Shown: in pieces, positions 1-64,000 of the stretch
Numbering within the stretch: position 1 is the stretch's first letter
Layout of the letters: each line of letters begins with the position of its first letter
NCBI RefSeq assembly: GCF_003319115.1
Contig: NZ_QOHF01000001.1
Span: 124,001 to 188,000 of the forward strand
DNA length: 64,000 nucleotides
Reading direction: 5' to 3'
From: Geodermatophilus sp. TF02-6
Lineage (GTDB): Bacteria; Actinomycetota; Actinomycetes; Mycobacteriales; Geodermatophilaceae
The notes under the pieces: model-generated
Told to the model about the DNA's origin: nothing
What the model saw: the letters and a program-made list of their open reading frames with translations, nothing else
Databases searched by the model: none
Position numbers and translations under genes: made by a program

Positions 1-552
1 GGTCGGGTCTTTGAGCCGCGCCTGGAACCGCTTCTCCTGCTCGGTGTCGCTCACCGAGAACCAGTACTTGACCAGCGTGATGCCGCTGCGGACCAGCATC
101 CGCTCGAACTCGGGGCAGGAGCGCAGGAAGTCCCAATACTCCTCGTCGGTGCAGAAGCCCATGACCCGCTCGACGCCGGCGCGGTTGTACCAGGAGCGGT
201 CGAACAGGACCATCTCGCCGCGGGCGGGCAGGTGGGCGACGTAACGCTGGAAGTACCACTGGCCGCGCTCGCGCTCGGTCGGCGCGGCCAGCGCGACCAC
301 GCGGGCGGCCCGCGGGTTGAGCGGCTCGGTGATCCGCTGGATCGCCCCGCCCTTGCCCGCGGCGTCGCGGCCCTCGAAGACGACGACGACCCGCAGCCCC
401 TCCGCCCGGATGTACTCCTGCTGTTTGACCAGCTCCTCCTGCAGCCGGGCCAGCTCCCGCTCGTAGTAGGCGTTGTCGACCTTCGCCGTCGCCCGTGGTA
501 CCTCCTCGGACGAGGTCGAGGGGACACCGGTCGCCGTCCGCGGAGGGGCCAC
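1..552 (-). CDS. ppk2: Polyphosphate kinase 2 (PPK2 family), 3' end beyond window
   Basis: This is the N-terminal part (about 184 codons) of a PPK2 enzyme, which transfers phosphate between polyphosphate and nucleotides. The reverse strand reads a Walker A-like loop FEGRDAAGKGG, then QRITEPLNPRAARVVALAAP, QWYFQRYVAHLP, LFDRSWYNRAGVE and the end RFQARLKDPT at the window edge, all typical of PPK2. The frame stays open upstream of the conserved region, so the start is uncertain. GTG at 552 is used, but TTG at 588 or GTG at 684 are possible, and none has a strong ribosome binding site. Full PPK2 proteins are usually about 250-300 residues, so 70-120 residues are missing to the left. It is divergent from the diguanylate cyclase gene. 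Confidence 0.88.
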   Translation of the reverse strand, partial: MAPPRTATGVPSTSSEEVPRATAKVDNAYYERELARLQEELVKQQEYIRAEGLRVVVVFEGRDAAGKGGAIQRITEPLNPRAARVVALAAPTERERGQWYFQRYVAHLPARGEMVLFDRSWYNRAGVERVMGFCTDEEYWDFLRSCPEFERMLVRSGITLVKYWFSVSDTEQEKRFQARLKDPT

Positions 553-988
553 GGCGGCAGCATCGTCCGCCGGGTCGAGGTGCGACAAGAGGTCGGCGCA
601 CCGACCCGGGAGCCGCCGGGTCCGACTGTCACGGATGCGTACCGCCCGCGCGTGGTGGGGGGCGCAACGGGTACTCCCGGTCACCGGGGCCGGACGAGGG
701 CCCGGTCGTCGCGGGAGGTCGAACAACCGGCTCCCCGCACTCGGGACCGCATCCGATCCGGCCCCCTCCCCGCTCCGGGCCGAGCCCAGGCCTGGAGCGG
801 TGGAGCCGCGGTCCCCGAGGCTTCCCGCCACGTCACCCGCACGGGGGGCCGGGCGTTCAGGACCCGGCCCGGGCGGTCGATGCTGGGGTCGGGCCGGCGA
901 GTCGCCGGGTGGCGCGCCGGCCCGCCCGACACCGACAGTCCGGGCCGGCCCGACGGCGCGACCGGCCCCTCGCAGGGAGAGACGTGCG
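553..988. other. Intergenic region between divergent ppk2 and GGDEF genes
   Basis: About 435 bases of GC-rich sequence between two divergent genes. Frames are open here as expected at this GC content, but no translation shows a recognisable motif. I see no RNA gene, clear palindrome or convincing promoter hexamers. A purine-rich ribosome binding site (AGGGAGAG, around 976) precedes the GGDEF start. Promoters for both flanking genes must lie here. Confidence 0.5.
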
Positions 989-2815
989 ATGCGCAGAGCC
1001 GGCGGCGAGCCCAGCAGCTGGGGCCATGTCGCGGCCGCGGTCGCCGGCGTCGTCGTGGTCGTGTGCCTGCCGCCCGGGCCGGGGCGACCGGCCGTGGAGG
1101 TGGGGGTCTACCTGCTCGGGGTGCTGGCCGTCGGACGGGGACTGCGCCGCCACCGGCCCGGCGCGGGGACCGCCTGGCGGGCCCTCGCCACGGCGCTCCT
1201 CGCGTTCGGCCTGAGCAGCGCCGCGGAGACCGCCGAGCTGGCCGGGGTCGCTCCCGGGGTCACCGGCGCCGTCGAGGCCGGGCTGGACGTCGCCGGCTAC
1301 GGCGCCCTGGTCGTCGCCGCCCTGGCGGCGCTGGTGGCCGGCCGGGGACGCCGCGACCCGGGAGCGTGGACCGACACCGCCTCCCTCCTGCTCGCCGCCG
1401 GGTTGGCCGTGGTGACGTTCGTCAGCGGCACCGTCCGCAACCCGCACGGCCCGGCCGAGCTCGGCATCGGGCTGCCCCTGCTGTGCGCCGTCGTCATCGT
1501 CGCCGGCGTCCGGCTGGCCCTGCCCGGCACCGGTCGGTCCGTGAGCGGGGTGGCCCTGTTCGTCTCCGGCGGGCTCGCCGTGACCGGCTACGCCACGCAG
1601 GTCCTGCGCCTGTCGGGCACCGTGTCGCCGGTCCTCGACGCCCTGCCGCTGCTGGCCGTCGCGCCGGTCGCGCTCGCGGCGCTGCACCCGTCCAGCCGCA
1701 CCGTGGGCGCAGCGCCCGACCCGCAGGGATCGGTCACGGCCGGCCGGGTCGTCGGCCTCGGCGCCGCGCTGCTGGTCAGCCCCGCGCTGGTGCTGCTGTG
1801 GACGGTGCGCCACGGCGGCAACGGCTACGTGCTCGGCACCGGGATCGGGCTGCTCACCGCGCTGGCGCTGTGGCGGCTCGGGCGGCTCAGCAGCGAGCGG
1901 GAGAGCGCCCAGCGGGCCCTGGCCGCCAGCGAGGCGCGGCTGCGGGTGCTGCTGGAGAACGCCGCGGACGTCATCGCGATCGTCGACGGCGCCGGCCGGA
2001 CCAGCTACGTCAGCCCGGCGGTCGAAGCGCTGCTCGGCCGCACCCCCGAGGACTGCCTGGGCCGCCCGGCGCTGGCCGTGGTCGACCCGGGTGACCGCGC
2101 CCGCCTGTACCGGGCCGTCGCCGGCGACGGGCCGGACGCCGTCCGGGTCGTGGACGCCGACATCCGGCTCCGGCACGGCGACGGGAGCACCCGCTGGGTC
2201 GAGGTCAAGGTCAGCGGCCGGGTCGACGCGCCCGGCGTCGACGGCTGGGTGGTCAACGTCCGCGAGGTCACCGACCGCAAGCTCCTGGAGGAGGAGCTGC
2301 GGCGGCAGGCCGGCACCGACCCGCTCACCGGGCTGGTCAACCGGTCGGAGTTCTGGAACCGCCTCGTGCGGGCCACCGCCCGGCTCGACCCCGCAGCCCT
2401 GCCGGCCGTGCTCTACGTCGACCTCGACGGGTTCAAGACGGTCAACGACACCCTGGGGCACGCGGCCGGTGACGAGCTGCTGGTCGCCGTCGCCGGCCGG
2501 CTGTCGAACGCGGTGCGTGCCGGCGACTGCGTGGCCCGCCTGGGCGGCGACGAGTTCGCCGTCCTCCTCGGCACCGCCGACGCCGCCCGGGCGCAGCGGG
2601 TCGCCGACCGGGTCCTGCGGCAGCTGCGCGAGCCGGTGCACCTCTGCGGGCACGGCGTCACCGTCACCGCCAGCATCGGCGGCGCCATCGCCCTCCCCGA
2701 CGACAGCCCGGAGACGCTGCTGCACCGCGCCGACACCGCCATGTACACCGCCAAGCGCCAGGGCAAGGACCACCTCGAACTGCGGCACCCCGTGGCCGCC
2801 GCGCCGGCCGGCTGA
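989..2815 (+). CDS. Membrane PAS-GGDEF diguanylate cyclase
   Basis: A 608-residue predicted diguanylate cyclase that would make cyclic di-GMP at the membrane. The N-terminal ~300 residues are a run of hydrophobic segments (about eight), followed by a short linker helix. A PAS domain (about residues 315-430, LENAADVIAIVDGAGR) precedes the GGDEF domain (about 440-600). The active-site motif is intact (RLGGDEFAVLLG). An RxxD sequence (RAGD) sits exactly five residues before GGDEF, the position of the product-inhibition I-site. There is no EAL domain. The ATG at 989 was chosen because AGGGAGAG precedes it. The open frame continues upstream to 473 but carries no domain. It is monocistronic and divergent from ppk2. 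The signal sensed is not evident. Confidence 0.9.
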   Translation: MRRAGGEPSSWGHVAAAVAGVVVVVCLPPGPGRPAVEVGVYLLGVLAVGRGLRRHRPGAGTAWRALATALLAFGLSSAAETAELAGVAPGVTGAVEAGLDVAGYGALVVAALAALVAGRGRRDPGAWTDTASLLLAAGLAVVTFVSGTVRNPHGPAELGIGLPLLCAVVIVAGVRLALPGTGRSVSGVALFVSGGLAVTGYATQVLRLSGTVSPVLDALPLLAVAPVALAALHPSSRTVGAAPDPQGSVTAGRVVGLGAALLVSPALVLLWTVRHGGNGYVLGTGIGLLTALALWRLGRLSSERESAQRALAASEARLRVLLENAADVIAIVDGAGRTSYVSPAVEALLGRTPEDCLGRPALAVVDPGDRARLYRAVAGDGPDAVRVVDADIRLRHGDGSTRWVEVKVSGRVDAPGVDGWVVNVREVTDRKLLEEELRRQAGTDPLTGLVNRSEFWNRLVRATARLDPAALPAVLYVDLDGFKTVNDTLGHAAGDELLVAVAGRLSNAVRAGDCVARLGGDEFAVLLGTADAARAQRVADRVLRQLREPVHLCGHGVTVTASIGGAIALPDDSPETLLHRADTAMYTAKRQGKDHLELRHPVAAAPAG

Positions 2816-2941
2816 GCGGTCCGCGAGACCCCCGGCCCCTCGCCGTGCGGCCGGGACCGGCCCGGCAGCCGCCCCGTGGACGTGGCGTCTCGACCCCGCG
2901 GCTCGAAACGGTGAGCAGTCGACGGCTCCCGCGCCGGGTGG

Positions 2942-3061
2942 GTGCTGGGCTGCGCCCGCCCGGTGGCGGAGGTGCCCGACGCGGTGCTCTCCTCCGACGC
3001 GGCGCCGCTCGCCTGCGCCGGCGTCACGACCTACGAGGCGGTCAGGGTCGCCGGTGCGGGG
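2942..3061 (+). pseudogene. Zinc-type alcohol dehydrogenase (MDR family) fragment
   Basis: An isolated fragment of about 40 codons reads VPDAVLSSDAAPLACAGVTT then YEAVRVAG. This matches the segment before the nucleotide-binding domain of zinc-dependent medium-chain dehydrogenases, where 'aaPL-CAGvTtY-a' is highly conserved. Nothing dehydrogenase-like precedes it, and after about 3061 the frame runs antisense through lysR. No glycine-rich NAD motif follows. It overlaps the last codons of the lysR gene tail to tail, so a rearrangement probably joined lysR to the stump of a lost dehydrogenase gene. The call rests on one motif and could be chance, but the match is long for that. Confidence 0.55.
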
Positions 3062-4070
3062 AGGGGAACGACGCCGCGGAGGTGGTATCGATCAGCTCGA
3101 TACCCGCATCGGCAGGAGGGCCGACCGCCAGCTCGGTCGCCCGCACCACCAGGTCGCGCAGGTAGCAGTGCTCGGGGTCGTCGTCGTAGACCGGGTGCCA
3201 CCACATCGCCTCGACCAGCGGGCCGGCCGCGAACGGGCACGGCAGCGCCCGGATGCCGCTGTTCAGGGGCAGCAGGTCGACCAGCCGGCGCTGCAGCAGC
3301 GCGATCCGGTCGCTGCCGGCGACCAGGGCGGGCACGGTGAGGAAGTTCTCCGTGACCACCTGCACCCGGGGTTCGATGCCGAGCATCCGCATCTGCCGGG
3401 CGGCCGGCGTCGACGCGGTCGGGCCGTGGTAGGAGACCACCCAGGGCAGCGACTCGAGGTGTGCCGCGGTCAGCTCGTCGTCGACCGCGGCGTTGTCCGA
3501 GGCGAGGACGCAGACCCACTCGTCCCGGTACAGGTCGCGGTGCGACAGGTCGGTGACGAAGCCGTGCGGCAGCACCAGCAGGTCGCTGCTGAGCAGGACC
3601 TGCTGGGCCCGGTCGACCACCTCCGGGGTGTTCACCGCGAACCGCAGCCGGCTGGCCGGCGCCTCCTCGGCGAGCAGGGCGGCGATGGCGTCACCCAGGA
3701 CGGCGATCCCGTAGTCGCTGACCAGCAGGGAGAACTCCCGGGTCGAGGACGCCGGGTCGAACTCCGGCTGGGCGGTGAACACCCGCTCCACCCCGGTGAG
3801 CGCCAGGCGGGCGAGGTCCCTGAGCTGGACCGCCAGCGGGGTGAGCCGGTACTCGTTGCCGACCCGGGTGAGCAGCTCGTCGCCGAAGTGCCGGCGCAGC
3901 CGGGCCAGCGACGCCGAGAGCGCCGGCTGGGAGAGCCCCATCTGGGCCGCGGCGCGGGTGACGCTGCGCTGCTGCAGCAGGGCGTCCAGGGACACGAGCA
4001 GGTTGAGGTCCAGGCTGGCCAGGTTCACCGCGACACGGTATCGACCGCGTCGATGACCCGCATCAGACAT
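3042..4070 (-). CDS. LysR-family transcriptional regulator
   Basis: A 342-residue LysR-type regulator. The N-terminal helix-turn-helix reads LDLNLLVSLDALLQQRSVTR then AAAQMGLSQPALSASLARLR, with the family hallmark of three successive helices. The rest is a substrate-binding-like effector domain (FSLLVSDYGIAVLGD, then EWVCVLASDN). The subgroup resembles NodD/NahR/SyrM-like regulators (LLVSLDALL, TRVGNEYRLTPLA). ATG at 4070 is preceded by GGGGAAG. An internal GTG at 4028 has no good ribosome binding site. It is divergent from the aromatic-degradation operon with only 42 bases between start codons, so it is the likely activator of that operon. Its last codons overlap an alcohol dehydrogenase remnant. 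Confidence 0.92.
   Translation of the reverse strand: MSDAGHRRGRYRVAVNLASLDLNLLVSLDALLQQRSVTRAAAQMGLSQPALSASLARLRRHFGDELLTRVGNEYRLTPLAVQLRDLARLALTGVERVFTAQPEFDPASSTREFSLLVSDYGIAVLGDAIAALLAEEAPASRLRFAVNTPEVVDRAQQVLLSSDLLVLPHGFVTDLSHRDLYRDEWVCVLASDNAAVDDELTAAHLESLPWVVSYHGPTASTPAARQMRMLGIEPRVQVVTENFLTVPALVAGSDRIALLQRRLVDLLPLNSGIRALPCPFAAGPLVEAMWWHPVYDDDPEHCYLRDLVVRATELAVGPPADAGIELIDTTSAASFPSPHRRP
3084..3104. promoter_or_regulatory. Perfect inverted repeat inside the 3' end of lysR
   Basis: GGTATCGA-N5-TCGATACC, perfect 8-base arms. It lies within the lysR codons for GIELIDTT. The same half-sites recur near the lysR start (4037-4058), which makes a binding site plausible, although a coding origin is possible. 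Confidence 0.4.
4037..4058. promoter_or_regulatory. Inverted repeat at the lysR start, candidate LysR site
   Basis: GGTATCGA-N5-TCGATGACC, the same half-sites as at 3084-3104 with one extra base on the right. It covers the first codons of lysR, 55 bases before the cyclase start. This is the position expected of an autoregulatory or activation site in a LysR divergent pair. Confidence 0.45.
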
Positions 4071-4112
4071 CTCGTCTTCCCCGGTGATCCGTGTCCGTGG
4101 ACCGTAGGTCCC

Positions 4113-5105
4113 GTGACCGACACCGCGGCACCGGTTCCGCCGGCGCTCGACCGCACCGATCCCGAGGGGGCGATCGCCGCGGCCGCCGCGCGCTGCTCCA
4201 ACTGGGGCCGCTGGGGGGTCGACGACGTGCTGGGCACGCTGAACCTCCTGGACGAGGCCAAGCGGGTCGAGGGGGCGCGGCTGGTGCGGCGCGGCGTGAG
4301 CTTCTCCCTGGCGCAGGCGTTCGACGGCGACGGCCCGCAGAAGGGCTGGCGGCGGCGCACCAACCCGGTGCACACCATGCTCGACACCGGCCTGGACGCC
4401 GAGCGGGGACAGGGGTTCCCGCACGGCCTCGGTGGCGCCGACGACGTGGTCTTCATGCCGCTGCAGGCCTCCACCCAGTGGGACGGCCTGGGCCACATCT
4501 TCGACCACGGCACCGCGTACAACGGCCGGCGCGCCGGCGACGTGGTCACCAGCGAGGGCGACCGGGTGACCGGCATCCAGACCGCGGCGGCGCACATCGC
4601 CGGGCGCGGCGTCCTGCTCGACGTGGGTCGGGCGATCGGCACCGAGGGCGAGCTGCCCGACGGCTTCGCCATCACCGCGGAGCACCTGGAGGCGACGATC
4701 GCCGTCCAGGGCGAGACGGCGCGGGTCGGCCGCGGCGACCTGGTGTGCGTGCGCACCGGCCGGCTGGCGCGGGCCCGGCGGGAAGGCTGGGGCGACTACG
4801 CCGGTGGTCCGTCGCCCGGCCTGTCGTTCACCACCGCCGACTGGCTGCACGGCACCGAGATCGCCGGCATCGCCACCGACACCTGGGGCTTCGAGGTGCG
4901 CCCCAACGAGTTCGACGTCGCCTTCCAGCCGCTGCACCAGGTCGCCATCCCGCACATCGGCCTGTTCATCGGCGAGATGTGGGACCTCGACGTCCTCGCG
5001 GCCGACTGCGCCGCCGACGGCGTGTGGGACTTCTCCCTCACCGCCGCCCCCCTGCCCGTGACCGGCGCCGTCGGCGCCCCGGTCAACCCGATCGCCGTCA
5101 AGTGA
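4113..5105 (+). CDS. Cyclase-family metal-dependent hydrolase
   Basis: A 330-residue member of the cyclase family (kynurenine formamidase/isatin hydrolase-like), which opens cyclic amides or lactones, or deformylates, with a bound metal. The family metal motif appears in the larger-subfamily form STQWDGLGHIFDHG, and NWGRWGVDDVLGTLNLLDEA at the N-terminus is typical of the long subfamily. GTG at 4113 is the first start compatible with the domain. Its ribosome binding site is weak. It is the first gene of the operon activated presumably by the divergent lysR, and is followed 11 bases later by an FAD monooxygenase. An isatin- or lactam-type substrate is possible but not shown by sequence. Confidence 0.85.
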   Translation: MTDTAAPVPPALDRTDPEGAIAAAAARCSNWGRWGVDDVLGTLNLLDEAKRVEGARLVRRGVSFSLAQAFDGDGPQKGWRRRTNPVHTMLDTGLDAERGQGFPHGLGGADDVVFMPLQASTQWDGLGHIFDHGTAYNGRRAGDVVTSEGDRVTGIQTAAAHIAGRGVLLDVGRAIGTEGELPDGFAITAEHLEATIAVQGETARVGRGDLVCVRTGRLARARREGWGDYAGGPSPGLSFTTADWLHGTEIAGIATDTWGFEVRPNEFDVAFQPLHQVAIPHIGLFIGEMWDLDVLAADCAADGVWDFSLTAAPLPVTGAVGAPVNPIAVK

Positions 5106-5116
5106 GGGAGCCGATC

Positions 5117-6271
5117 GTGCCCGCCGTGAGCAGCGCCCTGGTGGTCGGCAGCGGCCTGGCCGGGACCGCCACCGCCATCCGCCTGGCCGAGGCCGGCGTC
5201 GCCGTCGACCTCGTCGAGGTCAAGCCCGACGTCTCTGCCATCGGCTCCGGGATCACCCTGCAGGGCAACGCGCTGCGCGAGCTGGACCGGCTCGGCGTCT
5301 GGGAGCGGGCGCGCGGGCGCGGGTACTCGTTCGACGTCACCGGCATCCGTGCCCCGGACCCGCACGGCACGGTGCTCGCCGAGATCCCGGACGCGCGGAC
5401 CGGCGGCCCGGACTACCCGGCGGTGATGGGCATGTCCCGCCCGGAGCTGGCCCGGATCCTGCACGACCGCGCCGCCGAGGTCGGCGTCAAGGCCCGGTTC
5501 GGGACGACGTTCAGCGAGCTGACCCCGGACGACGCCGGGGTCGACGTCGTCTTCACCGACGGGTCCGGAACCCAGGCGATCGGAGATCGGCGCGGCCGCT
5601 ACGACCTGGTCGTCGGCGCCGACGGCATCCGTTCCGCCGTCCGCCGGGCCCTCGGGGTCGAGCTGGAGACCCGCCCGACCGGGATGGGGATCTGGCGGGC
5701 GTTCGGCCCGCGACCGGCCAGCGTCACCCGCACCGACCTGTACTACGGCGGCCCCTCCTACATCGCCGGCTACTGCCCCACCGGTGAGGACTCCCTCTAC
5801 GCCTACATCGTCGAGGACGCCCAGGACCGGTTGGGGATGACGCCGGAGCAGCAGCTGGCCACCATTAAGGAGCTGTCCGCGGCCTACCACGGTCCGTGGG
5901 ACGAGATCCGCGAGACGCTCACCGACCCGTCGAAGGTCAACTACACCTGGTTCGAGACGCACCTGCTGCCCGCTCCGTGGAACCGCGGCCGGGTCGTGCT
6001 GATCGGCGACGCGTCGCACTCCTGCCCGCCGACCATCGCCCAGGGCGGGGCCCAGGCGCTGGAGGACGCCGCCGTCCTCACCGACCTCCTGCTCACCCGG
6101 AACGCGCTCGACCAGGAGCTGTGGGACGCCTTCTCCGCCCGGAGGTTCGACCGCGCCAAGGCCGTGGTCGACGCCTCCAACCAGCTCGGCCAGTGGCTGC
6201 TCGACCACGAGCAGGGTGACGCGCCGGGGCTGTTCCGCAGCATCGCCGTCCTCGTCAGCGAGCCGGCGTGA
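5117..6271 (+). CDS. FAD-dependent aromatic monooxygenase
   Basis: A 384-residue group A flavoprotein monooxygenase that would hydroxylate an aromatic ring using NAD(P)H and O2. It has the N-terminal dinucleotide fold (VVGSGLAGTATAIRLAEAG), the DG motif (DLVVGADGIRSAVRRAL) and the GD motif (GRVVLIGDASHSCPPTIAQG). Length matches salicylate or 6-hydroxynicotinate hydroxylase-type enzymes. GTG at 5117 follows GAGGGAG. It sits between the cyclase and the extradiol dioxygenase genes, so it probably makes the catechol-like diol that the dioxygenase cleaves. A decayed paralogue lies at 10985-11838. Confidence 0.9.
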   Translation: MPAVSSALVVGSGLAGTATAIRLAEAGVAVDLVEVKPDVSAIGSGITLQGNALRELDRLGVWERARGRGYSFDVTGIRAPDPHGTVLAEIPDARTGGPDYPAVMGMSRPELARILHDRAAEVGVKARFGTTFSELTPDDAGVDVVFTDGSGTQAIGDRRGRYDLVVGADGIRSAVRRALGVELETRPTGMGIWRAFGPRPASVTRTDLYYGGPSYIAGYCPTGEDSLYAYIVEDAQDRLGMTPEQQLATIKELSAAYHGPWDEIRETLTDPSKVNYTWFETHLLPAPWNRGRVVLIGDASHSCPPTIAQGGAQALEDAAVLTDLLLTRNALDQELWDAFSARRFDRAKAVVDASNQLGQWLLDHEQGDAPGLFRSIAVLVSEPA

Positions 6272-6290
6272 CCCGCCGCTGCACCCAGCC

Positions 6291-6367
6291 AGATCGGCGA
6301 TCTGGTCGCCACCAGCGCCTCATGCCGACCACATCGCCGATCTCGCACAGAGCCGATCTCGCACAGA
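6291..6367. repeat. Palindromes and a 16-base tandem repeat before the dioxygenase gene
   Basis: The 110-base gap before the dioxygenase gene holds the palindrome AGATC-GGC-GATCT (6291-6303). Its first 11 bases are repeated inverted at 6333-6343 (ATCGCCGATCT). GCCGATCTCGCACAGA is repeated in tandem at 6336-6351 and 6352-6367. It could be an internal promoter/operator or an RNA hairpin between operon genes. Confidence 0.65.
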
Positions 6368-6381
6368 ACAGAGGAGACGAG

Positions 6382-7320
6382 ATGACCCAGCGCCTGATCA
6401 CCCACCTGCGGCACGTCGACCTGGCCGTCCCGGACCTGGCCAGGCAGCGCGAGTTCTACACCAACACCTGGGGCCTGGCCGAGGAGCACACCGACACCGG
6501 GATCACCTTCCTCGCCGCCGAGGGCAGCCCCGAGCAGTACGTCGTGCGGCTGCGCGAGTCCGCCGACAAGCGGATCGACCTGATCTCCTTCGGCGCCGCG
6601 GACGCCGCCGACGTCGACACCCTGGCGCAGCGGCTGGCCGCCGACGGCGTGCGGCTGGTCAGCGAGCCGGGTGACCTGCACACCCCGGGCGGCGGCTACG
6701 GCTTCCGGTTCTTCGACAACGAGGGCCGGACCGTCGAGATCAGCTCCGACGTCGCCGTCCGGCAGCACCGGCAGGTCGAGCCGGGCGAGTCGATCCCGGT
6801 GCGCCTGTCGCACGTGGTCGTCAACTCCGCCGACCCGGAGAGCACCCGCGCCTTCTACGAGCGTCACCTGTCCTTCGCCCTGTCCGACACCCTGATGCAC
6901 CCGCGGATGGGCGAGATGATGTGGTTCATGCGGGTCAACGCCTGGCACCACTCCATGGCGATCGCCCGCTGCCCCCACCCGTCGCTGCACCACGCGTCGT
7001 TCGAGCTGCGCGGCATCGACGAGTACATGCGCGGCACCGGGCGGCTGCTGCGGGCCGGCGTGGAGAAGATCTGGGGCCCGGGCCGGCACCTGGCCGGCAA
7101 CAACACGTTCTCCTACTTCCTCGACCCGCACGGCAACACCATCGAGTACACGACCGAGCTCGAGCAGGTCGACGAGGACACCTGGCACCCGCACCTGTAC
7201 GACTTCAGCAACCCCGAGGTCAGCGACCAGTGGGGGACGGCGAACCAGATGAACGAGTTCGTGGCCTCCCGCTCGTTCAACGACCCCGACAAGGGCCTGT
7301 TCGTGGCCCCGCCGGTCTGA
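6382..7320 (+). CDS. Extradiol ring-cleavage dioxygenase (two VOC domains)
   Basis: A 312-residue type I extradiol dioxygenase that would open a catechol-like ring beside the diol using Fe(II) and O2. Two VOC modules are visible: an N-terminal one (LRHVDLAVPDLARQREFYTN) and a catalytic C-terminal one starting RLSHVVVNSAD. Candidate metal ligands are the His in LSHVVV, the His in HPSLHHASFEL and the Glu in GNTIEYTTEL. Length fits the BphC/catechol 2,3-dioxygenase class. ATG at 6382 follows GAGGAGA. A structured 110-base spacer separates it from the monooxygenase gene. The ring-cleavage product probably passes to the downstream hydrolases. Confidence 0.9.
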   Translation: MTQRLITHLRHVDLAVPDLARQREFYTNTWGLAEEHTDTGITFLAAEGSPEQYVVRLRESADKRIDLISFGAADAADVDTLAQRLAADGVRLVSEPGDLHTPGGGYGFRFFDNEGRTVEISSDVAVRQHRQVEPGESIPVRLSHVVVNSADPESTRAFYERHLSFALSDTLMHPRMGEMMWFMRVNAWHHSMAIARCPHPSLHHASFELRGIDEYMRGTGRLLRAGVEKIWGPGRHLAGNNTFSYFLDPHGNTIEYTTELEQVDEDTWHPHLYDFSNPEVSDQWGTANQMNEFVASRSFNDPDKGLFVAPPV

Positions 7321-7336
7321 GCGTGGGGCCGGTCCG

Positions 7337-8305
7337 ATGCGCTTCGCCACCTGGGAGGACGGCGGGACCGTCTCCGCCGGCGTCGTCGGCGAGCACGGGC
7401 TGCACGCCCTGCCGCCGGGCCTCGCCGTGCTGGACCTGGTCCGCGCCGGGCTGCCCGCGGCCCTCGACGCGGGGCTGGCGGCGCTGTCCGCGGCGCCGGT
7501 CCCGATCGGGGAGGTGCGGCTGCTGCCGCCGCTGCAGCCGCCGACGGTGCGGGACTTCGTGGCGTTCGAGGAGCACGTCGAGGGCGTGGTGGCCAGCGTC
7601 GCCGGCGGCGGCGGGGTGGTGCCCGAGTGGTACGAGGCGCCGACGTTCTACTTCACCAACCCCTACGCGCTCGTCGGCGCGCACGACGACGTGCCGGTCC
7701 CGCCGGGCTCGCAGCTGTTCGACTTCGAGTGCGAGGTCGCGGTCGTCGTCGGCGCCGACGGCGCCTCGCTGAGCCCGGAGCAGGCCCGCGAGCACGTCTT
7801 CGGCTACACGGTGCTCAACGACTGGTCCGCCCGCGACCTGCAGCGCCGGGAGATGAAGGTGCAGCTGGGCCCGGCCAAGGGCAAGGACTCCGCGACCACG
7901 CTCGGACCGTGGCTGGTCACCGCCGACGAGTTGGAGCCCTACCGGGACGCCGACGGGTTCCTGGCGCTGGACGTGCGGGTGTCGGTCAACGACGTGCCGG
8001 TCGGCCAGGACCTGCTGTCGAACATGGGCTGGCCGTTCGAGGAGCTCGTCAGCTACGCCTCCCGCGGTACGCGGGTCCGCGCCGGGGACGTGCTCGGCTC
8101 GGGCACCTGCGGCAACGGCGGCTGCCTGGCCGAGCTGTGGGGACGCCGCGGCGAACTGTCCCCTCCCGCGCTGCGGCCCGGCGACGTCGTGGAGATGACG
8201 GTCGAGGGCATCGGCACCATCCGCAACCGCGTCGTCCCCGGACTCGAGCTGCCCCCGGTGCGCCCGGCCCGGCCGCGGCCGCGGCACCGCGAGCGGGTCC
8301 GGTGA
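7337..8305 (+). CDS. Fumarylacetoacetate hydrolase-family protein
   Basis: A 322-residue member of the FAH superfamily, whose members hydrolyse, hydrate or decarboxylate ring-cleavage products in the cytoplasm. The catalytic core contains the metal-binding stretch LFDFECEVAVVVG and the family signature GYTVLNDWSARDLQRREMK, with GSGTCGNGGC toward the C-terminus. Longer FAH-like proteins of this type are common in aromatic operons. ATG at 7337 is 17 bases after the dioxygenase stop, with a weak GGGGCC ribosome binding site. Its last bases overlap an SDR remnant (GTGA at 8302), and the C-terminal tail PARPRPRHRERVR looks non-native, so its end may have been altered by the same event. Confidence 0.88.
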   Translation: MRFATWEDGGTVSAGVVGEHGLHALPPGLAVLDLVRAGLPAALDAGLAALSAAPVPIGEVRLLPPLQPPTVRDFVAFEEHVEGVVASVAGGGGVVPEWYEAPTFYFTNPYALVGAHDDVPVPPGSQLFDFECEVAVVVGADGASLSPEQAREHVFGYTVLNDWSARDLQRREMKVQLGPAKGKDSATTLGPWLVTADELEPYRDADGFLALDVRVSVNDVPVGQDLLSNMGWPFEELVSYASRGTRVRAGDVLGSGTCGNGGCLAELWGRRGELSPPALRPGDVVEMTVEGIGTIRNRVVPGLELPPVRPARPRPRHRERVR

Positions 8306-8394
8306 CCGGTCGGGTCGCGGGCGGGGTCGTGGTCACCGGCGCCGACCTCGTGGTGGACAGCGGCTGGTCCGCCGTCCTGCCCGGCGCCCGCTGA
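8302..8394 (+). pseudogene. SDR C-terminal remnant
   Basis: A 30-codon frame reads VAGGVVVTGADLVVDSGWSA. This is the invariant C-terminal strand of short-chain dehydrogenases (vTGa-l-VDGG). No Rossmann fold or YxxxK motif precedes it. It starts with GTG overlapping the FAH stop. It is most simply the stump of a deleted SDR gene left between two operon genes. A translated short peptide cannot be excluded. Confidence 0.6.
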
Positions 8395-8417
8395 AGTCCC
8401 GAGGAGAGGAACGAGCC

Positions 8418-9605
8418 GTGTTCGAGTACTTCCCCACCGGTCCCTACACCTGGAACCTCAGCGTCGTCGCGACGCTGAACTCCGGCGGGCTGGTCGACGA
8501 GGTCGACCGGGCCTGCCGGCCGATCAAGGACGCCGCGGACGCCGGCGAGGACGCCGGGACGCCGGACTTCCTGCGCGCCTGGACCGCGCTCACCGACCAG
8601 CTGGTCGGCCAGGCCCAAGCGGAGGAGAAGGCCGCACACCTGCGCACCGCCGGGCAGCTGTACTTCCGCGCCAGCAACTACCTGGCCCAGGCCGAGCGGA
8701 TGCTGGCCTCCTCCGACCCGAACCGGATCCCCACCTACCAGCGGCTGCTGGAGCTGGCGCAGCGGGCCTTCGCGCTGCACAGCCCGCGCGTGTCCCGGGT
8801 GGAGATCCCCTACGAGGGCACCACGCTGCCGGCCTACCTCAGCCAGGCGCCGGCCGCGGACGACGGCCCGGTGCCGGTGATCGTGCTGGTCAACGGGCTG
8901 GACTCGACCAAGGAGCACATGTACTCCTCCAACCACTGGGTGGAGCTCGCCGCGCGCGGCATCTCCTGCCTGATGCTCGACCAGCCCGGCACCGGCGAGG
9001 CGCTGCGGCTACAGGGGCTGACCGCCCGCATCGACACCGAGGCCTGGGCCGGCGCCGCGGTGGACTGGCTGGAGACCCGCGACGACGTCGACACCGCCCG
9101 GATCGGCATCGTCGGCTGGTCGCTGGGCGGCTACTACGCCCCTCGCGCCGCGGCCCACGAGAAGCGCTTCGCCCTCTGCGTCGCCTGGGGCGCCAACCAC
9201 GACTGGGGCGCCGTCCAGCGCCGCCGCAAGGAGCGCGAGGGCGAGCGGCCGGTGTCCCACTACTGGGAGCACGTGCTGTGGGTGTGGGGGCACACCGACC
9301 TCGAGGAGTTCCTCGACTTCGCCGACGACGTCCACCTCGACGGCGTGGTGGAGAACATCACCGTGCCGTTCCTGATCGCCCACGGCGAGGGCGACCGGCA
9401 GATCCCGCTGGAGTACGCGCACCGCTCCTACGAGCAGGCGGTCAACTCCGCCAAGCGCGAGCTGCGGGTGTTCACCCCGGAGGAGGGCGCCACCGAGCAC
9501 ATCGGCCTGGACCACCTGCCCCACGTCAGCACCTTCATCGCCGACTGGGTGGCCGACACCTTCGCCGAGCTCGGCCGCTCCCGGCCGGCAGCGACCTCCG
9601 CCTGA
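8418..9605 (+). CDS. Alpha/beta hydrolase, C-C bond hydrolase-like (DUF1100/DHPON hydrolase type)
   Basis: A 395-residue alpha/beta hydrolase with a helical N-terminal domain of about 130 residues (AEEKAAHLRTAGQLYFRASN). This is the architecture of 2,6-dihydroxypseudooxynicotine hydrolase, which splits a C-C bond in nicotine breakdown, and of FrsA-like proteins. The nucleophile elbow is GIVGWSLGGYYAPR. The acid is probably in AHGEGDRQIP and the histidine in EGATEHIGLDHLP. GTG at 8418 follows GAGGAGAGG. Its place after an extradiol dioxygenase and an FAH protein suggests it acts on the ring-fission product or on an acyl-substituted aromatic precursor. The exact substrate is unknown. Confidence 0.87.
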   Translation: MFEYFPTGPYTWNLSVVATLNSGGLVDEVDRACRPIKDAADAGEDAGTPDFLRAWTALTDQLVGQAQAEEKAAHLRTAGQLYFRASNYLAQAERMLASSDPNRIPTYQRLLELAQRAFALHSPRVSRVEIPYEGTTLPAYLSQAPAADDGPVPVIVLVNGLDSTKEHMYSSNHWVELAARGISCLMLDQPGTGEALRLQGLTARIDTEAWAGAAVDWLETRDDVDTARIGIVGWSLGGYYAPRAAAHEKRFALCVAWGANHDWGAVQRRRKEREGERPVSHYWEHVLWVWGHTDLEEFLDFADDVHLDGVVENITVPFLIAHGEGDRQIPLEYAHRSYEQAVNSAKRELRVFTPEEGATEHIGLDHLPHVSTFIADWVADTFAELGRSRPAATSA

Positions 9606-9631
9606 CCCGCCGGACGACAGGAGCGCATCCC

Positions 9632-10033
9632 GTGCCCATGATCTTCGTCAACCTGCCCGTGGCGGACCCGGACGCCGCCGGGGAGTTCTACGCCGCCCTG
9701 GGCTTCAGCCTCAACCCGCACTTCTCCGACGACCGGACGGCCGCGGTGGTCGTCGGCGACGACATCGCCGTGATGCTGCACGCCCGCGACCGGTTCGCCG
9801 ACCTGGTGGTCGGGGAGGCCGGCGACCCGGCGCAGACGACGACGGTGGTGCACGGCCTGACCGTGGACAGCCGCGCCGAGGTCGACCGGCTGGTCGCCCG
9901 GGCGCTCGAGGCGGGCGGCAAGCCGTGGCTGCCCGCCCGGGACGAGGAGTCCCGGTACACCGGCAGCTTCACCGACCCCGACGGCAACGTCTGGGAGGCC
10001 GTGTGGATGGACCAGCTGCACGTGGTCAACTGA
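9632..10033 (+). CDS. VOC (glyoxalase/bleomycin resistance) family protein
   Basis: A 133-residue single-module VOC protein (MIFVNLPVADPDAAGEFYAA at the start, SFTDPDGNVWEAVWM at the end). Such proteins in aromatic operons are small dioxygenases, isomerases or binding proteins. There is no histidine in the usual first metal position (FVNLPV), so a catalytic metal site is doubtful. GTG at 9632 is preferred over ATG at 9638 because AGGAG lies 9 bases before it. It is the last intact gene of the operon. A degenerate copy of its 3' end recurs at 10926-10977. Confidence 0.85.
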   Translation: MPMIFVNLPVADPDAAGEFYAALGFSLNPHFSDDRTAAVVVGDDIAVMLHARDRFADLVVGEAGDPAQTTTVVHGLTVDSRAEVDRLVARALEAGGKPWLPARDEESRYTGSFTDPDGNVWEAVWMDQLHVVN

Positions 10034-10154
10034 TCGGCACCGCTGCAACGGGTGGGCCTGCTCCGTCGAGCTGCTGATCGGTCCGTGCACGCGAGCCCGA
10101 GTCTGACAGAACGGACCCCGTGCGCCGGCACGACCCGACTCTTCCGTAGCAAGG

Positions 10155-10173
10155 TGTAGCACGTCATGCTACA
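10155..10173. promoter_or_regulatory. Palindromic operator before the toxin-antitoxin genes
   Basis: TGTAGCA-N5-TGCTACA, perfect 7-base arms, ending 8 bases before the antitoxin ATG. Autoregulation by antitoxin binding to such palindromes is the rule for VapBC/Phd-type systems. Confidence 0.7.
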
Positions 10174-10181
10174 TTGCTGCC

Positions 10182-10430
10182 ATGACGAGGACCATCGCCC
10201 AACGCGAGCTGCGCAACGACAACGCGAAGGTCATGGAGGCCGTGGCAGCCGGTGAGACCTTCGTCGTCACCCGCAACGGGGAACCGGTCGCCGAACTCCG
10301 GCCACTGCGACCGGGGCGGCGCACCTTCGTCTCCCGCGAGGAGGTCGCGGCGCTGGCGACGGTCGGCCTGCGCATCGACCCGCACCAGTTCCGCGCCGAC
10401 CTCGACCGAGCGATCGACCAGGACCTGTGA
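10182..10430 (+). CDS. Phd/YefM-type antitoxin
   Basis: An 82-residue antitoxin of the Phd/YefM fold. It has the DNA-binding N-terminus TRTIAQRELRNDNAKVMEAV and the core ETFVVTRNGEPVAELRPLRP, followed by an acidic C-terminal tail that would wrap the toxin. It starts 8 bases after a perfect palindrome, the likely operator. The stop is one base before the GTG of the PIN toxin, so the two are co-translated. It would neutralise the toxin and repress the pair. It interrupts the area between the intact aromatic operon and its ruined neighbours, as mobile toxin-antitoxin pairs often do. Confidence 0.92.
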   Translation: MTRTIAQRELRNDNAKVMEAVAAGETFVVTRNGEPVAELRPLRPGRRTFVSREEVAALATVGLRIDPHQFRADLDRAIDQDL

Positions 10431-10431
10431 C

Positions 10432-10827
10432 GTGACGGCCGGTCTCCTCGACACGTCGGTCGTCATCGACTGGCACGATCCGGTCGTCGTCGCCGCACTA
10501 CCCGACGAGATGACGATCTCTGCGATCACCGCGGCCGAGTTGGCGGCGGGGCCACACCTGGCCGCGACCCCAGCCGAAGCAGCCAGGCGGCAGGCGCGGC
10601 TGCAAGAGGTCGAGGCGAAGGTGGAGCCGTTGGTGTTCGATGCCGCGGCGGCGCGCAGCTACGGCCTCGTGGTCGCCGCGATCGTCCGTGGAGGAGGGCG
10701 GCCGCGCAGCCGACTCGCAGACCTGCTGACCGCGGCTACCGCCCACGCCAACGGCCTGGATCTCTACACCCGCAACGGTGATGACTTCACCGGGCTCGAA
10801 GACCTCGTCCGGGTCGTCGCCATCTGA
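10432..10827 (+). CDS. vapC: VapC-type PIN-domain ribonuclease toxin
   Basis: A 131-residue PIN-domain endoribonuclease, the toxin partner of the preceding antitoxin. The four acidic metal-binding positions are visible: Asp in GLLDTSVVIDW, Glu in TAAELAAG, Asp in RLADLLTAATA and Asp in YTRNGDDF. Length is normal for VapC. GTG at 10432 lies one base after the antitoxin stop. All motifs are intact, so it looks active. VapC toxins cut tRNA or rRNA, but the target here cannot be read from the sequence. Confidence 0.92.
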   Translation: MTAGLLDTSVVIDWHDPVVVAALPDEMTISAITAAELAAGPHLAATPAEAARRQARLQEVEAKVEPLVFDAAAARSYGLVVAAIVRGGGRPRSRLADLLTAATAHANGLDLYTRNGDDFTGLEDLVRVVAI

Positions 10828-10925
10828 TGCGCGACACCGCTGCGGCGCACGGTCCTGGCCGAGCCGGACGAGCGGGTCCTGAAGCCCGGGATCGACGCGG
10901 ACGAACCCGTCGGCGACCTCAGTGG

Positions 10926-10977
10926 ACGACGGTGTCCGGGAGCCGTCTGGTTGGACCGGCTGCACGTCATCGACTGA
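10926..10977 (+). pseudogene. Degenerate second copy of the VOC gene 3' end
   Basis: The bases before the stop at 10975 translate as AVWLDRLHVID, matching AVWMDQLHVVN at the end of the VOC gene (10033). Just upstream, GVRE matches NVWE but is out of frame by one missing base (about 10941). The similarity continues a few bases past the stop (TGATCGGCAC). It is a truncated, frameshifted paralogue or duplication remnant. Confidence 0.65.
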
Positions 10978-10984
10978 TGATCGG

Positions 10985-11838
10985 CACGGCGCGGCCAGCG
11001 TGCCCAGCGGGCGGCCGGTGAGCTGCCCGGGCAGCGTGGGATCGGCCGGCGGGTGCTGCTCCCACTGCTCCAGCTGCGCCGACGCCTCGACCACCAGCCG
11101 GCACCGGTCGAACCGCCGCTCGCCGAAGCGGGCCAGCACCGCCGGCACGTCGTCCCCGGCCAGCATGCCGGCCAGGACGACGGAGTCCTCGATCGCCATG
11201 CCGACCCCGTAGGCGACGTGCGGGGTGGTCGTGTGGACGGCGTCCCTGCGGGGCCGTCGTCGAGCATCGTGCACCGGTCGACCTGCGGTGGTCGCGGCGC
11301 GGCCGCCCGCCAGATCAGCTGGCCGGTGCGCTGCGGCCGCGGTGCCTGCGGCAGCACGAGGGCACGGGTGCGCGAGTGCAACCCGTCGGCGCCGACGACC
11401 ACGTCGCACTCGTCCGTCCCGCCGTCGGACAGCTCCACCTCGACCCCGTCGCCGGCGTCGGCCAGCGCGGTCACCGTCGTCCCCAGCCGCGGCTGCGCCC
11501 CGCACCCCCGGGCGGCGACCAGCAGCACGTCGGCGAGGTCGGCCCGCGAGATGGCGACCATGGCGGGTCCGCCCTCGACCAGGGACGGCGGTGCACTGAC
11601 GCACCGCACGGCGCCGCGGGCGTCGCAGACGTCGATCCCGCGGTGCACGTGGCCGCGCTCGGCGCAGGCCTCGACCAGGCCGAGGGAGTCCAGCGCGCGC
11701 AGCGGCGAGTTCTGCAGCATCAGCCCGACAGCCGGTCGGGCGGACGGCCGGTGCGAGCTCCACGACGACGACCTCGACGCCGCGGCGGGCCAGCGCCACG
11801 GCCGCGGTCACCACCGCACCGGCCGCGACCGACAGCAC
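10985..11838 (-). pseudogene. Broken FAD-dependent aromatic monooxygenase
   Basis: Pieces of one flavoprotein monooxygenase lie in order on the reverse strand but in different frames. First comes a degenerate N-terminal FAD strand (ARRGVEVVVVELAPAVRPTG, around 11800). Next is a long middle part starting LMLQNSPLRALDSLGLVEAC, with the DG motif CDVVVGADGLHSRTRALVLP. After a jump comes the C-terminal GD-motif half (DAVHTTTPHVAYGVGMAIED, then FGERRFDRCRLVVEASAQLE). About 100 residues between the middle part and DAVHTTT are missing, so there is an internal deletion besides two frame changes. The glycine-rich start is also lost. It cannot make a working enzyme. The intact paralogue is at 5117-6271. 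Confidence 0.85.
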
Positions 11839-11938
11839 CTGCGGCAGCCGAGAGCTGGGAAGGTCCGGAGAACGGCTGGCGGAGCGGTGACGACCGACTC
11901 AACTCCCGCCGTGGGCCGTCCGGCCCTCGTCCGGCCGC

Positions 11939-13086
11939 GTGCAGACGTGGATGGCGACGACTTCCGCCCCGCCGGCCCGGGAGCTGTGCTGTCCGGACAC
12001 CCTGCCCGTGCGCTCGGCCGCGGCCGGCTGCGTGGTGGGCAAGCTCAGCGACCGCACCACGTCCCGGCTCGGCATGCGCAAGCCGTGGATGATCGCCGGC
12101 GTCGTCCTCGCGGTCGTCGGACTGGCCGTGATGGCCAGCTCCACCACCGTCGCGCTGATCCTGCTCGGCTGGTGCGTCGCGACCATCGGGCTGAACGCGA
12201 CGATCGCCGCGCTGGTCTCCCTGCTGCCCGACCAGGTGCCCCACTCCCAGCGCGGGAGGGTCTCGGGGATCCTGGGCATGGGCCTGCCCGTCGGCGCGGT
12301 CGGCGGCGCGCTGCTGGCCCAGGCGTTCACTACCAGGCCTCTGCTGATGTTCCTGGCGCCGGCGGTCGTCCTCGTGGTCGGCGTGGGGCTGCTCCTGCCG
12401 TCCTGTCCCGACCGCCGGCTCGGCCGGGAGGAGGCGCGGCAGCTGCCCGCGTTCGGTCCGCGCGAGTTCCTCGGCAGCTACTGGGTGAGCCCGCGCCGCC
12501 ACCGGACTTCGGGTGGACCTGGCTCTCCCGGTTCCTCGTCTTCATGGGCATCGCCACCCTGGTGACCTTCCAGGCGTTCTACCTGCTCGGCCAGCTCGGG
12601 GTCGCGCTCGACCGGGTCGCCACGCTGGTCGCCCTGTCCACGTTCGTGCACTACGTCTTCGTCTTCGTCGCCAGCCCGGTGGGCGGTTGGCTGTCGGACC
12701 GGCTCGACCGCCGGGAGGTCTTCATCGGCGTCGCCGCCGGCGGGTACGCCGTCGGCCTGGTCGTCATCGCCGTCGCCGGGTCGTTCGGCGTCTTCCTGGT
12801 GGGGATGGCGATCACCGGGATCGGCGAGGGCGCCTACCTGGCCGTCGACCTGGCGCTGGTCGCCGACGTCCTGCCCGACCCGGCCGAGGCGGCCAAGGAG
12901 ATGGGTGTGTTCAACGTGGCCAGCGCGCTGCCCCCGGCGCTGGCGCCGGCGGTCGCGCCGCTGTTCCTCGCCATCCCCTTCCTCGGCCGGGGCGACGACG
13001 GCAACTTCGTCGCGCTGTTCGCCGCGTGCGGCCTGTTCGCCGCCCTGGGTGCGCTGGCCATCAGGCCGGTCCGGTCGGCCCGCTGA
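11939..13086 (+). pseudogene. Frameshifted, 5'-truncated MFS transporter
   Basis: Two overlapping frames together encode most of a major facilitator transporter. The first carries GCVVGKLSDRTTSRLGMRKP and helices up to REFLGSYWVSPRRH. The second continues PDFGWTWLSRFLVFMGIATL and ends at 13086. The break is a single missing base after 12502: adding one C would read PRRHPDFGWTWLSRFL without interruption, the usual sequence at this place. The first membrane helices are also missing upstream of about 12010. So the gene has lost its 5' end and carries a -1 frameshift, though a sequencing error at the latter would not restore the start. It was probably the uptake system of the ruined monooxygenase cluster. 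Confidence 0.85.
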
Positions 13087-13151
13087 CCGCCGCCGACTGG
13101 CTGACCGCCGATGCTCTCCACCACCACGCCGGGGCCCGCCGCGCGGGTGGA

Positions 13152-14660
13152 TCAGGCGCGCTGCTCGGCCGCCCCGCTCGGTGCGGGCGCCTCCCGAGCC
13201 GACCGGGCACGGGACCGCGCGTCGACGACGACGTCGACCACGGCGAGGAGGAGCGCGGCGACGACGAACGCCGTCGCCACGAGCAGTCCCTGCTGGTAGG
13301 CGCCGGCGAAGTCCCCCCGGGTCGACGCGACCCGGGCGAAGAAGACCGACCCGACGGCGGCGATGCCGACCGCCGCCCCGATCCGCTGGCCGACCTGCAG
13401 GAGGCCGCCCGCGGTGCCGGCGCGCTCGACGGGGACCTGGGACAGCGTCAGCGTCTGGTTGGGGGCGATCACCAGACCCGAGCCCAGGCCGGCGACGAGC
13501 AGCGGGGCCAGGGTCGCCCAACCGGTGCCGTCCCGCGGTACCAGGTGGACGGCGAGCAGGGTGCCGACGAACCCGACGACGACCATGAGCAGACCGAGCG
13601 CCACGAGACGGCGGCCGAGGCGGTGGACGATCCGCCCGCCGAGCGCCGCAGCGGCCGCCGAGCCGATGGCGAACGGGGTGATCGCCAGACCCGCCTCCAG
13701 CGCGCTGTACCGCAGGCCGATCTGCAGGTAGAGGGTGAAGACGAAGAACAACGGCGTGAACCCCGCGAAGAACAACGTGATCAGCCCACTGCCGAACGTG
13801 TAGGAGCGCAGCCGGAACAGGGCCAGGTCGACCAGCGGCTCCCTGCCGCGCCGCGTGTAGCGCACCTCCCACCCGAGGAACGCCGCGAGCAGCAGCACGG
13901 CCACCGGTACGAGCAGCCACTTGCCGCTGCCCTGCCACTGCTGTGCCTGCACCAGCGGCAGCAGCAGGACGACGATGCCGGCGCCGAGCAACCCGACGCC
14001 GACCGGGTCGTAGTCGTGCCGGCTGCGCTCCTCGCCGCGGTGCGGCAGCAGCCGCCAGGCCAGCGGCATCGCCACCAGGCCGACCGGGAGGTTGATGAAG
14101 AACACCCACCGCCAGCCGGACTCGGTGCCGAAGGCGGCGATCAGCGACCCGCCGAGCAGCGGACCGATCGCGGTGGAGATGCCGACCACCGTGCCGAACG
14201 CCCCGAACGCGGTGCCCCGCTCGCGCCCGCGGAACAGCTGCTGGATGAGCGCGGTGATCTGCGGGGTGAGCAGACCGCCGGCCAGCCCCTGCACCAGCCG
14301 GGCGAGCACCAGGAACAGGCTGCCCGGCGCCAGCCCGCAGGCCAGCGAGGCCAGGGTGAACAGGCCGAGGGCGGCCACGAACACGGTGCGCCGGCCGCGG
14401 ACGTCGCCGATCCGGCCCGCGGGCACGAGCAACAGCCCGAAGGTCAGCGCGTAGCCGGAGACGACCCACTGCAGCTCGCTCTCGGAGGCCTGCAGCCCCC
14501 CGCGGATCGACGGCAGCGCGACGTTCACGATCGAGACGTCGAGCAGCACCATGAAGCCGCCGACCAGGCAGACGCCCAGCGCCTTCCACCGGCGGGGATC
14601 GGGCTGCTCCGCGCTCTCGCTCGGCTGCTCGACCGTCTGCTGCTGCTGTGTCCCTGCCAC
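13152..14660 (-). CDS. DHA2-family (EmrB/QacA-like) multidrug efflux MFS transporter
   Basis: A 502-residue transporter with about 14 predicted membrane helices, the size and layout of the DHA2 proton-drug antiporter family. Typical motifs are FMVLLDVSIVNVALPSIRGG in helix 1, the motif A-like loop PAGRIGDVRGRR, and the antiporter motif C region AFGTVVGISTAIGPLLGG. The start GTG at 14660 follows GGGGAGAG. The C-terminal tail is hydrophilic (DARSRARSAREAPAPSG). It is separated from pgi by a repeat-rich spacer and is probably its own unit. No regulator lies beside it. Confidence 0.9.
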   Translation of the reverse strand: MAGTQQQQTVEQPSESAEQPDPRRWKALGVCLVGGFMVLLDVSIVNVALPSIRGGLQASESELQWVVSGYALTFGLLLVPAGRIGDVRGRRTVFVAALGLFTLASLACGLAPGSLFLVLARLVQGLAGGLLTPQITALIQQLFRGRERGTAFGAFGTVVGISTAIGPLLGGSLIAAFGTESGWRWVFFINLPVGLVAMPLAWRLLPHRGEERSRHDYDPVGVGLLGAGIVVLLLPLVQAQQWQGSGKWLLVPVAVLLLAAFLGWEVRYTRRGREPLVDLALFRLRSYTFGSGLITLFFAGFTPLFFVFTLYLQIGLRYSALEAGLAITPFAIGSAAAAALGGRIVHRLGRRLVALGLLMVVVGFVGTLLAVHLVPRDGTGWATLAPLLVAGLGSGLVIAPNQTLTLSQVPVERAGTAGGLLQVGQRIGAAVGIAAVGSVFFARVASTRGDFAGAYQQGLLVATAFVVAALLLAVVDVVVDARSRARSAREAPAPSGAAEQRA

Positions 14661-14750
14661 TGCTCTCCCCTGCGCCGCCGGTGCCGGCCGCGCCGGGCCC
14701 TACCCGGGATGTGTCGCGTGCAACCGACCGTCCGCGGCGCGTCGCCCCCG

Positions 14751-14890
14751 CGCCGTCCGACGATGACGCCCCACGCCGTCCGACGATGATCAGCTGAGCT
14801 CACCGCATCGCGTCCTGGCTCACCGTGGCGCGTCCTGGCTCACGGTCGACGGTGAGCTCGGACGCCGCACGACCAGGTCAGCTGATCATC
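14751..14890. repeat. Composite direct and inverted repeats between pgi and the DHA2 exporter
   Basis: Four elements overlap. CGCCGTCCGACGATGA occurs at 14751-14766 and 14774-14789. GCGTCCTGGCTCAC occurs at 14810-14824 and 14830-14843. GATGATCAGCTGA (14785-14797) is matched inverted at 14878-14890. GAGCTCACCG (14796-14805) is matched inverted at 14850-14859. The nested arms would form a long branched hairpin downstream of pgi. It could be a terminator or a small non-coding element. Confidence 0.7.
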
Positions 14891-14934
14891 CGGCGTCACA
14901 CGAGCCCCCGAGGACCCGCTGATCCCTCCGGTGG

Positions 14935-16581
14935 TCAGACGGGGCGGCCGCGCAGCTGCCGGTAGTGCTCGACGAGGGCGGTGGTGGAGGAGTCCTGGTC
15001 CACCTCCGGGGCGTCGGCCGAGGTCAGCGCGGGCTCCAGCTGGCGGGCCATGACCTTGCCCAGCTCCACGCCCCACTGGTCGAACGAGTCGATCTGCCAG
15101 ATGACGCCCTCGGTGAAGACGGTGTGCTCGTAGAAGGCGACCAGCTGGCCCAGCGTGGACGGCGTCAGCTCGGGCGCGAGGATCGTCGTCGACGGCCGGT
15201 TGCCGGGCATGACCTTGTGCGGCACCAGCTCGGCCGGGGTCCCGTCGGCGGCGACCTCCTCGGCGGTCTTGCCGAAGGCCAGCACCGCCGACTGGGCGAA
15301 CAGGTTGGCCATCAGCAGGTCGTGCATGTCGCCGATGTCGTGGTTGGGCTCGCCGAAGCCGATGAAGTCGGCCGGCACGAGCGTCGTCCCCTGGTGCAGC
15401 AGCTGGTGGAAGGCGTGCTGGCCGTTGGTGCCCGGCTCGCCCCAGTAGACCTCGCCGGTCGACGTCGTCACCGGCTGCCCGTCCCAGCGGACCGACTTGC
15501 CGTTGCTCTCCATCGTCAGCTGCTGCAGGTAGGCCGGCAGCCGGGACAGGTACTGGCTGTAGGGCAGCACGGCGTGGGTCTGGGCGCCGAAGAAGTCGGT
15601 GTACCAGACGTTGACCAGCCCCTGCAGCACCGGCAGGTTGGCCTCGAACGGCGCGGTGCGGAAGTGCGCGTCGATGGTGGAGAAGCCGGCGAGCATCTCG
15701 TCGTAGTGCTGCGGCCCGATGGCCACCATGAGCGACAGGCCGATGGCCGAGGTGTAGGAGTAGCGGCCGCCCACCCAGTCCCAGAACTCGAACATGTTCT
15801 CCGGGTCGATGCCGAACTCGCGCACCGCCTCGGTGTTGGTCGACACCGCGACGAAGTGCCGGGCGACCGCCGACTCGTCCGCGCCCAGGCCCTTGAGCAG
15901 CCAGTCGCGGGCCACCTTGGCGTTGGTCAACGTCTCCAGGGTGGTGAACGTCTTGGAGCAGACGACGAACAGCGTCTCGGCCGGGTCGAGGTCGCGGGTG
16001 GCCTCGGCGAAGTCGGTCGGGTCGACGTTGGAGACGAACCGCGCGGTGATGTCCCGGTCGCTGTAGGCCCGCAGCGCCGTGTACGCCATCGCCGGGCCGA
16101 GGTCGGAGCCGCCGATACCGATGTTGACCACGGCCCGGATCGGCCGGCCGGTGTACCCGCGCCACTCCCCCGAGCGCACCCGGTCGGCGAAGGAGCGCAT
16201 CCTGTCCAGCACCGCGTGCACGTCGCGGGTCACGTCCTGCCCGTCGACGACCAGCTCCTGGGACGCCGGCGCGCGCAGCGCCACGTGCAGGACGGCACGG
16301 TCCTCGGTGGGGTTGACGTGCTCGCCGCGGAACATCGCGTCGATCCGCTCCCGCAGCCCGGCGCGCTCGGCCAGCGCGAGCAGCAGACGCAGCGTCTCGT
16401 CGGTGACCCGGTGCTTGGAGTAGTCGAGGTACAGGTCGCCGGCGCGCGCGGTCAGCCGCCGCCCGCGGTCGGGGTCCTCGGCGAACAGGTCGCGCAGGTG
16501 CCGGTCGGCAACGGTGCGGTGGTGCTCGGCCAGAGCGGCCCACTCCGGGGTCGCGGTGATGTCGATCGCGGTGGTCTGCAC
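14935..16581 (-). CDS. pgi: Glucose-6-phosphate isomerase
   Basis: A 548-residue cytoplasmic glucose-6-phosphate isomerase interconverting glucose 6-phosphate and fructose 6-phosphate. The sugar-phosphate site reads [19 protein letters not shown] and [14 protein letters not shown]. The catalytic regions are [20 protein letters not shown] and [19 protein letters not shown], the second carrying the ring-opening His. The length equals that of the standard enzyme. ATG at 16581 follows GGAGG. It is flanked downstream by a structured repeat and upstream by GC-rich hairpin repeats, so it is probably transcribed alone. It links the nearby maltodextrin genes to glycolysis. Confidence 0.97.
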
Positions 16582-16639
16582 GGGTGCCTCCGGACGGTCG
16601 GGGGGTCCCCTCCACCCTGGCCGGACCGGCCGCCCGGCA

Positions 16640-16885
16640 CAAACCCGGAAGACGGCCCCGTCCCGGGCCCCGGCCCCGTCCAGGGCACCGGCCCGAGCCC
16701 TGACGGCCCCCTTGCCGGTAGAAGGACCTCGCCCCTCTCAACCCTCGCGAGCTCGGGCTGAGCCTCCGGGCGAGGCCAGCCTGCGAGCGGCGGGGGGCAA
16801 GGGGGTCCTTCAAGGGGAGGACGGCGGCCTCCCTGCAGGGGCCCGCCGCGAGCCTGCGAGTGGCGGGGGGCAGGGAGGTCCTCTC
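16640..16885. repeat. GC-rich intergenic hairpin repeats (two copies)
   Basis: The gap between the NmrA-like gene's stop and pgi's start carries two copies of a repeat with GCGAG..GGCGGGGGGCA(A/G)GG and arms AAGGACC...GGTCCTT (16731-16810, then 16825-16885). The same core recurs at 21925-21985, 32553-32632 and 63657-63783, always just after a stop codon. Terminator or REP-like function is likely. Confidence 0.7.
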
Positions 16886-17728
16886 TCACCGGGCCCGCAG
16901 GACCTGCTCGACGGTCCGCGCCGGGTGGCCGGTGGTGTCCGGGACGGCGGGGCTGACGCCGGCCAGCTCCCCGGCGGCGATCGCGGTGTAGGTCGACACC
17001 CAGGCGTCCACCTGCCAGTCCGGCGCCCCGTACGCCGCGCGGGAGGCGTACGCCTCCTCGACCGTCTCCGGCCGGTAGGTCACCGTCCGGCCGGTGACGG
17101 CGGTGAGGACGTCGGCCAGCTCGGCGAGGGTGAGCTCCTGCGGGCCGGTCAGGTCGAGGGTGCGCCCGGCGTGCGCGGCGGGGTCGCGCAGGACCACCGC
17201 GGCGACGTCCGCGATGTCGTCCTGGGCCACCGCGGCCACCCGCCCGTTCCCGGCCGGGCCGCGGATGACGCCGTCCGCACCGACCATCCCAGGCAGGAAG
17301 TCGGCGTACAGGTCGTCGCGCAGGAACGTCCAGCGCAGGCCGCTGGCCCGGACGTGCTGCTCGGTGGCCCAGTGGTCGCGGGCCAGGGTGAAGATGGCGT
17401 CCGGCGCGGCGCGGTAGAAGGAGACGTAGACCAGGTGCGCCACACCGGCGGCCGCGGCGGCGTCGACGAAGGTGAGGTGCTGGGCGACCCGGTCGGGGCT
17501 CTCCGACGCCGAGACCATCAGCACGGTGCCGACGCCGTCGAGCGCCCGGCGGATCGCCTCGCCGTCGCCGTACGGGGCCGGGACGGCGGTCGCGCCGGGC
17601 AGCCGCGGCGCCCGGGCGGGGTCGCGCACCAGCAGCCGCTGCGGCACGCCGGCGTCGGCCAGGCGGCGCGCGACCCGGCCGCCCAGACGGCCGGTCGCGC
17701 CGGTGACCGCGATCGGTTCGGTGTCCAC
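16886..17728 (-). CDS. NmrA-like NAD(P)-binding oxidoreductase
   Basis: A 280-residue atypical SDR of the NmrA/quinone oxidoreductase-2 type. The Rossmann start is IAVTGATGRLGGRVARRLAD, with the phosphate-binding arginine pair in LLVRDPARAPRL suggesting NADP. VYVSFYRAAPDAIFTLARDH and GLRWTFLRDDLYADFLPGM follow the family pattern. There is no classical YxxxK pair, as usual in this group. Members are redox sensors or quinone/isoflavone-type reductases. The substrate is unknown. GTG at 17728 has a weak ribosome binding site. It is divergent from the SCO6745-family gene 100 bases away, and a hairpin repeat follows its stop. Confidence 0.88.
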   Translation of the reverse strand: MDTEPIAVTGATGRLGGRVARRLADAGVPQRLLVRDPARAPRLPGATAVPAPYGDGEAIRRALDGVGTVLMVSASESPDRVAQHLTFVDAAAAAGVAHLVYVSFYRAAPDAIFTLARDHWATEQHVRASGLRWTFLRDDLYADFLPGMVGADGVIRGPAGNGRVAAVAQDDIADVAAVVLRDPAAHAGRTLDLTGPQELTLAELADVLTAVTGRTVTYRPETVEEAYASRAAYGAPDWQVDAWVSTYTAIAAGELAGVSPAVPDTTGHPARTVEQVLRAR

Positions 17729-17828
17729 GGCGCCCAGCGTGCCCGAGCCCCGCCGACGGCGACGGTCCGGGCCGGGTGGCGTGCGCGCAGTGGTGGTCGC
17801 GGCGGCGCGCAGGCGCCACGATGCCGCG

Positions 17829-18734
17829 GTGGACTACGCCGAGGCCCGCAGCATCTTCCTCACCCCGCGCACCGCGGAGCGGCCCCCGCCCCAGCTGCCC
17901 GACACGCCGGCCCGCAGGCTGCGCGACGCGGCCGAACCGATCGCGACGATCAGCTTCTGGAGCCGGCAGACCAACGACCGGTTCGCCGCCCTCGGCCTGG
18001 ACTTCCTGACCGGCTACGTCTGGGCCCGCGCGGCCGCGCTGGGCGAGCCGGCCGCGTCGGTCGTGGTCGCCGCCTTCGGCGTCTTCGAGCCCGGGATGGT
18101 CACCGCCCTCTACCAGCAGGCCCGCGGCACCGCCTCCCGGGCCGACGTCCTGGCCGCCCGGGAGGACGGCTCGGTCGCCGCCCTGGCCGAGCTGCTCGCC
18201 GACGCCGACGTCGACCCCGCGGTCGCCCTGCTGCGCCGCGCCGTCGACGCCCTGGCCGACGACGTGGCCGGGCGACCGCTGTTCGCCGGGCTGCTGTCCC
18301 TGCCGGAACCGGCCACCCCCCTCGGCCGGCTGTGGCACGCGGTCACGCTGCTGCGCGAGTACCGCGGGGACGTGCACGTGGCCGCCAACGTGGCCGCCGG
18401 GCTCTCCGGGCTGCAGATGAACCTGATGACGGAGTACTGGGTCGGCTGGGAGCCGACCAGCTACGCCGCGACCCGGGGGTGGTCGCCCGAGGCGATGGCC
18501 GCGGCCGACGCCGACCTGGTCACGCGCGGCCTGGTGGCCGACGGCCGGCTCACCGCCGAGGGACGCCGGCTGCGCGAGGACGTCGAGGCGCGCACCGAGG
18601 CCGCCCTGGCGCCGGCGCTCGACGCCGTCGGACCCGACCTGCCGGAGCTGACCCGGCAGCTGGACGAGTGGTCGGCGCACGTCGTCGCCTCCGGCCTCGC
18701 CCCGACCGACCCCTACAAGCGGGCCAGCGGCTGA
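17829..18734 (+). CDS. SCO6745-family protein
   Basis: A 301-residue alanine-rich helical protein of the SCO6745 family, widespread in actinobacteria and without known activity. It has the typical start EARSIFLTPRTAERPPP (the N-terminal helix pair) and AANVAAGLSGLQMNLMTEYW in the middle. The C-terminal part (AADADLVTRGLVADGRLTAE, EGRRLREDVEARTE) resembles a degenerate winged-helix segment. GTG at 17829 is the first suitable start. It is convergent with the GH13 gene, whose stop lies 9 bases further on, and divergent from the NmrA-like gene. Confidence 0.8.
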   Translation: MDYAEARSIFLTPRTAERPPPQLPDTPARRLRDAAEPIATISFWSRQTNDRFAALGLDFLTGYVWARAAALGEPAASVVVAAFGVFEPGMVTALYQQARGTASRADVLAAREDGSVAALAELLADADVDPAVALLRRAVDALADDVAGRPLFAGLLSLPEPATPLGRLWHAVTLLREYRGDVHVAANVAAGLSGLQMNLMTEYWVGWEPTSYAATRGWSPEAMAAADADLVTRGLVADGRLTAEGRRLREDVEARTEAALAPALDAVGPDLPELTRQLDEWSAHVVASGLAPTDPYKRASG

Positions 18735-18743
18735 CCGGCCGGG

Positions 18744-20600
18744 TCAGGGCAGACGCCACACCTGGAAGGTGGGCCCGTCCCCGGGTAGGACGACGTCCCT
18801 GCCGTCGCGCACCCGCAGCGGCGCCCCGCCACCGGACACGTTGGGCGCCTCCCCGGCCAATCCGAGCAGGTCGGCCGGCACGCGCAGCGGCGGGGCGGCG
18901 GCGCGGCGGGCCAGCACGAGCAGCCGCTCGTCGGCGCTCTCCCGCAGGTAGCACAGGGTGTCCCCGGCGGCGGCGACCCAGCGCAGCCCGCCGCGGCGCA
19001 GGGCCGGCGAGCCGCGGCGCAGGGCGGCGAGCTCCCGGTAGGTCGCCAGGGTATGCCGGTCCCAGCTGTCGGGGCGGTTCCACGGGAAGGGCGTGCGCGC
19101 GTCCTCCCCGAACGTCCCCCGCAGGCCGATCTCGTCCCCGGCGAAGACCATCGGGACGCCCGGCATGGTGAACAGCAGCCCGGCCGCCACCTCGTGCCCC
19201 TCCCGGGACCGCACGATCGTGCGGATCCGGGCGGTGTCGTGGCTGGACAGGATCGACCAGGACGTCGCCGTCGCCCGCCACGGCCGCGTCCCCACGTAGG
19301 CCTGCACCGTGGCCACCGCGGCCTCGGCCGGCAGGCGCGGCACCAGCGGTGGCAGACCGGGGTGGCGGTGCTCGTCGCTGCAGGGGTCGCGCAGCCAGGA
19401 GCGCACCGGGGTGGTGAACGCTGCGTAGTCCATGACCCCGTGCCAGCCCTCGCCCCCGAGGTCGGCGGTGGCGTCGAAGCTGTGCTCGGCGATGAGGGCC
19501 GGCTGCCCGCCGACGCCGGCGAGGGTGCGCCGCAGCGTCCGCGCGACCTCGGCGTTGTGGTCGTCGGCGCCGCGCCGCCCGGTCATGTGGGCGACGTCGA
19601 CCCGCCAGCCGTCCAGCGCAAACGGCGGCCGCAGCCAGCGGCCGGCCACGCTATCCGGGCCATCGACCAGCCGGCGGCGCAGCTCGGCCGACCCGAGGTC
19701 GAACTTGGGCAGCGTGGAGTACCCGAGCCACGTCTCGTAGACGTCGGAGTCCGGGCCGGCGAAGTAGTAGAACGTGCGCTCCGGCGAGGTGCGGTCGGCC
19801 AGCGCCGTCCGGAACCAGGTGTGGGTGTCCCCCGAGTGGTTGGTGGTGAGGTCGCCGAGCAGGCGCAGCCCGCGGCGGTGGCAGGCCGCGGACAACCGGA
19901 CCAGCGCCTCGTCCCCGCCGAGCAGCGGGTCGACCACGGTGAAGTCCGTGGCGTTGTAGCGGTGGTTGGACTCGGCCGGGAAGAACGGGGTCAGGTAGAG
20001 GGTGTCCGCGCCCAGGCCGGCGACGTGGTCGAGGTGCAGGGCGATGCCGTCGAGGTCCCCGCCGTAGAACTGGGTGGCGACGGTGGGGCCCAGCGCGTCC
20101 ACCGGGTCGTCCCAGCCCGCCGGGTGCGCCCACGGCGGCGTGGCCCGGCCGTCCGCGGCGGCCGACCGGGCGAAGCGGTCCGGGAAGACCTGGTAGACGA
20201 ACGCGTCCCGGGTCCACTCCGGCGGCGTCGCCGCGGCGGTGAGGCGGAAGTCGGCGGCGTCGGTCACCTCGTGCGCGTGCAGCCCCGCCCCGTCGAGCCA
20301 GCGGTACCCCCGCGGGCCCCCCATCAGCAGGAACCGGTAGTGCGTCCCCGGGTTGCGCACCGGTACCTCGCAGCGCCACCACGTCTCGGTCTCGGTCTTG
20401 CGGTCGACGACGCCGGGGAAGAGCTCGGCCTCGGCGTCGGGGGTGGAGCGCACGTGGACGTCGGTCGCCCCGTCGGCGTGCGGGACGCGGAGGAAGACCG
20501 GCACCGTCCGGCCGAGCTCCGGGGCGTCGTCGGGGACGTAGAGGGCCGAGCCGTCGTGGTGCGGGCACGACAGGGCCTGTTCCGGGACGACCTCGCTCAC
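18744..20600 (-). CDS. GH13 alpha-glycosidase (maltodextrin glucosidase/neopullulanase-like)
   Basis: A 618-residue intracellular GH13 enzyme. An N-terminal beta domain (about 1-125) like that of neopullulanases and cyclomaltodextrinases precedes the (beta/alpha)8 barrel. Catalytic positions are visible: nucleophile Asp in LDGWRVDVAHMTG, acid Glu in ALIAEHSFD, and stabilising Asp in SILSSHDTARIRT. Barrel region I reads LLGDLTTNHSGD. There is no signal peptide, so it would cut imported maltodextrins in the cytoplasm. GTG at 20600 follows GGAGGTGA. It lies downstream of the maltodextrin ABC transporter genes, 80 bases after msmK, and is probably part of the same regulon. Confidence 0.92.
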   Translation of the reverse strand: MSEVVPEQALSCPHHDGSALYVPDDAPELGRTVPVFLRVPHADGATDVHVRSTPDAEAELFPGVVDRKTETETWWRCEVPVRNPGTHYRFLLMGGPRGYRWLDGAGLHAHEVTDAADFRLTAAATPPEWTRDAFVYQVFPDRFARSAAADGRATPPWAHPAGWDDPVDALGPTVATQFYGGDLDGIALHLDHVAGLGADTLYLTPFFPAESNHRYNATDFTVVDPLLGGDEALVRLSAACHRRGLRLLGDLTTNHSGDTHTWFRTALADRTSPERTFYYFAGPDSDVYETWLGYSTLPKFDLGSAELRRRLVDGPDSVAGRWLRPPFALDGWRVDVAHMTGRRGADDHNAEVARTLRRTLAGVGGQPALIAEHSFDATADLGGEGWHGVMDYAAFTTPVRSWLRDPCSDEHRHPGLPPLVPRLPAEAAVATVQAYVGTRPWRATATSWSILSSHDTARIRTIVRSREGHEVAAGLLFTMPGVPMVFAGDEIGLRGTFGEDARTPFPWNRPDSWDRHTLATYRELAALRRGSPALRRGGLRWVAAAGDTLCYLRESADERLLVLARRAAAPPLRVPADLLGLAGEAPNVSGGGAPLRVRDGRDVVLPGDGPTFQVWRLP

Positions 20601-20680
20601 ACGGTCACCTCCGCTGCTCGGGTCCGGTACGGGCCGGGACGCCGCTCCCGAGCCGCACCGGACGGGGGCACCGCCGGCGA

Positions 20681-21874
20681 CTACGACCGGATGGCGAGGT
20701 TGGTCTGCGGGTCGAAGAAGTGCAGCCGCTCCCGGTCGACCGCGATCTCGATGTCGTCGCCGGGGCGGACCCGCGACCGGGGCGCGAAGGCCGCGACGAA
20801 GGGGGTCCCCTGCTGCGACGCCGGCAGGTCCTCGGTGCGGGCGTCGCGCTCGAGCTCCTTGGTGTCGGCCGTCTCGACCTTGGGCGCGTCGACGCAGAAG
20901 TGCACCACGATCTCCGACCCGAGCGCCTCGGTCAAGGTCACCCGTGCCCGGATGCGCGCGTCGGGTGCGGCGTCACGGGCCAGCGAGGCGTCCTCCATGT
21001 CCTCGCTGCGGACGCCGACGGCGACGTCGCGCCCCGCGTACCCGGCCAGAGCCGGGCGGTCGGCGAGCACGGACTCCGGCAGGGACAGGACCGCGCTGCC
21101 CAGCCGCAGCAGGTAGCCGGTCGCGCCGCGCTCGACGGAACCGATCGCCATGTTCATCGGCGGGGAGCCGATGAAACCGGCCACGAAGATGTTGTCCGGG
21201 GAGTCGTAGATGTGCTGGGGGTTGCCGACCTGCTGCAGGACGCCGGCCTTCATCAGGGCGATGCGGTCCCCCATGGTCATCGCCTCGGTCTGGTCGTGGG
21301 TCACGTAGATGGTGGTGACGTCCAGGTCGCGCTGGATCTGCGCGATCTCGGCGCGCATCTGCACCCGCAGCTTGGCGTCCAGGTTGGACAGCGGCTCGTC
21401 CATGAGGAACACCTGAGGCTCCCGGACGATGGCCCGCCCCATCGCCACCCGCTGCCGCTGACCGCCGGACAGCTGCTTGGGCTTGCGGTCGAGCAGGTGA
21501 CCGAGCTCGAGCATGCCGGCGGCCCGGTGGACCCGCTGCTCGATCTCCTGCTTGTCCATCCGGCGCAGCTTGAGCCCGTAGGCGATGTTGTCGGCGACGC
21601 TCATGTGCGGGTAGAGCGCGTAGGACTGGAACACCATGGCGATGTCGCGGTCCCGGGAGGAGAGCGTGTTCACCACCCGGTCACCGATGCGCAGGGTGCC
21701 GGTGGTGATGTCCTCCAACCCGGCCACCATGCGCAACGCGGTGCTCTTCCCGCACCCAGACGGCCCGACGAGCACCAGGAACTCGCCGTCGGCGATGTCC
21801 AGGTCGAGGTCCTGGACGGCGTGGAACCCGTTCTCGTAGAGCTTGTTGACCTTGTCCAGGACCACCTCGGCCAC
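20681..21874 (-). CDS. msmK: Sugar ABC transporter ATPase, MsmK/UgpC/MalK type
   Basis: A 397-residue ATPase that powers the adjacent maltodextrin importer. It has Walker A ([20 protein letters not shown]), the Q-loop [20 protein letters not shown], the signature [20 protein letters not shown], Walker [17 protein letters not shown] and the H-loop [14 protein letters not shown]. It ends in the MalK-type regulatory OB-fold domain (about 240-397). GTG at 21874 is chosen because GGAGGA lies 6 bases before it. The in-frame GTG at 21880 would abut the ribosome binding site. A hairpin repeat separates it from malG, so expression may partly uncouple from the permeases. Confidence 0.95.
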
Positions 21875-21924
21875 CGGCACTCCTCCGTGCTCGTAGGGAC
21901 GGGTCGCCGCGCGACCCGGGGACG

Positions 21925-21985
21925 CTGGCCCCCTGCAGGGTCCCGCCGCGAGCTCGCGAGCGGTGGGGGGCAGGGGGTCCTTCGT
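21925..21985. repeat. GC-rich hairpin repeat after malG
   Basis: A copy of the intergenic repeat: CCCGCCGCGAGC, GCGAGCGGTGGGGGGCAGGG and GGTCCTT, directly after the malG stop and before msmK. It might attenuate transcription between the permease genes and the ATPase gene. Confidence 0.65.
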
Positions 21986-22924
21986 TCAGCCCTTCACCGC
22001 ACCGGCGGTGAGCCCGCCGACGATGTAGCGCTGGAGGAACTGGAACAGGGCCACGGTGGGGACGGCGAGGATGACCGCGCCCGCCGCGAACAGGCCGAAG
22101 TTGGCGTTCGCCGTCTGCGGGTCGGCCACCAGGCCGTAGAGGCCCACCGCGGCGGTCTTCACCGAGTCGTCGGTCAGGAAGACGCTGGCGATGAGGAACT
22201 CGTTGACCGCGGCGATGAAGCCCAGCAGGCCGGTGACGGCGAGGATCGGCCGGACCAGCGGCAGGATGATGCCGAAGAACACCTGCGCGTGGCTGGCCCC
22301 GTCGACCTTGGCGGACTCGTCGAGGTCCTTGGGGATGGTGTCGAAGAAGCCCTTCATCAGCCAGGTGTTCACCCCCAGGGCACCGCCGAGGTAGAGCAGC
22401 AGCAGGCCCCAGATCGAGTTGAGGCCGATGGCCGGCCACAGGTTGGTGATGTCGGCGAAGATCAGGTAGAGGGCCACGATGGCCAGGAACTGCGGGAACA
22501 GCTGGATCAGCAGCACGGCGAGCAGGCCGGCACGGCGCCCGGTGAACCGGAACCGCGAGAAGGCGAAGGCGGCGCAGGCGGAGATGAACATCGACAGCGC
22601 CGCGGACAGGACGCCAATGAGCAGGCTGTTCCAGAACCACCGCGGGAACGACCCCGACAGGATGGCGCCGAAGTTGTCCAGGCTCATCCTGGTCGGCAGC
22701 AGCTGCGACGAGCTCAGCGTGCCGACCGGGTTGAGCGCCGCGGAGACCACGAAGAGAATCGGGAAGAGGGAGAACACCAGGGCGAGGACGCCGACCAGGT
22801 GGCTCCACCCCACGCGGCGGAACCAGTTGCCCTTGGCCGTGCCCAGCCGCACCACCTCGGTCGGTGGGCCCTCCCCCACGGCCGCGATCGTCTGCGGGCC
22901 GGCCTGGTTGCCTGTGATGGCCAT
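21986..22924 (-). CDS. malG: Maltose/maltodextrin ABC transporter permease MalG
   Basis: A 312-residue inner-membrane permease with six predicted helices, one half of the channel of the sugar importer. The binding-protein-dependent transport motif that docks the ATPase (EAA loop) reads DLDESAKVDGASHAQVFFGI. The C-terminal end (FQFLQRYIVGGLTAGAVKG) is the typical MalG tail. The long cytoplasmic N-terminus (about 40 residues) is longer than in E. coli. ATG at 22924 shares its first base with the malF stop (TGATG), so translation is coupled. The substrate class is inferred from the neighbouring GH13 and LacI genes. Confidence 0.94.
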   Translation of the reverse strand: MAITGNQAGPQTIAAVGEGPPTEVVRLGTAKGNWFRRVGWSHLVGVLALVFSLFPILFVVSAALNPVGTLSSSQLLPTRMSLDNFGAILSGSFPRWFWNSLLIGVLSAALSMFISACAAFAFSRFRFTGRRAGLLAVLLIQLFPQFLAIVALYLIFADITNLWPAIGLNSIWGLLLLYLGGALGVNTWLMKGFFDTIPKDLDESAKVDGASHAQVFFGIILPLVRPILAVTGLLGFIAAVNEFLIASVFLTDDSVKTAAVGLYGLVADPQTANANFGLFAAGAVILAVPTVALFQFLQRYIVGGLTAGAVKG

Positions 22925-24552
22925 CAGTTGACCTCCTCCAGAGCGCGGGTGCGGCGGAAGGCGAGGACCGAGATGACCCCGACGATCAGGAAGATGACCA
23001 CCGAGATCGCCGCCGCGAACCCGTAGTCGGCGCCCGCGCCGCCGAACGCCAGCCGGTAGGTGTAGGTGATGAGCAGGTCGGTGCCCCCGGCGGACGGGTT
23101 GTCCGGCGAGAACGGGCCGCCCTGGGTCACCAGGTAGATCGCGTTGAAGTTGTTGAAGTTGAAGGCGAACGACGAGATCAGCAGGGGCGCGAGGGCCACC
23201 AGCAGCAGCGGGAACGTGATGGTGCGGAACGCGTAGAACGGCTTGGCGCCGTCCACACCCGCGGCTTCGGTGAGGTCCTTGGGGATCGACTGCAGCGCCC
23301 CGGTGATCACCAGGAACATGTAGTTGTAGCCGAGCCACAGCTGGACCAGCAGGATGGCCACCATCGAGCTGGCGGTGTTGCCCAGCCAGTTGACGTGGGT
23401 GCCCAGGATGCGGTTGATCAGCCCGAAGTCGGTGTTGAACATGTTTCGCCAGACCAGGTACATCGCCACGGCCGGCATCGCGTAGGGCAGGATGATCAGC
23501 GACCGGTAGAACGTCTTCCCCTTGAGCATCGGGTTGTTCAGGGCCAGGGCGACGAGCAGCCCCAGCCCGAAGGTGATGAGCACGGTCAGGAACGCGAAGG
23601 CGAAGTTCCAGACCACGATCCGCAGGAACGAGCTGCGGATGACGTCGTTGGTGAAGATGGCGCCGAAGTTGCGCAGGCCCACGCCGACCCGCCACCCCTG
23701 CGCCAGGGTCTGGCCGTCGTCGGCCACGAACGCGCCGTTGCCGTCGTCGGCGGTCCACGTCCGGCCCGACGCGGCGTCGGTGATGCAGTCGCAGCCCGCG
23801 TCGTAGGCGCGTTGCGGAGCCCCGTCGAACGCCGACGACAGCCCCTGGTTGCGGATGGCGCCGTCGTCGGTCGGCACGGTGAAGGCGGTGAGGTCGTCCT
23901 GCCGGTCGCTGATCTGCGCGACGTCCAGCACGGTGTACCCCTCGGCCGCGGTGATCCGCCCCGCGTCGGACCGCTGCACGTCGGCCGCGGACAGCGGCGC
24001 CAGCCCGTCGGACGTGCCGGCGAACACCTGGTCCGTGGTCGGGTCGGCGAGCAGGAACACCAGGTCCCCCGTCGAGGGGTCCCCGTCGGCGGCGATGGTC
24101 AGGTCGTAGACCGGGGAGCCGGGGACCTGCTGGACCGAGGCGCCCTCGATGGCGGCGATCGCCTCCTCCTTGCTGCCGCGGTGCCCGTCGCTGAAGTTGG
24201 TGAAGGCGGTGGCGACGGTGTACACGATGGGCAGGATCTGGAAGGCGATCAGGAACAGCGTGCCCGGCAGCAGGTACTTCAACGGGATCGTCCGCGGCGA
24301 GAGGTAGACGTAGAAGCCGAGCAGGGTGACCGCGACCAGGACCGCCAGCCCGATCCAGTTCTGCGTCCTGACCAGCGGCACGGCGCCCCACACGGCCACG
24401 GCGGCCAGCAGCGCCAGCGCGGCGATCTTGAGGACCAGGCCGAGCGGGCTGCTGGTCCCGTCCGAGCCGACCCCCAGCCCCGCCCTGCCCCGGCCGCCGG
24501 GCGGGCTGCCGGTGGGGCGGGCCGTGTCGACGTCCACGGTGGAGCGGGCCAT
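22924..24552 (-). CDS. malF: Maltose/maltodextrin ABC transporter permease MalF
   Basis: A 542-residue permease, the other channel half. Two helices near the N-terminus, an extra pair and a large extracytoplasmic insert (about residues 95-290, rich in Asp/Thr/Ala) match the MalF P2 loop that contacts the binding protein. That loop separates true maltose systems from shorter sugar permeases. The C-terminal EAA loop reads DLTEAAGVDGAKPFYAFRTI. Two cysteines sit close together in the loop (AGCDCITDA). ATG at 24552 follows AGGAGG. It overlaps malG by one base and follows malE by 100 bases in the transcribed direction. Confidence 0.94.
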   Translation of the reverse strand: MARSTVDVDTARPTGSPPGGRGRAGLGVGSDGTSSPLGLVLKIAALALLAAVAVWGAVPLVRTQNWIGLAVLVAVTLLGFYVYLSPRTIPLKYLLPGTLFLIAFQILPIVYTVATAFTNFSDGHRGSKEEAIAAIEGASVQQVPGSPVYDLTIAADGDPSTGDLVFLLADPTTDQVFAGTSDGLAPLSAADVQRSDAGRITAAEGYTVLDVAQISDRQDDLTAFTVPTDDGAIRNQGLSSAFDGAPQRAYDAGCDCITDAASGRTWTADDGNGAFVADDGQTLAQGWRVGVGLRNFGAIFTNDVIRSSFLRIVVWNFAFAFLTVLITFGLGLLVALALNNPMLKGKTFYRSLIILPYAMPAVAMYLVWRNMFNTDFGLINRILGTHVNWLGNTASSMVAILLVQLWLGYNYMFLVITGALQSIPKDLTEAAGVDGAKPFYAFRTITFPLLLVALAPLLISSFAFNFNNFNAIYLVTQGGPFSPDNPSAGGTDLLITYTYRLAFGGAGADYGFAAAISVVIFLIVGVISVLAFRRTRALEEVN

Positions 24553-24652
24553 GTCGACCTCCTCGGGTTGGGGCTGGCTGTGTCGGGCGGAAGGGGGAGG
24601 CCGGCGGAAGGGACGGCGGCTGCGCCCGCGCGTCGACCCGCCGCTGCCCGCG

Positions 24653-25900
24653 TCACCCGCCGATGGCCCCCCGGATGGTGGTGGCCGCCGCGGTGATCGT
24701 CGTCCGGGGGTCCGCGCCGGCGACGACCGCCGCCTCGGCCTTGCCCCACGGGTCCCACACCGCCGCCATCTCGGGGATGCTGGGCATGATCTGGCCGGAC
24801 TGGGCGGCGATGTCGGCCGCCTCCGCGACCAGCGGCTGGGTGTCCCGGATCTGGTCGAGGACGGTCAGGGAGGCGGGCACGGCCTCGGCCGCCTTCTGGT
24901 AGGCGGCCTGGACGTCGGGCCGCGACCAGAAGTTGGCCACGTACTCCTGACCCAGCGTCCGGTGCTCTCCGCGGCTGGCCACGTAGCAGGCGTCGACGGT
25001 GATGAAGGGGGACGCCGGCCCGCCGTCGGCGAAACCCGGAACCGGGGAGATGTCGTAGGGCACGCTGCTCTTGGCCAGGTTCGGCAGCTGCCACGGCCCC
25101 TCGACCATGAAGGCCGTGTGCCCGTCGGTGAACAGGCTCAGGTCGTTCTCGGCGCTGATCGAGCGCTTGAGCACGCCCTGGCCCTTCTCGCCGAGGGCCC
25201 CGATCTGCTGGTAGGCCGTCACCGCCTGGGGCGCGGCCAGGCCGAGGTCGGTGCTGTCGAAGCTGCCGTCCGGCGCGGTCCCGAAGACGTAGCCCCCGGC
25301 GGAGGTGAACAGCGGGTACATGAAGTAGGCGTTGCCCGTGTCGCTGACCGGCAGGGCGAGGACCTCGGTGACCCGCCCGGCCGCCTGCAGCTGCTGCCCC
25401 GTGGCCACCAGGTCCTCGATGGTCGCGGGCGCGTCGGGAGCGAGGTCGGTGTTCCGGTACAGCACCAGGCTGTTCATGGTGAAGGGCATGCCGTAGACCT
25501 GGCCGTTGTAGGTCACGGCCTGGACGGCCAGGGGCTGCAGGTCCTCCCGGACCGCCGGGAGCAGCTGGATCGGGTCGATGGTGCCGTTCTGCACCAGGTT
25601 GCCGATCCAGTCGTGCGCTCCGCACACGACGTCGGGTGCGTTGTTGCCCTGCGACGCGGTGACGAAGTTGGTCTGCAGCTCGTCCCCGGGCAGGAGCTCG
25701 ACGTCGACCGGAACGCCGTTCTCCTCGCCGAACCTCTGGGCGACCTGCTTCAGGGCGTCACCGCCGGTGCCGGACCCGGCCCAGATGAGCAGGCCGGAGT
25801 CCCCCCCACCGCCGGCGTCCCCGGTGCCGCCCCCGCAGGCGCCGAGCGTCGTCGTGGCGACGATCGCACCGACCGCCAGCTTCCACCTGCACCCGCGCAT
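24653..25900 (-). CDS. malE: Maltose/maltodextrin-binding lipoprotein MalE
   Basis: A 415-residue solute-binding lipoprotein. The signal peptide ends in the lipobox TLGACGGG, so Cys near residue 22 would be lipidated and anchor the protein outside the membrane. The mature part is a family 1 sugar-binding fold (LLIWAGSGTGGDALKQVAQR at its start, GHTAFMVEGPWQLPNLAKS in the hinge region). ATG at 25900 is preferred over ATG at 25927 because GAGGGGG precedes it and the signal peptide then has the right length. It is the first gene of the transporter operon, divergent from the LacI regulator. Confidence 0.93.
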   Translation of the reverse strand: MRGCRWKLAVGAIVATTTLGACGGGTGDAGGGGDSGLLIWAGSGTGGDALKQVAQRFGEENGVPVDVELLPGDELQTNFVTASQGNNAPDVVCGAHDWIGNLVQNGTIDPIQLLPAVREDLQPLAVQAVTYNGQVYGMPFTMNSLVLYRNTDLAPDAPATIEDLVATGQQLQAAGRVTEVLALPVSDTGNAYFMYPLFTSAGGYVFGTAPDGSFDSTDLGLAAPQAVTAYQQIGALGEKGQGVLKRSISAENDLSLFTDGHTAFMVEGPWQLPNLAKSSVPYDISPVPGFADGGPASPFITVDACYVASRGEHRTLGQEYVANFWSRPDVQAAYQKAAEAVPASLTVLDQIRDTQPLVAEAADIAAQSGQIMPSIPEMAAVWDPWGKAEAAVVAGADPRTTITAAATTIRGAIGG

Positions 25901-25948
25901 CGGACCCCCTCGGGGACCGCCGGCCATCGGTGCGCCTCGACGGAGACC

Positions 25949-25962
25949 GTGACCTGGGTCAC
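25949..25962. promoter_or_regulatory. Palindromic candidate operator between malE and the LacI gene
   Basis: GTGACC-TG-GGTCAC, a perfect inverted repeat 49 bases upstream of malE in the 174-base divergent gap. It is the only perfect palindrome I see there. LacI proteins bind such even-centred palindromes. Confidence 0.5.
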
Positions 25963-26074
25963 AACTGGATGGATTCAGCAGCAGTCAACGGGCTCGCGGC
26001 CCCCCTGTCAAGCACGGGCCGCGCCCGGCTCGTCGCGGCTGCGGGGACCGGGACCTCCATGGCAGACTCCCGCC

Positions 26075-27091
26075 GTGCCCAGCCGGGTCACTCTGCAGGA
26101 CGTCGCGGTTCGCGCCGACACCTCGCGGACGACGGCGCACTACGTGCTGACCGGACGGGACCGCGAGATGCGCATCGCCGAGGAGACCCGCCGGCGGGTG
26201 CTGCGTGCGGCCAACGAGCTGCGCTACCGGCCCGACCTCATGGCCCGCGGCCTGCGCACCCGCGTGACCCGCACCATCGCGTTGATCACCGACACGATCG
26301 CCACGGAGGCCTACGCCGGCGGGCTGGTCCACGGCGCGCTGGCCGCCGCGGCCGGGCACGGTCACCTGCTGTTCGTGTGCGAGACCGAGGAGGACCCGGC
26401 GCTCGAGGAGCGCCTGGTCGGGGAGCTGGCCGACCGGCACGTCGACGCCTACCTCTACGCGAGCATGTTCACCCGGGACGTCTCCCTGCCCGCGGGGCTG
26501 CGCACCCAGCGCGTGGCCCTGCTCAACTGCCGCACCTCGCAGCGCAAGTGCCCGTGGGTGGTGCCCGACGAGCGCCGCGGAGGGCGCGACGCCGCCCGAA
26601 TCCTGCTGGAGACCGGGCACCGCGAGGGCATCTGGCTGGTCGGGGAACCGAACGAGCAGGTGGTCGCCGGCCTGGAGCGGACCGCGGGCATCCAGGAGAC
26701 GCTGCGCGCCGCCGGTACGGCGCTCGCCGGCACCGTCCACTGCACCTGGTGGCCCGAGTCCGCGTACGAGGAGTTCGGCGCCTTCCTCGACGGCGGGGGA
26801 CGCGCGTCGGCCGTGATCTGCCTCAACGACCGCGTGGCGATGGGCGTGTACCAGGCGTTGACCGCGCGGGGCCTGTCCGTGCCCGGGGACGTCTCGGTGG
26901 TGTCCTTCGACGACTCCGACCTCGCCGTCTGGCTGCAGCCGCCGCTCACCAGCGTCGCCCTGCCGCACCGGGAGATGGCCGCGCGGGCCGTCCGGCTCCT
27001 GCTCGGCCGGCAGACCCCGACCGAGCTCGAGGTCCGGGTGCCCATGCCGGTCCGGCTGCGCGAGTCCGTCCGGCCGGCGGCGAGCGCCTGA
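26075..27091 (+). CDS. LacI-family transcriptional regulator
   Basis: A 338-residue LacI-type repressor. The DNA-binding head reads VTLQDVAVRADTSRTTAHYV with the hinge helix RRRVLRAANELRYRPDLMAR, followed by a periplasmic-binding-like sugar domain (TRTIALITDTIATEAYAGGL; SAVICLNDRVAMGVYQAL; SVVSFDDSDLAVWLQPPLTS). The hinge is the canonical type for minor-groove binding. GTG at 26075 fits the domain start. The frame is open upstream but without homology. Divergence from malE and the palindrome between them indicate that it represses the maltodextrin operon and responds to an imported sugar. Confidence 0.94.
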   Translation: MPSRVTLQDVAVRADTSRTTAHYVLTGRDREMRIAEETRRRVLRAANELRYRPDLMARGLRTRVTRTIALITDTIATEAYAGGLVHGALAAAAGHGHLLFVCETEEDPALEERLVGELADRHVDAYLYASMFTRDVSLPAGLRTQRVALLNCRTSQRKCPWVVPDERRGGRDAARILLETGHREGIWLVGEPNEQVVAGLERTAGIQETLRAAGTALAGTVHCTWWPESAYEEFGAFLDGGGRASAVICLNDRVAMGVYQALTARGLSVPGDVSVVSFDDSDLAVWLQPPLTSVALPHREMAARAVRLLLGRQTPTELEVRVPMPVRLRESVRPAASA

Positions 27092-27148
27092 CCCGACGCC
27101 GCCGCGGACCACGCCCGCGCCCGGTCGGTGCCCGCGCTTGCGGGCTGC

Positions 27149-28291
27149 TCAGCGGCAGGCCTCGACCACCACGGCCACGCCCTGCCCGCCGCCGACCGCG
27201 ACGGCGGCCAGGCCGTACCGGCCGCCCGGCCGGCGGACCAGCTGGGAGAACAGCCGGACGGCGAGGACGGCGCCCGACGCGCCCCAGGGGTGGCCGAGCG
27301 CGAGCGCCCCGCCCTCGGGGCAGACCCGCTCGGGCGCCAGGCCCAGGACGGCGCAGCAGGCCAGCACCTGCCCGGCGAAGGCCTCGGTGAACTCGACGAC
27401 GTCGAGGTCGTCGAGGGTCAGCCCGGCGCGGGCGAGGGCCGCCCGGGTGGCGGGCACGATGCCCAGGCCCGGCCGGGCCGGGTCCACCCCGGCGGTCGCG
27501 GTTGCCAGGACCCGCAGCCCCGGCAGCCCCGTGCGCCGGTGGGTGGCGGCGTCGGTGACCGCGACGACGGCGGCTCCGTCGTTGACCCCGCACGAGTTGC
27601 CGGCGGTCACCGTGCCGCCGGGGCCGAAGGCGGGGCGCAGCCGGGCCAGCCGCTCGACGGTGAGCCGGTCGCGCGGCCGCTCGTCGCGGTCCACCCCGCC
27701 GACCGGGACGATCTCCGCGGCGTAGCCGCCGGCGCGCCGGGTGGCCACCGCGCGGGCGTGCGAGCGGGCGGCGTACTCGTCCTGACGGGCGCGGGGGACG
27801 GCGAGGTCGGCGGCGAGGCGGTCGGCGGCCGGCCCCATGTCCGGGTCCCCGAGCGCGGCCGGGGCGAAGGGGGCCCGGGTGTAGCGGGTCGGTTCCCCGC
27901 CCGGCGCCGGCGGCCAGAACCGCCAGGGCGCGGTGGACGCCGACTCGACCCCGCCGGCCAGGACCACCCCCTCCTCGCCGCGCAGCACCGAGCAGGCCAG
28001 CACGATCGCGGCCAGCCCGCTGCCGCACTGCCGGTCGACGGTCAGGCCGGGGACGTCGACGGGCAGGCCGGCCTGCAGCGCGGCGACCCGGGCCACGTCC
28101 CCGCCGGGGCCGGTGCAGTTGCCGAGGACGACCTCGCGCACCGGTCCGGCCCGCCCGGCGAGGTCTGCGGCGACGGTGGTGAGGACCGGTGCGGCCAGGT
28201 CGGCCGCGGTCAGGGCCGCCAGCGACATCCCCGCCGTGCCGATCGGCGTGCGGCGGGCGGCCACGACCACCGGCAGGTCGACGTCCGGCAC
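27149..28291 (-). CDS. Thiolase-family acyltransferase lacking the second catalytic Cys
   Basis: A 380-residue thiolase. The nucleophile Cys is present (LTVDRQCGSGLAAIVLA, about residue 89), as are VEFTEAFAGQ (NEAFA-type motif) and GGALALGHPWGASGA with the active-site His. The usual second catalytic Cys in the final CxGGGxG motif is absent: here the sequence is VAVGGGQGVAVVVEA. Such a protein may be a poor or altered thiolase. GTG at 28291 is chosen since GGGAGGGA lies 6 bases before it, whereas GTG at 28297 abuts it. It is divergent from the GH15 gene. The nearest acyl-CoA-type genes are at 30.2-32.6 kb. Confidence 0.88.
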   Translation of the reverse strand: MPDVDLPVVVAARRTPIGTAGMSLAALTAADLAAPVLTTVAADLAGRAGPVREVVLGNCTGPGGDVARVAALQAGLPVDVPGLTVDRQCGSGLAAIVLACSVLRGEEGVVLAGGVESASTAPWRFWPPAPGGEPTRYTRAPFAPAALGDPDMGPAADRLAADLAVPRARQDEYAARSHARAVATRRAGGYAAEIVPVGGVDRDERPRDRLTVERLARLRPAFGPGGTVTAGNSCGVNDGAAVVAVTDAATHRRTGLPGLRVLATATAGVDPARPGLGIVPATRAALARAGLTLDDLDVVEFTEAFAGQVLACCAVLGLAPERVCPEGGALALGHPWGASGAVLAVRLFSQLVRRPGGRYGLAAVAVGGGQGVAVVVEACR

Positions 28292-28392
28292 CCGCACTCC
28301 CTCCCGCGCACCGGTCCGGCGGCCGGCGCGCGACCGGCCGGCGACGGCGGACCGGAGGCGTATGGTGCCATCCCCGCGACAGGAGGACCGGC

Positions 28393-30180
28393 ATGGTCGG
28401 CAGGATCGAGGACTACGGCCTGCTCGGGGACCTGCAGACCGCGGCGCTGGTCGGCCGGGACGGGTCGATCGACTGGCTGTGCCTGCCGCGGTTCGACTCC
28501 CCGGCCTGCTTCGCCGCGCTGCTGGCCGACGAGACCGCCGGCCGCTGGCTGCTCGCGCCGGCCGGGGCCGGGCCCTGCACCCGCCGGCGCTACCAGGGGG
28601 ACTCGCTGGTCCTGGAGTCGGAGTGGGAGACCCGGCACGGGACGGTGCGGGTGGTCGACCTGATGCCGCCGCGGGGTGAGGCGCCGGTCGTGGTCCGCGT
28701 GGTGGAGGGCGTCTCCGGGCGGGTGCCGGTCGAGATGGAGCTGGTCCTGCGGTTCGACTACGGGCACGTCGCGCCGTGGATCCGGACGGTGGACGGCGAC
28801 CTCGCCGCCCTGGCCGGCCCCGATGCGGTCTGGCTGACCACCCCGGCCCGGGTCACGCACCGGGACCAGCGGATCGAGGCGCGGTTCGAGGTGACGGCCG
28901 GGCAGCGGGTGCCGTTCGCGCTCACCTACGCCGCCTCCCACCTGCGCCGTCCCCGGCCGACCGACGCCGAGCGCGCGCTGGCCGACACGGTGCGGGCCGG
29001 GGCCGACTGGACGCGCCGGTGCACCTACCGGGGCCGCTACGCCGACGCGGTGCGCCGCTCGCTGGTGACCCTCAAGGCGCTGACCTACGCCCCGACCGGC
29101 GGCATCCTCGCCGCCGCCACCACGTCCCTGCCGGAGCAGCTGGGCGGCTCGCGCAACTGGGACTACCGCTTCTGCTGGCTGCGCGACGCGACCTTCACGC
29201 TGCAGGCCCTGCTCGGCACGGGGTACCTGCAGGAGGCCCGCGCCTGGCGGGACTGGCTGCTGCGGGCCGTCGCCGGCGACCCCGCCGACCTGCAGATCGT
29301 GTACGCGCTCGACGGCGCCCGGCGCATCCCGGAGTCCTCGCTGCCCTGGCTGCCCGGCTACGCGGGCTCCGCCCCGGTGCGGGTGGGCAACGCCGCGGCC
29401 GGCCAGTTCCAGCTCGACGTGTGGGGTGAGGTGCTCGTCGGGCTGCACCTGGCCCGGCTGGCCGGGCTGCCGGCCGAGCAGGACGCCTGGGACGTGCAGC
29501 GCGCCCTGCTGGACTTCCTCGAGGGCGCCTGGGACTCCGACGACAACAGCCTGTGGGAGGTCCGGGGGCCGCGCCGGCCGTTCGTGCACTCGAAGGTGAT
29601 GGCCTGGGCGGGGCTGGACCGCGCCGTCCAGGCCGTCGAGCGCTTCGGCCTGCCCGGCCCGGTGGACCGCTGGCGCCGGCTGCGCCAGGAGGTCCACGAC
29701 GACGTCTGCGCCAAGGGCTACGACGCCGACCGCGGCACCTTCACCCAGTTCTACGGCTCCCGCGGCCTCGACGCCGCGCTGCTGCTCATCCCCCGGGTGG
29801 GGTTCCTCCCCTGGGACGACCCGCGGGTCCGGGGCACCGTGGACGCCGTCGCCCGCGAGCTCACCGAGAACGGGTTCCTGCTGCGCTACCGGCCCGACGC
29901 CGACGGCGGCGTCGACGGGCTCCCCGGTGGCGAGGGGGCGTTCCTCGCCTGCTCGTTCTGGCTGGCCGACGCGCTGGCCGGCCTGCACCGGACGGCGGAG
30001 GCCGAGCGGCTGTTCGAGCGGCTGCTCGGGCTGCGCAACGACCTCGGGCTGCTCAGCGAGGAGTACGACGTCACCGCCGGGCGCCAGGTCGGCAACACGC
30101 CGCAGGCCTTCAGCCACGTCGGCCTGGTCAACACCGCCCGCCACCTCTCCGGCGCCCCCGCGGCGGCCGCGGGACCGTGA
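28393..30180 (+). CDS. GH15 glycoside hydrolase (glucoamylase/trehalase-like)
   Basis: A 595-residue cytoplasmic GH15 protein releasing glucose from alpha-glucans or trehalose. The N-terminal beta-sandwich domain starts IEDYGLLGDLQTAALVGRDG, the classic actinobacterial GH15 start (IGDYALIGDcrTaALV). The catalytic (alpha/alpha)6 barrel shows GGSRNWDYRFCWLRDATFTL and a second acidic cluster near GEGAFLACSFWLADAL. In actinobacteria many GH15 proteins of this form are trehalases, so glucoamylase is not certain. ATG at 28393 follows AGGAGGA. It stands alone between two leftward genes and complements the maltodextrin module functionally. Confidence 0.9.
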   Translation: MVGRIEDYGLLGDLQTAALVGRDGSIDWLCLPRFDSPACFAALLADETAGRWLLAPAGAGPCTRRRYQGDSLVLESEWETRHGTVRVVDLMPPRGEAPVVVRVVEGVSGRVPVEMELVLRFDYGHVAPWIRTVDGDLAALAGPDAVWLTTPARVTHRDQRIEARFEVTAGQRVPFALTYAASHLRRPRPTDAERALADTVRAGADWTRRCTYRGRYADAVRRSLVTLKALTYAPTGGILAAATTSLPEQLGGSRNWDYRFCWLRDATFTLQALLGTGYLQEARAWRDWLLRAVAGDPADLQIVYALDGARRIPESSLPWLPGYAGSAPVRVGNAAAGQFQLDVWGEVLVGLHLARLAGLPAEQDAWDVQRALLDFLEGAWDSDDNSLWEVRGPRRPFVHSKVMAWAGLDRAVQAVERFGLPGPVDRWRRLRQEVHDDVCAKGYDADRGTFTQFYGSRGLDAALLLIPRVGFLPWDDPRVRGTVDAVARELTENGFLLRYRPDADGGVDGLPGGEGAFLACSFWLADALAGLHRTAEAERLFERLLGLRNDLGLLSEEYDVTAGRQVGNTPQAFSHVGLVNTARHLSGAPAAAAGP

Positions 30181-30186
30181 GGGCCC

Positions 30187-31209
30187 TCACCGCTCGACCG
30201 GCGGCTCCGCCCCCGGCAGACGGGCCAGGCGGCCGGCTGCCGCCCGCTCGCCCAGCGCCGCCCGGTCCACCTTGCCGGCCGCGGTGAGCGGCGGGTCCGG
30301 CTCAACGAACCACAGCACCGGCCGCTGGGCCCGCGACAGCTCGGCCCGCGCCGCGGCGCGGGCCCGCCGGAGGACGCCGGGGTGGGGCAGGACGGCGGCG
30401 ACGACCGCGCCCAGCCGAGGGTGCTCGACGCCGACGACGACCACCTCCCCGCCCGTCGCCCGCCCCAGGACCTGCTCGACGTCGGCGAGCAGCACCGTCG
30501 CCCCGGCCGTCACCAGGGCGCCGCCGCCGCGGCCGGCCACGGTGAGGACGCCGCCGGCCAGGGACCCGCGGTCACCGACCGTGGCGAACCCGTCCGCGGC
30601 GACCCGCAGCGGCCCGGGCCGCCCGGCGTAGCCCCGGGCGAGGAACGGCGAGCGCGCCCAGATCTCCCCGCCGCGGACGCGGACCGCCACGCCGGGGAAC
30701 ACCCGCAGGTCCGACGCGTGGCTGCCCCACGCCACGAAGGACAGCTCGGCCGCGCCGTAGTAGTGGCTGGTGCGGACGCCGGCCGCGGCCGCCCGGCGGG
30801 CCAGCGCGTCGGCCAGCCGGTCGCCGGCCACCACCACGTGCCGCCCGCGCAGGTCGGTCCCGGCGTCCAGGCAGCGGGCCAGCACCGCCGGGGTCAGGTG
30901 CGCGTGGGTGGCGTCGTCGGGGACCGGGGTGAGGGCGGCCCCGGCGGCGCGGGCGTGCACCGCCGCGAACAGGTTCATCGTCGCCGACAGCGGGCCGGGG
31001 ACCCACACCCGCGACGCCGCGCCGATCCCGGTGAGCCGGGAGACCGCCGGGAAGGAGTCCACCCACGAGGCCACCGTCCGCACCACCGACCGGGGCCGGC
31101 TCGTGGTACCCGACGTGCGCAGCGCGATCAGCCCGCCGCGGGCGTGCGCCTCGAGCACCGCGGCGACCGGGTCGGCGGCCGCGGCGACGTCGCAGACCGC
31201 GTCCGGCAT
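30187..31209 (-). CDS. Short AMP-binding (acyl-CoA synthetase-like) protein
   Basis: A 340-residue adenylate-forming protein, about two thirds of the normal ligase length. It begins right before the P-loop-like motif (LIALRTSGTTSRPRSVVRT) and so lacks the usual N-terminal ~150 residues. YYGAAELSFVAWG and the C-terminal lysine region LTAAGKVDRAALG are present. Such short forms occur in some menaquinone or natural product ligases (MenE/DitJ-like). ATG at 31209 follows GGGAGG. It is divergent from an MFS gene and shares a 140-base promoter region containing a palindromic motif, which suggests a joint role, for example uptake and activation of an acid. Confidence 0.78.
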   Translation of the reverse strand: MPDAVCDVAAAADPVAAVLEAHARGGLIALRTSGTTSRPRSVVRTVASWVDSFPAVSRLTGIGAASRVWVPGPLSATMNLFAAVHARAAGAALTPVPDDATHAHLTPAVLARCLDAGTDLRGRHVVVAGDRLADALARRAAAAGVRTSHYYGAAELSFVAWGSHASDLRVFPGVAVRVRGGEIWARSPFLARGYAGRPGPLRVAADGFATVGDRGSLAGGVLTVAGRGGGALVTAGATVLLADVEQVLGRATGGEVVVVGVEHPRLGAVVAAVLPHPGVLRRARAAARAELSRAQRPVLWFVEPDPPLTAAGKVDRAALGERAAAGRLARLPGAEPPVER

Positions 31210-31328
31210 CGCACCTCCCGCACGGGTCCGGAGCACCGGCGCCGGCACGCTAGCACCCGGCCGGGGCGCCGCAGGGCCGGGCAGGGGTCTGCGGCGGGAG
31301 CTCGGGCGACCGAGTTCCCGCGGGGCCG

Positions 31329-31344
31329 AAAACATGCTAAGCAT
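31329..31344. promoter_or_regulatory. Candidate operator (AAAACATGCTAAGCAT)
   Basis: AAAACATGCTAAGCAT within a larger imperfect palindrome (CCGAAAACATGC / GCATTTTCGG), ending 6 bases before the MFS start. It matches 14 of 16 bases of a site in the P450 promoter at 42084-42099. Confidence 0.5.
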
Positions 31345-31349
31345 TTTCG

Positions 31350-32552
31350 GTGCTGGGCACCCGCGGCCGCGCGGTCCGTCCACCGGTCCTGGTGGTGAGC
31401 ACCGCCGCCATGGGGCTTGGCGCGGCGCCGCCCTTCCTGCTCGCCTACCTGGGGCCGGACGTGCGGGCGGCGCTGGACCTGTCGGGGGCCCAGCTCGGGC
31501 TGCTGGTCGGCCTGTTCTACGGCGCCACGGGAGCGGTGTCGCTGCTGGCCTCGCGGATGGTCGAGCCGCTGGGGGCCCGCTGGTGCGTCGCCGGGGACCA
31601 GCTGCTCGTGGCGCTCGCCCTCGCCGCGGTCGCGTGCTGGCCGGCCCTGGCCACCCTCGGCCTGGCCAGCGTGCTCTGCGGAGCGGCCTACGCCCTGGCC
31701 AACGCCGGCACGAGCCTCGCGGTCACCGCGGTGTCCCGGCCGCAGCAGGCGGGGACGGCGGTGGCGGTCAAGACGGCCGGGGTGCCGATCGGGGCCACCG
31801 TGCTGGCCCTCGCCGGCCCACCGGCCGCGGCAGCGGTCGGCTGGGAGGGGGTGGCGCTCGGGCTCGCCGTCCTGGCCGCCGTCAACGCGGGGGCGGGCGC
31901 GCTCCTGCTGCCCTCCGCACGCGGGCGCGCGGCGGTCGCCGGGCGGAGCGGCGGGCAGGTCCTCCCCCGCCGGTTCCCGTGGGTGGTCCTGGCCGCGTTC
32001 CTCTACGTGCTGGGCTCGCAGCCGCTGATGTCCTGGCTGGTGCTCAGCCTCGTCGACGCCGGCGTCCCGCGCGGGACCGCGGGTGCGGTGTCGGCCGCCG
32101 GGACGGCGCTCGGCGCGGCGGCCATGGTCCTGGCCGCCCGCCGCGCCGACCGGGCCGGTCCCGGCCGGCGCGCCCTGCTGGCGGCGGGCGTGGTGGCGAC
32201 CTCGCTGACCGGGACGCTCCTGGTGTGGCTGGGCTCCCACGTCGGCCTGGCCGTCCTGGCCGGCGGCGCGGTGGTGGGCCTGCTGGCCAACCTGGTCGGC
32301 GCGGGTTTCACCCACGGCGTGGCGATCGACCGGGCCCCGCTCGCGGTCGGCCGGGCGACGGCGGTGATGTCCAGCGGCTACTACGCCGGCGCGCTGGTCT
32401 CCCCGCTGGTGTTCGGCGTGCTGGCCGACCTCACCGGCGGCTACGACGCGTCCTGGGCGGCGACGGTGGCCGCGCTGGCCTGCTGCGGGCTGTGCTTCCT
32501 CGCCGTGGACCGCTGGGTGCGCCCGCCCGTGCCGGTGGCGGCGTCACCGTAG
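31350..32552 (+). CDS. MFS transporter
   Basis: A 400-residue major facilitator with about 12 predicted helices (AMGLGAAPPFLLAYLGPDV at the start; LLVGLFYGATGAVSLLASRM in helix 2). It resembles the CynX/NimT-like or sugar/organic acid uptake types, and motif A is weak. GTG at 31350 lies directly after a palindromic operator candidate, leaving little leader. Divergence from the short AMP-binding gene suggests import of a carboxylic acid that the ligase-like protein activates. It is convergent with the ferredoxin reductase gene across a hairpin repeat. Confidence 0.85.
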   Translation: MLGTRGRAVRPPVLVVSTAAMGLGAAPPFLLAYLGPDVRAALDLSGAQLGLLVGLFYGATGAVSLLASRMVEPLGARWCVAGDQLLVALALAAVACWPALATLGLASVLCGAAYALANAGTSLAVTAVSRPQQAGTAVAVKTAGVPIGATVLALAGPPAAAAVGWEGVALGLAVLAAVNAGAGALLLPSARGRAAVAGRSGGQVLPRRFPWVVLAAFLYVLGSQPLMSWLVLSLVDAGVPRGTAGAVSAAGTALGAAAMVLAARRADRAGPGRRALLAAGVVATSLTGTLLVWLGSHVGLAVLAGGAVVGLLANLVGAGFTHGVAIDRAPLAVGRATAVMSSGYYAGALVSPLVFGVLADLTGGYDASWAATVAALACCGLCFLAVDRWVRPPVPVAASP

Positions 32553-32632
32553 AAAGGACCCCCTGCGCCCGCCCGGCCCCGTCCAGGGCACCGCCCCGAG
32601 CGCGCGAGGGGTGGGGAGGACGGGGTCCTCCT
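32553..32632. repeat. GC-rich hairpin repeat between convergent genes
   Basis: AAAGGACCCC ... GGGGTCCTCCTT with the internal GCGCGAGGGGTGGGGAGG core fills the entire gap between two convergent stop codons. This location strongly favours a bidirectional terminator. It also carries GGCCCCGTCCAGGGCACC, which recurs near 16670. Confidence 0.7.
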
Positions 32633-33820
32633 TCAGGCGGCGGCGAGGGCCTCGTCCCAGGTGACGCCGGCGCCGAGCAGCTTGCGGAACGCGATGGTGG
32701 GCCGCACCGCCCCGAACCCGACGACCCCCTGCAGGAGGCCGTCCCCGCCGGTCAGGGCCACGAAGTCGCCCGTCAGGTCGCCGTGCACCACCCGCAGCTC
32801 GTCCTGGGGACGCACCCGGCCGAAGACCTGCAGCCGCCCGTCGAGCTGCTCGGTCCACACGTAGGGCACCGCCTCGTGCACGGTCGGCGACCCGGTCAGG
32901 TTGGCCGCGGCGACCGTGGCCGTCTCCACGGCGTTGGTCCAGTGCTCGACCCGGACGTCCTCGCCGTAGCGCGGGTGGTACCAGCGGGCGACGTCGCCGA
33001 CGGCGTACACGCCCTCGGCGCCGCGCGCGGCCAGGTGCTCGTCGCACACCACGCCGTCGCGCAGGTCCAGCCCCGACCCGGTCAGCCAGCCGGTCTCCGG
33101 CGCCGCGCCCAGGCCCAGGACGACGACGTCGGCGGGCAGGGCCGACCCGTCGGTCAGCCGGACCGCGCTCACCCGCTCGGCGCCCTCGATGCCGGCGACC
33201 CCGGCGCCCAGGTGCAGGGCGACCCCCGCCGCGGCGTGCCGCCGGGTGAGGGCGGCGCCGACCTCCGGGCCCAGCCCGCGCACCATCAACGTCGGCAGCG
33301 GCTCGACGACGGCCACCTCCCGCCCGAGCCGGTGCAGCGTCCAGGCCACCTCGGCGCCGATGAACCCGCCGCCCACGACCACGACCCGGGCGCCGTCGGC
33401 GCCCGCCGCCCGGATCGCGGCGGCGTCGGCGGCGCCGCGCAGCTGGTACACGCCCGGCCGCGGCTCGAGGCCGGGCACCGACCGCGGTGTCGACCCGGTG
33501 GCGACCACCAGGGCGTCGAAGGGCAGCTCGTCGCCGCCGTGCAGCAGCACCCGGCGCGCGTCCAGGTCGAGGTCGGTGGCCCGTGCGGTCACCAGCCGCA
33601 CGTCCAGGCCGGCGAGGTCGGCGGCGGAGACCAGCGGGGGCGCGGGAGTCGCGGGGTCGGCGAGGAACTTCTTCGACAGCGGGGGGCGGTCGGTGGCCAC
33701 GCCGTCCTCGGCGCCCGGTTCGGCGCCCACGAGCACGACCTCGTCGGTGCTCCCCCGCCGGCGCAGCGCCTGCACGGTCCGGACGCCGGCCAGCGAGGCC
33801 CCCACCACCACGATCCGCAC
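32633..33820 (-). CDS. Ferredoxin reductase (FAD/NAD(P)H-dependent)
   Basis: A 395-residue flavoprotein of the oxygenase-coupled NAD(P)H ferredoxin reductase type (PdR/ThcD-like). The FAD motif is IVVVGASLAGVRTVQALR, the NAD(P) motif is RVVVVGGGFIGAEVAWTLHR, and the second FAD motif is GVYAVGDVARWYHPRYG. The family helper sequence DRPPLSKKFL is present. It ends with an acid-rich C-terminal domain. GTG at 33820 follows GGGAGGGA. It is the last gene of the leftward operon whose first gene encodes a 3Fe-4S ferredoxin, so the pair would carry electrons from NAD(P)H to the divergent P450s. Confidence 0.92.
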   Translation of the reverse strand: MRIVVVGASLAGVRTVQALRRRGSTDEVVLVGAEPGAEDGVATDRPPLSKKFLADPATPAPPLVSAADLAGLDVRLVTARATDLDLDARRVLLHGGDELPFDALVVATGSTPRSVPGLEPRPGVYQLRGAADAAAIRAAGADGARVVVVGGGFIGAEVAWTLHRLGREVAVVEPLPTLMVRGLGPEVGAALTRRHAAAGVALHLGAGVAGIEGAERVSAVRLTDGSALPADVVVLGLGAAPETGWLTGSGLDLRDGVVCDEHLAARGAEGVYAVGDVARWYHPRYGEDVRVEHWTNAVETATVAAANLTGSPTVHEAVPYVWTEQLDGRLQVFGRVRPQDELRVVHGDLTGDFVALTGGDGLLQGVVGFGAVRPTIAFRKLLGAGVTWDEALAAA

Positions 33821-33834
33821 GTCGTCCCTCCCGC

Positions 33835-34635
33835 TCAGGCGTCCGGCGGCGGGAACCGCGGGCGGCGCTTCTCCAGGAACGCCTGGGCGCCCTCGGCCAT
33901 GTCGGGGCTGCCGATGGCCTGCACGAGCATGCCCAGGCCGGTCGTGAAGGAGTCCCGGGCGGCGTTCCACCAGACGTTGGAGCTGACCTTGGCGATCTCC
34001 AGGTAGCGCGGGGAGAGGGCGGCCAGCTCGGCGACCAGCGCGTCGACCGCGCCCACCAGCTCGTCGTCGGGGACGACGGTGTTGACCAGGCCCAGCTCCA
34101 GCGCCTGGGCGGCGGTGTAGCGGCGGCAGAGGAAGGCCATCTCCTTGGCCCGCTTCTCGCCGATCTGCACCCCGAGCACGTTGGTGGCACCGGTGACCGG
34201 GGCGCTGCCCACCCGCGGGCCGGTCTGTCCGAAGGTCGCCGACTGCGCGGCGATGGCCAGGTCGCAGGCGATCACCAGCTCGTTGCCGCCGCCGGCGGCC
34301 GGGCCGTTGACCGCGGCGATCACCGGCCGCGGGTGGTTGCGGACCGCGTCGAACAGGCGCAGCGAGCCGCGGTAGAGCCCGCGCATGGTGGTGACGTCGG
34401 GCTCGGAGAGGGTGCCCAGCGCCCCGCCGGCGCAGAAGCTGCCCGGCACCCCGGTGATCACCACCGCCCGGCTCCGGGTGCTGCCGTCGAGGGCCGCGAC
34501 GAGCGCCTCGGCCATCTGCGGGTCGTAGGCGTTGCGCCGGTCGGGCCGGTTGAGCGTGATCCAGGTGGCGTCCCCGCGCTGGTCGACCAGGACGTCGTCC
34601 CCGAGGGTGGGGCCCCCCGCGGCCGGCTCAGCCAC
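33835..34635 (-). CDS. Crotonase-fold enzyme, MenB/BadI-like
   Basis: A 266-residue crotonase. The oxyanion-hole segments read SFCAGGALGTL and GPAAGGGNELVIACDLAIAA. The stretch FGQTGPRVGSAPVTGATNVL, then KRAKEMAFLCRRYTAAQALE and LGLVNTVVP, follows the MenB (naphthoyl-CoA synthase) and BadI (2-ketocyclohexane-carboxyl-CoA hydrolase) pattern. Ordinary enoyl-CoA hydratases carry a catalytic Glu at that place. MenB/BadI enzymes close or open carbocycles, so ring opening of a cyclic beta-keto acyl-CoA is a reasonable proposal. GTG at 34635 follows GGAGGAGG and overlaps the amidohydrolase stop by 8 bases. Confidence 0.85.
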   Translation of the reverse strand: MAEPAAGGPTLGDDVLVDQRGDATWITLNRPDRRNAYDPQMAEALVAALDGSTRSRAVVITGVPGSFCAGGALGTLSEPDVTTMRGLYRGSLRLFDAVRNHPRPVIAAVNGPAAGGGNELVIACDLAIAAQSATFGQTGPRVGSAPVTGATNVLGVQIGEKRAKEMAFLCRRYTAAQALELGLVNTVVPDDELVGAVDALVAELAALSPRYLEIAKVSSNVWWNAARDSFTTGLGMLVQAIGSPDMAEGAQAFLEKRRPRFPPPDA

Positions 34636-35464
34636 GCGGGGCCTCCTCCGCGACGAGCGGGCCGGGGGTGGGCGCGCCGAGGTCCCAGCCCATGAGCCGG
34701 GCGAAGTTGCCGCCGAGGATGCCGGCGGTGGTCTGCTCGTCGTAGCCGAGCCCCCGGACCGCGGCGATCTCCCGGCCCGGGTCGGCCATCGGCCAGTCCG
34801 AGCCGAACACGATCCGGTCGGCGCCGTGCCGGTCGACGATCGCGCGGACCCGCTCGGGCGCCAGCTCGGCCATCGTCGGCGGCCAGGAGGTCTCCAGGTG
34901 CACGTCCTCGCCGAGCAGCTCCTCCTCGGCCTCCTCCAGCCGGTGGTAGCCGCCGAAGTGGCAGGCGACCAGCCGCAGGTCGGGGAAGCGCCGGACGATG
35001 TCGCGGACCATCCGCGGCGTGGCCCGCTCGTTGCTCTCGGCGTCCCCGCCCCGGCCGACGTGCGCGATGACGGCGATGTCCGAGCCGAACGCCTCCAGCA
35101 GCTCCCACACCCGGGGGTCGTCGTAGGCGAACCCCTGGAACAGCGAGTGCAGCTTCACCCCGGGGATGCCGTTGCGGCGCAGCGAGGCGAGGTTGTCCTC
35201 GACCGGCAGGTCGGGGTGCACGGTGCCGAAGCCGTACAGCGGCCCACCGCGGGAGCGGGCCACGAACCGGTTGACGCCGTCGACGTACTTGGCGGTGTCG
35301 GCGATGCCCAGCAGGACGCCGCGGTCGACGCCGGCCCGCTCGAGCACGCCGGGCAGGGAGGAGATCTTCCCGTCGCCGACCCGGGGCAGCTGCGGCACCC
35401 GCGGCCCGAGGGCGCGCTCGGCGATGGCGTCGGGCCACGCGTGGCAGTGCACGTCGATGATCAC
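34628..35464 (-). CDS. Amidohydrolase-2 family (ACMSD-like) hydrolase/decarboxylase
   Basis: A 278-residue metal-dependent TIM-barrel protein. Likely ligands are HxH in IIDVHCHAWPD, the Lys region GVKLHSLF, His in VIAHVGRGGD, His in LVACHFGGYH and Asp in IVFGSDWPMADP. Family members decarboxylate (ACMSD, gamma-resorcylate decarboxylase) or hydrolyse ring compounds, lactones included. GTG at 35464 overlaps the SDR stop (GTGA). Context with a CoA-transferase, aldehyde dehydrogenase and MenB-like crotonase points to a step in carbocycle degradation. The exact reaction cannot be told. Confidence 0.88.
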   Translation of the reverse strand: MIIDVHCHAWPDAIAERALGPRVPQLPRVGDGKISSLPGVLERAGVDRGVLLGIADTAKYVDGVNRFVARSRGGPLYGFGTVHPDLPVEDNLASLRRNGIPGVKLHSLFQGFAYDDPRVWELLEAFGSDIAVIAHVGRGGDAESNERATPRMVRDIVRRFPDLRLVACHFGGYHRLEEAEEELLGEDVHLETSWPPTMAELAPERVRAIVDRHGADRIVFGSDWPMADPGREIAAVRGLGYDEQTTAGILGGNFARLMGWDLGAPTPGPLVAEEAPRG

Positions 35465-36234
35465 GGCTGCCCTCCGTCGACGGTGATGATGGAACCGGTG
35501 GTGAACGACGACCAGTCGCCGGCCAGGTACAGCGCCGTCCCGACGACCTCGGCCGGCTGACCGCCCCGGCGCAGCGCGAAGGTCGCCGCCCGCCGGGCGA
35601 AGGCGTCCATGTCCCAGGCGGCGGACACGTCGGTGAGGAAGGTGCCGCACATGATCGCGTTGACCCGCACCGTGGGTCCGAACGCGTGCGCCAGGCCGAC
35701 GGTCACCGCGTTGAGCCCGGCCTTGGCCGCGGCGTAGGGCACCACGTCGGCCCGCGGCCGGGCCGCCGCGGCGCTGGACACGTTGATGATCGAACCGCCG
35801 TCCCCGGCGGCCATCCGGGTGCCGATCAGCGCGGCCAACCGGAACGGGCCCTTGAGGTTGACCCCGATCACCTTGTCGAACAGCGCCTCGCTGACGTCGG
35901 CGACGGTGTCGTAGCGCGGCGACATCCCGGCGTTGTTGACCAGCACGTCGACCTGCCCGAACTCGGCGTAGGCGGCGTCCACGAGCCCGTCGAGGGCGTC
36001 CCAGCGGCCCACGTGCGCCGACACCGGCAGGGCACGCCGGCCGGTGGTCTCGCGCACCTCGGCGGCCGCCTTCTCGCAGCTGTCCAGGTCCCGGCTGGCG
36101 ATGACCACGTCGGCGCCGGCGGCGGCCAGGCCGAGCACCATCTCCCGCCCCAGCCCCCGGCTGCCGCCGGTGACCAGCGCGACCTTGCCCGCCAGGTCGA
36201 CGGAGGGGCCGGGTCGGCGCCCCGGCCCGGTCAC
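35461..36234 (-). CDS. Short-chain dehydrogenase/reductase
   Basis: A 257-residue classical SDR. It has the cofactor motif VALVTGGSRGLGREMVLGLA, DVLVNNAGMSPRY, the Ser in SIINVSSAAAARP and YxxxK in VPYAAAKAGLNAV. The C-terminus is GSIITVDGGQP. It would oxidise a secondary alcohol or reduce a ketone with NAD(P). GTG at 36234 overlaps the CoA-transferase stop and its own stop overlaps the amidohydrolase start, both GTGA junctions, so these three genes are translationally coupled. It lacks the RGQGR motif of the mycofactocin-type SDRs found elsewhere in the window. Confidence 0.93.
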   Translation of the reverse strand: MTGPGRRPGPSVDLAGKVALVTGGSRGLGREMVLGLAAAGADVVIASRDLDSCEKAAAEVRETTGRRALPVSAHVGRWDALDGLVDAAYAEFGQVDVLVNNAGMSPRYDTVADVSEALFDKVIGVNLKGPFRLAALIGTRMAAGDGGSIINVSSAAAARPRADVVPYAAAKAGLNAVTVGLAHAFGPTVRVNAIMCGTFLTDVSAAWDMDAFARRAATFALRRGGQPAEVVGTALYLAGDWSSFTTGSIITVDGGQP

Positions 36235-37487
36235 TCCGCCCACGCCGAGCTCAGCGTCCTGGCCGGCTTCGCGTCGCCGGTAGCGGAGGCGACGACGCCG
36301 TCGAGCGCGGCGATCTCGGCCGGCGACATCCCCAGGAGGTCGGCCAGGACGGCGTCGGTGTGCTCGCCGATCGCCGGGACGCCGCCGTAGAGCGGGCCGG
36401 CGTAGCTGCCCATGTGCAGCACCGGACCGGGCACGAGCACCCGGCCCAGCGCCGTCCCGGTGAGCTCGACCAGCGTGCGCTCGAGGAAGTGCGGGTCGGC
36501 GACGATGTCGCGGGCGTCGTTGACCGGGGCGGCGACGACCTCGTGCGCCTCGAGGTCGGCCAGCACCTCGTCGCGGGGCCGCTGGGCCACCCACGCCTTG
36601 ACGTGCTCCTGCAGCTCGTCGTTGTTGGCCATGCGGGCGACGTTCGTGGCGAACTTCGGGTCGTCCGTGAACTCCGGGCGGCCCATCGCCTCGAACAGCC
36701 GCAGCGCGATGGTCTGGTTGGACGCCGCGATGGACAGCCACCCGCCGTCGGCGGCCTGGTAGATGCCGCGGGGGGACGCCGCACCCGAGCCGTTGCCCAC
36801 CCGCTGCTGGACGTGGCCGGTGGCGGTGTAGTTGAGCACCAGGTCGCCGAGGATGAACATGAGCGGCTCGTACAGCGCCACGTCGACGACGTCCCCGCGG
36901 CCGGTGCGCGAGCGGTTGAACAGCGCCGTCGTCGTCCCGAACGCCGCCGACAGGCCGGCGATGGAGTCGGCGAAGCCGAACGGTGGCGACGTCGGCGGGG
37001 TGTCCGGCCAGCCGTTGACGTAGGCGTACCCGCTGGCGGTCTCGGCGACCGTGCCGAAGCCCGGCCGCTGCCGGTAGGGCCCGGTCTGCCCGAACCCGGA
37101 CACCCGGGCGAGCACCAGCCCCGGGTTGTCGGCGGACAGGACGTCGTAGCCCAGCCCCCAGTCCTCCAGCCGGCCGGGCCGGAAGGACTCCACGACGACG
37201 TCGACCCGGGCGGCCAGCCGGCGGACCAGGTCGCGCCCCTCCGGCCGGCGCAGGTCGATGCCGATCGACTCCTTGCCCGCGTTGAGCCGGGCGAAGCCGA
37301 TGGAGAGCCCCTCGTGGTGCGGGGTCCACTGGCGGGCGAAGTCGCCGGTCCCCGGGTCCTCGACCTTGACCACCCGCGCGCCGAAGTCCCGCAGCATCCG
37401 CCCCGCGGTCGGCGCGGCGTACATGGTGCCCAATTCCAGGACGGTGACCCCCGCCAACGGCGGGGCGCCTCCTGCGGTGCCGGTCAT
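36231..37487 (-). CDS. CaiB/BaiF family CoA-transferase
   Basis: A 418-residue class III CoA-transferase moving CoA between an acyl-CoA and a free acid. The N-terminal fold reads GVTVLELGTMYAAPTAGRML and GARVVKVEDPGTGDFAR. The catalytic Asp is probably in PPFGFADSIAGLSAAFGTTT, and YEPLMFILGD and GWLSIAASNQ follow the family. ATG at 37487 follows GGGGAGA. It is coupled to the SDR downstream and lies 17 bases after the aldehyde dehydrogenase stop. Together they suggest aldehyde to acid to CoA ester conversion. Confidence 0.94.
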   Translation of the reverse strand: MTGTAGGAPPLAGVTVLELGTMYAAPTAGRMLRDFGARVVKVEDPGTGDFARQWTPHHEGLSIGFARLNAGKESIGIDLRRPEGRDLVRRLAARVDVVVESFRPGRLEDWGLGYDVLSADNPGLVLARVSGFGQTGPYRQRPGFGTVAETASGYAYVNGWPDTPPTSPPFGFADSIAGLSAAFGTTTALFNRSRTGRGDVVDVALYEPLMFILGDLVLNYTATGHVQQRVGNGSGAASPRGIYQAADGGWLSIAASNQTIALRLFEAMGRPEFTDDPKFATNVARMANNDELQEHVKAWVAQRPRDEVLADLEAHEVVAAPVNDARDIVADPHFLERTLVELTGTALGRVLVPGPVLHMGSYAGPLYGGVPAIGEHTDAVLADLLGMSPAEIAALDGVVASATGDAKPARTLSSAWAE

Positions 37488-37504
37488 CGTCTCCCCCTGC
37501 CCGG

Positions 37505-39031
37505 TCACGGCCGCCACTGCACGTGCTGCGGCTCGAGGTACTCGCGGATGCCCCACTCGCCGATCTCCCGGCCGACCCCGGAGAGCCCGAAGCCGCCGAA
37601 GGGCGCGTCGGGGCGCATGTTGCCGCCGCCGTTGACCCACACCGTCCCGGCGCGGATCCGCGCGGCCAGTGCCCGGCCGTGCTCCACGTCGGGGGTGTAG
37701 ACGTTGGCCGCCAGCCCGTAGGCGGTGTCGTTGGCCAGCCGGACCGCCTCCTCCTCGGTGGCGAAGGGGACGACGACGCCGACCGGCCCGAACACCTCGT
37801 TCTGCACCAGCCGGTTGTCGTGCGGCAGGCCGGCGAAGACCACGGGGTTGACGAAGTACCCCCGGTCCGGCACCGGCGCGTCCAGGGAGAGCACGATCTC
37901 GCCGCCGTCGGCCAGCGCGTCGTCGATGAACCCCTGGACCCGGGCCCGGTGGTCCTCGCGGATCATCGGCCCGATGTTGACGCCGCGGTCCCAGGGGTCG
38001 CCGACCTTGAGCGCGGTGAACGCGTCCTTGGACGCGGCGAGGAACTCGTCGACCAGGCTCTCGTGCACCAGCATCCGGGCCAGCGCGGCGCAGCCCTGGC
38101 CGCCGTTGCGGGCCCAGCGCAGGTGGATGTCGCGGGCCAGCCCGGCGGCGTCCACGCCGGGCAGCAGGATGTTCGGCGACTTGCCGCCGAGCTCCAGGGT
38201 GACGCCCTTCAACCCGCGGGCGGCCTGCTCCATGATCCGGGCGCCGACCGCGTCCGACCCGGTGAAGGACACCCGGTCGACGCCGGGGTGGGTGGTCAGG
38301 TGCTGCCCGACGGACGGCCCGTCGCCGATCACGACGTTGAGGACGCCGTCGGGGATGCCCGCCTCGCGGAAGAGCTCGCCCATCCACAGCGTGGTCAGCG
38401 GCGTGCGCGGGGAGGGCAGCAGCACCGCGGTGCACCCGGCGGCGAGGGCGGCGCCGAACTTGAAGACCGCCAGGTTGATCGGGTAGTTGTAGCCGGTGAT
38501 GCAGGCCACCACGCCGGCCGGCCGGTAGGCCACCTCGGAGTAGCTGAGCACCGGGTCGTGCCAGGCGCCGAGCTGCACGGTGCGGTCGACCAGCGCCGCC
38601 TCGGCCTGCCAGCGCAGGTGGGCGATCCCCAGCTTCACCTGCATGACCTCGGCGAAGGCGGCGGGGGTGCCGACCTCGTTGACGATCGAGGCGGTCAGCC
38701 GCTCGGTGTGGGCCGCGAAGACGTCGGCGAGCCGGGAGATCGCCGCGCTGCGCTCCTGCGGGCTGGCCGCCGCCCAGGCCGGGAACGCCCGCCGGGCGGC
38801 GGCGACGGCCCGGTCCACCTGCTCGATCGTGGCGGTGGGCACGGTCGCGGTCACCTGCTCGGTGGCCGGGTTGACCGCCTCGACGGCCGGCCCCTCGCCG
38901 GGGACCAGCCGGCCGTCGACGAGCAGCTCGCGGGTGCCGGGGACCCAGGTCCGCAGGTCGGTGCCGGTGGTGTCGGTGCTGGTCGTGTCGGTGCTGGTCG
39001 TGTCGGTGTTGGCCGTGTCGGTGCCGGTCAT
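37505..39031 (-). CDS. Aldehyde dehydrogenase with a Thr/Asp repeat N-terminus
   Basis: A 508-residue NAD(P)-dependent aldehyde dehydrogenase. The catalytic Glu is in GVTLELGGKSPNILL and the nucleophile Cys in RNGGQGCAALARMLV. The cofactor region is GVVACITGYNYPINLAVFKF, and EVFGPVGVVVPF is near the C-terminus. Residues 5-25 consist of a pentapeptide repeat TDTTS made by a 15-base tandem DNA repeat. This tail is not part of the enzyme fold and might be length-variable. The ATG at 39031 lies one base after the CitE-like gene stop. It would oxidise the aldehyde made by the P450 and SDR route to an acid. Confidence 0.93.
   Translation of the reverse strand: MTGTDTANTDTTSTDTTSTDTTGTDLRTWVPGTRELLVDGRLVPGEGPAVEAVNPATEQVTATVPTATIEQVDRAVAAARRAFPAWAAASPQERSAAISRLADVFAAHTERLTASIVNEVGTPAAFAEVMQVKLGIAHLRWQAEAALVDRTVQLGAWHDPVLSYSEVAYRPAGVVACITGYNYPINLAVFKFGAALAAGCTAVLLPSPRTPLTTLWMGELFREAGIPDGVLNVVIGDGPSVGQHLTTHPGVDRVSFTGSDAVGARIMEQAARGLKGVTLELGGKSPNILLPGVDAAGLARDIHLRWARNGGQGCAALARMLVHESLVDEFLAASKDAFTALKVGDPWDRGVNIGPMIREDHRARVQGFIDDALADGGEIVLSLDAPVPDRGYFVNPVVFAGLPHDNRLVQNEVFGPVGVVVPFATEEEAVRLANDTAYGLAANVYTPDVEHGRALAARIRAGTVWVNGGGNMRPDAPFGGFGLSGVGREIGEWGIREYLEPQHVQWRP
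38970..39029. repeat. Four 15-base tandem repeats in the aldehyde dehydrogenase start
   Basis: GTGTCGGTG(C/T)(T/C)GG(T/C)C occurs four times head to tail, directly after the ATG (reverse strand). Unit length keeps the frame, so slippage changes only the number of TDTTS repeats. Two units are identical. Confidence 0.85.
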
Positions 39032-39032
39032 G

Positions 39033-39968
39033 TCAGTGGCCCCCTTCGGGTGCGTCGATGCCGAGCGCGTCTGCCGGCGCCGGACCGCCGCCGCCGGGCA
39101 GGGCGCGGGCGTGGGCCAGCCACTCGCGGGCGGTGTCGACGTGCGCCTTGTCGATGTGCACGCCGCGGTAGCGGACCGCGCCGGACCCCTCGGCCGCGGC
39201 GCGCTCGTAGGCGGCGACGAGGCCTTCGTGGAAGGCGACGTCCTCGGCCGACGGGGTGAAGGCGTCGTTGACCACCGGCACGTGGCCGGGGTGGATGACG
39301 ACCATGCCGCGGAAGCCGAGCTGGCGGCCGTGCTCGGCGAACGCCGCGAGCCCGGCCAGGTCGTCCAGCCGCTCCCACAGCCCGGTGAGCGGGTGGATGC
39401 CGGCCTCCCGGCAGGCCAGCAGGACGCGGCTGCGCAGGTAGAGGGTCTCCTCCCCCTCCGGCGTCCACCGGTAGCCGACCGCGCGGGCGATGTCGGCGTG
39501 CTCGGCGGTCGGCCCGATCATCGCGCCCACCCGCGGGGAGGCCTGCGCGATCTCCCGGGCGTCCTGGATGGCGCCGATCGTCTCGACCGGGACGATGTAC
39601 TCCAGGCCGGAGACGCCGTTGCGGTCCTCGAAGTGGTCCAGCAGCGCGTCGTAGCGGAGGACGTCGGTGGCCGCGCCCACCTTGGGTGCGAAGACGCCGG
39701 TCAACCCGGGGACGACGACGGCCTCGAGGTCCGCGCCGGTCGTCCGGGTGTCCAGCGGGTTGACCCGGACGAACAGCCCGACCCGGGGCTCCGCCCGGCG
39801 GACCGCCCGGATCGAGTCGGCCACGGTCCGCCGCGCCCCCTCCTTGAGGTCGGCGGGCACCGAGTCCTCGAGGTCGAGCACGACGCAGTCGGCGCCGGCG
39901 GACAGCGCCTTGTCGACCCAGGCCGGCTTGTGGCCGGGGACGAAGAGGACGGTGCGGTACGGGACCAT
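39033..39968 (-). CDS. HpcH/HpaI-CitE family aldolase/CoA-ester lyase
   Basis: A 311-residue TIM-barrel lyase of the CitE-like type. It opens with VPYRTVLFVPGHKPAWVDKA and contains CVVLDLEDSVP, the catalytic region VRVNPLDTRTTGADLEAVV, metal-binding Glu in IVPVETIGAIQDAREIA, and GAMIGPTAEHADIARA. Members split beta-hydroxy or malyl/citramalyl-CoA-type esters into two fragments. ATG at 39968 follows GTGGAG. It sits between the CoA ligase and aldehyde dehydrogenase genes. It could cut a chain-end product, giving acetyl-CoA, pyruvate or glyoxylate and an acid or aldehyde. Confidence 0.9.
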   Translation of the reverse strand: MVPYRTVLFVPGHKPAWVDKALSAGADCVVLDLEDSVPADLKEGARRTVADSIRAVRRAEPRVGLFVRVNPLDTRTTGADLEAVVVPGLTGVFAPKVGAATDVLRYDALLDHFEDRNGVSGLEYIVPVETIGAIQDAREIAQASPRVGAMIGPTAEHADIARAVGYRWTPEGEETLYLRSRVLLACREAGIHPLTGLWERLDDLAGLAAFAEHGRQLGFRGMVVIHPGHVPVVNDAFTPSAEDVAFHEGLVAAYERAAAEGSGAVRYRGVHIDKAHVDTAREWLAHARALPGGGGPAPADALGIDAPEGGH

Positions 39969-40023
39969 CAGCGGCGCTCCACCGTCAGCAGCCGGGCAGC
40001 GGGGCGGTCCACGACCCTGCCCC

Positions 40024-41682
40024 TCAGCGGGCGCCGGCCGGCGCCGGGGCGGCCAGCCGGTCGTGGGTGTCCGCGGTGACCCCGGCCGCCCGCAGCTGCG
40101 CCTTCTGCACCTTCTCCGAGGGTGTCTTGGGCAGCGCGTCGACGAACCGCAGGAACCGGGGGGTGGCGAAGGCGGGGATCCGGCCCTCGCACCAGGCCCA
40201 CAGCTCGGCGGGGTCGACGGAGCGGTCGGTGACGACGTAGGCCATGACCTCGTCCTCACCGGCCTCGGACTCGGCGGCGACGGCGACGACGGCGCACTCG
40301 ACCACGGCGTCGTGGCCGAGCAGCCCCTGCTCCACCTCGTAGGAGCTGATGTTCTCCCCGCGCCGGCGCAGCGCGTCCTTGTACCGGTCGACGAAGTAGA
40401 ACCAGCCGTCGGCGTCCCGGCGCAGCGCGTCGCCGGTGTGGAACCACAGGTTGCGCCAGGCCTCGACGGTCTTCTCCGGCATGCCGAAGTACCCCAGCGA
40501 GCAGGTCCACGGGTGCCGCGGGCGGACGACGAGCTCGCCCACCTCGCCGACCGGCACCTCGCGGTCGGTGTCGGGGTCGACCAGCCGGACGTCGAACCAG
40601 TCGGCGGCCTGCAGCCCGGCGGCCCCGGCGGGCCGGTCCTCGCCGTAGGGCGACAGGATCGGCGCGCTGGTCTCGGTCAGCCCGAAGACCTCGGTGAACG
40701 CCTCGATGGCGAACCGCTCCTTGAAGCCGGCGAGGATCGAGGTCGCCGTGGGCGCCGCGAAGACCGTGCGCAGCACGTTGTCGGCGTCGTCCGGGCGGGC
40801 CGGGGACTTCCAGATGAAGTCCATCATCACGCCGATGAGGTTGGTGGCCGTGACGCCGGAGGCGCGCAGGTGGTCGACCCAGCGGCTGGCGGAGAAGCGC
40901 GGCCGGCAGACCAGCCGGGCGCCGGCGATGAGCGCCGGGTAGGCGGCCATGAACTGGGCGTTGCCGTGGAACAGCGGCGTGCAGGTGAAGTAGACGTCGT
41001 CCGGGGTCAGCCGCTGCAGGCTGACCACCTCCTGGCCGAAGAAGTACATCTGCGCGTGCGGCATGGCCACGCCCTTGGAGGGCCCGGTCGTCCCGGAGGT
41101 GAAGAAGATCGAAGCCAGCGCGTGGGGTGGCGGCGGGTCCGAGCGCGCCCCCGGCCGGGCGCCGCGGGCCAGCTCCTCCCACGGCTCGGCCGTCCAGCCG
41201 GCGTCCCGCAGCAGCCGCAGGGCCTCGGCCCGGCTGCCGGTGTCGACGACCCAGAACGCCTCGACGACCCGCGCGGACTCGCCGAGGACGACGAACTTGG
41301 CCGCCTGCACGTCGTCGACCACCGCCCACCGCGGAGCCGCGGTGACCAGCTGGTGTTCCAGGAAGACGCCCTCGTAGGCGGTGTTGACCGGCACCTCGAC
41401 CGTGCCGCCGACGCCCGTGCCCAGCCAGGTCCGCAGGAACTGGGAGGAGTTGGCGGCCATGACCAGGACGCGGTCCCCCGGGGCGGCACCCGCCTCGGCC
41501 AGCCGGTCGGCGACCGACTCGGCCTGCTGCAGCGACTCGGCGTAGGTGAGGGTGAGCCCCTCCTCCGGCAGGTCGAGGAAGACCGCGTCCGGGCGGGAGG
41601 CGGCCTGGTGCCGCAGCACCGCGGCCAGCGTCCAGTCCCCCTGGTCGTGGAAGGCGGGTACCAGCTCCGTGTAGGTCCGCAT
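40024..41682 (-). CDS. AMP-dependent acyl-CoA ligase (CaiC-like)
   Basis: A 552-residue acyl-CoA synthetase activating a carboxylic acid with ATP and CoA. The P-loop motif is FFTSGTTGPSKGVAMPH, followed by EVFGLTETSAPILSPYGE, the hinge motif FYFVDRYKDALRRRGENISS and the C-terminal catalytic Lys in KTPSEKVQKAQL. ATG at 41682 follows AGGAGG. The substrate type is not evident. It precedes the CitE-like gene, and a palindrome (41720-41742) lies before it in the 135-base gap to the ferredoxin gene, so it may have its own promoter. Confidence 0.93.
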   Translation of the reverse strand: MRTYTELVPAFHDQGDWTLAAVLRHQAASRPDAVFLDLPEEGLTLTYAESLQQAESVADRLAEAGAAPGDRVLVMAANSSQFLRTWLGTGVGGTVEVPVNTAYEGVFLEHQLVTAAPRWAVVDDVQAAKFVVLGESARVVEAFWVVDTGSRAEALRLLRDAGWTAEPWEELARGARPGARSDPPPPHALASIFFTSGTTGPSKGVAMPHAQMYFFGQEVVSLQRLTPDDVYFTCTPLFHGNAQFMAAYPALIAGARLVCRPRFSASRWVDHLRASGVTATNLIGVMMDFIWKSPARPDDADNVLRTVFAAPTATSILAGFKERFAIEAFTEVFGLTETSAPILSPYGEDRPAGAAGLQAADWFDVRLVDPDTDREVPVGEVGELVVRPRHPWTCSLGYFGMPEKTVEAWRNLWFHTGDALRRDADGWFYFVDRYKDALRRRGENISSYEVEQGLLGHDAVVECAVVAVAAESEAGEDEVMAYVVTDRSVDPAELWAWCEGRIPAFATPRFLRFVDALPKTPSEKVQKAQLRAAGVTADTHDRLAAPAPAGAR

Positions 41683-41719
41683 GGGCCCCTCCTGTTCGCG
41701 AGCTGTCCCCGCCCAACTA

Positions 41720-41742
41720 TCCATGCACATGTTTCGCATGGA
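41720..41742. promoter_or_regulatory. Inverted repeat upstream of the CoA ligase gene
   Basis: TCCATGC-N9-GCATGGA, perfect 7-base arms, 38 bases before the ligase ATG. Its reverse strand reads GAAACATGTGCATGG, similar to the sites at 31329 and 42084. Confidence 0.5.
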
Positions 41743-41817
41743 CCCCCGGGACGTCAAGCACTTCGGCGGGTGCGGCGACGGACGGCCCGGGGGAGCAGCC
41801 CACGCCCGCCGCGGGGG

Positions 41818-42030
41818 TCAGACGTCGGCGGGCTCGGAGTCGTGCACGCTGATCGCCCGCTCGGGACAGCTGTCGGCCGCCAGCTGGGCGTCGGCCTCGA
41901 GCTCGGCCGGCACCGGGTCCACCTGGACGATGGCGTGGCCGTCCTCCTCGTCCAGCGCGAAGACGTCCGGAGCGGTCATGTGGCAGACGCCGTGCCCCTG
42001 GCAGACGTCCAGGTCGACAGAGACGCGCAT
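41818..42030 (-). CDS. 3Fe-4S ferredoxin of P450 type
   Basis: A 70-residue ferredoxin. The cluster ligands are CxxHxxC (VCQGHGVCHM) and a distal Cys-Pro (DSCPERAI). The His at the second position marks the actinobacterial single-cluster 3Fe-4S ferredoxins that feed cytochromes P450. The acidic surface (DEEDG, ELEAD) suits partner docking. ATG at 42030 is followed by RVSVDLDVCQGHG, the normal start. It is divergent from the P450 gene across a shared promoter region and heads the leftward operon that ends with a ferredoxin reductase. Confidence 0.95.
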   Translation of the reverse strand: MRVSVDLDVCQGHGVCHMTAPDVFALDEEDGHAIVQVDPVPAELEADAQLAADSCPERAISVHDSEPADV

Positions 42031-42072
42031 CGCTCCCCCTCGGGTCGGCCGCGCCCGGGGCGCACCCGAGCG

Positions 42073-42102
42073 TTGACAGGTCCAAAACAGGATAAGCATC
42101 AT
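42073..42102 (+). promoter_or_regulatory. Promoter with an operator-like motif before the P450 gene
   Basis: TTGACA (42073-42078), an 18-base spacer, then CATCAT (42097-42102). AAAACAGGATAAGCAT (42084-42099) lies in the spacer and matches 14 of 16 bases of the element at 31329-31344, so a repressor could act here. Confidence 0.5.
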
Positions 42103-42142
42103 CACACATGATCGAGGCCACGGAGACGAGCGAGGACCACTC

Positions 42143-43420
42143 ATGACCGCTGAGCGCCGCTGCCCGGTCGTCCACTTCGACCACCACTCGCAGGAGCACG
42201 CCGACGACCCGGCCGGGGCCTACCGCCGGCTGCGGACCACCTCCCCGGTCGCCTGGAGCGACGCCCACGGCGGCTTCTGGGTGCTGTCGAGCTACGACGC
42301 GGTCTTCGAGGCCGCGCGCGACGACGACGTCTTCTCCTCGCAGCGGCTGGACCAGTACGGCGGCCCGGGGCTGTCGGTGGTCATCCCGAAGACGCCCATG
42401 CACAAGCACATCCCGATCGAGCTCGACCCGCCGGAGTTCCGCAGCTTCCGCAAGGTGGTCAACCCGATCGCCTCCCCCGCCGCGGTGGAGAAGGTCGAGG
42501 ACATGATCGTCAAGTGGACGACGTGGTTCATCGACGAGCTCATCGAGAGCGGTGACGCCGACCTCGCCCAGGTCATCGGCGTCCCGTCGATCGTCACCAT
42601 CGACTGGCTGGGCCTGCCGGTCGAGCACTGGCAGGTCTACGCCCGGTCGCACCAGGCCACGCTGGCCGAGCCCACCGACAGCCCGGTCTACAAGCAGGCC
42701 GTCGAGGTCGACCTGCCGTGGTGCTCCGAGCAGATGCGCGAGACCATCTCCGCCCGCAAGGCCGAGCCGCGCGACGACGTCATCAGCTACCTGGTGCACT
42801 CCGAGGTCGACGGGCGGCCGATCACCGAGGAGGAGACCTTCTCCATCGTCGAGCTGCTCATCAGCGGCGGCGTGGGGACGACGGCCTCGCTGGTGAGCCA
42901 GACGCTCGTGTGGCTCTACCAGCACCCCGACGTCCGCCAGGAGCTGATCGACGACCCCTCCTTGGTCGACCGGGCGCTGGAGGAGTTCCTGCGCTACTTC
43001 TCCCCCACGCAGGCGCTGGCCCGCACCGTGATCGGGGAGACCGAGTTCCACGGCTGCCCGGTCTCGGTGGGCGACCGCGCGCTGCTGTCGTGGTCCTCGG
43101 CGAACCGGGACCAGACCCAGTTCGACGACCCCGACGAGGTGGACATCCACCGCTGGCCGAACCGGCACCTGGCCTTCGGCGTCGGCATCCACCGCTGCGC
43201 GGGTTCTCACCTGGGCAAGCGGATGGCCAAGGAGATGCTGCGTCAGGTGCTCGAGCGCATGCCCGACTACGTCGTGGACGTGTCGGCGCTGAAGCGCTAT
43301 CCCCGGCAGGGGGTCAACACCGGGTGGCAGCGCATCCCGGCCACCTTCACCCCGGGGAAGCGCCGGCTGCCGCCGGGCGCGGTGCCCGAGGGCGTCTCGG
43401 CGGCGGCCGCGCGCTCCTGA
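42143..43420 (+). CDS. Cytochrome P450 monooxygenase (first)
   Basis: A 425-residue bacterial class I P450. The heme loop is FGVGIHRCAGSHLGK with the cysteine ligand. The I-helix reads ELLISGGVGTTASLVS, giving oxygen-binding GGVGTT, and the K-helix ExxR is EEFLR. The length is typical. It would hydroxylate an unactivated carbon using electrons from the adjacent 3Fe-4S ferredoxin. The ATG at 42143 follows GAGGA. It heads the rightward operon, with a mycofactocin-type SDR and a second P450 after it. I cannot assign a CYP family from the sequence alone. Confidence 0.95.
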   Translation: MTAERRCPVVHFDHHSQEHADDPAGAYRRLRTTSPVAWSDAHGGFWVLSSYDAVFEAARDDDVFSSQRLDQYGGPGLSVVIPKTPMHKHIPIELDPPEFRSFRKVVNPIASPAAVEKVEDMIVKWTTWFIDELIESGDADLAQVIGVPSIVTIDWLGLPVEHWQVYARSHQATLAEPTDSPVYKQAVEVDLPWCSEQMRETISARKAEPRDDVISYLVHSEVDGRPITEEETFSIVELLISGGVGTTASLVSQTLVWLYQHPDVRQELIDDPSLVDRALEEFLRYFSPTQALARTVIGETEFHGCPVSVGDRALLSWSSANRDQTQFDDPDEVDIHRWPNRHLAFGVGIHRCAGSHLGKRMAKEMLRQVLERMPDYVVDVSALKRYPRQGVNTGWQRIPATFTPGKRRLPPGAVPEGVSAAAARS

Positions 43421-43493
43421 CCGCACGACCACCCGACTAGACACAGCCACCCGACTAGAGCAGCCCGAGCGAGCAACCTGGAGGGGATCGACC

Positions 43494-44333
43494 ATGGCAG
43501 GACGCATGGCAGGCAAGGTCGCGTTCGTCACCGGCGCCGCGCGCGGGCAGGGGCGCAGCCACGCGGTCCGGCTGGCCCAGGAGGGCGCCGACATCATCGC
43601 GGTCGACATCTGCGCCGACATCGACACGGTGACGCCGTACTACCCGCTGGCCACCGAGGAGGAGCTGGCCGAGACGGTCAAGGAGGTCGAGGCGCTCGAC
43701 CGGCGGATCGTGGCGCGGAAGGCCGACGTCCGCGACCTGGCCGGGCTGCAGGCCGCCTTCGACGCGGGCCTGGCCGAGCTGGGCCGCGTCGACACCGTCG
43801 TCGCCAACGCCGGCATCGCCACCTACGGCCGGGCGTGGGAGCTCACCGGCGAGCAGTGGAAGGACATGATCGACGTCAACCTGACCGGCGTCTTCCACAC
43901 GGCCAAGGTGGCGATCCCGGCGATGATCGAGGCCGGCCGCGGCGGCTCGATCCTGTTCACCAGCTCCATCGGTGGTCTCAAGGGGATCCAGAACGTCGGG
44001 CACTACGTCGCCTGCAAGCACGGCATCGTCGGCCTGATGCGGACCCTGGCCAACGAGCTGGGGCCGTACTCGATCCGGGTCAACACCATCCACCCGACCA
44101 ACGTCGACACCATCATGATCCAGAACCCCGGCACCTGGGCGATGTTCTCCCCCGGCGACCCGGAGCCCAGCCAGGAGAAGGCGATGCCGGGGTTCCTGTC
44201 GCTGAACACGCTGCCCGTGCCCTGGGTCGAGCCGGTCGACATCAGCAACGCGGTGCTCTTCCTGGCCAGCGACGAGGCCCGCTACGTCACCGGCGTGACC
44301 TTCCCGGTCGACGCCGGCGCCTACGTCAAGTGA
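43494..44333 (+). CDS. Mycofactocin-type SDR dehydrogenase
   Basis: A 279-residue SDR with the motif VAFVTGAARGQGRSHAVRLA characteristic of the mycofactocin-coupled SDR subfamily, in which NAD stays bound and electrons pass to the peptide cofactor mycofactocin. The catalytic residues are Ser in LFTSSIGGLKG and YxxxK in HYVACKHGIVG. The C-terminus YVTGVTFPVDAGAYVK fits. ATG at 43494 follows GGAGGGGA. Lying between two P450 genes, it likely oxidises the alcohol made by one of them. Mycofactocin biosynthesis genes are not in the window. Confidence 0.93.
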   Translation: MAGRMAGKVAFVTGAARGQGRSHAVRLAQEGADIIAVDICADIDTVTPYYPLATEEELAETVKEVEALDRRIVARKADVRDLAGLQAAFDAGLAELGRVDTVVANAGIATYGRAWELTGEQWKDMIDVNLTGVFHTAKVAIPAMIEAGRGGSILFTSSIGGLKGIQNVGHYVACKHGIVGLMRTLANELGPYSIRVNTIHPTNVDTIMIQNPGTWAMFSPGDPEPSQEKAMPGFLSLNTLPVPWVEPVDISNAVLFLASDEARYVTGVTFPVDAGAYVK

Positions 44334-44343
44334 GGACGGTCCG

Positions 44344-45600
44344 ATGACCACGCTGAACCCCCCGACGCCGGACATCCTCTCGCCGGAGTTCATCGACGAC
44401 CCGTACCCCTTCCACCGGGTGCTGCGCGACCACCACCCGGCCGTCTACCACGAGGCCACGCAGAGCTGGTTGATCAGCCGCTACGCCGACGTCGCCGGCG
44501 CGTTCCGGAACCCGGCCTTCTCCAGCCGCAACTACGACTGGCAGCTCGAGCCGATCCACGGGCGGACGATCCTGCAGATGGAGGGCAAGGAGCACGCCAC
44601 CCACCGGGCGCTGCTCAACCCGTTCTTCCGGGGCAAGGGGCTGGAGGCCTTTCTGCCGGTCATCACGCGCAACGCCGCGGAGCTGGTGGACGGGGTGGTG
44701 CGGCGGGCCGGCGGCGAGCTGATCGACGGCATCGCCGGCCGTGGCCGGGCCGACCTGGTCGCCGAGTTCACGACGTGGTTCCCGATCAACGTCATGGTCG
44801 ACATGCTCGGCCTGCCCAGGAGCGACCACGAGCGGTTCCACCGCTGGTACCACTCGATCATGGCGCACCTGAACAACCTCGCCGGCGACCCGGCGGTCAC
44901 CGCCCGGGCCGACCAGACGCGCGAGGAGCTGCGCGAGTACGTGCTGCCGATCATCCGCGAGCGCCGCGACGGGGACGGCGACGACCTGCTCTCCCGCCTG
45001 TGCCGCGCCGAGGTCGACGGTCAGCGGATGTCCGACGAGGAGATCAAGGCGTTCGTCAGCCTGCTCCTGGTCGCCGGTGGCGAGACCACCGACAAGGCGA
45101 TCGCCAGCATGGTCCGCCAGCTCCTCGACCACCCCGAGCAGATGGCCGAGGTGCGGGCCGACCGGAGCCTGGCCGACGCCGTCATCGCCGAGACGCTGCG
45201 GCACTCCGGCCCGGTGCACATGATCATGCGCCAGACCGAGGAGGAGGTGGAGGTCTCCGGGACGACGATCCCGGCCGGCGCCACCTGCATCCTGATGCTC
45301 GCTGCGGCCAACCGCGACGAGCGGCACTTCCGCGACCCGGACACCTTCGACGTCCACCGGCCCGACCTCGACGTGGCGAAGGCGTTCAGCGGCGCGGCCA
45401 ACCACGTCCAGTTCATCCTGGGCCGGCACTTCTGCGTCGGCTCGCTGCTGGCCCGCACCGAGATGACCGTCGCGCTCGACCTCGTCCTCGACCGGCTGCC
45501 GAACCTCCGGTACCAGGAGGGCTTCGTCCCGCACGAGGCGGGCCTCTACACCCGCAGCGTCCCCCGCCTGCTGGTCGAGTTCGACGCCTCGGCCGGCTGA
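44344..45600 (+). CDS. Cytochrome P450 monooxygenase (second)
   Basis: A 418-residue P450. Heme loop: FILGRHFCVGSLLAR. The Cys and the FxxGxHxC spacing are intact, although the usual Gly after Phe is Ile. The I-helix has LLVAGGETTDKAIASM (GGETT) and the ExxR is ETLRH. It lies 10 bases after the SDR stop with GAGGA before the ATG, so it belongs to the same operon. Its low similarity to the first P450 (different heme loop and N-terminus) indicates a separate substrate or position rather than a duplication. Confidence 0.94.
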   Translation: MTTLNPPTPDILSPEFIDDPYPFHRVLRDHHPAVYHEATQSWLISRYADVAGAFRNPAFSSRNYDWQLEPIHGRTILQMEGKEHATHRALLNPFFRGKGLEAFLPVITRNAAELVDGVVRRAGGELIDGIAGRGRADLVAEFTTWFPINVMVDMLGLPRSDHERFHRWYHSIMAHLNNLAGDPAVTARADQTREELREYVLPIIRERRDGDGDDLLSRLCRAEVDGQRMSDEEIKAFVSLLLVAGGETTDKAIASMVRQLLDHPEQMAEVRADRSLADAVIAETLRHSGPVHMIMRQTEEEVEVSGTTIPAGATCILMLAAANRDERHFRDPDTFDVHRPDLDVAKAFSGAANHVQFILGRHFCVGSLLARTEMTVALDLVLDRLPNLRYQEGFVPHEAGLYTRSVPRLLVEFDASAG

Positions 45601-45643
45601 CGTCGGCCGGTTCCCCGACCCCGCACGAGAGGTGGGCCCAGCC

Positions 45644-46702
45644 ATGACGACATCCTCGGTACGACGGCGGTCGACGGGCACCGTCCTGGGTGTCGCGGCG
45701 GCCGCCGGCCTCCTCGTCCTGCTCACCGGCCTCCCGGGCCGGGCCCAGCCCGCGGATCCGTCGTCCGGGAGCCCCACCGAGGTCGTCGCGACCCCGTGGA
45801 TCCGCGGCATCCTCGGCGCCCCGGCCGAGGGGGCACCGCCACCGGTCCCGGAGGGTCCCGCCTTCACGCCCGACGGCGACCTCGTCTTCGTCAGCGCCTT
45901 CGGGGACGCCGAGGGCAACAAGGTCTACGAGGTGGACCTGGACACCAAGCAGGTGAGGCCGCTGTACGGCGATGACACGAGCGTGATCGCCTCGCTCGAC
46001 GTCGCCGCGGACGGGCGCTTCTACCTGTCGGACTACAACGGCGGACCCGGCGGATCAGGACGGATCCTCACGATGGCCCCCGACGGGACCGACGTGCGCA
46101 CCCTGATCGACGCCTTCGAGGGCACGCCCATCTACCCGGACGACCTGGTGATGGACGGCGACGGCGGGTTCTTCTACACCGACATGCAGGGCAACGTCCT
46201 GGAGCCCACGGGGCGGGTCGTCCACGTGGACGCGTCCGGAGCGCAGACCCTCGTCAGCGGCGGGCTGGCCCACCCCAACGGCATCGCCCTCAGCCCGGAC
46301 GGCTCGCGCCTGTGGGTGAGCGAACACCTCGCCAACCGGCTGCTGACCTTCGACCTCGACGAGTCCGGCGTCGCCGTCGACGAGTGGGCACCCGGCACGG
46401 GTGTGAGCGTGTACGCGCACTACAGCGGCGGGCTGGCGGACTCTCTCACGGTCGACGCCGCCGGCAACGTGTACCAGGCGATGTACTTCGGTGGGCGTGT
46501 CGAGGTGTTCGACAGCTCCGGCAACCCGGTCGCCACGGTTCGGCCGGAGGGGAACGGTCCGGAGCAGTTCCCGACCACGACCAACGTGGCGATCCGGCCG
46601 GGCACGCGGGAGGCCTACCTCACCGCCGGCGGGCCGGAGGGGATCTCGATCCTGAGGTTCACCGCACTCGCCGACGCGCTGCCGCCGGTCTGGGAGGGGT
46701 GA
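45644..46702 (+). CDS. Secreted SMP-30/gluconolactonase-like beta-propeller protein
   Basis: A 352-residue exported protein. The signal peptide has an Arg-rich start (SSVRRRSTG), a hydrophobic core (VLGVAAAAGLLVLLTGLPG) and a probable cleavage site near GRAQPA. The mature part is a beta-propeller of the SMP-30/lactonase kind, with FTPDGDLVFVSAFGD, IYPDDLVMDGDGGFFYTDMQ, LAHPNGIALSPDGSRLWVSE and ADSLTVDAAGNVYQAMYFGG as blades and likely metal-binding Asn/Asp. ATG at 45644 is chosen over GTG at 45632 because GAGAGG precedes it. As the last gene of the P450 operon it could hydrolyse a lactone outside the membrane. Confidence 0.86.
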   Translation: MTTSSVRRRSTGTVLGVAAAAGLLVLLTGLPGRAQPADPSSGSPTEVVATPWIRGILGAPAEGAPPPVPEGPAFTPDGDLVFVSAFGDAEGNKVYEVDLDTKQVRPLYGDDTSVIASLDVAADGRFYLSDYNGGPGGSGRILTMAPDGTDVRTLIDAFEGTPIYPDDLVMDGDGGFFYTDMQGNVLEPTGRVVHVDASGAQTLVSGGLAHPNGIALSPDGSRLWVSEHLANRLLTFDLDESGVAVDEWAPGTGVSVYAHYSGGLADSLTVDAAGNVYQAMYFGGRVEVFDSSGNPVATVRPEGNGPEQFPTTTNVAIRPGTREAYLTAGGPEGISILRFTALADALPPVWEG

Positions 46703-46834
46703 CCGCGAGGACGGATTCCAGCGTCCTCACCCCCGCACCGGTGCCCTGGCCGTGCTGTCACTCGATCGGGTGATCAGGGACGCCGTTCGACCTGGTCGGC
46801 GGCCCGGGATCGTCGTACCCCCTCCGCAGGTTCG

Positions 46835-47136
46835 GCCCATGACGTCGACCGGCTGCGCGCGCTCCCGCTGGAGGCTGCGCTGGTCGGCCGGCTGCTCGAG
46901 CGCCCGCCGGTGGTCGCCCGGCTGCCGGTGGGCCTGCTGACCCGGCAGGAGAAGGCCGCCGAGCTGCAGCGCATCCAGGCACGTCGGGCGATGGACGCCG
47001 CCTACGAGGCCGAGCTGGTCATGGGCCTGGCCGATGACACCCCCGCCGATGACGACCCGGCACCGGGCACGCCAGGAGCGAAGAAGGGATCCTGGGCGCC
47101 GGATGCCGAGCTGCCCGGGGTCAGCGACGTGTCGAC
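46835..47136 (+). pseudogene. DUF222/HNH endonuclease 5' remnant
   Basis: The frame reads DVDRLRALPLEAALVGRLLE, then AAELQRIQARRAMDAAYEAE, LVMGLADDTP, and GAKKGSWAPDAELPGVSDV. This is the N-terminal region of actinobacterial DUF222 (13E12-repeat) proteins that carry an HNH nuclease. Homology ends abruptly at VSDV. No DUF222 core or HNH motif follows, and there is no good start codon. These genes are multicopy and often broken. It is a truncated relic. Confidence 0.65.
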
Positions 47137-47221
47137 CGGTCGCCACGTCGACGAGTCGACACGGCTCGGCCGCGCGCGACAGAGCCAGCGCCGCGCCACG
47201 TTGGTGTCCCCGAAGGCGGCT

Positions 47222-47710
47222 TCAGGGACAGCCCCGCAGCTGCGAACCGAGGACGCCTCGGTGCAGCCGCTCGGCCACCTGCTGCAGGCCGTCCCTGATC
47301 AAGCGTCCGTACGCGTCGTCGCCGAGCACGCCGATCGTGGCCTGCGCCTGCTGGAAGTGCTCGCGAGCACGGGCGAGATCGCCCAGCTTGCGGTAGCACT
47401 CGCTCACGTTCAGGTGCAGCGACGGGTACAGGCCGGCCACCGGAAGCGTCACCCCCGCCTGGGTGGCCCGCGCATCGGTGATCAGGTCGGCAGCGGCCAG
47501 CGCTCGGTGGTCCCAGAGCATCTCGTCGCGCACGTCGTCCTGCACATCGGCCATGGCGTGCGCGAGTGTGCACCGGTGCAGCGGGTCCCCTCGCTCGCCG
47601 CCGATCTCGTCCCAGATCTCTGCGAACTGACGGCGAGCGGCCTCGCGCTCGCCCTGGTGGCTGAGCTGCACCACTTCCCCGATCCTGATGAGCGTCGGGT
47701 CCGTGATCAT
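47222..47710 (-). CDS. Small TPR-like helical protein
   Basis: A 162-residue helical protein. Two or three tetratricopeptide-like helix pairs are visible, including VVQLSHQGEREAARRQFAEI, YPSLHLNVSECYRKLGDLAR and AREHFQQAQATIGVL, the last resembling the TPR consensus. I do not recognise a specific family. Similar stand-alone proteins occur in actinobacteria as uncharacterised. ATG at 47710 follows AGGAAGGAG, a strong ribosome binding site. No membrane segment or enzyme motif is seen. It lies in a non-catabolic gap beside a DUF222 relic, so its link to the pathway is doubtful. Confidence 0.75.
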   Translation of the reverse strand: MITDPTLIRIGEVVQLSHQGEREAARRQFAEIWDEIGGERGDPLHRCTLAHAMADVQDDVRDEMLWDHRALAAADLITDARATQAGVTLPVAGLYPSLHLNVSECYRKLGDLARAREHFQQAQATIGVLGDDAYGRLIRDGLQQVAERLHRGVLGSQLRGCP

Positions 47711-47970
47711 CGCCGACTCCTTCCTCCTCTCGCGACAGCGACCGTACTTCGCGGCATCGACCGGCTCGACGTCGTCGAGCCCCGGCAGGACCCGCGGCGG
47801 ATCAGCTCGGTGACGCGGGGGACGTCCCGCCGGTCCGGGCCACCTCACAGAGGGGTCGGCCGGGGGCGCGCCACGGTCAGTCGGGACGGCCTCGACGTCC
47901 CGAACCGCGGCGACCAGGGGTCGCCCTCTGGTGTCACCAGCCGGGATCGACGTGGTGGCCGTCCACACAT

Positions 47971-48007
47971 CTGGTCAAACCAGGCGAAGGGTTCGTAGGG
48001 TTAACCC
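47971..48007. promoter_or_regulatory. Two palindromes upstream of the SnoaL-like gene
   Basis: CTGGT-CAA-ACCAG (47971-47983) and GGGTTAACCC (47998-48007), about 60-90 bases before the start at 48065. They are candidate operator sites. The rest of the gap from 47711 shows nothing else. Confidence 0.45.
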
Positions 48008-48064
48008 GGTCACACCTCGTCCTCCGCCGACGCCCGTCGGCCCCCTGGTCAGGAGATGCCAGCC

Positions 48065-48475
48065 ATGTCCGCTCGCGGCGCCATCGAGAACGTGCTCAAC
48101 CGCTACTCCATCGCCTACGACGACAACGACATGACCGAGATGGCCGACACCTTCACCGACGACGCCGTGCTGAGCATGCGCATCGCCGACGGCGACCTCA
48201 TCGGCCCGTTCGAGGGCAAGGAGGCGGTGATGAAGCTGATGACCGACAGCCTGGCCAGCCAGGACGACCAGCGCCGCCACGTCACCACGAACGTGGTGAT
48301 CCGCAAGGAGACCGACGACAGCGCCGTCGTCAGCTCCTACCTGACGCTGATCCAGGTCAAGGACGGCAAGGCCAACCTGCTCTCCACCGCGCGCTACGAC
48401 GACGAGCTGCGCCGGGAGGACGACGGCGCCTGGCGCTTCACCCGGCGGCACATCCAGCTGGACCTGCCCTACTGA
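48065..48475 (+). CDS. SnoaL-like (NTF2-fold) protein
   Basis: A 136-residue NTF2-fold protein of the SnoaL_4 type (IENVLNRYSIAYDDNDMTEM, ADTFTDDAVLSMRIADGDLI, WRFTRRHIQLDLPY). Such proteins act as small isomerases, dehydratases or hydroxylase-associated subunits. A family-specific Asp is present near the start, but no metal or heme site. ATG at 48065 is preferred over ATG at 48056 since AGGAG lies 9 bases upstream. It is convergent with an SDR gene. Two more NTF2-fold genes occur in the region (55549 and 63152), all beside SDRs. Confidence 0.88.
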   Translation: MSARGAIENVLNRYSIAYDDNDMTEMADTFTDDAVLSMRIADGDLIGPFEGKEAVMKLMTDSLASQDDQRRHVTTNVVIRKETDDSAVVSSYLTLIQVKDGKANLLSTARYDDELRREDDGAWRFTRRHIQLDLPY

Positions 48476-48548
48476 CTCGCGGGCACGACTCGCCGGCACC
48501 GGGGGGACGGCGCCGCACCGACGACACCGTCCCCCTCGCGTCGAGCGG

Positions 48549-49373
48549 CTACTTGTTGAGCGCGCCGGCGTCCACGGGCAGTGCGGCACCGGTGATGTAG
48601 CGGGCCTCGTCGGAGGCGAGGAACAGGACGGCGTTGCTGACGTCGTCGGGTTCGACCCACCCGGTGTCCATGGGGTGCATCCCGCGCATGATGTCCTCCA
48701 CGTCCCCGCGTCCCGGGTGCTCGAGGTCGGGGCGGAAGAGCCGGTAGATGGCGTCGTTGAACAGCATCCGCGTGTCGACGTTGGTGGGGTTCACGCAGTT
48801 GACCCGGATTCCGGACGGCGCCAGCTCGTTGGCGAGCGCCCGCATGAGGCCCATGACGCCGTGCTTGGCCGCCGTGTAGTGCGCGTTGTTGGGCAGGCCC
48901 TTGACCCCGGCGATGGAGCTGGTCAGCACGATCGACCCACCTCGCCCCAGGTGGGGCACCGCCGCCCTGCAGGTCTGGAAGACGCCGGTGAGGTTGGTGC
49001 CGATCATGTCCGCCCACGCCTCGTCGGACAGCTCGACGAGCGGTGCGCTGCCGGCGATCCCGGCGTTGCCGACCACCACGTCCAGCCGGCCGAGCTCGGC
49101 GACGGCCTCGTCGAGCAGGCCGCGCACGGCGGCGCCGTCGCGCACGTCGACCTCCCCGGCCACCACCCGGCGGTCGAGCCGCTCCACCTGCCGCACCGTC
49201 TCGGCCAGGTCCGCAGGCGTCGCGAGGTCGTAACCGATCGAGCCGATCCCGGAGCAGATGTCGAGCGCGACGACGTCGGCACCCTCCTCGGCCAGCCGCA
49301 CCGCGTGGTTGCGGCCCTGGCCGCGGGCCGCCCCGGTGACGAACGCGACCTTGCCCTCGAACCGTGGGCGCAC
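48549..49373 (-). CDS. Mycofactocin-type SDR dehydrogenase
   Basis: A 274-residue SDR with VAFVTGAARGQGRNHAVRLA, the mycofactocin-coupled subfamily signature, Ser in IVLTSSIAGVKG, YxxxK in HYTAAKHGVMG and the tail YITGAALPVDAGALNK. It resembles the SDR at 43494 throughout, including the long insert around NPTNVDTRMLFNDAIYRLFR. GTG at 49373 follows GGAGGGG. It is divergent from an acyl-CoA ligase gene. It would oxidise an alcohol intermediate and donate electrons to mycofactocin. Confidence 0.92.
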   Translation of the reverse strand: MRPRFEGKVAFVTGAARGQGRNHAVRLAEEGADVVALDICSGIGSIGYDLATPADLAETVRQVERLDRRVVAGEVDVRDGAAVRGLLDEAVAELGRLDVVVGNAGIAGSAPLVELSDEAWADMIGTNLTGVFQTCRAAVPHLGRGGSIVLTSSIAGVKGLPNNAHYTAAKHGVMGLMRALANELAPSGIRVNCVNPTNVDTRMLFNDAIYRLFRPDLEHPGRGDVEDIMRGMHPMDTGWVEPDDVSNAVLFLASDEARYITGAALPVDAGALNK

Positions 49374-49514
49374 CGCCCCTCCCCTCGTCGGCGCTCAGCG
49401 GGGCACGACCCGTCGCGGGATCTGGCGCGGCACTCCGCTCCTGAATATGGTGCGCATGTTAGCCGGTGTCCTCGGTCACACCGAGCCATCGGACCGGCAG
49501 CCGGAAGAGGTCTC

Positions 49515-51068
49515 ATGAACCAGGGCCTGATCCCCGCCAAGTGGGCCGCGCTGACGCCGCGCAACGAGGCGATCGTCGACGTGCCGAACAGCCGCCGCCT
49601 GACCTGGACGGAGTTCGACTCCCTCGTCCGGCGGGCGGCCAACGGCCTGCGCGGGCTCGGGTTGGAGAAGGGCGACCGGTTCGCCGTCCTCTCCCGCAAC
49701 TGCGCCGAGTACATGGCGCTCTACTTCGCCGCCGGCCGCGCCGGGCTGGTGCTGCAGCCGCTGAACTGGCGGCTGGCCGGCGAGGAGCTGGCCACCATCG
49801 TCCGCGACGCCGCCCCGAAGGCCGTGATCAGCGCCGACGAGTGGGCCGAGACCGTCGAGCAGCTGCAGCGCGACGTCGACGTCCCGAACTGGCTGCAGTT
49901 CGGCGACAAGAGCGACGGCAGCTTTCCCCGCCTGGTCGAGTCGGCCAGCGACGAGGAGCCGGTGGAGGCCACGTCCGTGCGGGACGACGACCCGTTCTTC
50001 ATCCTCTACACCGGCGGCACCACCGGGCGGAGCAAGGGCGCACAACACACCCACCGCAGCGCCGGGGCGATGATGCTGGCGCAGACCGTGGCCGAGCGGA
50101 TCGTGCCCAGCGACGTCTACATGCTGACCGGGCAGATGTACCACATCCCGATCGTGCTGGCGATGAACTACAACCGGCACGGCTGCCCGCTGGTGCTGGT
50201 CAACTTCGAGGCCAAGCAGGCGCTCGAGGTCATCCAGGAGGAGCGGGTCTCGGCGTTCCTCGGCATCACCACCATGATCAACTGGATGATGGCGGTGCCC
50301 GACTTCGCCTCCTACGACCTGTCCAGCCTGCGCAACTTCCAGTACGGCGGCGGGCCGATGCCCTCCTCCGTCGTGCGCGCGGCGATGGACCACTTCCCGT
50401 GCACGATGATCCAGGGCTACGGGCAGACCGAGGGCGCCGGCATGACGTTCCTCTCCCAGGAGGACCACCTGCGCGCCGTCGCCGGCGACCACCCCGAGCG
50501 GCTGCGCTCCTGCGGCCGGGAGGGCTTCACCGCCTCGATCCGCGTCGTCGACGAGTACGGCCGCGACGTGCCGCAGGACGGCCGCACCGCCGGGCAGATC
50601 ATCGTCCGGGGCGAGCAGAACATGATCGGCTACCTCAACCAGCCCGAGCTCACCGCGCAGACCATCCGCGACGGCTGGATGTGGACCGGGGACATGGCCA
50701 CCTGGGACGACGAGCGCTACGTCTTCATCGTCGACCGCGCCAAGGACATGATCATCTCCGGCGGGGAGAACATCTACTCCGTCCAGGTGGAGGAGGCGAT
50801 CAACCAGCACCCCGCCGTCCTGGAGTGCGCGGTCTTCGGCGTCCCCGACGAGGAGTGGGGCGAGTCGGTCAAGGCCGTCGTCGTGCTCAAGCCCGGGCAG
50901 ACCGCGTCCGAGCAGGAGATCATCGACGAGGCGAAGAAGCACCTGGCCGGCTACCAGAAGCCGCGGTCGGTCGACTTCGTCGGCCAGCTGCCCAAGGCGC
51001 CGACCGGGAAGATCCTCAAGCGCGAGCTGCGGGCGCCGTTCTGGGCCGAACGCGACCGGGGCGTCTGA
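49515..51068 (+). CDS. Acyl-CoA synthetase (FadD-like)
   Basis: A 517-residue AMP-dependent ligase. It has FILYTGGTTGRSKGAQHTHR (P-loop), the signature MIQGYGQTEGAGMTFLSQ, the hinge YVFIVDRAKDMIISGGENIY and the final Lys in LPKAPTGKILKREL. It belongs to the FadD13/FadD17-like class found in steroid or terpenoid catabolism, though the class is judged only by motif style. ATG at 49515 follows GAAGAGG. It starts a rightward operon with a hydrolase, two MaoC-like proteins, a thioesterase, an EthD-type protein and an esterase. Confidence 0.93.
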   Translation: MNQGLIPAKWAALTPRNEAIVDVPNSRRLTWTEFDSLVRRAANGLRGLGLEKGDRFAVLSRNCAEYMALYFAAGRAGLVLQPLNWRLAGEELATIVRDAAPKAVISADEWAETVEQLQRDVDVPNWLQFGDKSDGSFPRLVESASDEEPVEATSVRDDDPFFILYTGGTTGRSKGAQHTHRSAGAMMLAQTVAERIVPSDVYMLTGQMYHIPIVLAMNYNRHGCPLVLVNFEAKQALEVIQEERVSAFLGITTMINWMMAVPDFASYDLSSLRNFQYGGGPMPSSVVRAAMDHFPCTMIQGYGQTEGAGMTFLSQEDHLRAVAGDHPERLRSCGREGFTASIRVVDEYGRDVPQDGRTAGQIIVRGEQNMIGYLNQPELTAQTIRDGWMWTGDMATWDDERYVFIVDRAKDMIISGGENIYSVQVEEAINQHPAVLECAVFGVPDEEWGESVKAVVVLKPGQTASEQEIIDEAKKHLAGYQKPRSVDFVGQLPKAPTGKILKRELRAPFWAERDRGV

Positions 51069-51070
51069 CC

Positions 51071-51871
51071 GTGCCGGTGCTCACCGTCCGCGACGGAGTC
51101 CGGCTGCACGTCCGCGAGGAGGGATCCGGCCCGACGCTGCTCATCCTGCCGGGCTGGGGGGTGTCGACGTGGTGGTTCCGACACCAGTTCGCCGCGCTGT
51201 CCCCGCGCTTCCGGGTGGTGGCCTACGACCCCCGCGGGCAGGGCGAGTCGGAGACGGCCCGGGGGCAGCGCGTCGCCCGGCTGGCCGCCGACCTGGACGA
51301 GGTCATCCGACACATCGGTGCCGACCAGGTGCACCTGGTGGCCTGGTCGGGTGGGGGCTCGACCGTGCTCCAGTACATCGAGCTCTACGGTGCCGACCGG
51401 CTCGGGACGCTCACGCTCGTCGGCGCCGGGCCCAAGCTGATGAAGGCCGACGACTGGGAGCACGGGTTCACGGACCTCGCCGGCGCAGCCGGCTGGGTCG
51501 AGCTCATCCGCACCGACTTCGAGGCCGCCGCACGCGCGGTCCTGCCTCAGTTCTTCGCCGAGCCGCTGTCGGACGACGACCTCGAGGTGACGGTCGCGGA
51601 GATGTGCAAGTGCCACCCGCCGGGCATGGCGGCGGCGTCCTGGGACTTCCTCACCCAGGACCACCGCGACGTGCTGCCGTCGGTGCCCGTGCCCACCCTG
51701 GTGGTCACCGGGTCGGCGGACACCGCCGTCCCCGCCGGCAACGCGCCCTACCTCGCCGCGGCCATCCCCGACGCTCGCCTCGAGGTGATCGAGGGGACGG
51801 CGCACTGTCCCTTCCTCGAACGGCCCGACGCCTTCAACGAGGTCGTCGAGAAGTTCCTCGCCGGTCGATGA
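51071..51871 (+). CDS. Alpha/beta hydrolase
   Basis: A 266-residue alpha/beta hydrolase. The oxyanion region is LLILPGWGVSTWWFRHQFAA, the nucleophile elbow VHLVAWSGGGSTVLQY, the acid TGSADTAVPAGN and the histidine GTAHCPFLERPD. It resembles hydrolases that split C-C or ester bonds in catabolic clusters (MhpC/HsaD-like size). GTG at 51071 is 2 bases after the ligase stop. The stop overlaps the next start (ATGA). The substrate is unknown. Confidence 0.9.
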   Translation: MPVLTVRDGVRLHVREEGSGPTLLILPGWGVSTWWFRHQFAALSPRFRVVAYDPRGQGESETARGQRVARLAADLDEVIRHIGADQVHLVAWSGGGSTVLQYIELYGADRLGTLTLVGAGPKLMKADDWEHGFTDLAGAAGWVELIRTDFEAAARAVLPQFFAEPLSDDDLEVTVAEMCKCHPPGMAAASWDFLTQDHRDVLPSVPVPTLVVTGSADTAVPAGNAPYLAAAIPDARLEVIEGTAHCPFLERPDAFNEVVEKFLAGR

Positions 51872-52356
51872 CCGACCTCAGATCGGCGGCACCGTTCACC
51901 GAGGCCGACCTCGCCGGCCAGGTGGGCCGGGCCTTCCCGGGCGGCAGCTACACCGTGCACCCGTGGCGGGCCTGGCTCCTGGCCGACACCGTGCTGGCGC
52001 ATCCCCCGTCGCTGCGCAGCTCCGGCGGCGGTGCGCAGGTGGCCCACCCCCTGTTCGCGTGGATGGCGGCCACCGGCGCGATGGGCGTCACCTGGGACGA
52101 GCTGTTCTCCTGGTTCGGCGCGACCGCGGCGGACGGCCCGGTCTTCGGCGAGCACGAGACGACGCTGCACCGGCCACTGCTGGTGGGGGCCACCTACCGG
52201 GTGAGCGGCGGGATCGTCTCCGCCGAGCGCAAGGTCGGCCGGCGCACCGGCGTGTTCGACGTCGTCGGCTACGCGATGGACCTGCACGACACCGAGGACG
52301 GGACGCACGTGGCCACCTGCTGGAACTCGATCGTCTTCCCCCGGAGGAACGCATGA
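51868..52356 (+). CDS. MaoC-like hotdog protein, N-terminal-half type
   Basis: A 162-residue hotdog-fold protein of the FAS1-like dehydratase/MaoC-N type (PLFAWMAATGAMGVTWDELF; EHETTLHRPLLVGATYRVSG; VGYAMDLHDTEDGTHVATCW). It lacks the hydratase motif DxxxxxH, which is in the partner at 52353. In actinobacterial steroid catabolism, pairs such as ChsH1/ChsH2 form a heteromeric enoyl-CoA hydratase from two such halves. ATG at 51868 overlaps the hydrolase stop, and its own stop overlaps the next ATG. The tight coupling supports a complex of the two. Confidence 0.85.
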   Translation: MTDLRSAAPFTEADLAGQVGRAFPGGSYTVHPWRAWLLADTVLAHPPSLRSSGGGAQVAHPLFAWMAATGAMGVTWDELFSWFGATAADGPVFGEHETTLHRPLLVGATYRVSGGIVSAERKVGRRTGVFDVVGYAMDLHDTEDGTHVATCWNSIVFPRRNA

Positions 52357-52781
52357 CGGCGGCTGCGGTGGAGGTCGGCACCGAGCTGCCGGTCTACGAC
52401 GTCCCCTCGGTGAGCGCCGAGAAGATGAAGACGATGGCGGCGCTGCTGTCCGACCCCACCCCGATCCACTGGGACGTGGAGACGCTGCAGGCCCTCGGGA
52501 TGGGTGACCGCCCGGTCAACCAGGGGCCGCTGAACATGAGCTACGTCATGAACGCGGTGACCGGGTGGGCCGGTGGCCCCGACCGGCTGCGCCGGCTGCG
52601 GGTGCGCTTCCTCGGCACGGTGCTCGCCGGGCAGCACCTGCGGGTCCGGGCCACGGTGACCGGCGTGCGCGAGGAGGTCGGCGCCCGGCTGGCCGACTGC
52701 GACGTCGTCCTGGAGGTCCTCCGCGACGACACAGCCGGCGAGGCGGTCCTCTCGGGGACGGCGACGGTGGTGCTGCCGTGA
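52353..52781 (+). CDS. MaoC-like enoyl-CoA hydratase, catalytic half
   Basis: A 142-residue hotdog protein with the hydratase motif LLSDPTPIHWDVETL (Asp and His of the R-hydratase signature), then RPVNQGPLNMSYVMNAVTGW. It would hydrate an enoyl-CoA together with the protein at 51868. ATG at 52353 overlaps the stop of the partner by ATGA. The arrangement resembles the two-chain MaoC hydratases that degrade sterol side chains, with the catalytic half second. Confidence 0.87.
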   Translation: MTAAAVEVGTELPVYDVPSVSAEKMKTMAALLSDPTPIHWDVETLQALGMGDRPVNQGPLNMSYVMNAVTGWAGGPDRLRRLRVRFLGTVLAGQHLRVRATVTGVREEVGARLADCDVVLEVLRDDTAGEAVLSGTATVVLP

Positions 52782-52858
52782 GCCGACAGGGCCGTGAGCA
52801 TCGCAGCGAGGAACGAGCGAGGAGCGGAGCGGCCCGCGGAGGCGAACCAGGAGGCATC

Positions 52859-53284
52859 GTGAGCTACGAGCCGCTGCGGTTCCGGCTGGCCTACGGCGAC
52901 TGCGACGTCGTCGGCATCGTCTACTTCGCCGTCTACTACCCGTGGATGGAGCGCGCCCAGACGCTGTGGCTGTACTCCCACGGGCTGCGCAGCGGTGAGC
53001 TGGCCGAGCAGCTCGGCGTCCTCACCGTCGGGGTGCACTCCGACTGCACCTACCGGCAGATGGTGCGGGTGTTCGACGAGCTGACCATCCGGATCGTGCT
53101 CGACCGGGTCGGGACGACGTCCTACACCCTCGGGTTCGACTTCCTCCGCGACGGCGAGGTCGTCACCCACGGGTCGATGACCTTCGTCTGCCGGACGCCG
53201 GAGGGCGGCGGCAAGGCGGCGATCCCCGAGCGGCTGCTGGAGGTGCTCCGGACCCTCCCGACCCCGGCCGAGGTGCCGACGTGA
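52859..53284 (+). CDS. Acyl-CoA thioesterase (4HBT, hotdog fold)
   Basis: A 141-residue thioesterase of the 4-hydroxybenzoyl-CoA thioesterase type. It has the catalytic region RLAYGDCDVVGIVYFAVYYP (Asp as nucleophile or base) and TVGVHSDCTYRQMVRVFDEL. It would hydrolyse an acyl-CoA. GTG at 52859 follows GGAGG. The 77-base gap before it carries GAGCGAGGAGCGGAGCG, a low-complexity sequence common in high-GC actinobacteria. Its stop overlaps a possible GTG at 53281, but the next gene probably starts at 53338. Confidence 0.88.
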   Translation: MSYEPLRFRLAYGDCDVVGIVYFAVYYPWMERAQTLWLYSHGLRSGELAEQLGVLTVGVHSDCTYRQMVRVFDELTIRIVLDRVGTTSYTLGFDFLRDGEVVTHGSMTFVCRTPEGGGKAAIPERLLEVLRTLPTPAEVPT

Positions 53285-53337
53285 ACGAGCTGGCGGGGCG
53301 CCCGTGCCCCGCAGGACCCGCAGGAGAGGAGAACCCC

Positions 53338-53646
53338 GTGTACCGACTCGTCGCCAACTACCACCACCCCGAGGACCCGCAGGCCTTCCTCGACCACTAC
53401 CGCAGCACGCACGCCCCGATCGGCAAGCGCATGGACAACGTCTCCTCCTACACCTGGGGCGTGTGCGAGAACCCCGACGGCTCGCGGCCCGAGTACTTCC
53501 TCACGGCCGTCCTCGACTGGCCGTCCAAGGAGGCCGCGCTGGCCGACCTCGGCTCCCCGGTGGGCGCCGAGGGCACCGCGGACATGGCGAACTTCGCCCA
53601 GGCCGGGGTGTCGCTCGTCTTCTACGAGACCGAGACCGTCATCTAA
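53338..53646 (+). CDS. EthD-family small protein
   Basis: A 102-residue ferredoxin-like (dimeric alpha-beta barrel) protein of the EthD type. It has LVANYHHPEDPQAFLDHYRS, then THAPIGKRMDNV and FLTAVLDWPSKEAALADLGS. The pattern HY(x)n-H-P matches EthD proteins that accompany P450 or ring-modifying enzymes. GTG at 53338 is preferred to GTG at 53281 because CAGGAGAGG precedes it. It would be a small accessory or isomerase, with function not shown by sequence. Confidence 0.85.
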   Translation: MYRLVANYHHPEDPQAFLDHYRSTHAPIGKRMDNVSSYTWGVCENPDGSRPEYFLTAVLDWPSKEAALADLGSPVGAEGTADMANFAQAGVSLVFYETETVI

Positions 53647-53720
53647 GCGTCCCGGCGCGTCCGCGGACCCGCCCCGAGCAGGTCCGCGGACGCGCTCAGT
53701 CCATCGGCGGGGAGGAACCC

Positions 53721-54689
53721 GTGGACTTCGTCGCGCGGATGGACCCCCGGCTCGCGCAGGTCCTGCCGTCCATCCCCCTGCTCGACCTGCGCGACATCCC
53801 CACCGCCCGCGCCGAGCGCCGGGAGCTCGCCGAGCGGGCCCGCGCCGCCTGGTCCGCTCCGGAGGCGGTGACCCGCACCGACCACCTGGCGCCCGGCGAG
53901 GGAGGGGCACCGCCGGTCCGGGTCCGGGTCTACGCGCCGCGGGACGTCGCCGGGCCGGTCCCGTGCCTCTACTGGGCGCACGGCGGCGGCCACGTCCTCG
54001 GCGACGTCGACCAGGACGACCCGCTGCTCAGCGCGGTGGTGGAGGACACCGGTGCGGTCTGCGCCTCCGTCGACTGGCGGCGAGCCCCCGAGCACCCCTT
54101 CCCCGCTCCGCTCGACGACTGCTACGCCGGCCTGCGCTGGGTCACCGAGCACGCCGGTGGGCTCGGCGTCGACCCGACGCGGATCGTCGTCGGCGGCGCC
54201 AGCTCCGGCGGCGGGCTCGCGGCCGGTCTGGCCCTGCTGGCCCGCGACCGCGGCGAGCTGCACCTCGACCAGCAGCTCCTGGTCTACCCCATGCTGGACG
54301 ACCGGGAGGTCACCGCCTCCAGCCGCGCGATCACCCACCCGCACGTGTGGAACCGCGACTCCAACCGGATCGCGTGGCGGGCGTACCTGGGCGGCGCGCA
54401 GGGCGCGGACGTCTCGCCCTACGCCGCGCCGGCGCGCGCGAGCGACCTCACCGGCCTGCCCCCGGCGTGGATCGCGACCGCCGAGCTCGACCTGTTCGTC
54501 GACGAGGACATCGACTACGCGCAGCGCCTCATCGCCGCCGGCGTCCCCACCGAGCTGCACGTCTACCGCGGCGCCGTGCACGGCTTCGACTTGTTCGCCC
54601 CGGACGCCGAGGTGTCCCGCCGCTACCTCGCCGACCGCACCGCGGCGCTGCGCCGCGCCCTGCGGCCCGACGCGCGGGCCGCCGGCTGA
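53721..54689 (+). CDS. Alpha/beta hydrolase, HSL-type esterase
   Basis: A 322-residue esterase of the hormone-sensitive lipase family. The oxyanion HGGG is in YWAHGGGHVLGDVDQDD, the nucleophile in VVGGASSGGGLAAGLALLA, the acid in ATAELDLFVDEDI and the His in YRGAVHGFDLFAPDAE. Ester or lactone cleavage in the cytoplasm is expected. GTG at 53721 follows GGGGAGGA. It is the last gene of the rightward operon and is convergent with an SDR gene only 5 bases away. Confidence 0.92.
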   Translation: MDFVARMDPRLAQVLPSIPLLDLRDIPTARAERRELAERARAAWSAPEAVTRTDHLAPGEGGAPPVRVRVYAPRDVAGPVPCLYWAHGGGHVLGDVDQDDPLLSAVVEDTGAVCASVDWRRAPEHPFPAPLDDCYAGLRWVTEHAGGLGVDPTRIVVGGASSGGGLAAGLALLARDRGELHLDQQLLVYPMLDDREVTASSRAITHPHVWNRDSNRIAWRAYLGGAQGADVSPYAAPARASDLTGLPPAWIATAELDLFVDEDIDYAQRLIAAGVPTELHVYRGAVHGFDLFAPDAEVSRRYLADRTAALRRALRPDARAAG

Positions 54690-54694
54690 CGGGC

Positions 54695-55552
54695 TCAGGG
54701 CTGCAGGGGGGCCGGGTTGAAGCCGGGCAGCTCGAGGTGGCCGGCGTCGACCACGATCGCCTGCCCGGTCACCGCCCACGCCCCGTCGGAGGCCAGCCAG
54801 GCGGCGGCGTCGGCGATGACCTCCGGCGGCAGCGCGCCGACGCCACCGAGGATGCCGTAGTGCAGGGCGGCGCGCTCGAAGTCGGCGCGGTCCCCGCCGG
54901 GGTGACCGGCCATCCGGTCGTAGAGCCCCGGCCAGTTGGTCATCGGCGTGTCGATCAGCCCGGGGCAGACGGCGTTGACCCGGACACGGTGCGGACCCAG
55001 CTCCAGCGCCGCGCTCCGCATGAGGCCGAGGACGCCGTGCTTGCTGGCCGCGTAGTGCGCCGCGCCGGGGTTGCCGCGGAACCCGTTCACCGACGAGGTC
55101 AGCACGATCGAGCCGGTCCGCCGCTCGATCATGTGCGGCACGACCGCCTTCATGGTCCGCCAGGCGCCCTTGAGGTTGACGTCCACGACGTCGTCCCAGG
55201 TCTGCTCGTCCATCTCCCAGAGCGGTGCCTGGGAGAAGACCCCCGCGTTGGCGACCAGGGCGTCGATGTGCCCGAACGTCGCCAGACCCTCCTCGACGAC
55301 GGCGGCCAGCTGCTCCGACGACCGGACGTCGGCGGTGCGGGCGACGATCCGGCGGTCGAGGGCCTCGACCTCGGCCACGGTCTGCTGCAGGTCCTGCTCG
55401 CGCGCGGTGTCGTAGGGCACGGTGTCGATCTGCCGGTCGAGGTCGACCGCGACGATCTCCGCGCCCTCCCGGGCCAGCGTGACCGCGTGCGCCCGCCCCT
55501 GGCCGCGGGCGGCCCCGGTCACCAGCGCGACCTTGCCCTCGAGCCGGCTCAC
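54695..55552 (-). CDS. Mycofactocin-type SDR dehydrogenase
   Basis: A 285-residue SDR with VALVTGAARGQGRAHAVTLA and the mycofactocin subfamily features. Ser is in IVLTSSVNGFRG, YxxxK in HYAASKHGVLG, and the tail is VTGQAIVVDAGHLELPGFNP. GTG at 55552 follows GAGGTGAGGA and overlaps the NTF2-like gene stop (GTGA). It is the last gene of a leftward operon started by the KstD-like genes. It would oxidise a secondary alcohol of the pathway. Confidence 0.92.
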   Translation of the reverse strand: MSRLEGKVALVTGAARGQGRAHAVTLAREGAEIVAVDLDRQIDTVPYDTAREQDLQQTVAEVEALDRRIVARTADVRSSEQLAAVVEEGLATFGHIDALVANAGVFSQAPLWEMDEQTWDDVVDVNLKGAWRTMKAVVPHMIERRTGSIVLTSSVNGFRGNPGAAHYAASKHGVLGLMRSAALELGPHRVRVNAVCPGLIDTPMTNWPGLYDRMAGHPGGDRADFERAALHYGILGGVGALPPEVIADAAAWLASDGAWAVTGQAIVVDAGHLELPGFNPAPLQP

Positions 55553-55962
55553 GGCGTCCTCACCTCGCCGCCGAGGGCGACCACCAGCTCGATCGGGTCG
55601 AAGAACTCCGCCAGCCGCACGATGCGGCCGTCCCGGACCGAGAAGCGGGAGATGTAGGTGTTGCGGTACGGCCGGTCGGTGGGGATGACCCGGGTGTCGC
55701 TGGTGTACTCGGCGACGAACTCCCCCGGGCGCCCCTCCAGGGCGTCGATCCGGTAGCCGGCGAAGCGCATCGGCTCCATCAGGCCCTCGGGGTAGACCCC
55801 CATCGCCTCGGCCCGGCCGCGGCACACCTTGGGGTAGCCCGGCGGGGCGTAGGGCAGCACGAGCTCGACGTCGTCGGCGAAGGTGGCCTCGATCGCCGGC
55901 AGGTCCAGCCGGCCCACGGCGTCGAGGTAGACCTCGACGACGGCCCGGTCGTGTGGGTCCAT
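55549..55962 (-). CDS. NTF2-fold (PhzA/SnoaL-like) protein
   Basis: A 137-residue NTF2-fold protein (VVEVYLDAVGRLDLPAIEAT, FADDVELVLPYAPPGYP, RFSVRDGRIVRLAEFFDPIE). Members include ketosteroid isomerases, PhzA/B and other small acid-base catalysts, and a conserved Asp/Glu lines the pocket. With the adjacent KstD-like genes a double-bond isomerase role is tempting but unproved. ATG at 55962 lies 15 bases after the crotonase stop. Its own stop overlaps the SDR start. Confidence 0.88.
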   Translation of the reverse strand: MDPHDRAVVEVYLDAVGRLDLPAIEATFADDVELVLPYAPPGYPKVCRGRAEAMGVYPEGLMEPMRFAGYRIDALEGRPGEFVAEYTSDTRVIPTDRPYRNTYISRFSVRDGRIVRLAEFFDPIELVVALGGEVRTP

Positions 55963-55976
55963 GGTCCCTCCTGTCC

Positions 55977-56729
55977 TCAGCGGCCGCGGGCGGCCCGGAA
56001 CGCGGTGACGGCGGCGCGGTGCTCCGGCGTCCCGAAGAGCAGGGCGACGGCCTCGACCGACTCGCTGAACCCGCCGACGGCGTCGCGGTTGACGAAGGCC
56101 TTGCCGACCTGCACGGCCAGCGGCGGGTGCGCGGCGATCTCGGTCGCCAGCTGCACGGCCGCGGGCAGCAGCTCGGCGTCGGGGTGCACCTCCTGCACCA
56201 ACCCGGCGCGTTCGGCCCGGTGCGCGTCGATCTCCCGGCCGGTGAGCGCGAGGTAGCGGGTCCAGTGCCGGCCGATCACCTCCGGCCCGCGGACGATCCC
56301 GTACCCGGGGGTCAGGCCCACCGTCGGCTCCTTGAAGGCGAACCGCGCCGACTCGGCGGCCAGCACCACGTCGCAGGCCAGGGCCAGCTCGGTGCCGCCG
56401 CCGTAGGCCAGCCCGTTCACCGCGGCGACGACCGGGACGGCGCAGCGCTCCACCGAGCAGAACGCGTCGTAGACCAGCCGCAGGTGCGGGCGCACCCGGA
56501 CCACGTCCCCGGCGAGGTCGGCGAACACGTCGATGTCCCCGCCCGCGGAGAAGGCCCGACCGCTGCCGGTCAGGACGACGGCCCGTACGCCGTCGTCCAC
56601 GCCCAGGCCGGCCATCAGGTCGCGCAGCTCGCGGAACCAGACCTGGTCCATCGCGTTGAGCTTCGCCGGCCGGTCCATGGTCAGGACGACGACGCCGGGG
56701 GCGGGCTCGGTGCGGGCGAAGCGCTGCAT
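55977..56729 (-). CDS. Enoyl-CoA hydratase/isomerase-family protein with altered catalytic site
   Basis: A 250-residue crotonase. The oxyanion hole reads FSAGGDIDVFAD and LAYGGGTELALACDVVLAA. In classical hydratases the first catalytic Glu is in F-x-Q-P-E. Here the place reads FAFKEPTVGLTPGYG, so that Glu is Thr by my alignment. The second Glu region is also unlike the standard GGTQRL. It may be an isomerase, a hydrolase or a different crotonase. ATG at 56729 shares a base with the ligase stop (TGATG). It belongs to the leftward operon. Confidence 0.88.
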   Translation of the reverse strand: MQRFARTEPAPGVVVLTMDRPAKLNAMDQVWFRELRDLMAGLGVDDGVRAVVLTGSGRAFSAGGDIDVFADLAGDVVRVRPHLRLVYDAFCSVERCAVPVVAAVNGLAYGGGTELALACDVVLAAESARFAFKEPTVGLTPGYGIVRGPEVIGRHWTRYLALTGREIDAHRAERAGLVQEVHPDAELLPAAVQLATEIAAHPPLAVQVGKAFVNRDAVGGFSESVEAVALLFGTPEHRAAVTAFRAARGR

Positions 56730-58282
56730 CAGCCGGCCTCCCGGTCCCAGGTGTCCGGGGGCAGGCCCTCGGCCCGCAGCTTGTACTTCTCCACCCGCTG
56801 GCTGGGGGTGAGCGGCAGCGCGTCGAGCACCCGGACGTAGCGGGGCACGGCGAAGGAGGTCAGCGTGCCGCGGCAGTACGCCACCAGCGCCGCCGGGTCG
56901 ACGGTGGCGCCGGCGGCCGGGACGACCGCGATCGCCACCTCCTCCTCCGACAGCTCCGAGGGCACCCCGTAGGCGGCGACCTGCCCGACCGAGGGGTGCT
57001 CGGCGATCACCCGCTCGACCTCCCACGAGGAGACGTTCTCCCCGCGTCGGCGGATGGTGTCCTTCACCCGGTCGAGGAAGAAGAGGTAGCCGTCGGCGTC
57101 GAGGAGGCCGCGGTCGCCGGTGTGGAACCACAGGTTGCGCCAGCTGGCCGCGGTGGCCGCGGGGTCGCCGGCGTAGCCGTCGAACATCCAGCCGGCGGCC
57201 TTGGGGCGGACGACGATCTCCCCCGGCGTCCCGGGCGGCACCGGGTCGTCGCGCTCGTCGACCACGGCCACGGTGTAGTTGGCCGACTCGTTGCCCGCCG
57301 AGCCGATCCGGCGGGCGTGCGGCGGCATGTCGGTGACGATGGAGACCTCGGTGCTGCCGTAGATCTCGGTCAGCTGCACGCCGAAGCGGCGCTCGAACGA
57401 GGCGAACACCTCCGGCGGGCAGGGGGCGCCGAAGGCCTGCCGCACCGGGTTGTCCGCGTCGTCGGGCCGCGGCAGCTGCTTGTGCAGGATGCTCATCATC
57501 GCGCCCTGGTAGTTGAACGCGGTGACGCCGTGCGCCCGGCAGGTGTCCCAGAACCGGCTGGCGGAGAAGCCGCGGTCGAGCACCAGGTCCGCGCCGGCCT
57601 CGGCGGCGGCCATCACGCTGCAGTAGCGGGCGTTGGAGTGGAACAGCGGGAAGACGCTGTAGAGGCGGTCGTCGGCGGTGTAGCCCATCAGCGCGACGGT
57701 GTGCCGGGCGAGGTTGACGTTGGCCCGGTGGGAGAGCACCGCCCCCTTGGGCGGGCCGGTGGTGCCGGAGGTGTAGAGGACGACGGCGGCCGCGGTCGGG
57801 TCCACCTGGGGCAGCGGGCCCGGCGCGGCGGCGAGGACGTCGGCCAGGTCGAGCCGGGCCGGGCCGCCGGGCCCGGACGTCTCTCCCACCCCGGAGACGA
57901 CGACGGCGCGGACCGTCTCGGGGGCGCAGGCCCGCACCGCCGGCTCGAACTCGGCGTCGCAGACGACCACCGCCGCGCCGGAGTGCTCGAGCAGGTAGCG
58001 CAGCAGCGTGCGCCCGCTGGCCGGGTTGAGCGGCACCTCGACCAGGCCGGCGCGGGCCAGGCCGAACCACACGGCGAGGGTGGCGACGCTGCTGCGCATG
58101 AGCACGCACACCGGGTCGCCGGGACGCAGACCGAGGGCGCGGAAGCCGGCGGCCGCGGCGTCGGCCCGGGCGTCCAGCTCCCGCCACGCGACCCGTTCCC
58201 CGGCCACCAGCGCGCCCGCGTCGGGGCGGGCGCGCTCGGCCGCCGCGGCCAGCCAGTTCCCGAGCGGGAACACCGCGGTCAC
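56729..58282 (-). CDS. AMP-dependent acyl-CoA ligase
   Basis: A 517-residue ligase. P-loop motif: VVLYTSGTTGPPKGAVLSHR. LTEIYGSTEVSIVTDMPPHA follows. The hinge is LFFLDRVKDTIRRRGENVSS and the terminal Lys is in LTPSQRVEKYKLRAEG. It resembles the ligase at 40024, sharing the RRRGENxSS and FSASRFWDxxRAxGVTAFNY regions, so the two are paralogues. GTG at 58282 is used. A tandem 17-base duplication lies across this junction and places the KstD-like stop and this start next to each other. It activates a carboxylic acid for beta-oxidation-like steps. Confidence 0.92.
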   Translation of the reverse strand: MTAVFPLGNWLAAAAERARPDAGALVAGERVAWRELDARADAAAAGFRALGLRPGDPVCVLMRSSVATLAVWFGLARAGLVEVPLNPASGRTLLRYLLEHSGAAVVVCDAEFEPAVRACAPETVRAVVVSGVGETSGPGGPARLDLADVLAAAPGPLPQVDPTAAAVVLYTSGTTGPPKGAVLSHRANVNLARHTVALMGYTADDRLYSVFPLFHSNARYCSVMAAAEAGADLVLDRGFSASRFWDTCRAHGVTAFNYQGAMMSILHKQLPRPDDADNPVRQAFGAPCPPEVFASFERRFGVQLTEIYGSTEVSIVTDMPPHARRIGSAGNESANYTVAVVDERDDPVPPGTPGEIVVRPKAAGWMFDGYAGDPAATAASWRNLWFHTGDRGLLDADGYLFFLDRVKDTIRRRGENVSSWEVERVIAEHPSVGQVAAYGVPSELSEEEVAIAVVPAAGATVDPAALVAYCRGTLTSFAVPRYVRVLDALPLTPSQRVEKYKLRAEGLPPDTWDREAG

Positions 58283-58304
58283 GGGCGCACCGCGGTCACG
58301 GGCG
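58271..58304. repeat. 17-base tandem duplication at the ligase/flavoprotein junction
   Basis: CACCGCGGTCACGGGCG is present twice in tandem (58271-58287, 58288-58304). One copy carries the ligase start, the other the last codons of the flavoprotein. The duplication likely lengthened the junction. Confidence 0.85.
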
Positions 58305-59981
58305 CACCGCGTCGGCGAGCGGTCGGGCCGTCTCCGGGCCGGCGGCCCGTGCCGCCGCGCGCCCGGCCCGGTAGCCGAACACCAGCGCCGGCCCGAGCGT
58401 GCCGCCGGCACCCCCGTAGACCATGCCCGTGGCGCCGGCCATGGCGTTGCCCGCCGCGTACAGGCCGGGGACCACCCGCCCGTCGACGTCGAGGACGGCA
58501 CCGTCGACGGTGGTCCGAGGTCCGCCCTTGGTGCCCAGGGTGCTGGCGAACACCTGCACGGCGTGGTAGGGAGCGCGCTCGAGCGGGCCGACCGTGCTGG
58601 CCGGCCCGGGGTAGGCCGACCGGTCGCCGAGGAAGCCGTCGTAGGCGCTGGTGCCGCGGCCGAAGTCGGGGTCCTCGGCCCGGGCCGCCGACGCGTTCCA
58701 CCGCGCGACGGTGGCGACGAGCGTCTCGGGCGGGACGCCGATCCGCCTGGCCAGCTCCTCGACGGAGTCGGCGCGCAGCACCCACTCCGGCGGCGGCTCG
58801 CCCGGCCCGCGGCCGAAGCCGCCGTACCGCTCGGCGCAGGCGGCGTCCCAGACCAGCCAGCAGGGGTGGTTGAGGTAGTCGAGGTCGGCCGGGTCGAGGG
58901 CGTGCAGGGCGCCACCGAGCGCGTTGTAGTTCGCCGCCTCGTTGGTGAACCGCCGTCCGCGCCGGTCGACCAGGATCGCCCCGGGCAGGGTCCGCTCCCG
59001 GTTGACCAGGTACACGGCCTGCTCCCCCTGCAGCGTCTGTCCGGGCAGGAGGCAGACCGGCGCCCACCAGGCCTCCCGCATGGTGCCCAGCGCCGCGCCG
59101 ACGCGCATGGCCATGCGCAGCCCGTCCCCGGTGTTGGTCGGCACGCTGGCCGGGTGGGCGATCGGGCCGCGGAGGAAGTCCCGCACCAGGTCGGCGTCCC
59201 ACTCGAAGCCGCCGGTGGCCAGGACCACCCCGGAGCGGGCGCGGACGACGCTGCTGCGCCCGTCCCACTCCACCCGCACCCCGGCGACCCGGCCGCCCTC
59301 GACGACCAGCTCGACGCCCCGGGCTCCGAGGACCGGCTCGACGCCGTGGTCGAGACACCCGCGCAGCAGAGCCGCCACCATCCCGCGCCCGCCGCCCTCC
59401 AGCCCGGCGGCCTCCCGCTCGGCGAGGACGGCGGGGTCGAGCACGCCCGTGCCCCCACCCATCGGCGACTCGCTGACCGCCGTCCGGCGGACCGCGCCCA
59501 CCATGCGGTCGCCCCACGCGCCGAGCCGGGGGACGGCGAACAGCGCCGGCTCCACCGACCGGCCGCCCCGCGGCTTCCCGCCGGGGTGCTCGGGGTGGTA
59601 GTCGGGGTAGCTGGCGATCAGCTGCAGGCGCAGCGGGGTGCGCTGCTCGAGCCAGGAGAGCAGCTCCCCCACCGTGTCGACGAAGGCCTCGGCCAGCTCG
59701 GCGCGGATCAGCCCGCGGGACAGCGAGTCGAGGTAGGTCAGCCCCTCCTCCCGCGAGTCGGGGATGCCGGCCCGGGCGGCCAGCGGGTTGGCCGGCAGCC
59801 AGGCCACCCCGCTGGACAGACAGGTGGTCCCGCCGACCTGGTTCCCCTTCTCGAACACGGCGACGGAGGCGCCGGCGTCCGCCGCGGCCAGCGCCGCGGT
59901 CAGGCCGGCGGCTCCGGTGCCGAGCACCACGACGTCGAGGGGCTCCTCACCGGTGGACACGGCAGGCTGCTGGTGTGGCAT
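58296..59981 (-). CDS. FAD-dependent 3-ketosteroid dehydrogenase-like flavoprotein
   Basis: A 561-residue flavoprotein of the KstD/fumarate reductase family. FAD motif: VVVLGTGAAGLTAALAAADAG. Characteristic of KstD are GGTTCLSSGVAWLPAN, the region ATGGFEWDADLVRDFLRGP, and the C-terminal segment VPGLYAAGNAMAGATGMVYG then GAGGTLGPALVFGY, matching the GN-x-sA-x-MG-x-xY-x-GPGaTlGPa pattern. Hence a delta-1-dehydrogenation of a 3-keto ring is plausible. ATG at 59981 follows CAGGAG. It is the second gene of the leftward operon, 15 bases after its paralogue. Confidence 0.88.
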   Translation of the reverse strand: MPHQQPAVSTGEEPLDVVVLGTGAAGLTAALAAADAGASVAVFEKGNQVGGTTCLSSGVAWLPANPLAARAGIPDSREEGLTYLDSLSRGLIRAELAEAFVDTVGELLSWLEQRTPLRLQLIASYPDYHPEHPGGKPRGGRSVEPALFAVPRLGAWGDRMVGAVRRTAVSESPMGGGTGVLDPAVLAEREAAGLEGGGRGMVAALLRGCLDHGVEPVLGARGVELVVEGGRVAGVRVEWDGRSSVVRARSGVVLATGGFEWDADLVRDFLRGPIAHPASVPTNTGDGLRMAMRVGAALGTMREAWWAPVCLLPGQTLQGEQAVYLVNRERTLPGAILVDRRGRRFTNEAANYNALGGALHALDPADLDYLNHPCWLVWDAACAERYGGFGRGPGEPPPEWVLRADSVEELARRIGVPPETLVATVARWNASAARAEDPDFGRGTSAYDGFLGDRSAYPGPASTVGPLERAPYHAVQVFASTLGTKGGPRTTVDGAVLDVDGRVVPGLYAAGNAMAGATGMVYGGAGGTLGPALVFGYRAGRAAARAAGPETARPLADAVRP

Positions 59982-59996
59982 GAGGACTCCTGGGGG

Positions 59997-61712
59997 TCAC
60001 TCCGGCGTGGGGACGCCGCCGAGCTCGTTCGACACCAGGTAGGCCAGGGTGATCCCGCGACCGAGTGCGAACCCGCTGTTGTAGCCGCTGCCCGTGGTGG
60101 TCAGCGCCGCGCACGAGCCGACGGCGTACAGGCCGGGCACCGGACCGCCGGACTCGTCCAGGACGCGGCCGTCACCGTCGATGCGGACGCCGCTGGAGCC
60201 GATCCCGGTGCCGACGAACTTCAGGCGCAGCCCGTGGAACGGCGGCTGGGTGATCGGCCCGAGCACGGGGCTCGGCCGGTGCCGCGGATCGCCGGCGAAG
60301 CGGTTGACGTAGGTGACCGTGCCGCGCCCGAAGTCCGGGTCCTCCCCCCGTGCGGCGTGCTCGCTGAACTTCGCCGCGGTCTCCTCCAGTTGGGCGCCGT
60401 CGATGCCCAGCCGATCACCGAGCTCGCGCAGCGTCGGGGCGGAGGTGATCCAGCCCGCGGGGTAGTCCCCGCCCGGTGGGGTGGCGGCCAGTCCGTACTT
60501 CTGCCGGTGCTGGTCGTCGAAGACGAGGAAGAACGGCAGGTGGTGGTCGCCGGGGGCCAGCGTCCTGGCGACGATGTCCACCCAGTAGGAGTCGTTGCAG
60601 TACCGGCGGCCCGTGCGGTCGACGATCATGCTGTGCGGCATGGCGTACTCCGGCCCGTAGCCGTAGCCGGTGCCGACCTGCGACCGCCAGCCGGGCAGCA
60701 TCGGCACGCTGGTGGCCGGGATCCGCGCCACCGCACCGCCCACCGACCGGGCGAGCCGGATGCCGTCGCCGCGCAGGGTCTCGGGGGCCACGCTGCCGAA
60801 GTCCTCCGGGTCCAGGTCGACCATCTCCCGCACCAGGTCGGGATCCCAGTCGTAGGTGCTCGTGGCCAGGACGACGGGGCCGCGCACCTCGACCGCTCCG
60901 GACGGCCCCTCGGCGCGGACCCCGGTCACGCGGCCCTCGCCGTCCCGGACCAGCTCGGTCACCCGGTGGGACGTGCGGATCTCGACCCGGTCCTCCTGCA
61001 GCACACGGGCGAGGAAGCTGGCCACCACACCCGTGCCGAACGTGAGGGGGTCGGCGTCCGCACCGGGCTGCTGCACCTCCCGACCGTCGGCCAGACCGAA
61101 CGCCGGGACGCCGGCGTGCGTGGCGATGGTCCCGTCCTCGACCGACTCCTCGACGTAGGCGGCGCGCCGGCCCTTGAGCATCATGTCGTCGTAGGTCGTC
61201 CCCACCGGGAAGTAGGGGCTGACCCGCAGGCGGTCGCGCCAGTCGCCCAGCACGCTGCCGTCGACGACCTCGTTGGTCAGGTAGCGGCCGACCTCGAGGG
61301 CTCCGTCGGCCTCGTTGTGGTAGTCGGCCAGCGCCGGGATGACCTTCCAGCGGATCGCCCCGACGTCCTCCCAGTGCCGGACCGCCCGCGGTGCGGTCCG
61401 GATCCAGCGCAGCATCGCCGGCTCGTCGAGGACCTCCGGGTGGGCGTGGGCGATGCTGCGCACGTACCGCTCGGTGAGCTCGAGGCTGTCCTCGACGCCC
61501 TCCCGCGCGGCGACGTGGTTGGCCCCGCACCACACCTGGCCGCCGGAGTAGGCAGCGGCGCCGCCCACCAGGTCGGCCGCTTCCAGGACCACCGCGCGCC
61601 GGCCGTGCAGCGCCACTCCCAGGGCCGTCGCCAGGCCGGACAGCCCAGCTCCCACGACGACCACCGCGTCCTCGACGTCGGTGTCCTCGACGGCGGTGTG
61701 CCGACCGGTCAT
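59997..61712 (-). CDS. FAD-dependent dehydrogenase, KstD/fumarate reductase family
   Basis: A 571-residue flavoprotein paralogous to the next gene but divergent. FAD motif: AVVVVGAGLSGLATALGVAL. Other regions: AAAYSGGQVWCGANHVAARE and the C-terminal VPGLYAVGSCAALTTTGSGY then NSGFALGRGITLAYLVSNEL, lacking the GPGATLGP motif of true KstD. It is closer to other dehydrogenases of the family that act on ring enones or saturated acids. ATG at 61712 follows AGGAGG. It is the first gene of the operon, under a TTGACA promoter, and divergent from a PPOX-type gene. Confidence 0.86.
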   Translation of the reverse strand: MTGRHTAVEDTDVEDAVVVVGAGLSGLATALGVALHGRRAVVLEAADLVGGAAAYSGGQVWCGANHVAAREGVEDSLELTERYVRSIAHAHPEVLDEPAMLRWIRTAPRAVRHWEDVGAIRWKVIPALADYHNEADGALEVGRYLTNEVVDGSVLGDWRDRLRVSPYFPVGTTYDDMMLKGRRAAYVEESVEDGTIATHAGVPAFGLADGREVQQPGADADPLTFGTGVVASFLARVLQEDRVEIRTSHRVTELVRDGEGRVTGVRAEGPSGAVEVRGPVVLATSTYDWDPDLVREMVDLDPEDFGSVAPETLRGDGIRLARSVGGAVARIPATSVPMLPGWRSQVGTGYGYGPEYAMPHSMIVDRTGRRYCNDSYWVDIVARTLAPGDHHLPFFLVFDDQHRQKYGLAATPPGGDYPAGWITSAPTLRELGDRLGIDGAQLEETAAKFSEHAARGEDPDFGRGTVTYVNRFAGDPRHRPSPVLGPITQPPFHGLRLKFVGTGIGSSGVRIDGDGRVLDESGGPVPGLYAVGSCAALTTTGSGYNSGFALGRGITLAYLVSNELGGVPTPE

Positions 61713-61743
61713 GTGCAGACCTCCTGTGGTGTGGGACACGCTA

Positions 61744-61774
61744 ATCTAACGATATGATGAACAGGCTTTGTCAA
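61744..61774 (-). promoter_or_regulatory. Promoter for the flavoprotein operon
   Basis: Reverse strand TTGACA (61774-61769), a 19-base spacer and TTAGAT (61749-61744), 32 bases upstream of the flavoprotein ATG at 61712. The spacer is AT-rich for this genome (CATCATATCG). GTTAGA with an 18-base spacer is an alternative -10. Confidence 0.5.
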
Positions 61775-61818
61775 GGACGGCCGGTCCCGGCACCCGGCGT
61801 CGCGTTGGCGTCCGGGCG

Positions 61819-62361
61819 GTGAGCGGGCCGCGGAGTCGGGAGCCGGGTCGGGCGGGTGACGACGTGCCGGTCGGCGTCCGCGACATCGAGGACCTGCGCG
61901 GGACCGCACTGGCCCGCACCGAGCAGGACGACCTCTACGCGGCGCAGACCGAGTGCACGGTCGCGTACACCTCCCGGGCGGGGTGGCCGGCCGCGGTGGT
62001 GATGAGCTTCCTGCGCTCCGAGGGCCGCTTCTGGCTGACCGCCGTCGCCGGGCGGGACCACCTGGAGTCCCTGCGGGCGGACCCGAGGCTGACGATCGTG
62101 GTCGACAACCGGGGCACCGGCATGCCCGGGCGCCGGATGGTCGCCGTGCAGGGCACGGCCGTCGTGCACGAGGACCGGGCGACCAAGGACTGGTTCTACC
62201 CGGCGTTCGCCGCCCGGATGGCGCCGGCCGACCCGGCCGCGTTCGTCCGGCTGCTGGACAGCTCCCGCCGGGCCGTCCTCGAGGTGACGCCGACCGGCCG
62301 GCAACTCAGCCACGACAGCCGCAGGATCGCCGGCGACGGCCGCGGCGGCGAGCGCGGCTGA
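61819..62361 (+). CDS. Pyridoxamine 5'-phosphate oxidase-like (PPOX/FDR) protein
   Basis: A 180-residue split-barrel protein of the PPOX superfamily binding FMN, F420 or heme. Core segments are CTVAYTSRAGWPAAVVMSFL, RFWLTAVAGRDHLESLRADP and LTIVVDNRGTGMPGRRMVAV. Actinobacterial members are often F420-dependent reductases. The start is uncertain: GTG 61819 is used, while GTG at 61864 removes only a disordered segment. Neither has a clear ribosome binding site. It is divergent from the KstD-like operon, so it may reduce a quinone or enone intermediate. The cofactor cannot be determined from sequence. Confidence 0.82.
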   Translation: MSGPRSREPGRAGDDVPVGVRDIEDLRGTALARTEQDDLYAAQTECTVAYTSRAGWPAAVVMSFLRSEGRFWLTAVAGRDHLESLRADPRLTIVVDNRGTGMPGRRMVAVQGTAVVHEDRATKDWFYPAFAARMAPADPAAFVRLLDSSRRAVLEVTPTGRQLSHDSRRIAGDGRGGERG

Positions 62362-62393
62362 GGCCGCCGCTCCCGTGCCGACGGCCCCGGGGG

Positions 62394-63155
62394 TCACACC
62401 GTCGCCGGCAGCCCGCCGGCGACCCAGCCGCCGTCGACGGGCAGGACCACGCCGCTGACGTAGCTGGCCCGGGGCGAGGCGAGGAACACGACGGCGTCGG
62501 CGATCTCCGACGGCCGGCCGAAGCGGGCCATCGGGATCCGGTCGAGGTAGCGCTCGGCGGAGACCCGACCGCTGGCCAGCATCGCCCGCTGCATGTCGGT
62601 GGCCACCGTCCCGGGCGCCACGGCGTTGACCCGGATGCCGTCGGGACCCCACTCGGTGGCCAGGGAGCGCACGAGGCCCTCGACGCCGGCCTTGGCGGCG
62701 CAGTACGAGGCCCGGGCGGCGAACCCCTGGGCGGCGGAGACCGACGACACCATGACCATGCTCGAGCCCGCGCCCATCAGCGGCCGGGCCACCTGCGCGC
62801 CCACGAACGCCGCCCGCAGGTCGACCGCCAGGACGCGGTCCCAGTCCTCGAGCCGGTAGGTGACCGTCTCCCCCGGCGCGATGACGCCGGCGTTGGCGAC
62901 GAAGGTGGCCAGCCCCCCGCCCAGCTCGGCCGCCCGGGTGACGGCGCGGGAGAGCACCGCGGCGTCACCCGCGTCGCCGACCACCGCGTCGTGCCCGGGA
63001 CCGAGCTCCCCGACGACCTCCTCGACGCCGCCGGAGAGGTCCAGGCCCACCACGGACGACCCGGCCTCGGCGAAGCCCTGCAGGATGGCCCGGCCCAGAC
63101 CCTGCGCGGCGCCGGTGACCACCACGCCACGGGGGTGCGCGGCGGGCTCGGTCAC
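62394..63155 (-). CDS. Short-chain dehydrogenase/reductase
   Basis: A 253-residue SDR. It has VVVTGAAQGLGRAILQGFAE (cofactor motif), ATFVANAGVIAPG, Ser in MVMVSSVSAAQGF, YxxxK in ASYCAAKAGVEG and the tail YVSGVVLPVDGGWVAGGLP. It is of the classical FabG-like kind rather than the RGQGR mycofactocin type. GTG at 63155 overlaps the NTF2-like gene stop (GTGA). It is convergent with the PPOX gene, 32 bases apart. Oxidation of a hydroxyacyl-CoA or alcohol is likely. Confidence 0.92.
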   Translation of the reverse strand: MTEPAAHPRGVVVTGAAQGLGRAILQGFAEAGSSVVGLDLSGGVEEVVGELGPGHDAVVGDAGDAAVLSRAVTRAAELGGGLATFVANAGVIAPGETVTYRLEDWDRVLAVDLRAAFVGAQVARPLMGAGSSMVMVSSVSAAQGFAARASYCAAKAGVEGLVRSLATEWGPDGIRVNAVAPGTVATDMQRAMLASGRVSAERYLDRIPMARFGRPSEIADAVVFLASPRASYVSGVVLPVDGGWVAGGLPATV

Positions 63156-63619
63156 GACGGCTCCCGTCCCACGTGCACGAAGGAGGCGGACGCGGCCGGC
63201 AGGTGCAGGACCCGGTCGACGCGGATCCGCTTGTGGGCGAGCTTGAGCTCACCGTCGCGCTCCACGTGCACGTCGGCGTAGGAGCCGATGACCACGCGGG
63301 TGCGCTGCTCCTCGAGCATGGTGGCCTGGAAGTAGGCGGACGTCTCGATGGCGCCGGTCGCGCCCGCGTCCCGGGCCCGCTGGGCCAGCACGTTGGTCAC
63401 CACGTGCTGGCACACCGGGATCCGCAGCGCGTTGTGCGCGCGGTAGACGTCCAGGAAGGCCTCGACGCCCCGCTCGGTCGGCGCGTCGCCCCGGGTGATC
63501 TCGACGTCCTCGGTCACCATGGCGCGCAGGGCGTCCAGGTCGCCGTCGTCGACGGCCTTGGCGTAGCGGTGGTACAGCCGCGCGCTGTGCACGGCCAGCA
63601 GTGCGGGGTCGTCGGTCAT
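63152..63619 (-). CDS. NTF2-fold (SnoaL-like/dioxygenase small subunit-like) protein
   Basis: A 155-residue NTF2-fold protein (LYHRYAKAVDDGDLDALRAM; TEDVEITRGDAPTERGVEAF; HVVTNVLAQRARDAGATGAI; HKRIRVDRVLHLPAASASFV). The layout is close to small subunits of ring-hydroxylating dioxygenases, although no large subunit is present. ATG at 63619 follows GAGGGAAGG. It is coupled to the SDR downstream. A long hairpin repeat separates it from the upstream ABC ATPase gene. Confidence 0.87.
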   Translation of the reverse strand: MTDDPALLAVHSARLYHRYAKAVDDGDLDALRAMVTEDVEITRGDAPTERGVEAFLDVYRAHNALRIPVCQHVVTNVLAQRARDAGATGAIETSAYFQATMLEEQRTRVVIGSYADVHVERDGELKLAHKRIRVDRVLHLPAASASFVHVGREPS

Positions 63620-63656
63620 CGGCCTTCCCTCGGTCGGCGTGATGGCGGTCGGCCCC

Positions 63657-63783
63657 TCCAGGTAGGAGGACCCCGTCCCCCTCACCGCTCGCAAGCTCGC
63701 GACGAGCCTCTGGACGGGGCCTGGCGCGAGCTCGCGAGGGGCGGGGGGCAGGGGGGTCCTTCACGGGGAGGAGGGGTCCTCTT
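63657..63783. repeat. GC-rich hairpin repeats between the LivF-type and NTF2-like genes
   Basis: Two linked hairpins carry GAGGACCCC, GCTCGCAAGCTCGCGA, GCGAGCTCGCGAGGGGCGG, GGGGGGCAGGGGGGTCCTT and GGGGTCCTCTTTCA. They lie directly after the LivF-type stop. The repeat is the fourth location of the family seen at 16640, 21925 and 32553. Confidence 0.7.
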
Positions 63784-64000
63784 TCAGGCGCCCGGCCCGG
63801 CGAGCGCCGCCTCGCCGAGGAAGGCCCGCAGCACCGAGGCGTGGTTGCGGGCGTCGCCCGACGCGCCGGTGTAGACCACCTCGCCGCGCGCCATGGCGAC
63901 GACCTGGTCGGTGACGTCGAGGCCGGCCTCGGCGTTCTGCTCGACCATCAGGACGCCGATGCCCTCGTCGGCCATCTGGCGGACCTTGGCCAGGATCGAG
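63784..64000 (-). CDS. livF: LivF-type branched-chain amino acid ABC transporter ATPase, 5' part beyond window
   Basis: The C-terminal ~71 residues of an ABC ATPase: SILAKVRQMADEGIGVLMVE, QNAEAGLDVTDQVVAMARGE, VVYTGASGDARNHASVLRAF and LGEAALAG. MVEQN with Gln at the place of the usual H-loop His neighbour is typical of LivF-family proteins. Walker A, the signature and Walker B lie off the right edge. In catabolic clusters such transporters import aromatic or steroid-like carboxylic acids. The gene is read leftwards and the SnoaL/SDR pair follows it. Confidence 0.85.
   Translation of the reverse strand, partial: SILAKVRQMADEGIGVLMVEQNAEAGLDVTDQVVAMARGEVVYTGASGDARNHASVLRAFLGEAALAGPGA

Follow-up and report, generated by a model that had tools for sequence, protein, structure and literature searches.

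A candidate P450-initiated catabolic island in Geodermatophilus sp. TF02-6 with a core conserved across actinobacteria

Large pools of natural carbon consist of cyclic terpenoids and alicyclic acids, for which, to our knowledge, few complete aerobic routes have been described. Baeyer-Villiger enzymes of the PAMO type are used in biocatalysis; we know of no natural substrate for them. In beta-oxidation of the bad-ali type, alicyclic acids are processed by a CoA ligase, an acyl-CoA dehydrogenase, a hydratase, an SDR and BadI, which hydrolyzes 2-ketocyclohexanecarboxyl-CoA. Limonene/carveol degradation in Rhodococcus erythropolis DCL14 is described as a hydroxylation followed by the action of a carveol dehydrogenase, an enone reductase, a Baeyer-Villiger monooxygenase and a lactone hydrolase (PMC4097962). 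Aerobic aromatization of cyclohexanecarboxylate (chc) has been described as a P450, a 4-hydroxy dehydrogenase and two KstD-like desaturases leading to 4-hydroxybenzoate (PMC9795900).

In this study, a window of 64,000 nt from Geodermatophilus sp. TF02-6 (GCF_003319115.1, NZ_QOHF01000001.1, positions 124,001-188,000, forward strand) was analyzed (Table 1). An earlier sequence-only reading had described positions 32633-46702 of the window as two divergent operons holding two P450s, a ferredoxin chain, SDRs, a CoA ligase and other catabolic genes. Each of the thirteen genes was confirmed, with an intact reading frame, and belongs to the expected family (Pfam/NCBIfam profiles). Most had been described as overlapping by GTGA/ATGA; overlaps (8, 4, 4 and 13 bp) were found at just 4 of 11 same-strand junctions. 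Nor is the region a complete unit. It forms the middle, about a quarter, of an island of ~52 kb (extended coordinates about 31.3-83.8 kb) that continues beyond the right window edge, as does the conserved gene set in the loci of relatives. We best read it as the centre of a mosaic catabolic island in a Geodermatophilus-like genome. The divergent two-operon arrangement exists in the window but is a rearrangement peculiar to this strain: a block parts FdR from Fdx here, and the two are neighbors in 6 of 10 fetched relatives. The gene at 45644, listed earlier as a secreted lactonase, is lactonase-like but probably lies outside the pathway, since no counterpart was present in the fetched loci of 10 relatives.

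Table 1. Features of the island; coordinates are window positions, continued past 64,000 as extended coordinates
Feature	Position	Strand	Support or remark
MFS transporter, left island edge	31350..32552	+	PF07690
FdR, ferredoxin reductase of P450 chain	32633..33820	-	PF07992 + Reductase_C
ECH, core crotonase, own clade	33835..34635	-	PF00378
AHase, Amidohydro_2 metal-dependent hydrolase or decarboxylase	34628..35464	-	PF04909; fold search
SDR dehydrogenase	35461..36234	-	NF005559, 219.5 bits (above cut-off 215)
CaiB, class III CoA-transferase	36231..37517	-	PF02515
ALDH, aldehyde dehydrogenase	37505..39031	-	PF00171
CitE-like C-C lyase, malyl/citramalyl-CoA type	39033..39968	-	PF03328
CoAlig, acyl-CoA ligase	40024..41682	-	PF00501/PF13193
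Fdx, ferredoxin, CxxHxxC...CP (3Fe-4S type)	41818..42030	-	PF13370
Promoter-like palindromic box GATAAGCATcATC, consensus GATAAGCATTATC	42089..42105	+	Divergent Fdx/P450a intergenic region
P450a, core P450, I-helix acid missing (GGVGTT)	42143..43420	+	PF00067
mSDR, mycofactocin-type SDR, carveol-dehydrogenase group	43506..44333	+	TIGR03971
P450b, CypX-like P450, expanded version	44344..45600	+	TIGR04538 below cut-off; 3nc3
SMP-30 lactonase-like	45644-46702	+	
SnoaL-like protein	48065..48475	+	PF13577
mSDR2, mycofactocin-type SDR	48549..49373	-	TIGR03971, 392.8 bits
CoAlig2	49515..51068	+	PF00501
u51868 + MaoC pair, 3' of CoAlig2	51868..52781	+	PF01575, second gene only
4HBT thioesterase-like + EthD-domain proteins	52859..53646	+	PF13279, PF07110
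mSDR3, SnoaL2, ECH2, CoAlig3	54695..58282	-	Kept in relatives
KstD1 + FADox, two FAD_binding_2 dehydrogenases, accessory	58296..61712	-	
PNPOx-like; SDR4; SnoaL3	61864..63619	+; -; -	Orthologues in some relatives
LivF end	63784..64000	-	
Remaining Liv ABC transporter, MaoC2, CitE2, ACAD, OYE, ALDH2, ADH, esterase, BVMO	64001-83797 (extended)		

Of 98 relatives, 10 had P450a (no more than 18 first-look candidates being scored per genome), and ECH was present in the identical 10; CitE was found in these 10 and as one further 52% match. The naive p for co-occurrence of P450a and ECH is 7e-14, shared ancestry being ignored in this value as in all presence counts. Twenty-nine distant P450a loci, at 57-75% identity, were also compared. 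Within 10 kb of P450a they carry Fdx (26 loci), ECH (16), ACAD (12), CoAlig (11), MaoC2 (11) and CitE (9), each of which occurs at 0 of 29 outgroup P450 loci. Both ECH and CitE were found in all 20 distant carriers, the genomes of 20 of the 29 loci. The gene order CaiB-ALDH-MaoC2-CitE-ACAD is kept in eight Geodermatophilaceae relatives, Thermobifida fusca and Rhodococcus ruber. This grouping is far beyond chance. P450a, ferredoxin, ECH and CitE form a core inherited together across actinobacteria (Geodermatophilus, Blastococcus, Prauserella, Nocardioides, Kribbella, Rhodococcus, Gordonia and cultured T. fusca), usually with a CoA ligase and the CaiB-ALDH-MaoC2-CitE-ACAD block, and often with a Liv ABC transporter. 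The coherent catabolic unit proposed earlier is supported, as is the view that it is no standard pathway: no characterized pathway with this gene order was found in open-licence literature or among annotated plasmid proteins.

Further island genes are shared with relatives. The MFS transporter has 59-73% orthologues close to P450a in Geodermatophilaceae loci. Counterparts of CoAlig2 (88-92%) occur in the loci of eight relatives, CoAlig orthologues adjoin ECH or ACAD, and the u51868/MaoC pair is kept, with no Pfam domain found in u51868. The SnoaL-like protein (>60% counterpart in 8 of 10 relatives' loci) also matches PF00866 (32.3 bits), a model for the ring-hydroxylating dioxygenase small subunit; a large subunit to match was not seen among the island genes scanned. 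The amidohydrolase was present in one genome (52%) without P450a. Members of Amidohydro_2 bind metal through an HxH, Lys, His, His, Asp ligand set; AHase shows this pattern, and all 12 rows keep H6, H8, K104, H135, H169 and D223 unchanged.

Sequence and fold searches gave CYP125/CYP142, P450cin and P450cam as the best solved matches of P450a. Identity to the listed solved P450s is only about 25-31%, which makes the terpenoid inference from P450a weak, and sterol P450s score as high as terpenoid ones. The acid before Thr in the P450 I helix is part of the canonical acid-alcohol pair. All 43 rows of the P450a clade have Gly or Ala in its place but retain Thr, so the canonical pair is absent; outgroup rows carry D or E. 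Fdx has three Cys (10, 16, 55) in a CxxHxxC...CP pattern with His in the fourth position, a motif that we take to be of the 3Fe-4S type, and by this motif the protein fits that type. Upstream of P450a, the palindromic box, the one feature that bears on co-regulation, was found with at most one mismatch in 7 of 7 carriers in the genus and in 0 of 19 non-carriers.

The conserved block, in which ALDH is kept between CaiB and MaoC2 in relatives, resembles a known lyase module at a distance. CitE and CitE2 scored 117.3 and 112.7 bits against RipC (cut-off 375) and MaoC2 scored 122.6 bits against RipB (cut-off 340); like the ChcB1/ChcC1 and BadI scores given below, all are far under the curated cut-offs. 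Malyl-CoA lyase is among the closest solved chains of CitE. CaiB gave 247.5 bits to the succinate-glutarate type, below the cut-off of 750.

With about even confidence, we read the island as a P450-initiated catabolic pathway for an alicyclic, probably terpenoid-type substrate, in which mycofactocin-linked steps are optional and the end module is RipB/RipC-like. P450a would start by hydroxylating this substrate, a compound or acid, with electrons from FdR and the 3Fe-4S-type ferredoxin. The alcohol would then be oxidized, in the expanded version by a mycofactocin-dependent enzyme, and the acid activated by the CoA ligase. A retro-Claisen or Baeyer-Villiger step may open the ring to a branched semialdehyde, which ALDH would oxidize and the CaiB CoA-transferase activate. 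Dehydrogenation by ACAD, hydration by RipB-like MaoC2 and retro-aldol cleavage by RipC-like CitE would yield an alpha-keto acid or ketone and an acyl-CoA. The substrate class suggested by the sequence-only reading remains the best guess, drawn from the P450a matches and the carveol-dehydrogenase matches of mSDR. More tentatively, and with less confidence than doubt, the locus may represent a widespread, as yet undescribed route by which actinobacteria degrade an alicyclic terpenoid or an alicyclic acid derived from one. Its core chemistry would be new, with a P450 acting without the I-helix acid, a crotonase opening the ring without the BadI Asp and Tyr, and a CaiB-ALDH-MaoC-CitE-ACAD block removing the methyl branch. 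Many hosts would couple it to mycofactocin-dependent oxidation of alcohols and to PAMO-type monooxygenases, which would thereby gain a natural role.

In the expanded version the core is accompanied by SDRs of the mycofactocin type, an NDMA-type alcohol dehydrogenase, a CypX-like P450, additional CoA ligases and dehydrogenases resembling KstD, and also by a Baeyer-Villiger monooxygenase of the PAMO type together with an esterase. Against TIGR03971 (cut-off 300), mSDR and mSDR3 scored 413.2 and 352.8 bits, and mSDR2 also exceeds the cut-off. ADH, outside the window, is an NDMA-dependent alcohol dehydrogenase (TIGR03989, 526.9 bits, above 440). The check for mycofactocin synthesis rested on mftC, which was found in the strain's own genome (G000:C22:7991-9004; 658.2 bits, above cut-off 265) and in 26 of 26 genomes of the genus, carriers and non-carriers alike, so it is uninformative within the genus. 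Among distant carriers, an ADH orthologue (E <= 1e-140) occurred in 10 of the 15 genomes that have mftC and in none of the 5 that lack it. An mSDR (at least 50%) accompanies P450a at 8 of the 29 distant loci but is also near 3 of 29 outgroup loci.

These accessory genes bear on a monocyclic-monoterpenoid route like that of DCL14, which we consider unlikely. The best matches of mSDR are chains mostly named carveol dehydrogenase by their depositors; the extended island carries OYE, a BVMO of the PAMO type and an esterase of the HSL type, R. ruber has BVMO and esterase close to its P450a cluster, and a 59% OYE is on a T. fusca cluster contig. However, the T. fusca cluster contigs gave no BVMO, esterase or KstD1 match and SDRs at only 30-34%, BVMO at E <= 1e-100 was missing from 5 of 20 distant carriers, and an OYE counterpart was absent from the fetched loci of 10 relatives. 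Close SDRs, KstD1 and BVMO are therefore not essential.

A bad-ali type beta-oxidation, which would use the CoA ligase, ACAD, SDR and crotonase of the core, appears improbable from the crotonase itself. ECH matches the BadI model TIGR03210 with 165.7 bits, but the cut-off of 467.6 is not reached. The active-site Asp and Tyr of BadI are catalytic. At these positions, taken from three BadI-annotated copies and MenB chains, ECH and 27 of 27 orthologue rows differ from BadI: A/S-P-V replaces V-D-P and a two-residue gap stands at the Tyr. All three BadI-annotated plasmid copies retain both residues, which MenB also has. By these residues ECH is not a BadI or MenB, and neither the earlier call of a MenB/BadI-like ring-opening enzyme nor BadI-type ring opening by ECH is supported.

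KstD1 and FADox are of the 3-ketosteroid/4-oxocyclohexanecarboxylate dehydrogenase type. Both match the ChcC1/ChcC2 models (KstD1 with 450.5 bits, cut-off 1000, and 296.7 bits, cut-off 900) and mSDR matches ChcB1 (158.6 bits, cut-off 400), which would suit chc-type aromatization. Yet with such scores, with KstD1 at the loci of only 2 of 10 relatives and FADox above 60% at none of the 10, and with no KstD1 match on the T. fusca cluster contigs, we consider that route quite improbable. A cluster that degrades or modifies steroids or sterol-derived compounds is slightly less credible still: it would account for the CYP125/CYP142 likeness of P450a, the KstD-like dehydrogenases and a BVMO close to steroid monooxygenase, but KstD1 is outside the conserved core and no large-subunit Rieske oxygenase or extradiol-dioxygenase domain was found among the Pfam-scanned island genes. 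P450b, with 74-78% orthologues in R. aetherivorans, R. ruber and T. municipale, resembles CypX (solved match 3nc3), and against TIGR04538, the model for P450s associated with cyclodipeptide synthases, it scored 305.3 bits, short of the cut-off of 500. A cluster for biosynthesis or tailoring is nevertheless very improbable, as the island is rich in CoA-degradation enzymes and importers and no cyclodipeptide, terpene or polyketide synthase was found among the scanned genes.

If the proposed P450-initiated pathway is true, it would give a natural context to mycofactocin-type dehydrogenases and perhaps to PAMO-type Baeyer-Villiger enzymes, and two enzyme clades, the P450s without the I-helix acid and the crotonases lacking the BadI residues, would offer new subjects for mechanistic work. 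The spread of the core over seven genera and cultured T. fusca makes the question testable in tractable hosts.

Compared with DCL14 at the family level, the oxygenase, carveol-type SDR, OYE, BVMO and hydrolase families are all on the extended island; by families and step order, however, the conserved part here is the P450-Fdx-ECH-CitE core with BVMO accessory, and a RipB/RipC-like end module and KstD-like enzymes are added. The bad-ali systems share a CoA ligase, acyl-CoA dehydrogenase, SDR and MenB/BadI-group crotonase with the island, whose crotonase lacks the BadI Asp and Tyr and whose core includes a P450 system and a CitE end. As in the chc system of Sinomonas, a P450 system is followed by SDR and KstD-like dehydrogenases, but the KstD-like genes are optional here and a CoA-dependent lyase module takes the place of aromatization. 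P450a has the overall fold of the P450cin, P450cam and CYP142 systems, its best sequence matches, and differs from them in its low identity, in the Gly or Ala at the I-helix acid and in a ferredoxin of the 3Fe-4S type by motif. The itaconate module (CoA-transferase, RipB/Ich, RipC/Ccl) likewise has a CoA-transferase, a MaoC-type hydratase and a CitE-type lyase, which here stand in one conserved block; the ethylmalonyl-CoA end steps are also comparable. In the island, by contrast, the CoA-transferase is a class III CaiB, RipB/RipC scores are below cut-off, and an acyl-CoA dehydrogenase and ALDH are built in.

The thirteen genes of the P450 cluster were borne out by a codon-usage gene caller and family scans, and every frame is open. 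Most had been described, from the sequence alone, as overlapping by GTGA/ATGA; only four of the 11 same-strand junctions overlap (by 8, 4, 4, and 13 bp). The ferredoxin (Fdx) has cysteines at positions 10, 16, and 55 in the pattern CxxHxxC...CP. A tRNA search of the 64-kb window found none. The search of 98 genomes with the amidohydrolase (AHase) gave 11 carriers, including the source strain. Loci of the ten other carriers were fetched (37–38 kb each, except for one short contig that gave 32 kb), and the window proteins were mapped onto them. Of the 34 genes called between 31350 and the window end, 29 have orthologues in one or more of the loci, and the conserved set continues beyond the right edge of the window. 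Together with the right-flank genes (see table), this defines the extent of the island. The secreted lactonase, previously counted in the pathway, is probably not a member, because none of the ten relatives' loci has a counterpart. At least five small SnoaL-like proteins are encoded on the one island. A 162-aa protein without a family match is encoded between CoAlig2 and MaoC in 8/8 loci of Geodermatophilaceae carriers; it may form the second half of a hydratase made of two subunits.

Features of the island and its left neighborhood (window coordinates unless marked; L032 is a fetched locus)
Feature	Position	Remarks
Left neighborhood	22924-30180	Sugar ABC transporter, LacI regulator, thiolase, trehalase-like genes; apparently unrelated
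Island	~31.3-83.8 kb	Extended coordinates
Thirteen-gene cluster	32633-46702	
First P450 (P450a)	42143-43420	
Secreted lactonase	45644	No orthologue in the ten relatives' loci
Other genes	47222, 51071, 53721, 59997	No orthologue in the ten relatives' loci
SnoaL-like proteins	48065, 55549, 63152; L032:10876, L032:15209	
162-aa protein	51868-52356	
Right flank, part 1		Liv ABC transporter, lactonase-like gene, MaoC2, CitE2, ACAD, MFS, amidohydrolase, SnoaL-like genes
Right flank, part 2		OYE, ALDH2, NDMA-type alcohol dehydrogenase (ADH), HSL esterase, Baeyer-Villiger monooxygenase (BVMO)
BVMO	L032:18121-19797	Right end of island, outside window

Co-inheritance of the core genes rules out a chance neighborhood. 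With a limited number of first-look candidates scored per genome (18 for P450a, 26 for the crotonase ECH), P450a was found in 10 of the 98 genomes and ECH in the same 10. The CitE lyase is present in those genomes and as a 52% match in relative genome G091; AHase is likewise present in all ten and as a 52% match in G022. Scanning named genomes for P450a yielded 68 loci: 10 at 75% or above, 29 at 57–75%, and 29 outgroup loci. With thresholds chosen post hoc, after inspection of the data, and plasmid loci L033–L035 left out, stretches of up to 10 kb on each side of the 29 middle loci held Fdx at 26, the ferredoxin reductase (FdR) at 22, ECH at 16, ACAD at 12, the CoA ligase (CoAlig) and MaoC2 at 11 each, CitE at nine, and a mycofactocin-type SDR (mSDR) at eight; around the 29 outgroup loci only FdR (two) and mSDR (three) were detected among the tested genes. 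Genome-wide, ECH and CitE were present in 20/20 tested distant carriers (20 of the 29 middle loci were entered); like all co-occurrence counts here, this is a raw number that ignores relatedness. In the P450a tree, in which several inner branches are weakly supported, Prauserella, Nocardioides, and Saccharopolyspora are each split over at least two places, and this split placement suggests transfer. The 52% amidohydrolase of G022 (L011, L030, L031) is accompanied by ACAD, SDR, thiolase, and crotonase genes, with no orthologues of P450a, ECH, or CitE; the set is perhaps a stand-alone lower-pathway module. A metagenome-assembled genome labelled Thermomicrobiales (L040) encodes an 85% P450a in the Geodermatophilaceae gene order, probably through a binning error.

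The two divergent operons described in the sequence-only reading are a layout specific to this strain. FdR adjoins Fdx in all six other fetched Geodermatophilus carriers, and the block ECH-AHase-SDR-CaiB-ALDH-MaoC2-CitE-ACAD-CoAlig is located ~13–17 kb off, an order that rules out the two operons as conserved architecture. In the window strain, the ECH-to-CoA-ligase block, minus MaoC2 and ACAD, lies between FdR and Fdx. G037 and G044 have the ECH block, with FdR absent from the fetched stretch, and G083 has a 39% FdR downstream of P450a. MaoC2 and ACAD, which lie inside the block in relatives, are found in the window strain ~30 kb rightward with a second CitE (CitE2). All three are closer to other actinobacteria than to Geodermatophilus (identities of 83 vs. 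63% for MaoC2, 79 vs. 63% for CitE2, and 85 vs. 76% for ACAD). Given this displacement and affinity, the island is a mosaic.

P450a has its best sequence matches in CYP125, CYP142, P450cin, and P450cam, and a fold search with the predicted model (mean pLDDT 80.3, low at 73–94 and 341–351) gave the same enzymes. Its I helix reads GG(V/T)(G/A)TT in 43/43 clade rows (the window protein and 42 related; clade support 100/99); where outgroup P450s have D or E at the I-helix acid position, the clade has Gly or Ala (Gly245 in the window protein), with Thr kept. ECH is nearest to MenB. Both residues and score speak against the MenB/BadI-like ring opening proposed for it: the V-D-P of BadI is replaced by A/S-P-V in the window ECH and in 27/27 orthologue rows (identity ≥55%; some genes are represented twice), the Tyr is missing through a two-residue gap, and the BadI score is far under the cut-off. 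The metal-ligand pattern of AHase is invariant in 12/12 rows. In a fold search, its model (pLDDT 88.6) matched three decarboxylases (IDCase, ACMSD, and 5-carboxyvanillate decarboxylase) as well as LigJ and pyrone-dicarboxylate hydrolases, all at 13–20% identity; AHase may accordingly be either a decarboxylase or a hydrolase. MaoC2 matches RipB and CitE matches RipC, both below the cut-off.

On the expanded island, three SDRs and an ADH score above curated cut-offs for mycofactocin/NDMA-type enzymes. The mftC gene scored above its cut-off in the source strain and in 26/26 searched genomes of the genus, carriers and non-carriers alike, and was present in 15 of the 20 distant carriers. The ADH orthologue (E ≤ 1e-140) was detected in 10 of the 15 distant carriers with mftC vs. 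none of the five without (p 0.016).

In the Geodermatophilaceae carriers, but not in G083, the stretch between Fdx and P450a contains a promoter-like box, GATAAGCATTATC, preceded by TTGACA; the window copy has one mismatch. Genome-wide, at one mismatch or fewer, the box occurs in 7/7 carriers of the genus vs. 0/19 non-carriers, and in 0/35 other genomes. One of the 19 non-carriers has a two-mismatch site; such stray sites number eight in all, and a reversed control pattern gave six matches in 61 genomes. A second copy with one mismatch lies upstream of the MFS gene in three of the seven carriers of the genus, and weaker ones are seen in others; no box was found upstream of the window's own MFS gene at up to four mismatches in 17. 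Pfam scans detected no regulator domain in the island genes that they covered. The T. fusca cluster includes one GntR-FCD gene and one FCD-domain gene.

In T. fusca NBRC 14071, one contig carries OYE, CoAlig, ECH, SDR, AHase, Liv, and CaiB-ALDH-MaoC2-CitE-ACAD, and ends inside Fdx; a second starts with the apparent amino end of Fdx, followed by P450a and FdR. R. ruber NBRC 15591 has a version spread over ~53 kb, with three P450a-like matches, P450b, KstD1, BVMOs, and the lyase operon. The island BVMO scores 645 bits against phenylacetone monooxygenase (PAMO). The T. fusca BVMO was found with 646.3 bits; by this score it is probably PAMO itself. Its 14.15-kb contig (L134) also encodes an OYE (52%), an esterase (42%), two CaiB proteins, a ferredoxin (45%), and a P450 stretch (39%), and is a related but not orthologous setting. 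The genes around this PAMO-type BVMO may hint at its natural role. BVMO was not considered core, because only 15 of the 20 distant carriers have one (E ≤ 1e-100). Placement of the Thermocrispum municipale cyclohexanone monooxygenase in the cluster is unsupported: the cluster BVMO of that species scores 584 bits against the island BVMO, and a copy on another contig scores 548 bits, matching the solved enzyme (548.0 bits), from which we infer that the solved enzyme would be the copy outside the cluster. Rhodococcus megaplasmid loci (33–34% P450, 43–44% crotonase) were set aside, since their Rieske, fumarylacetoacetate-hydrolase, and luciferase-like genes indicate a different pathway. Two of these loci are L033 and L034, and the L033 crotonase shares the PV.G and WWN motifs with ECH.

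No description of the cluster was found in the literature searched, which covered few subscription papers. The cluster is a real, conserved catabolic unit, unmatched to any described one found; the class of its substrate we can only infer. The kind of pathway, P450-initiated alicyclic catabolism, is already known; the gene combination and the two enzyme clades (P450a and ECH) are new as far as searched. Among described pathways, the carveol route of DCL14 (PMC4097962) and two routes covered in PMC9795900, chc and bad-ali, have the closest logic found.
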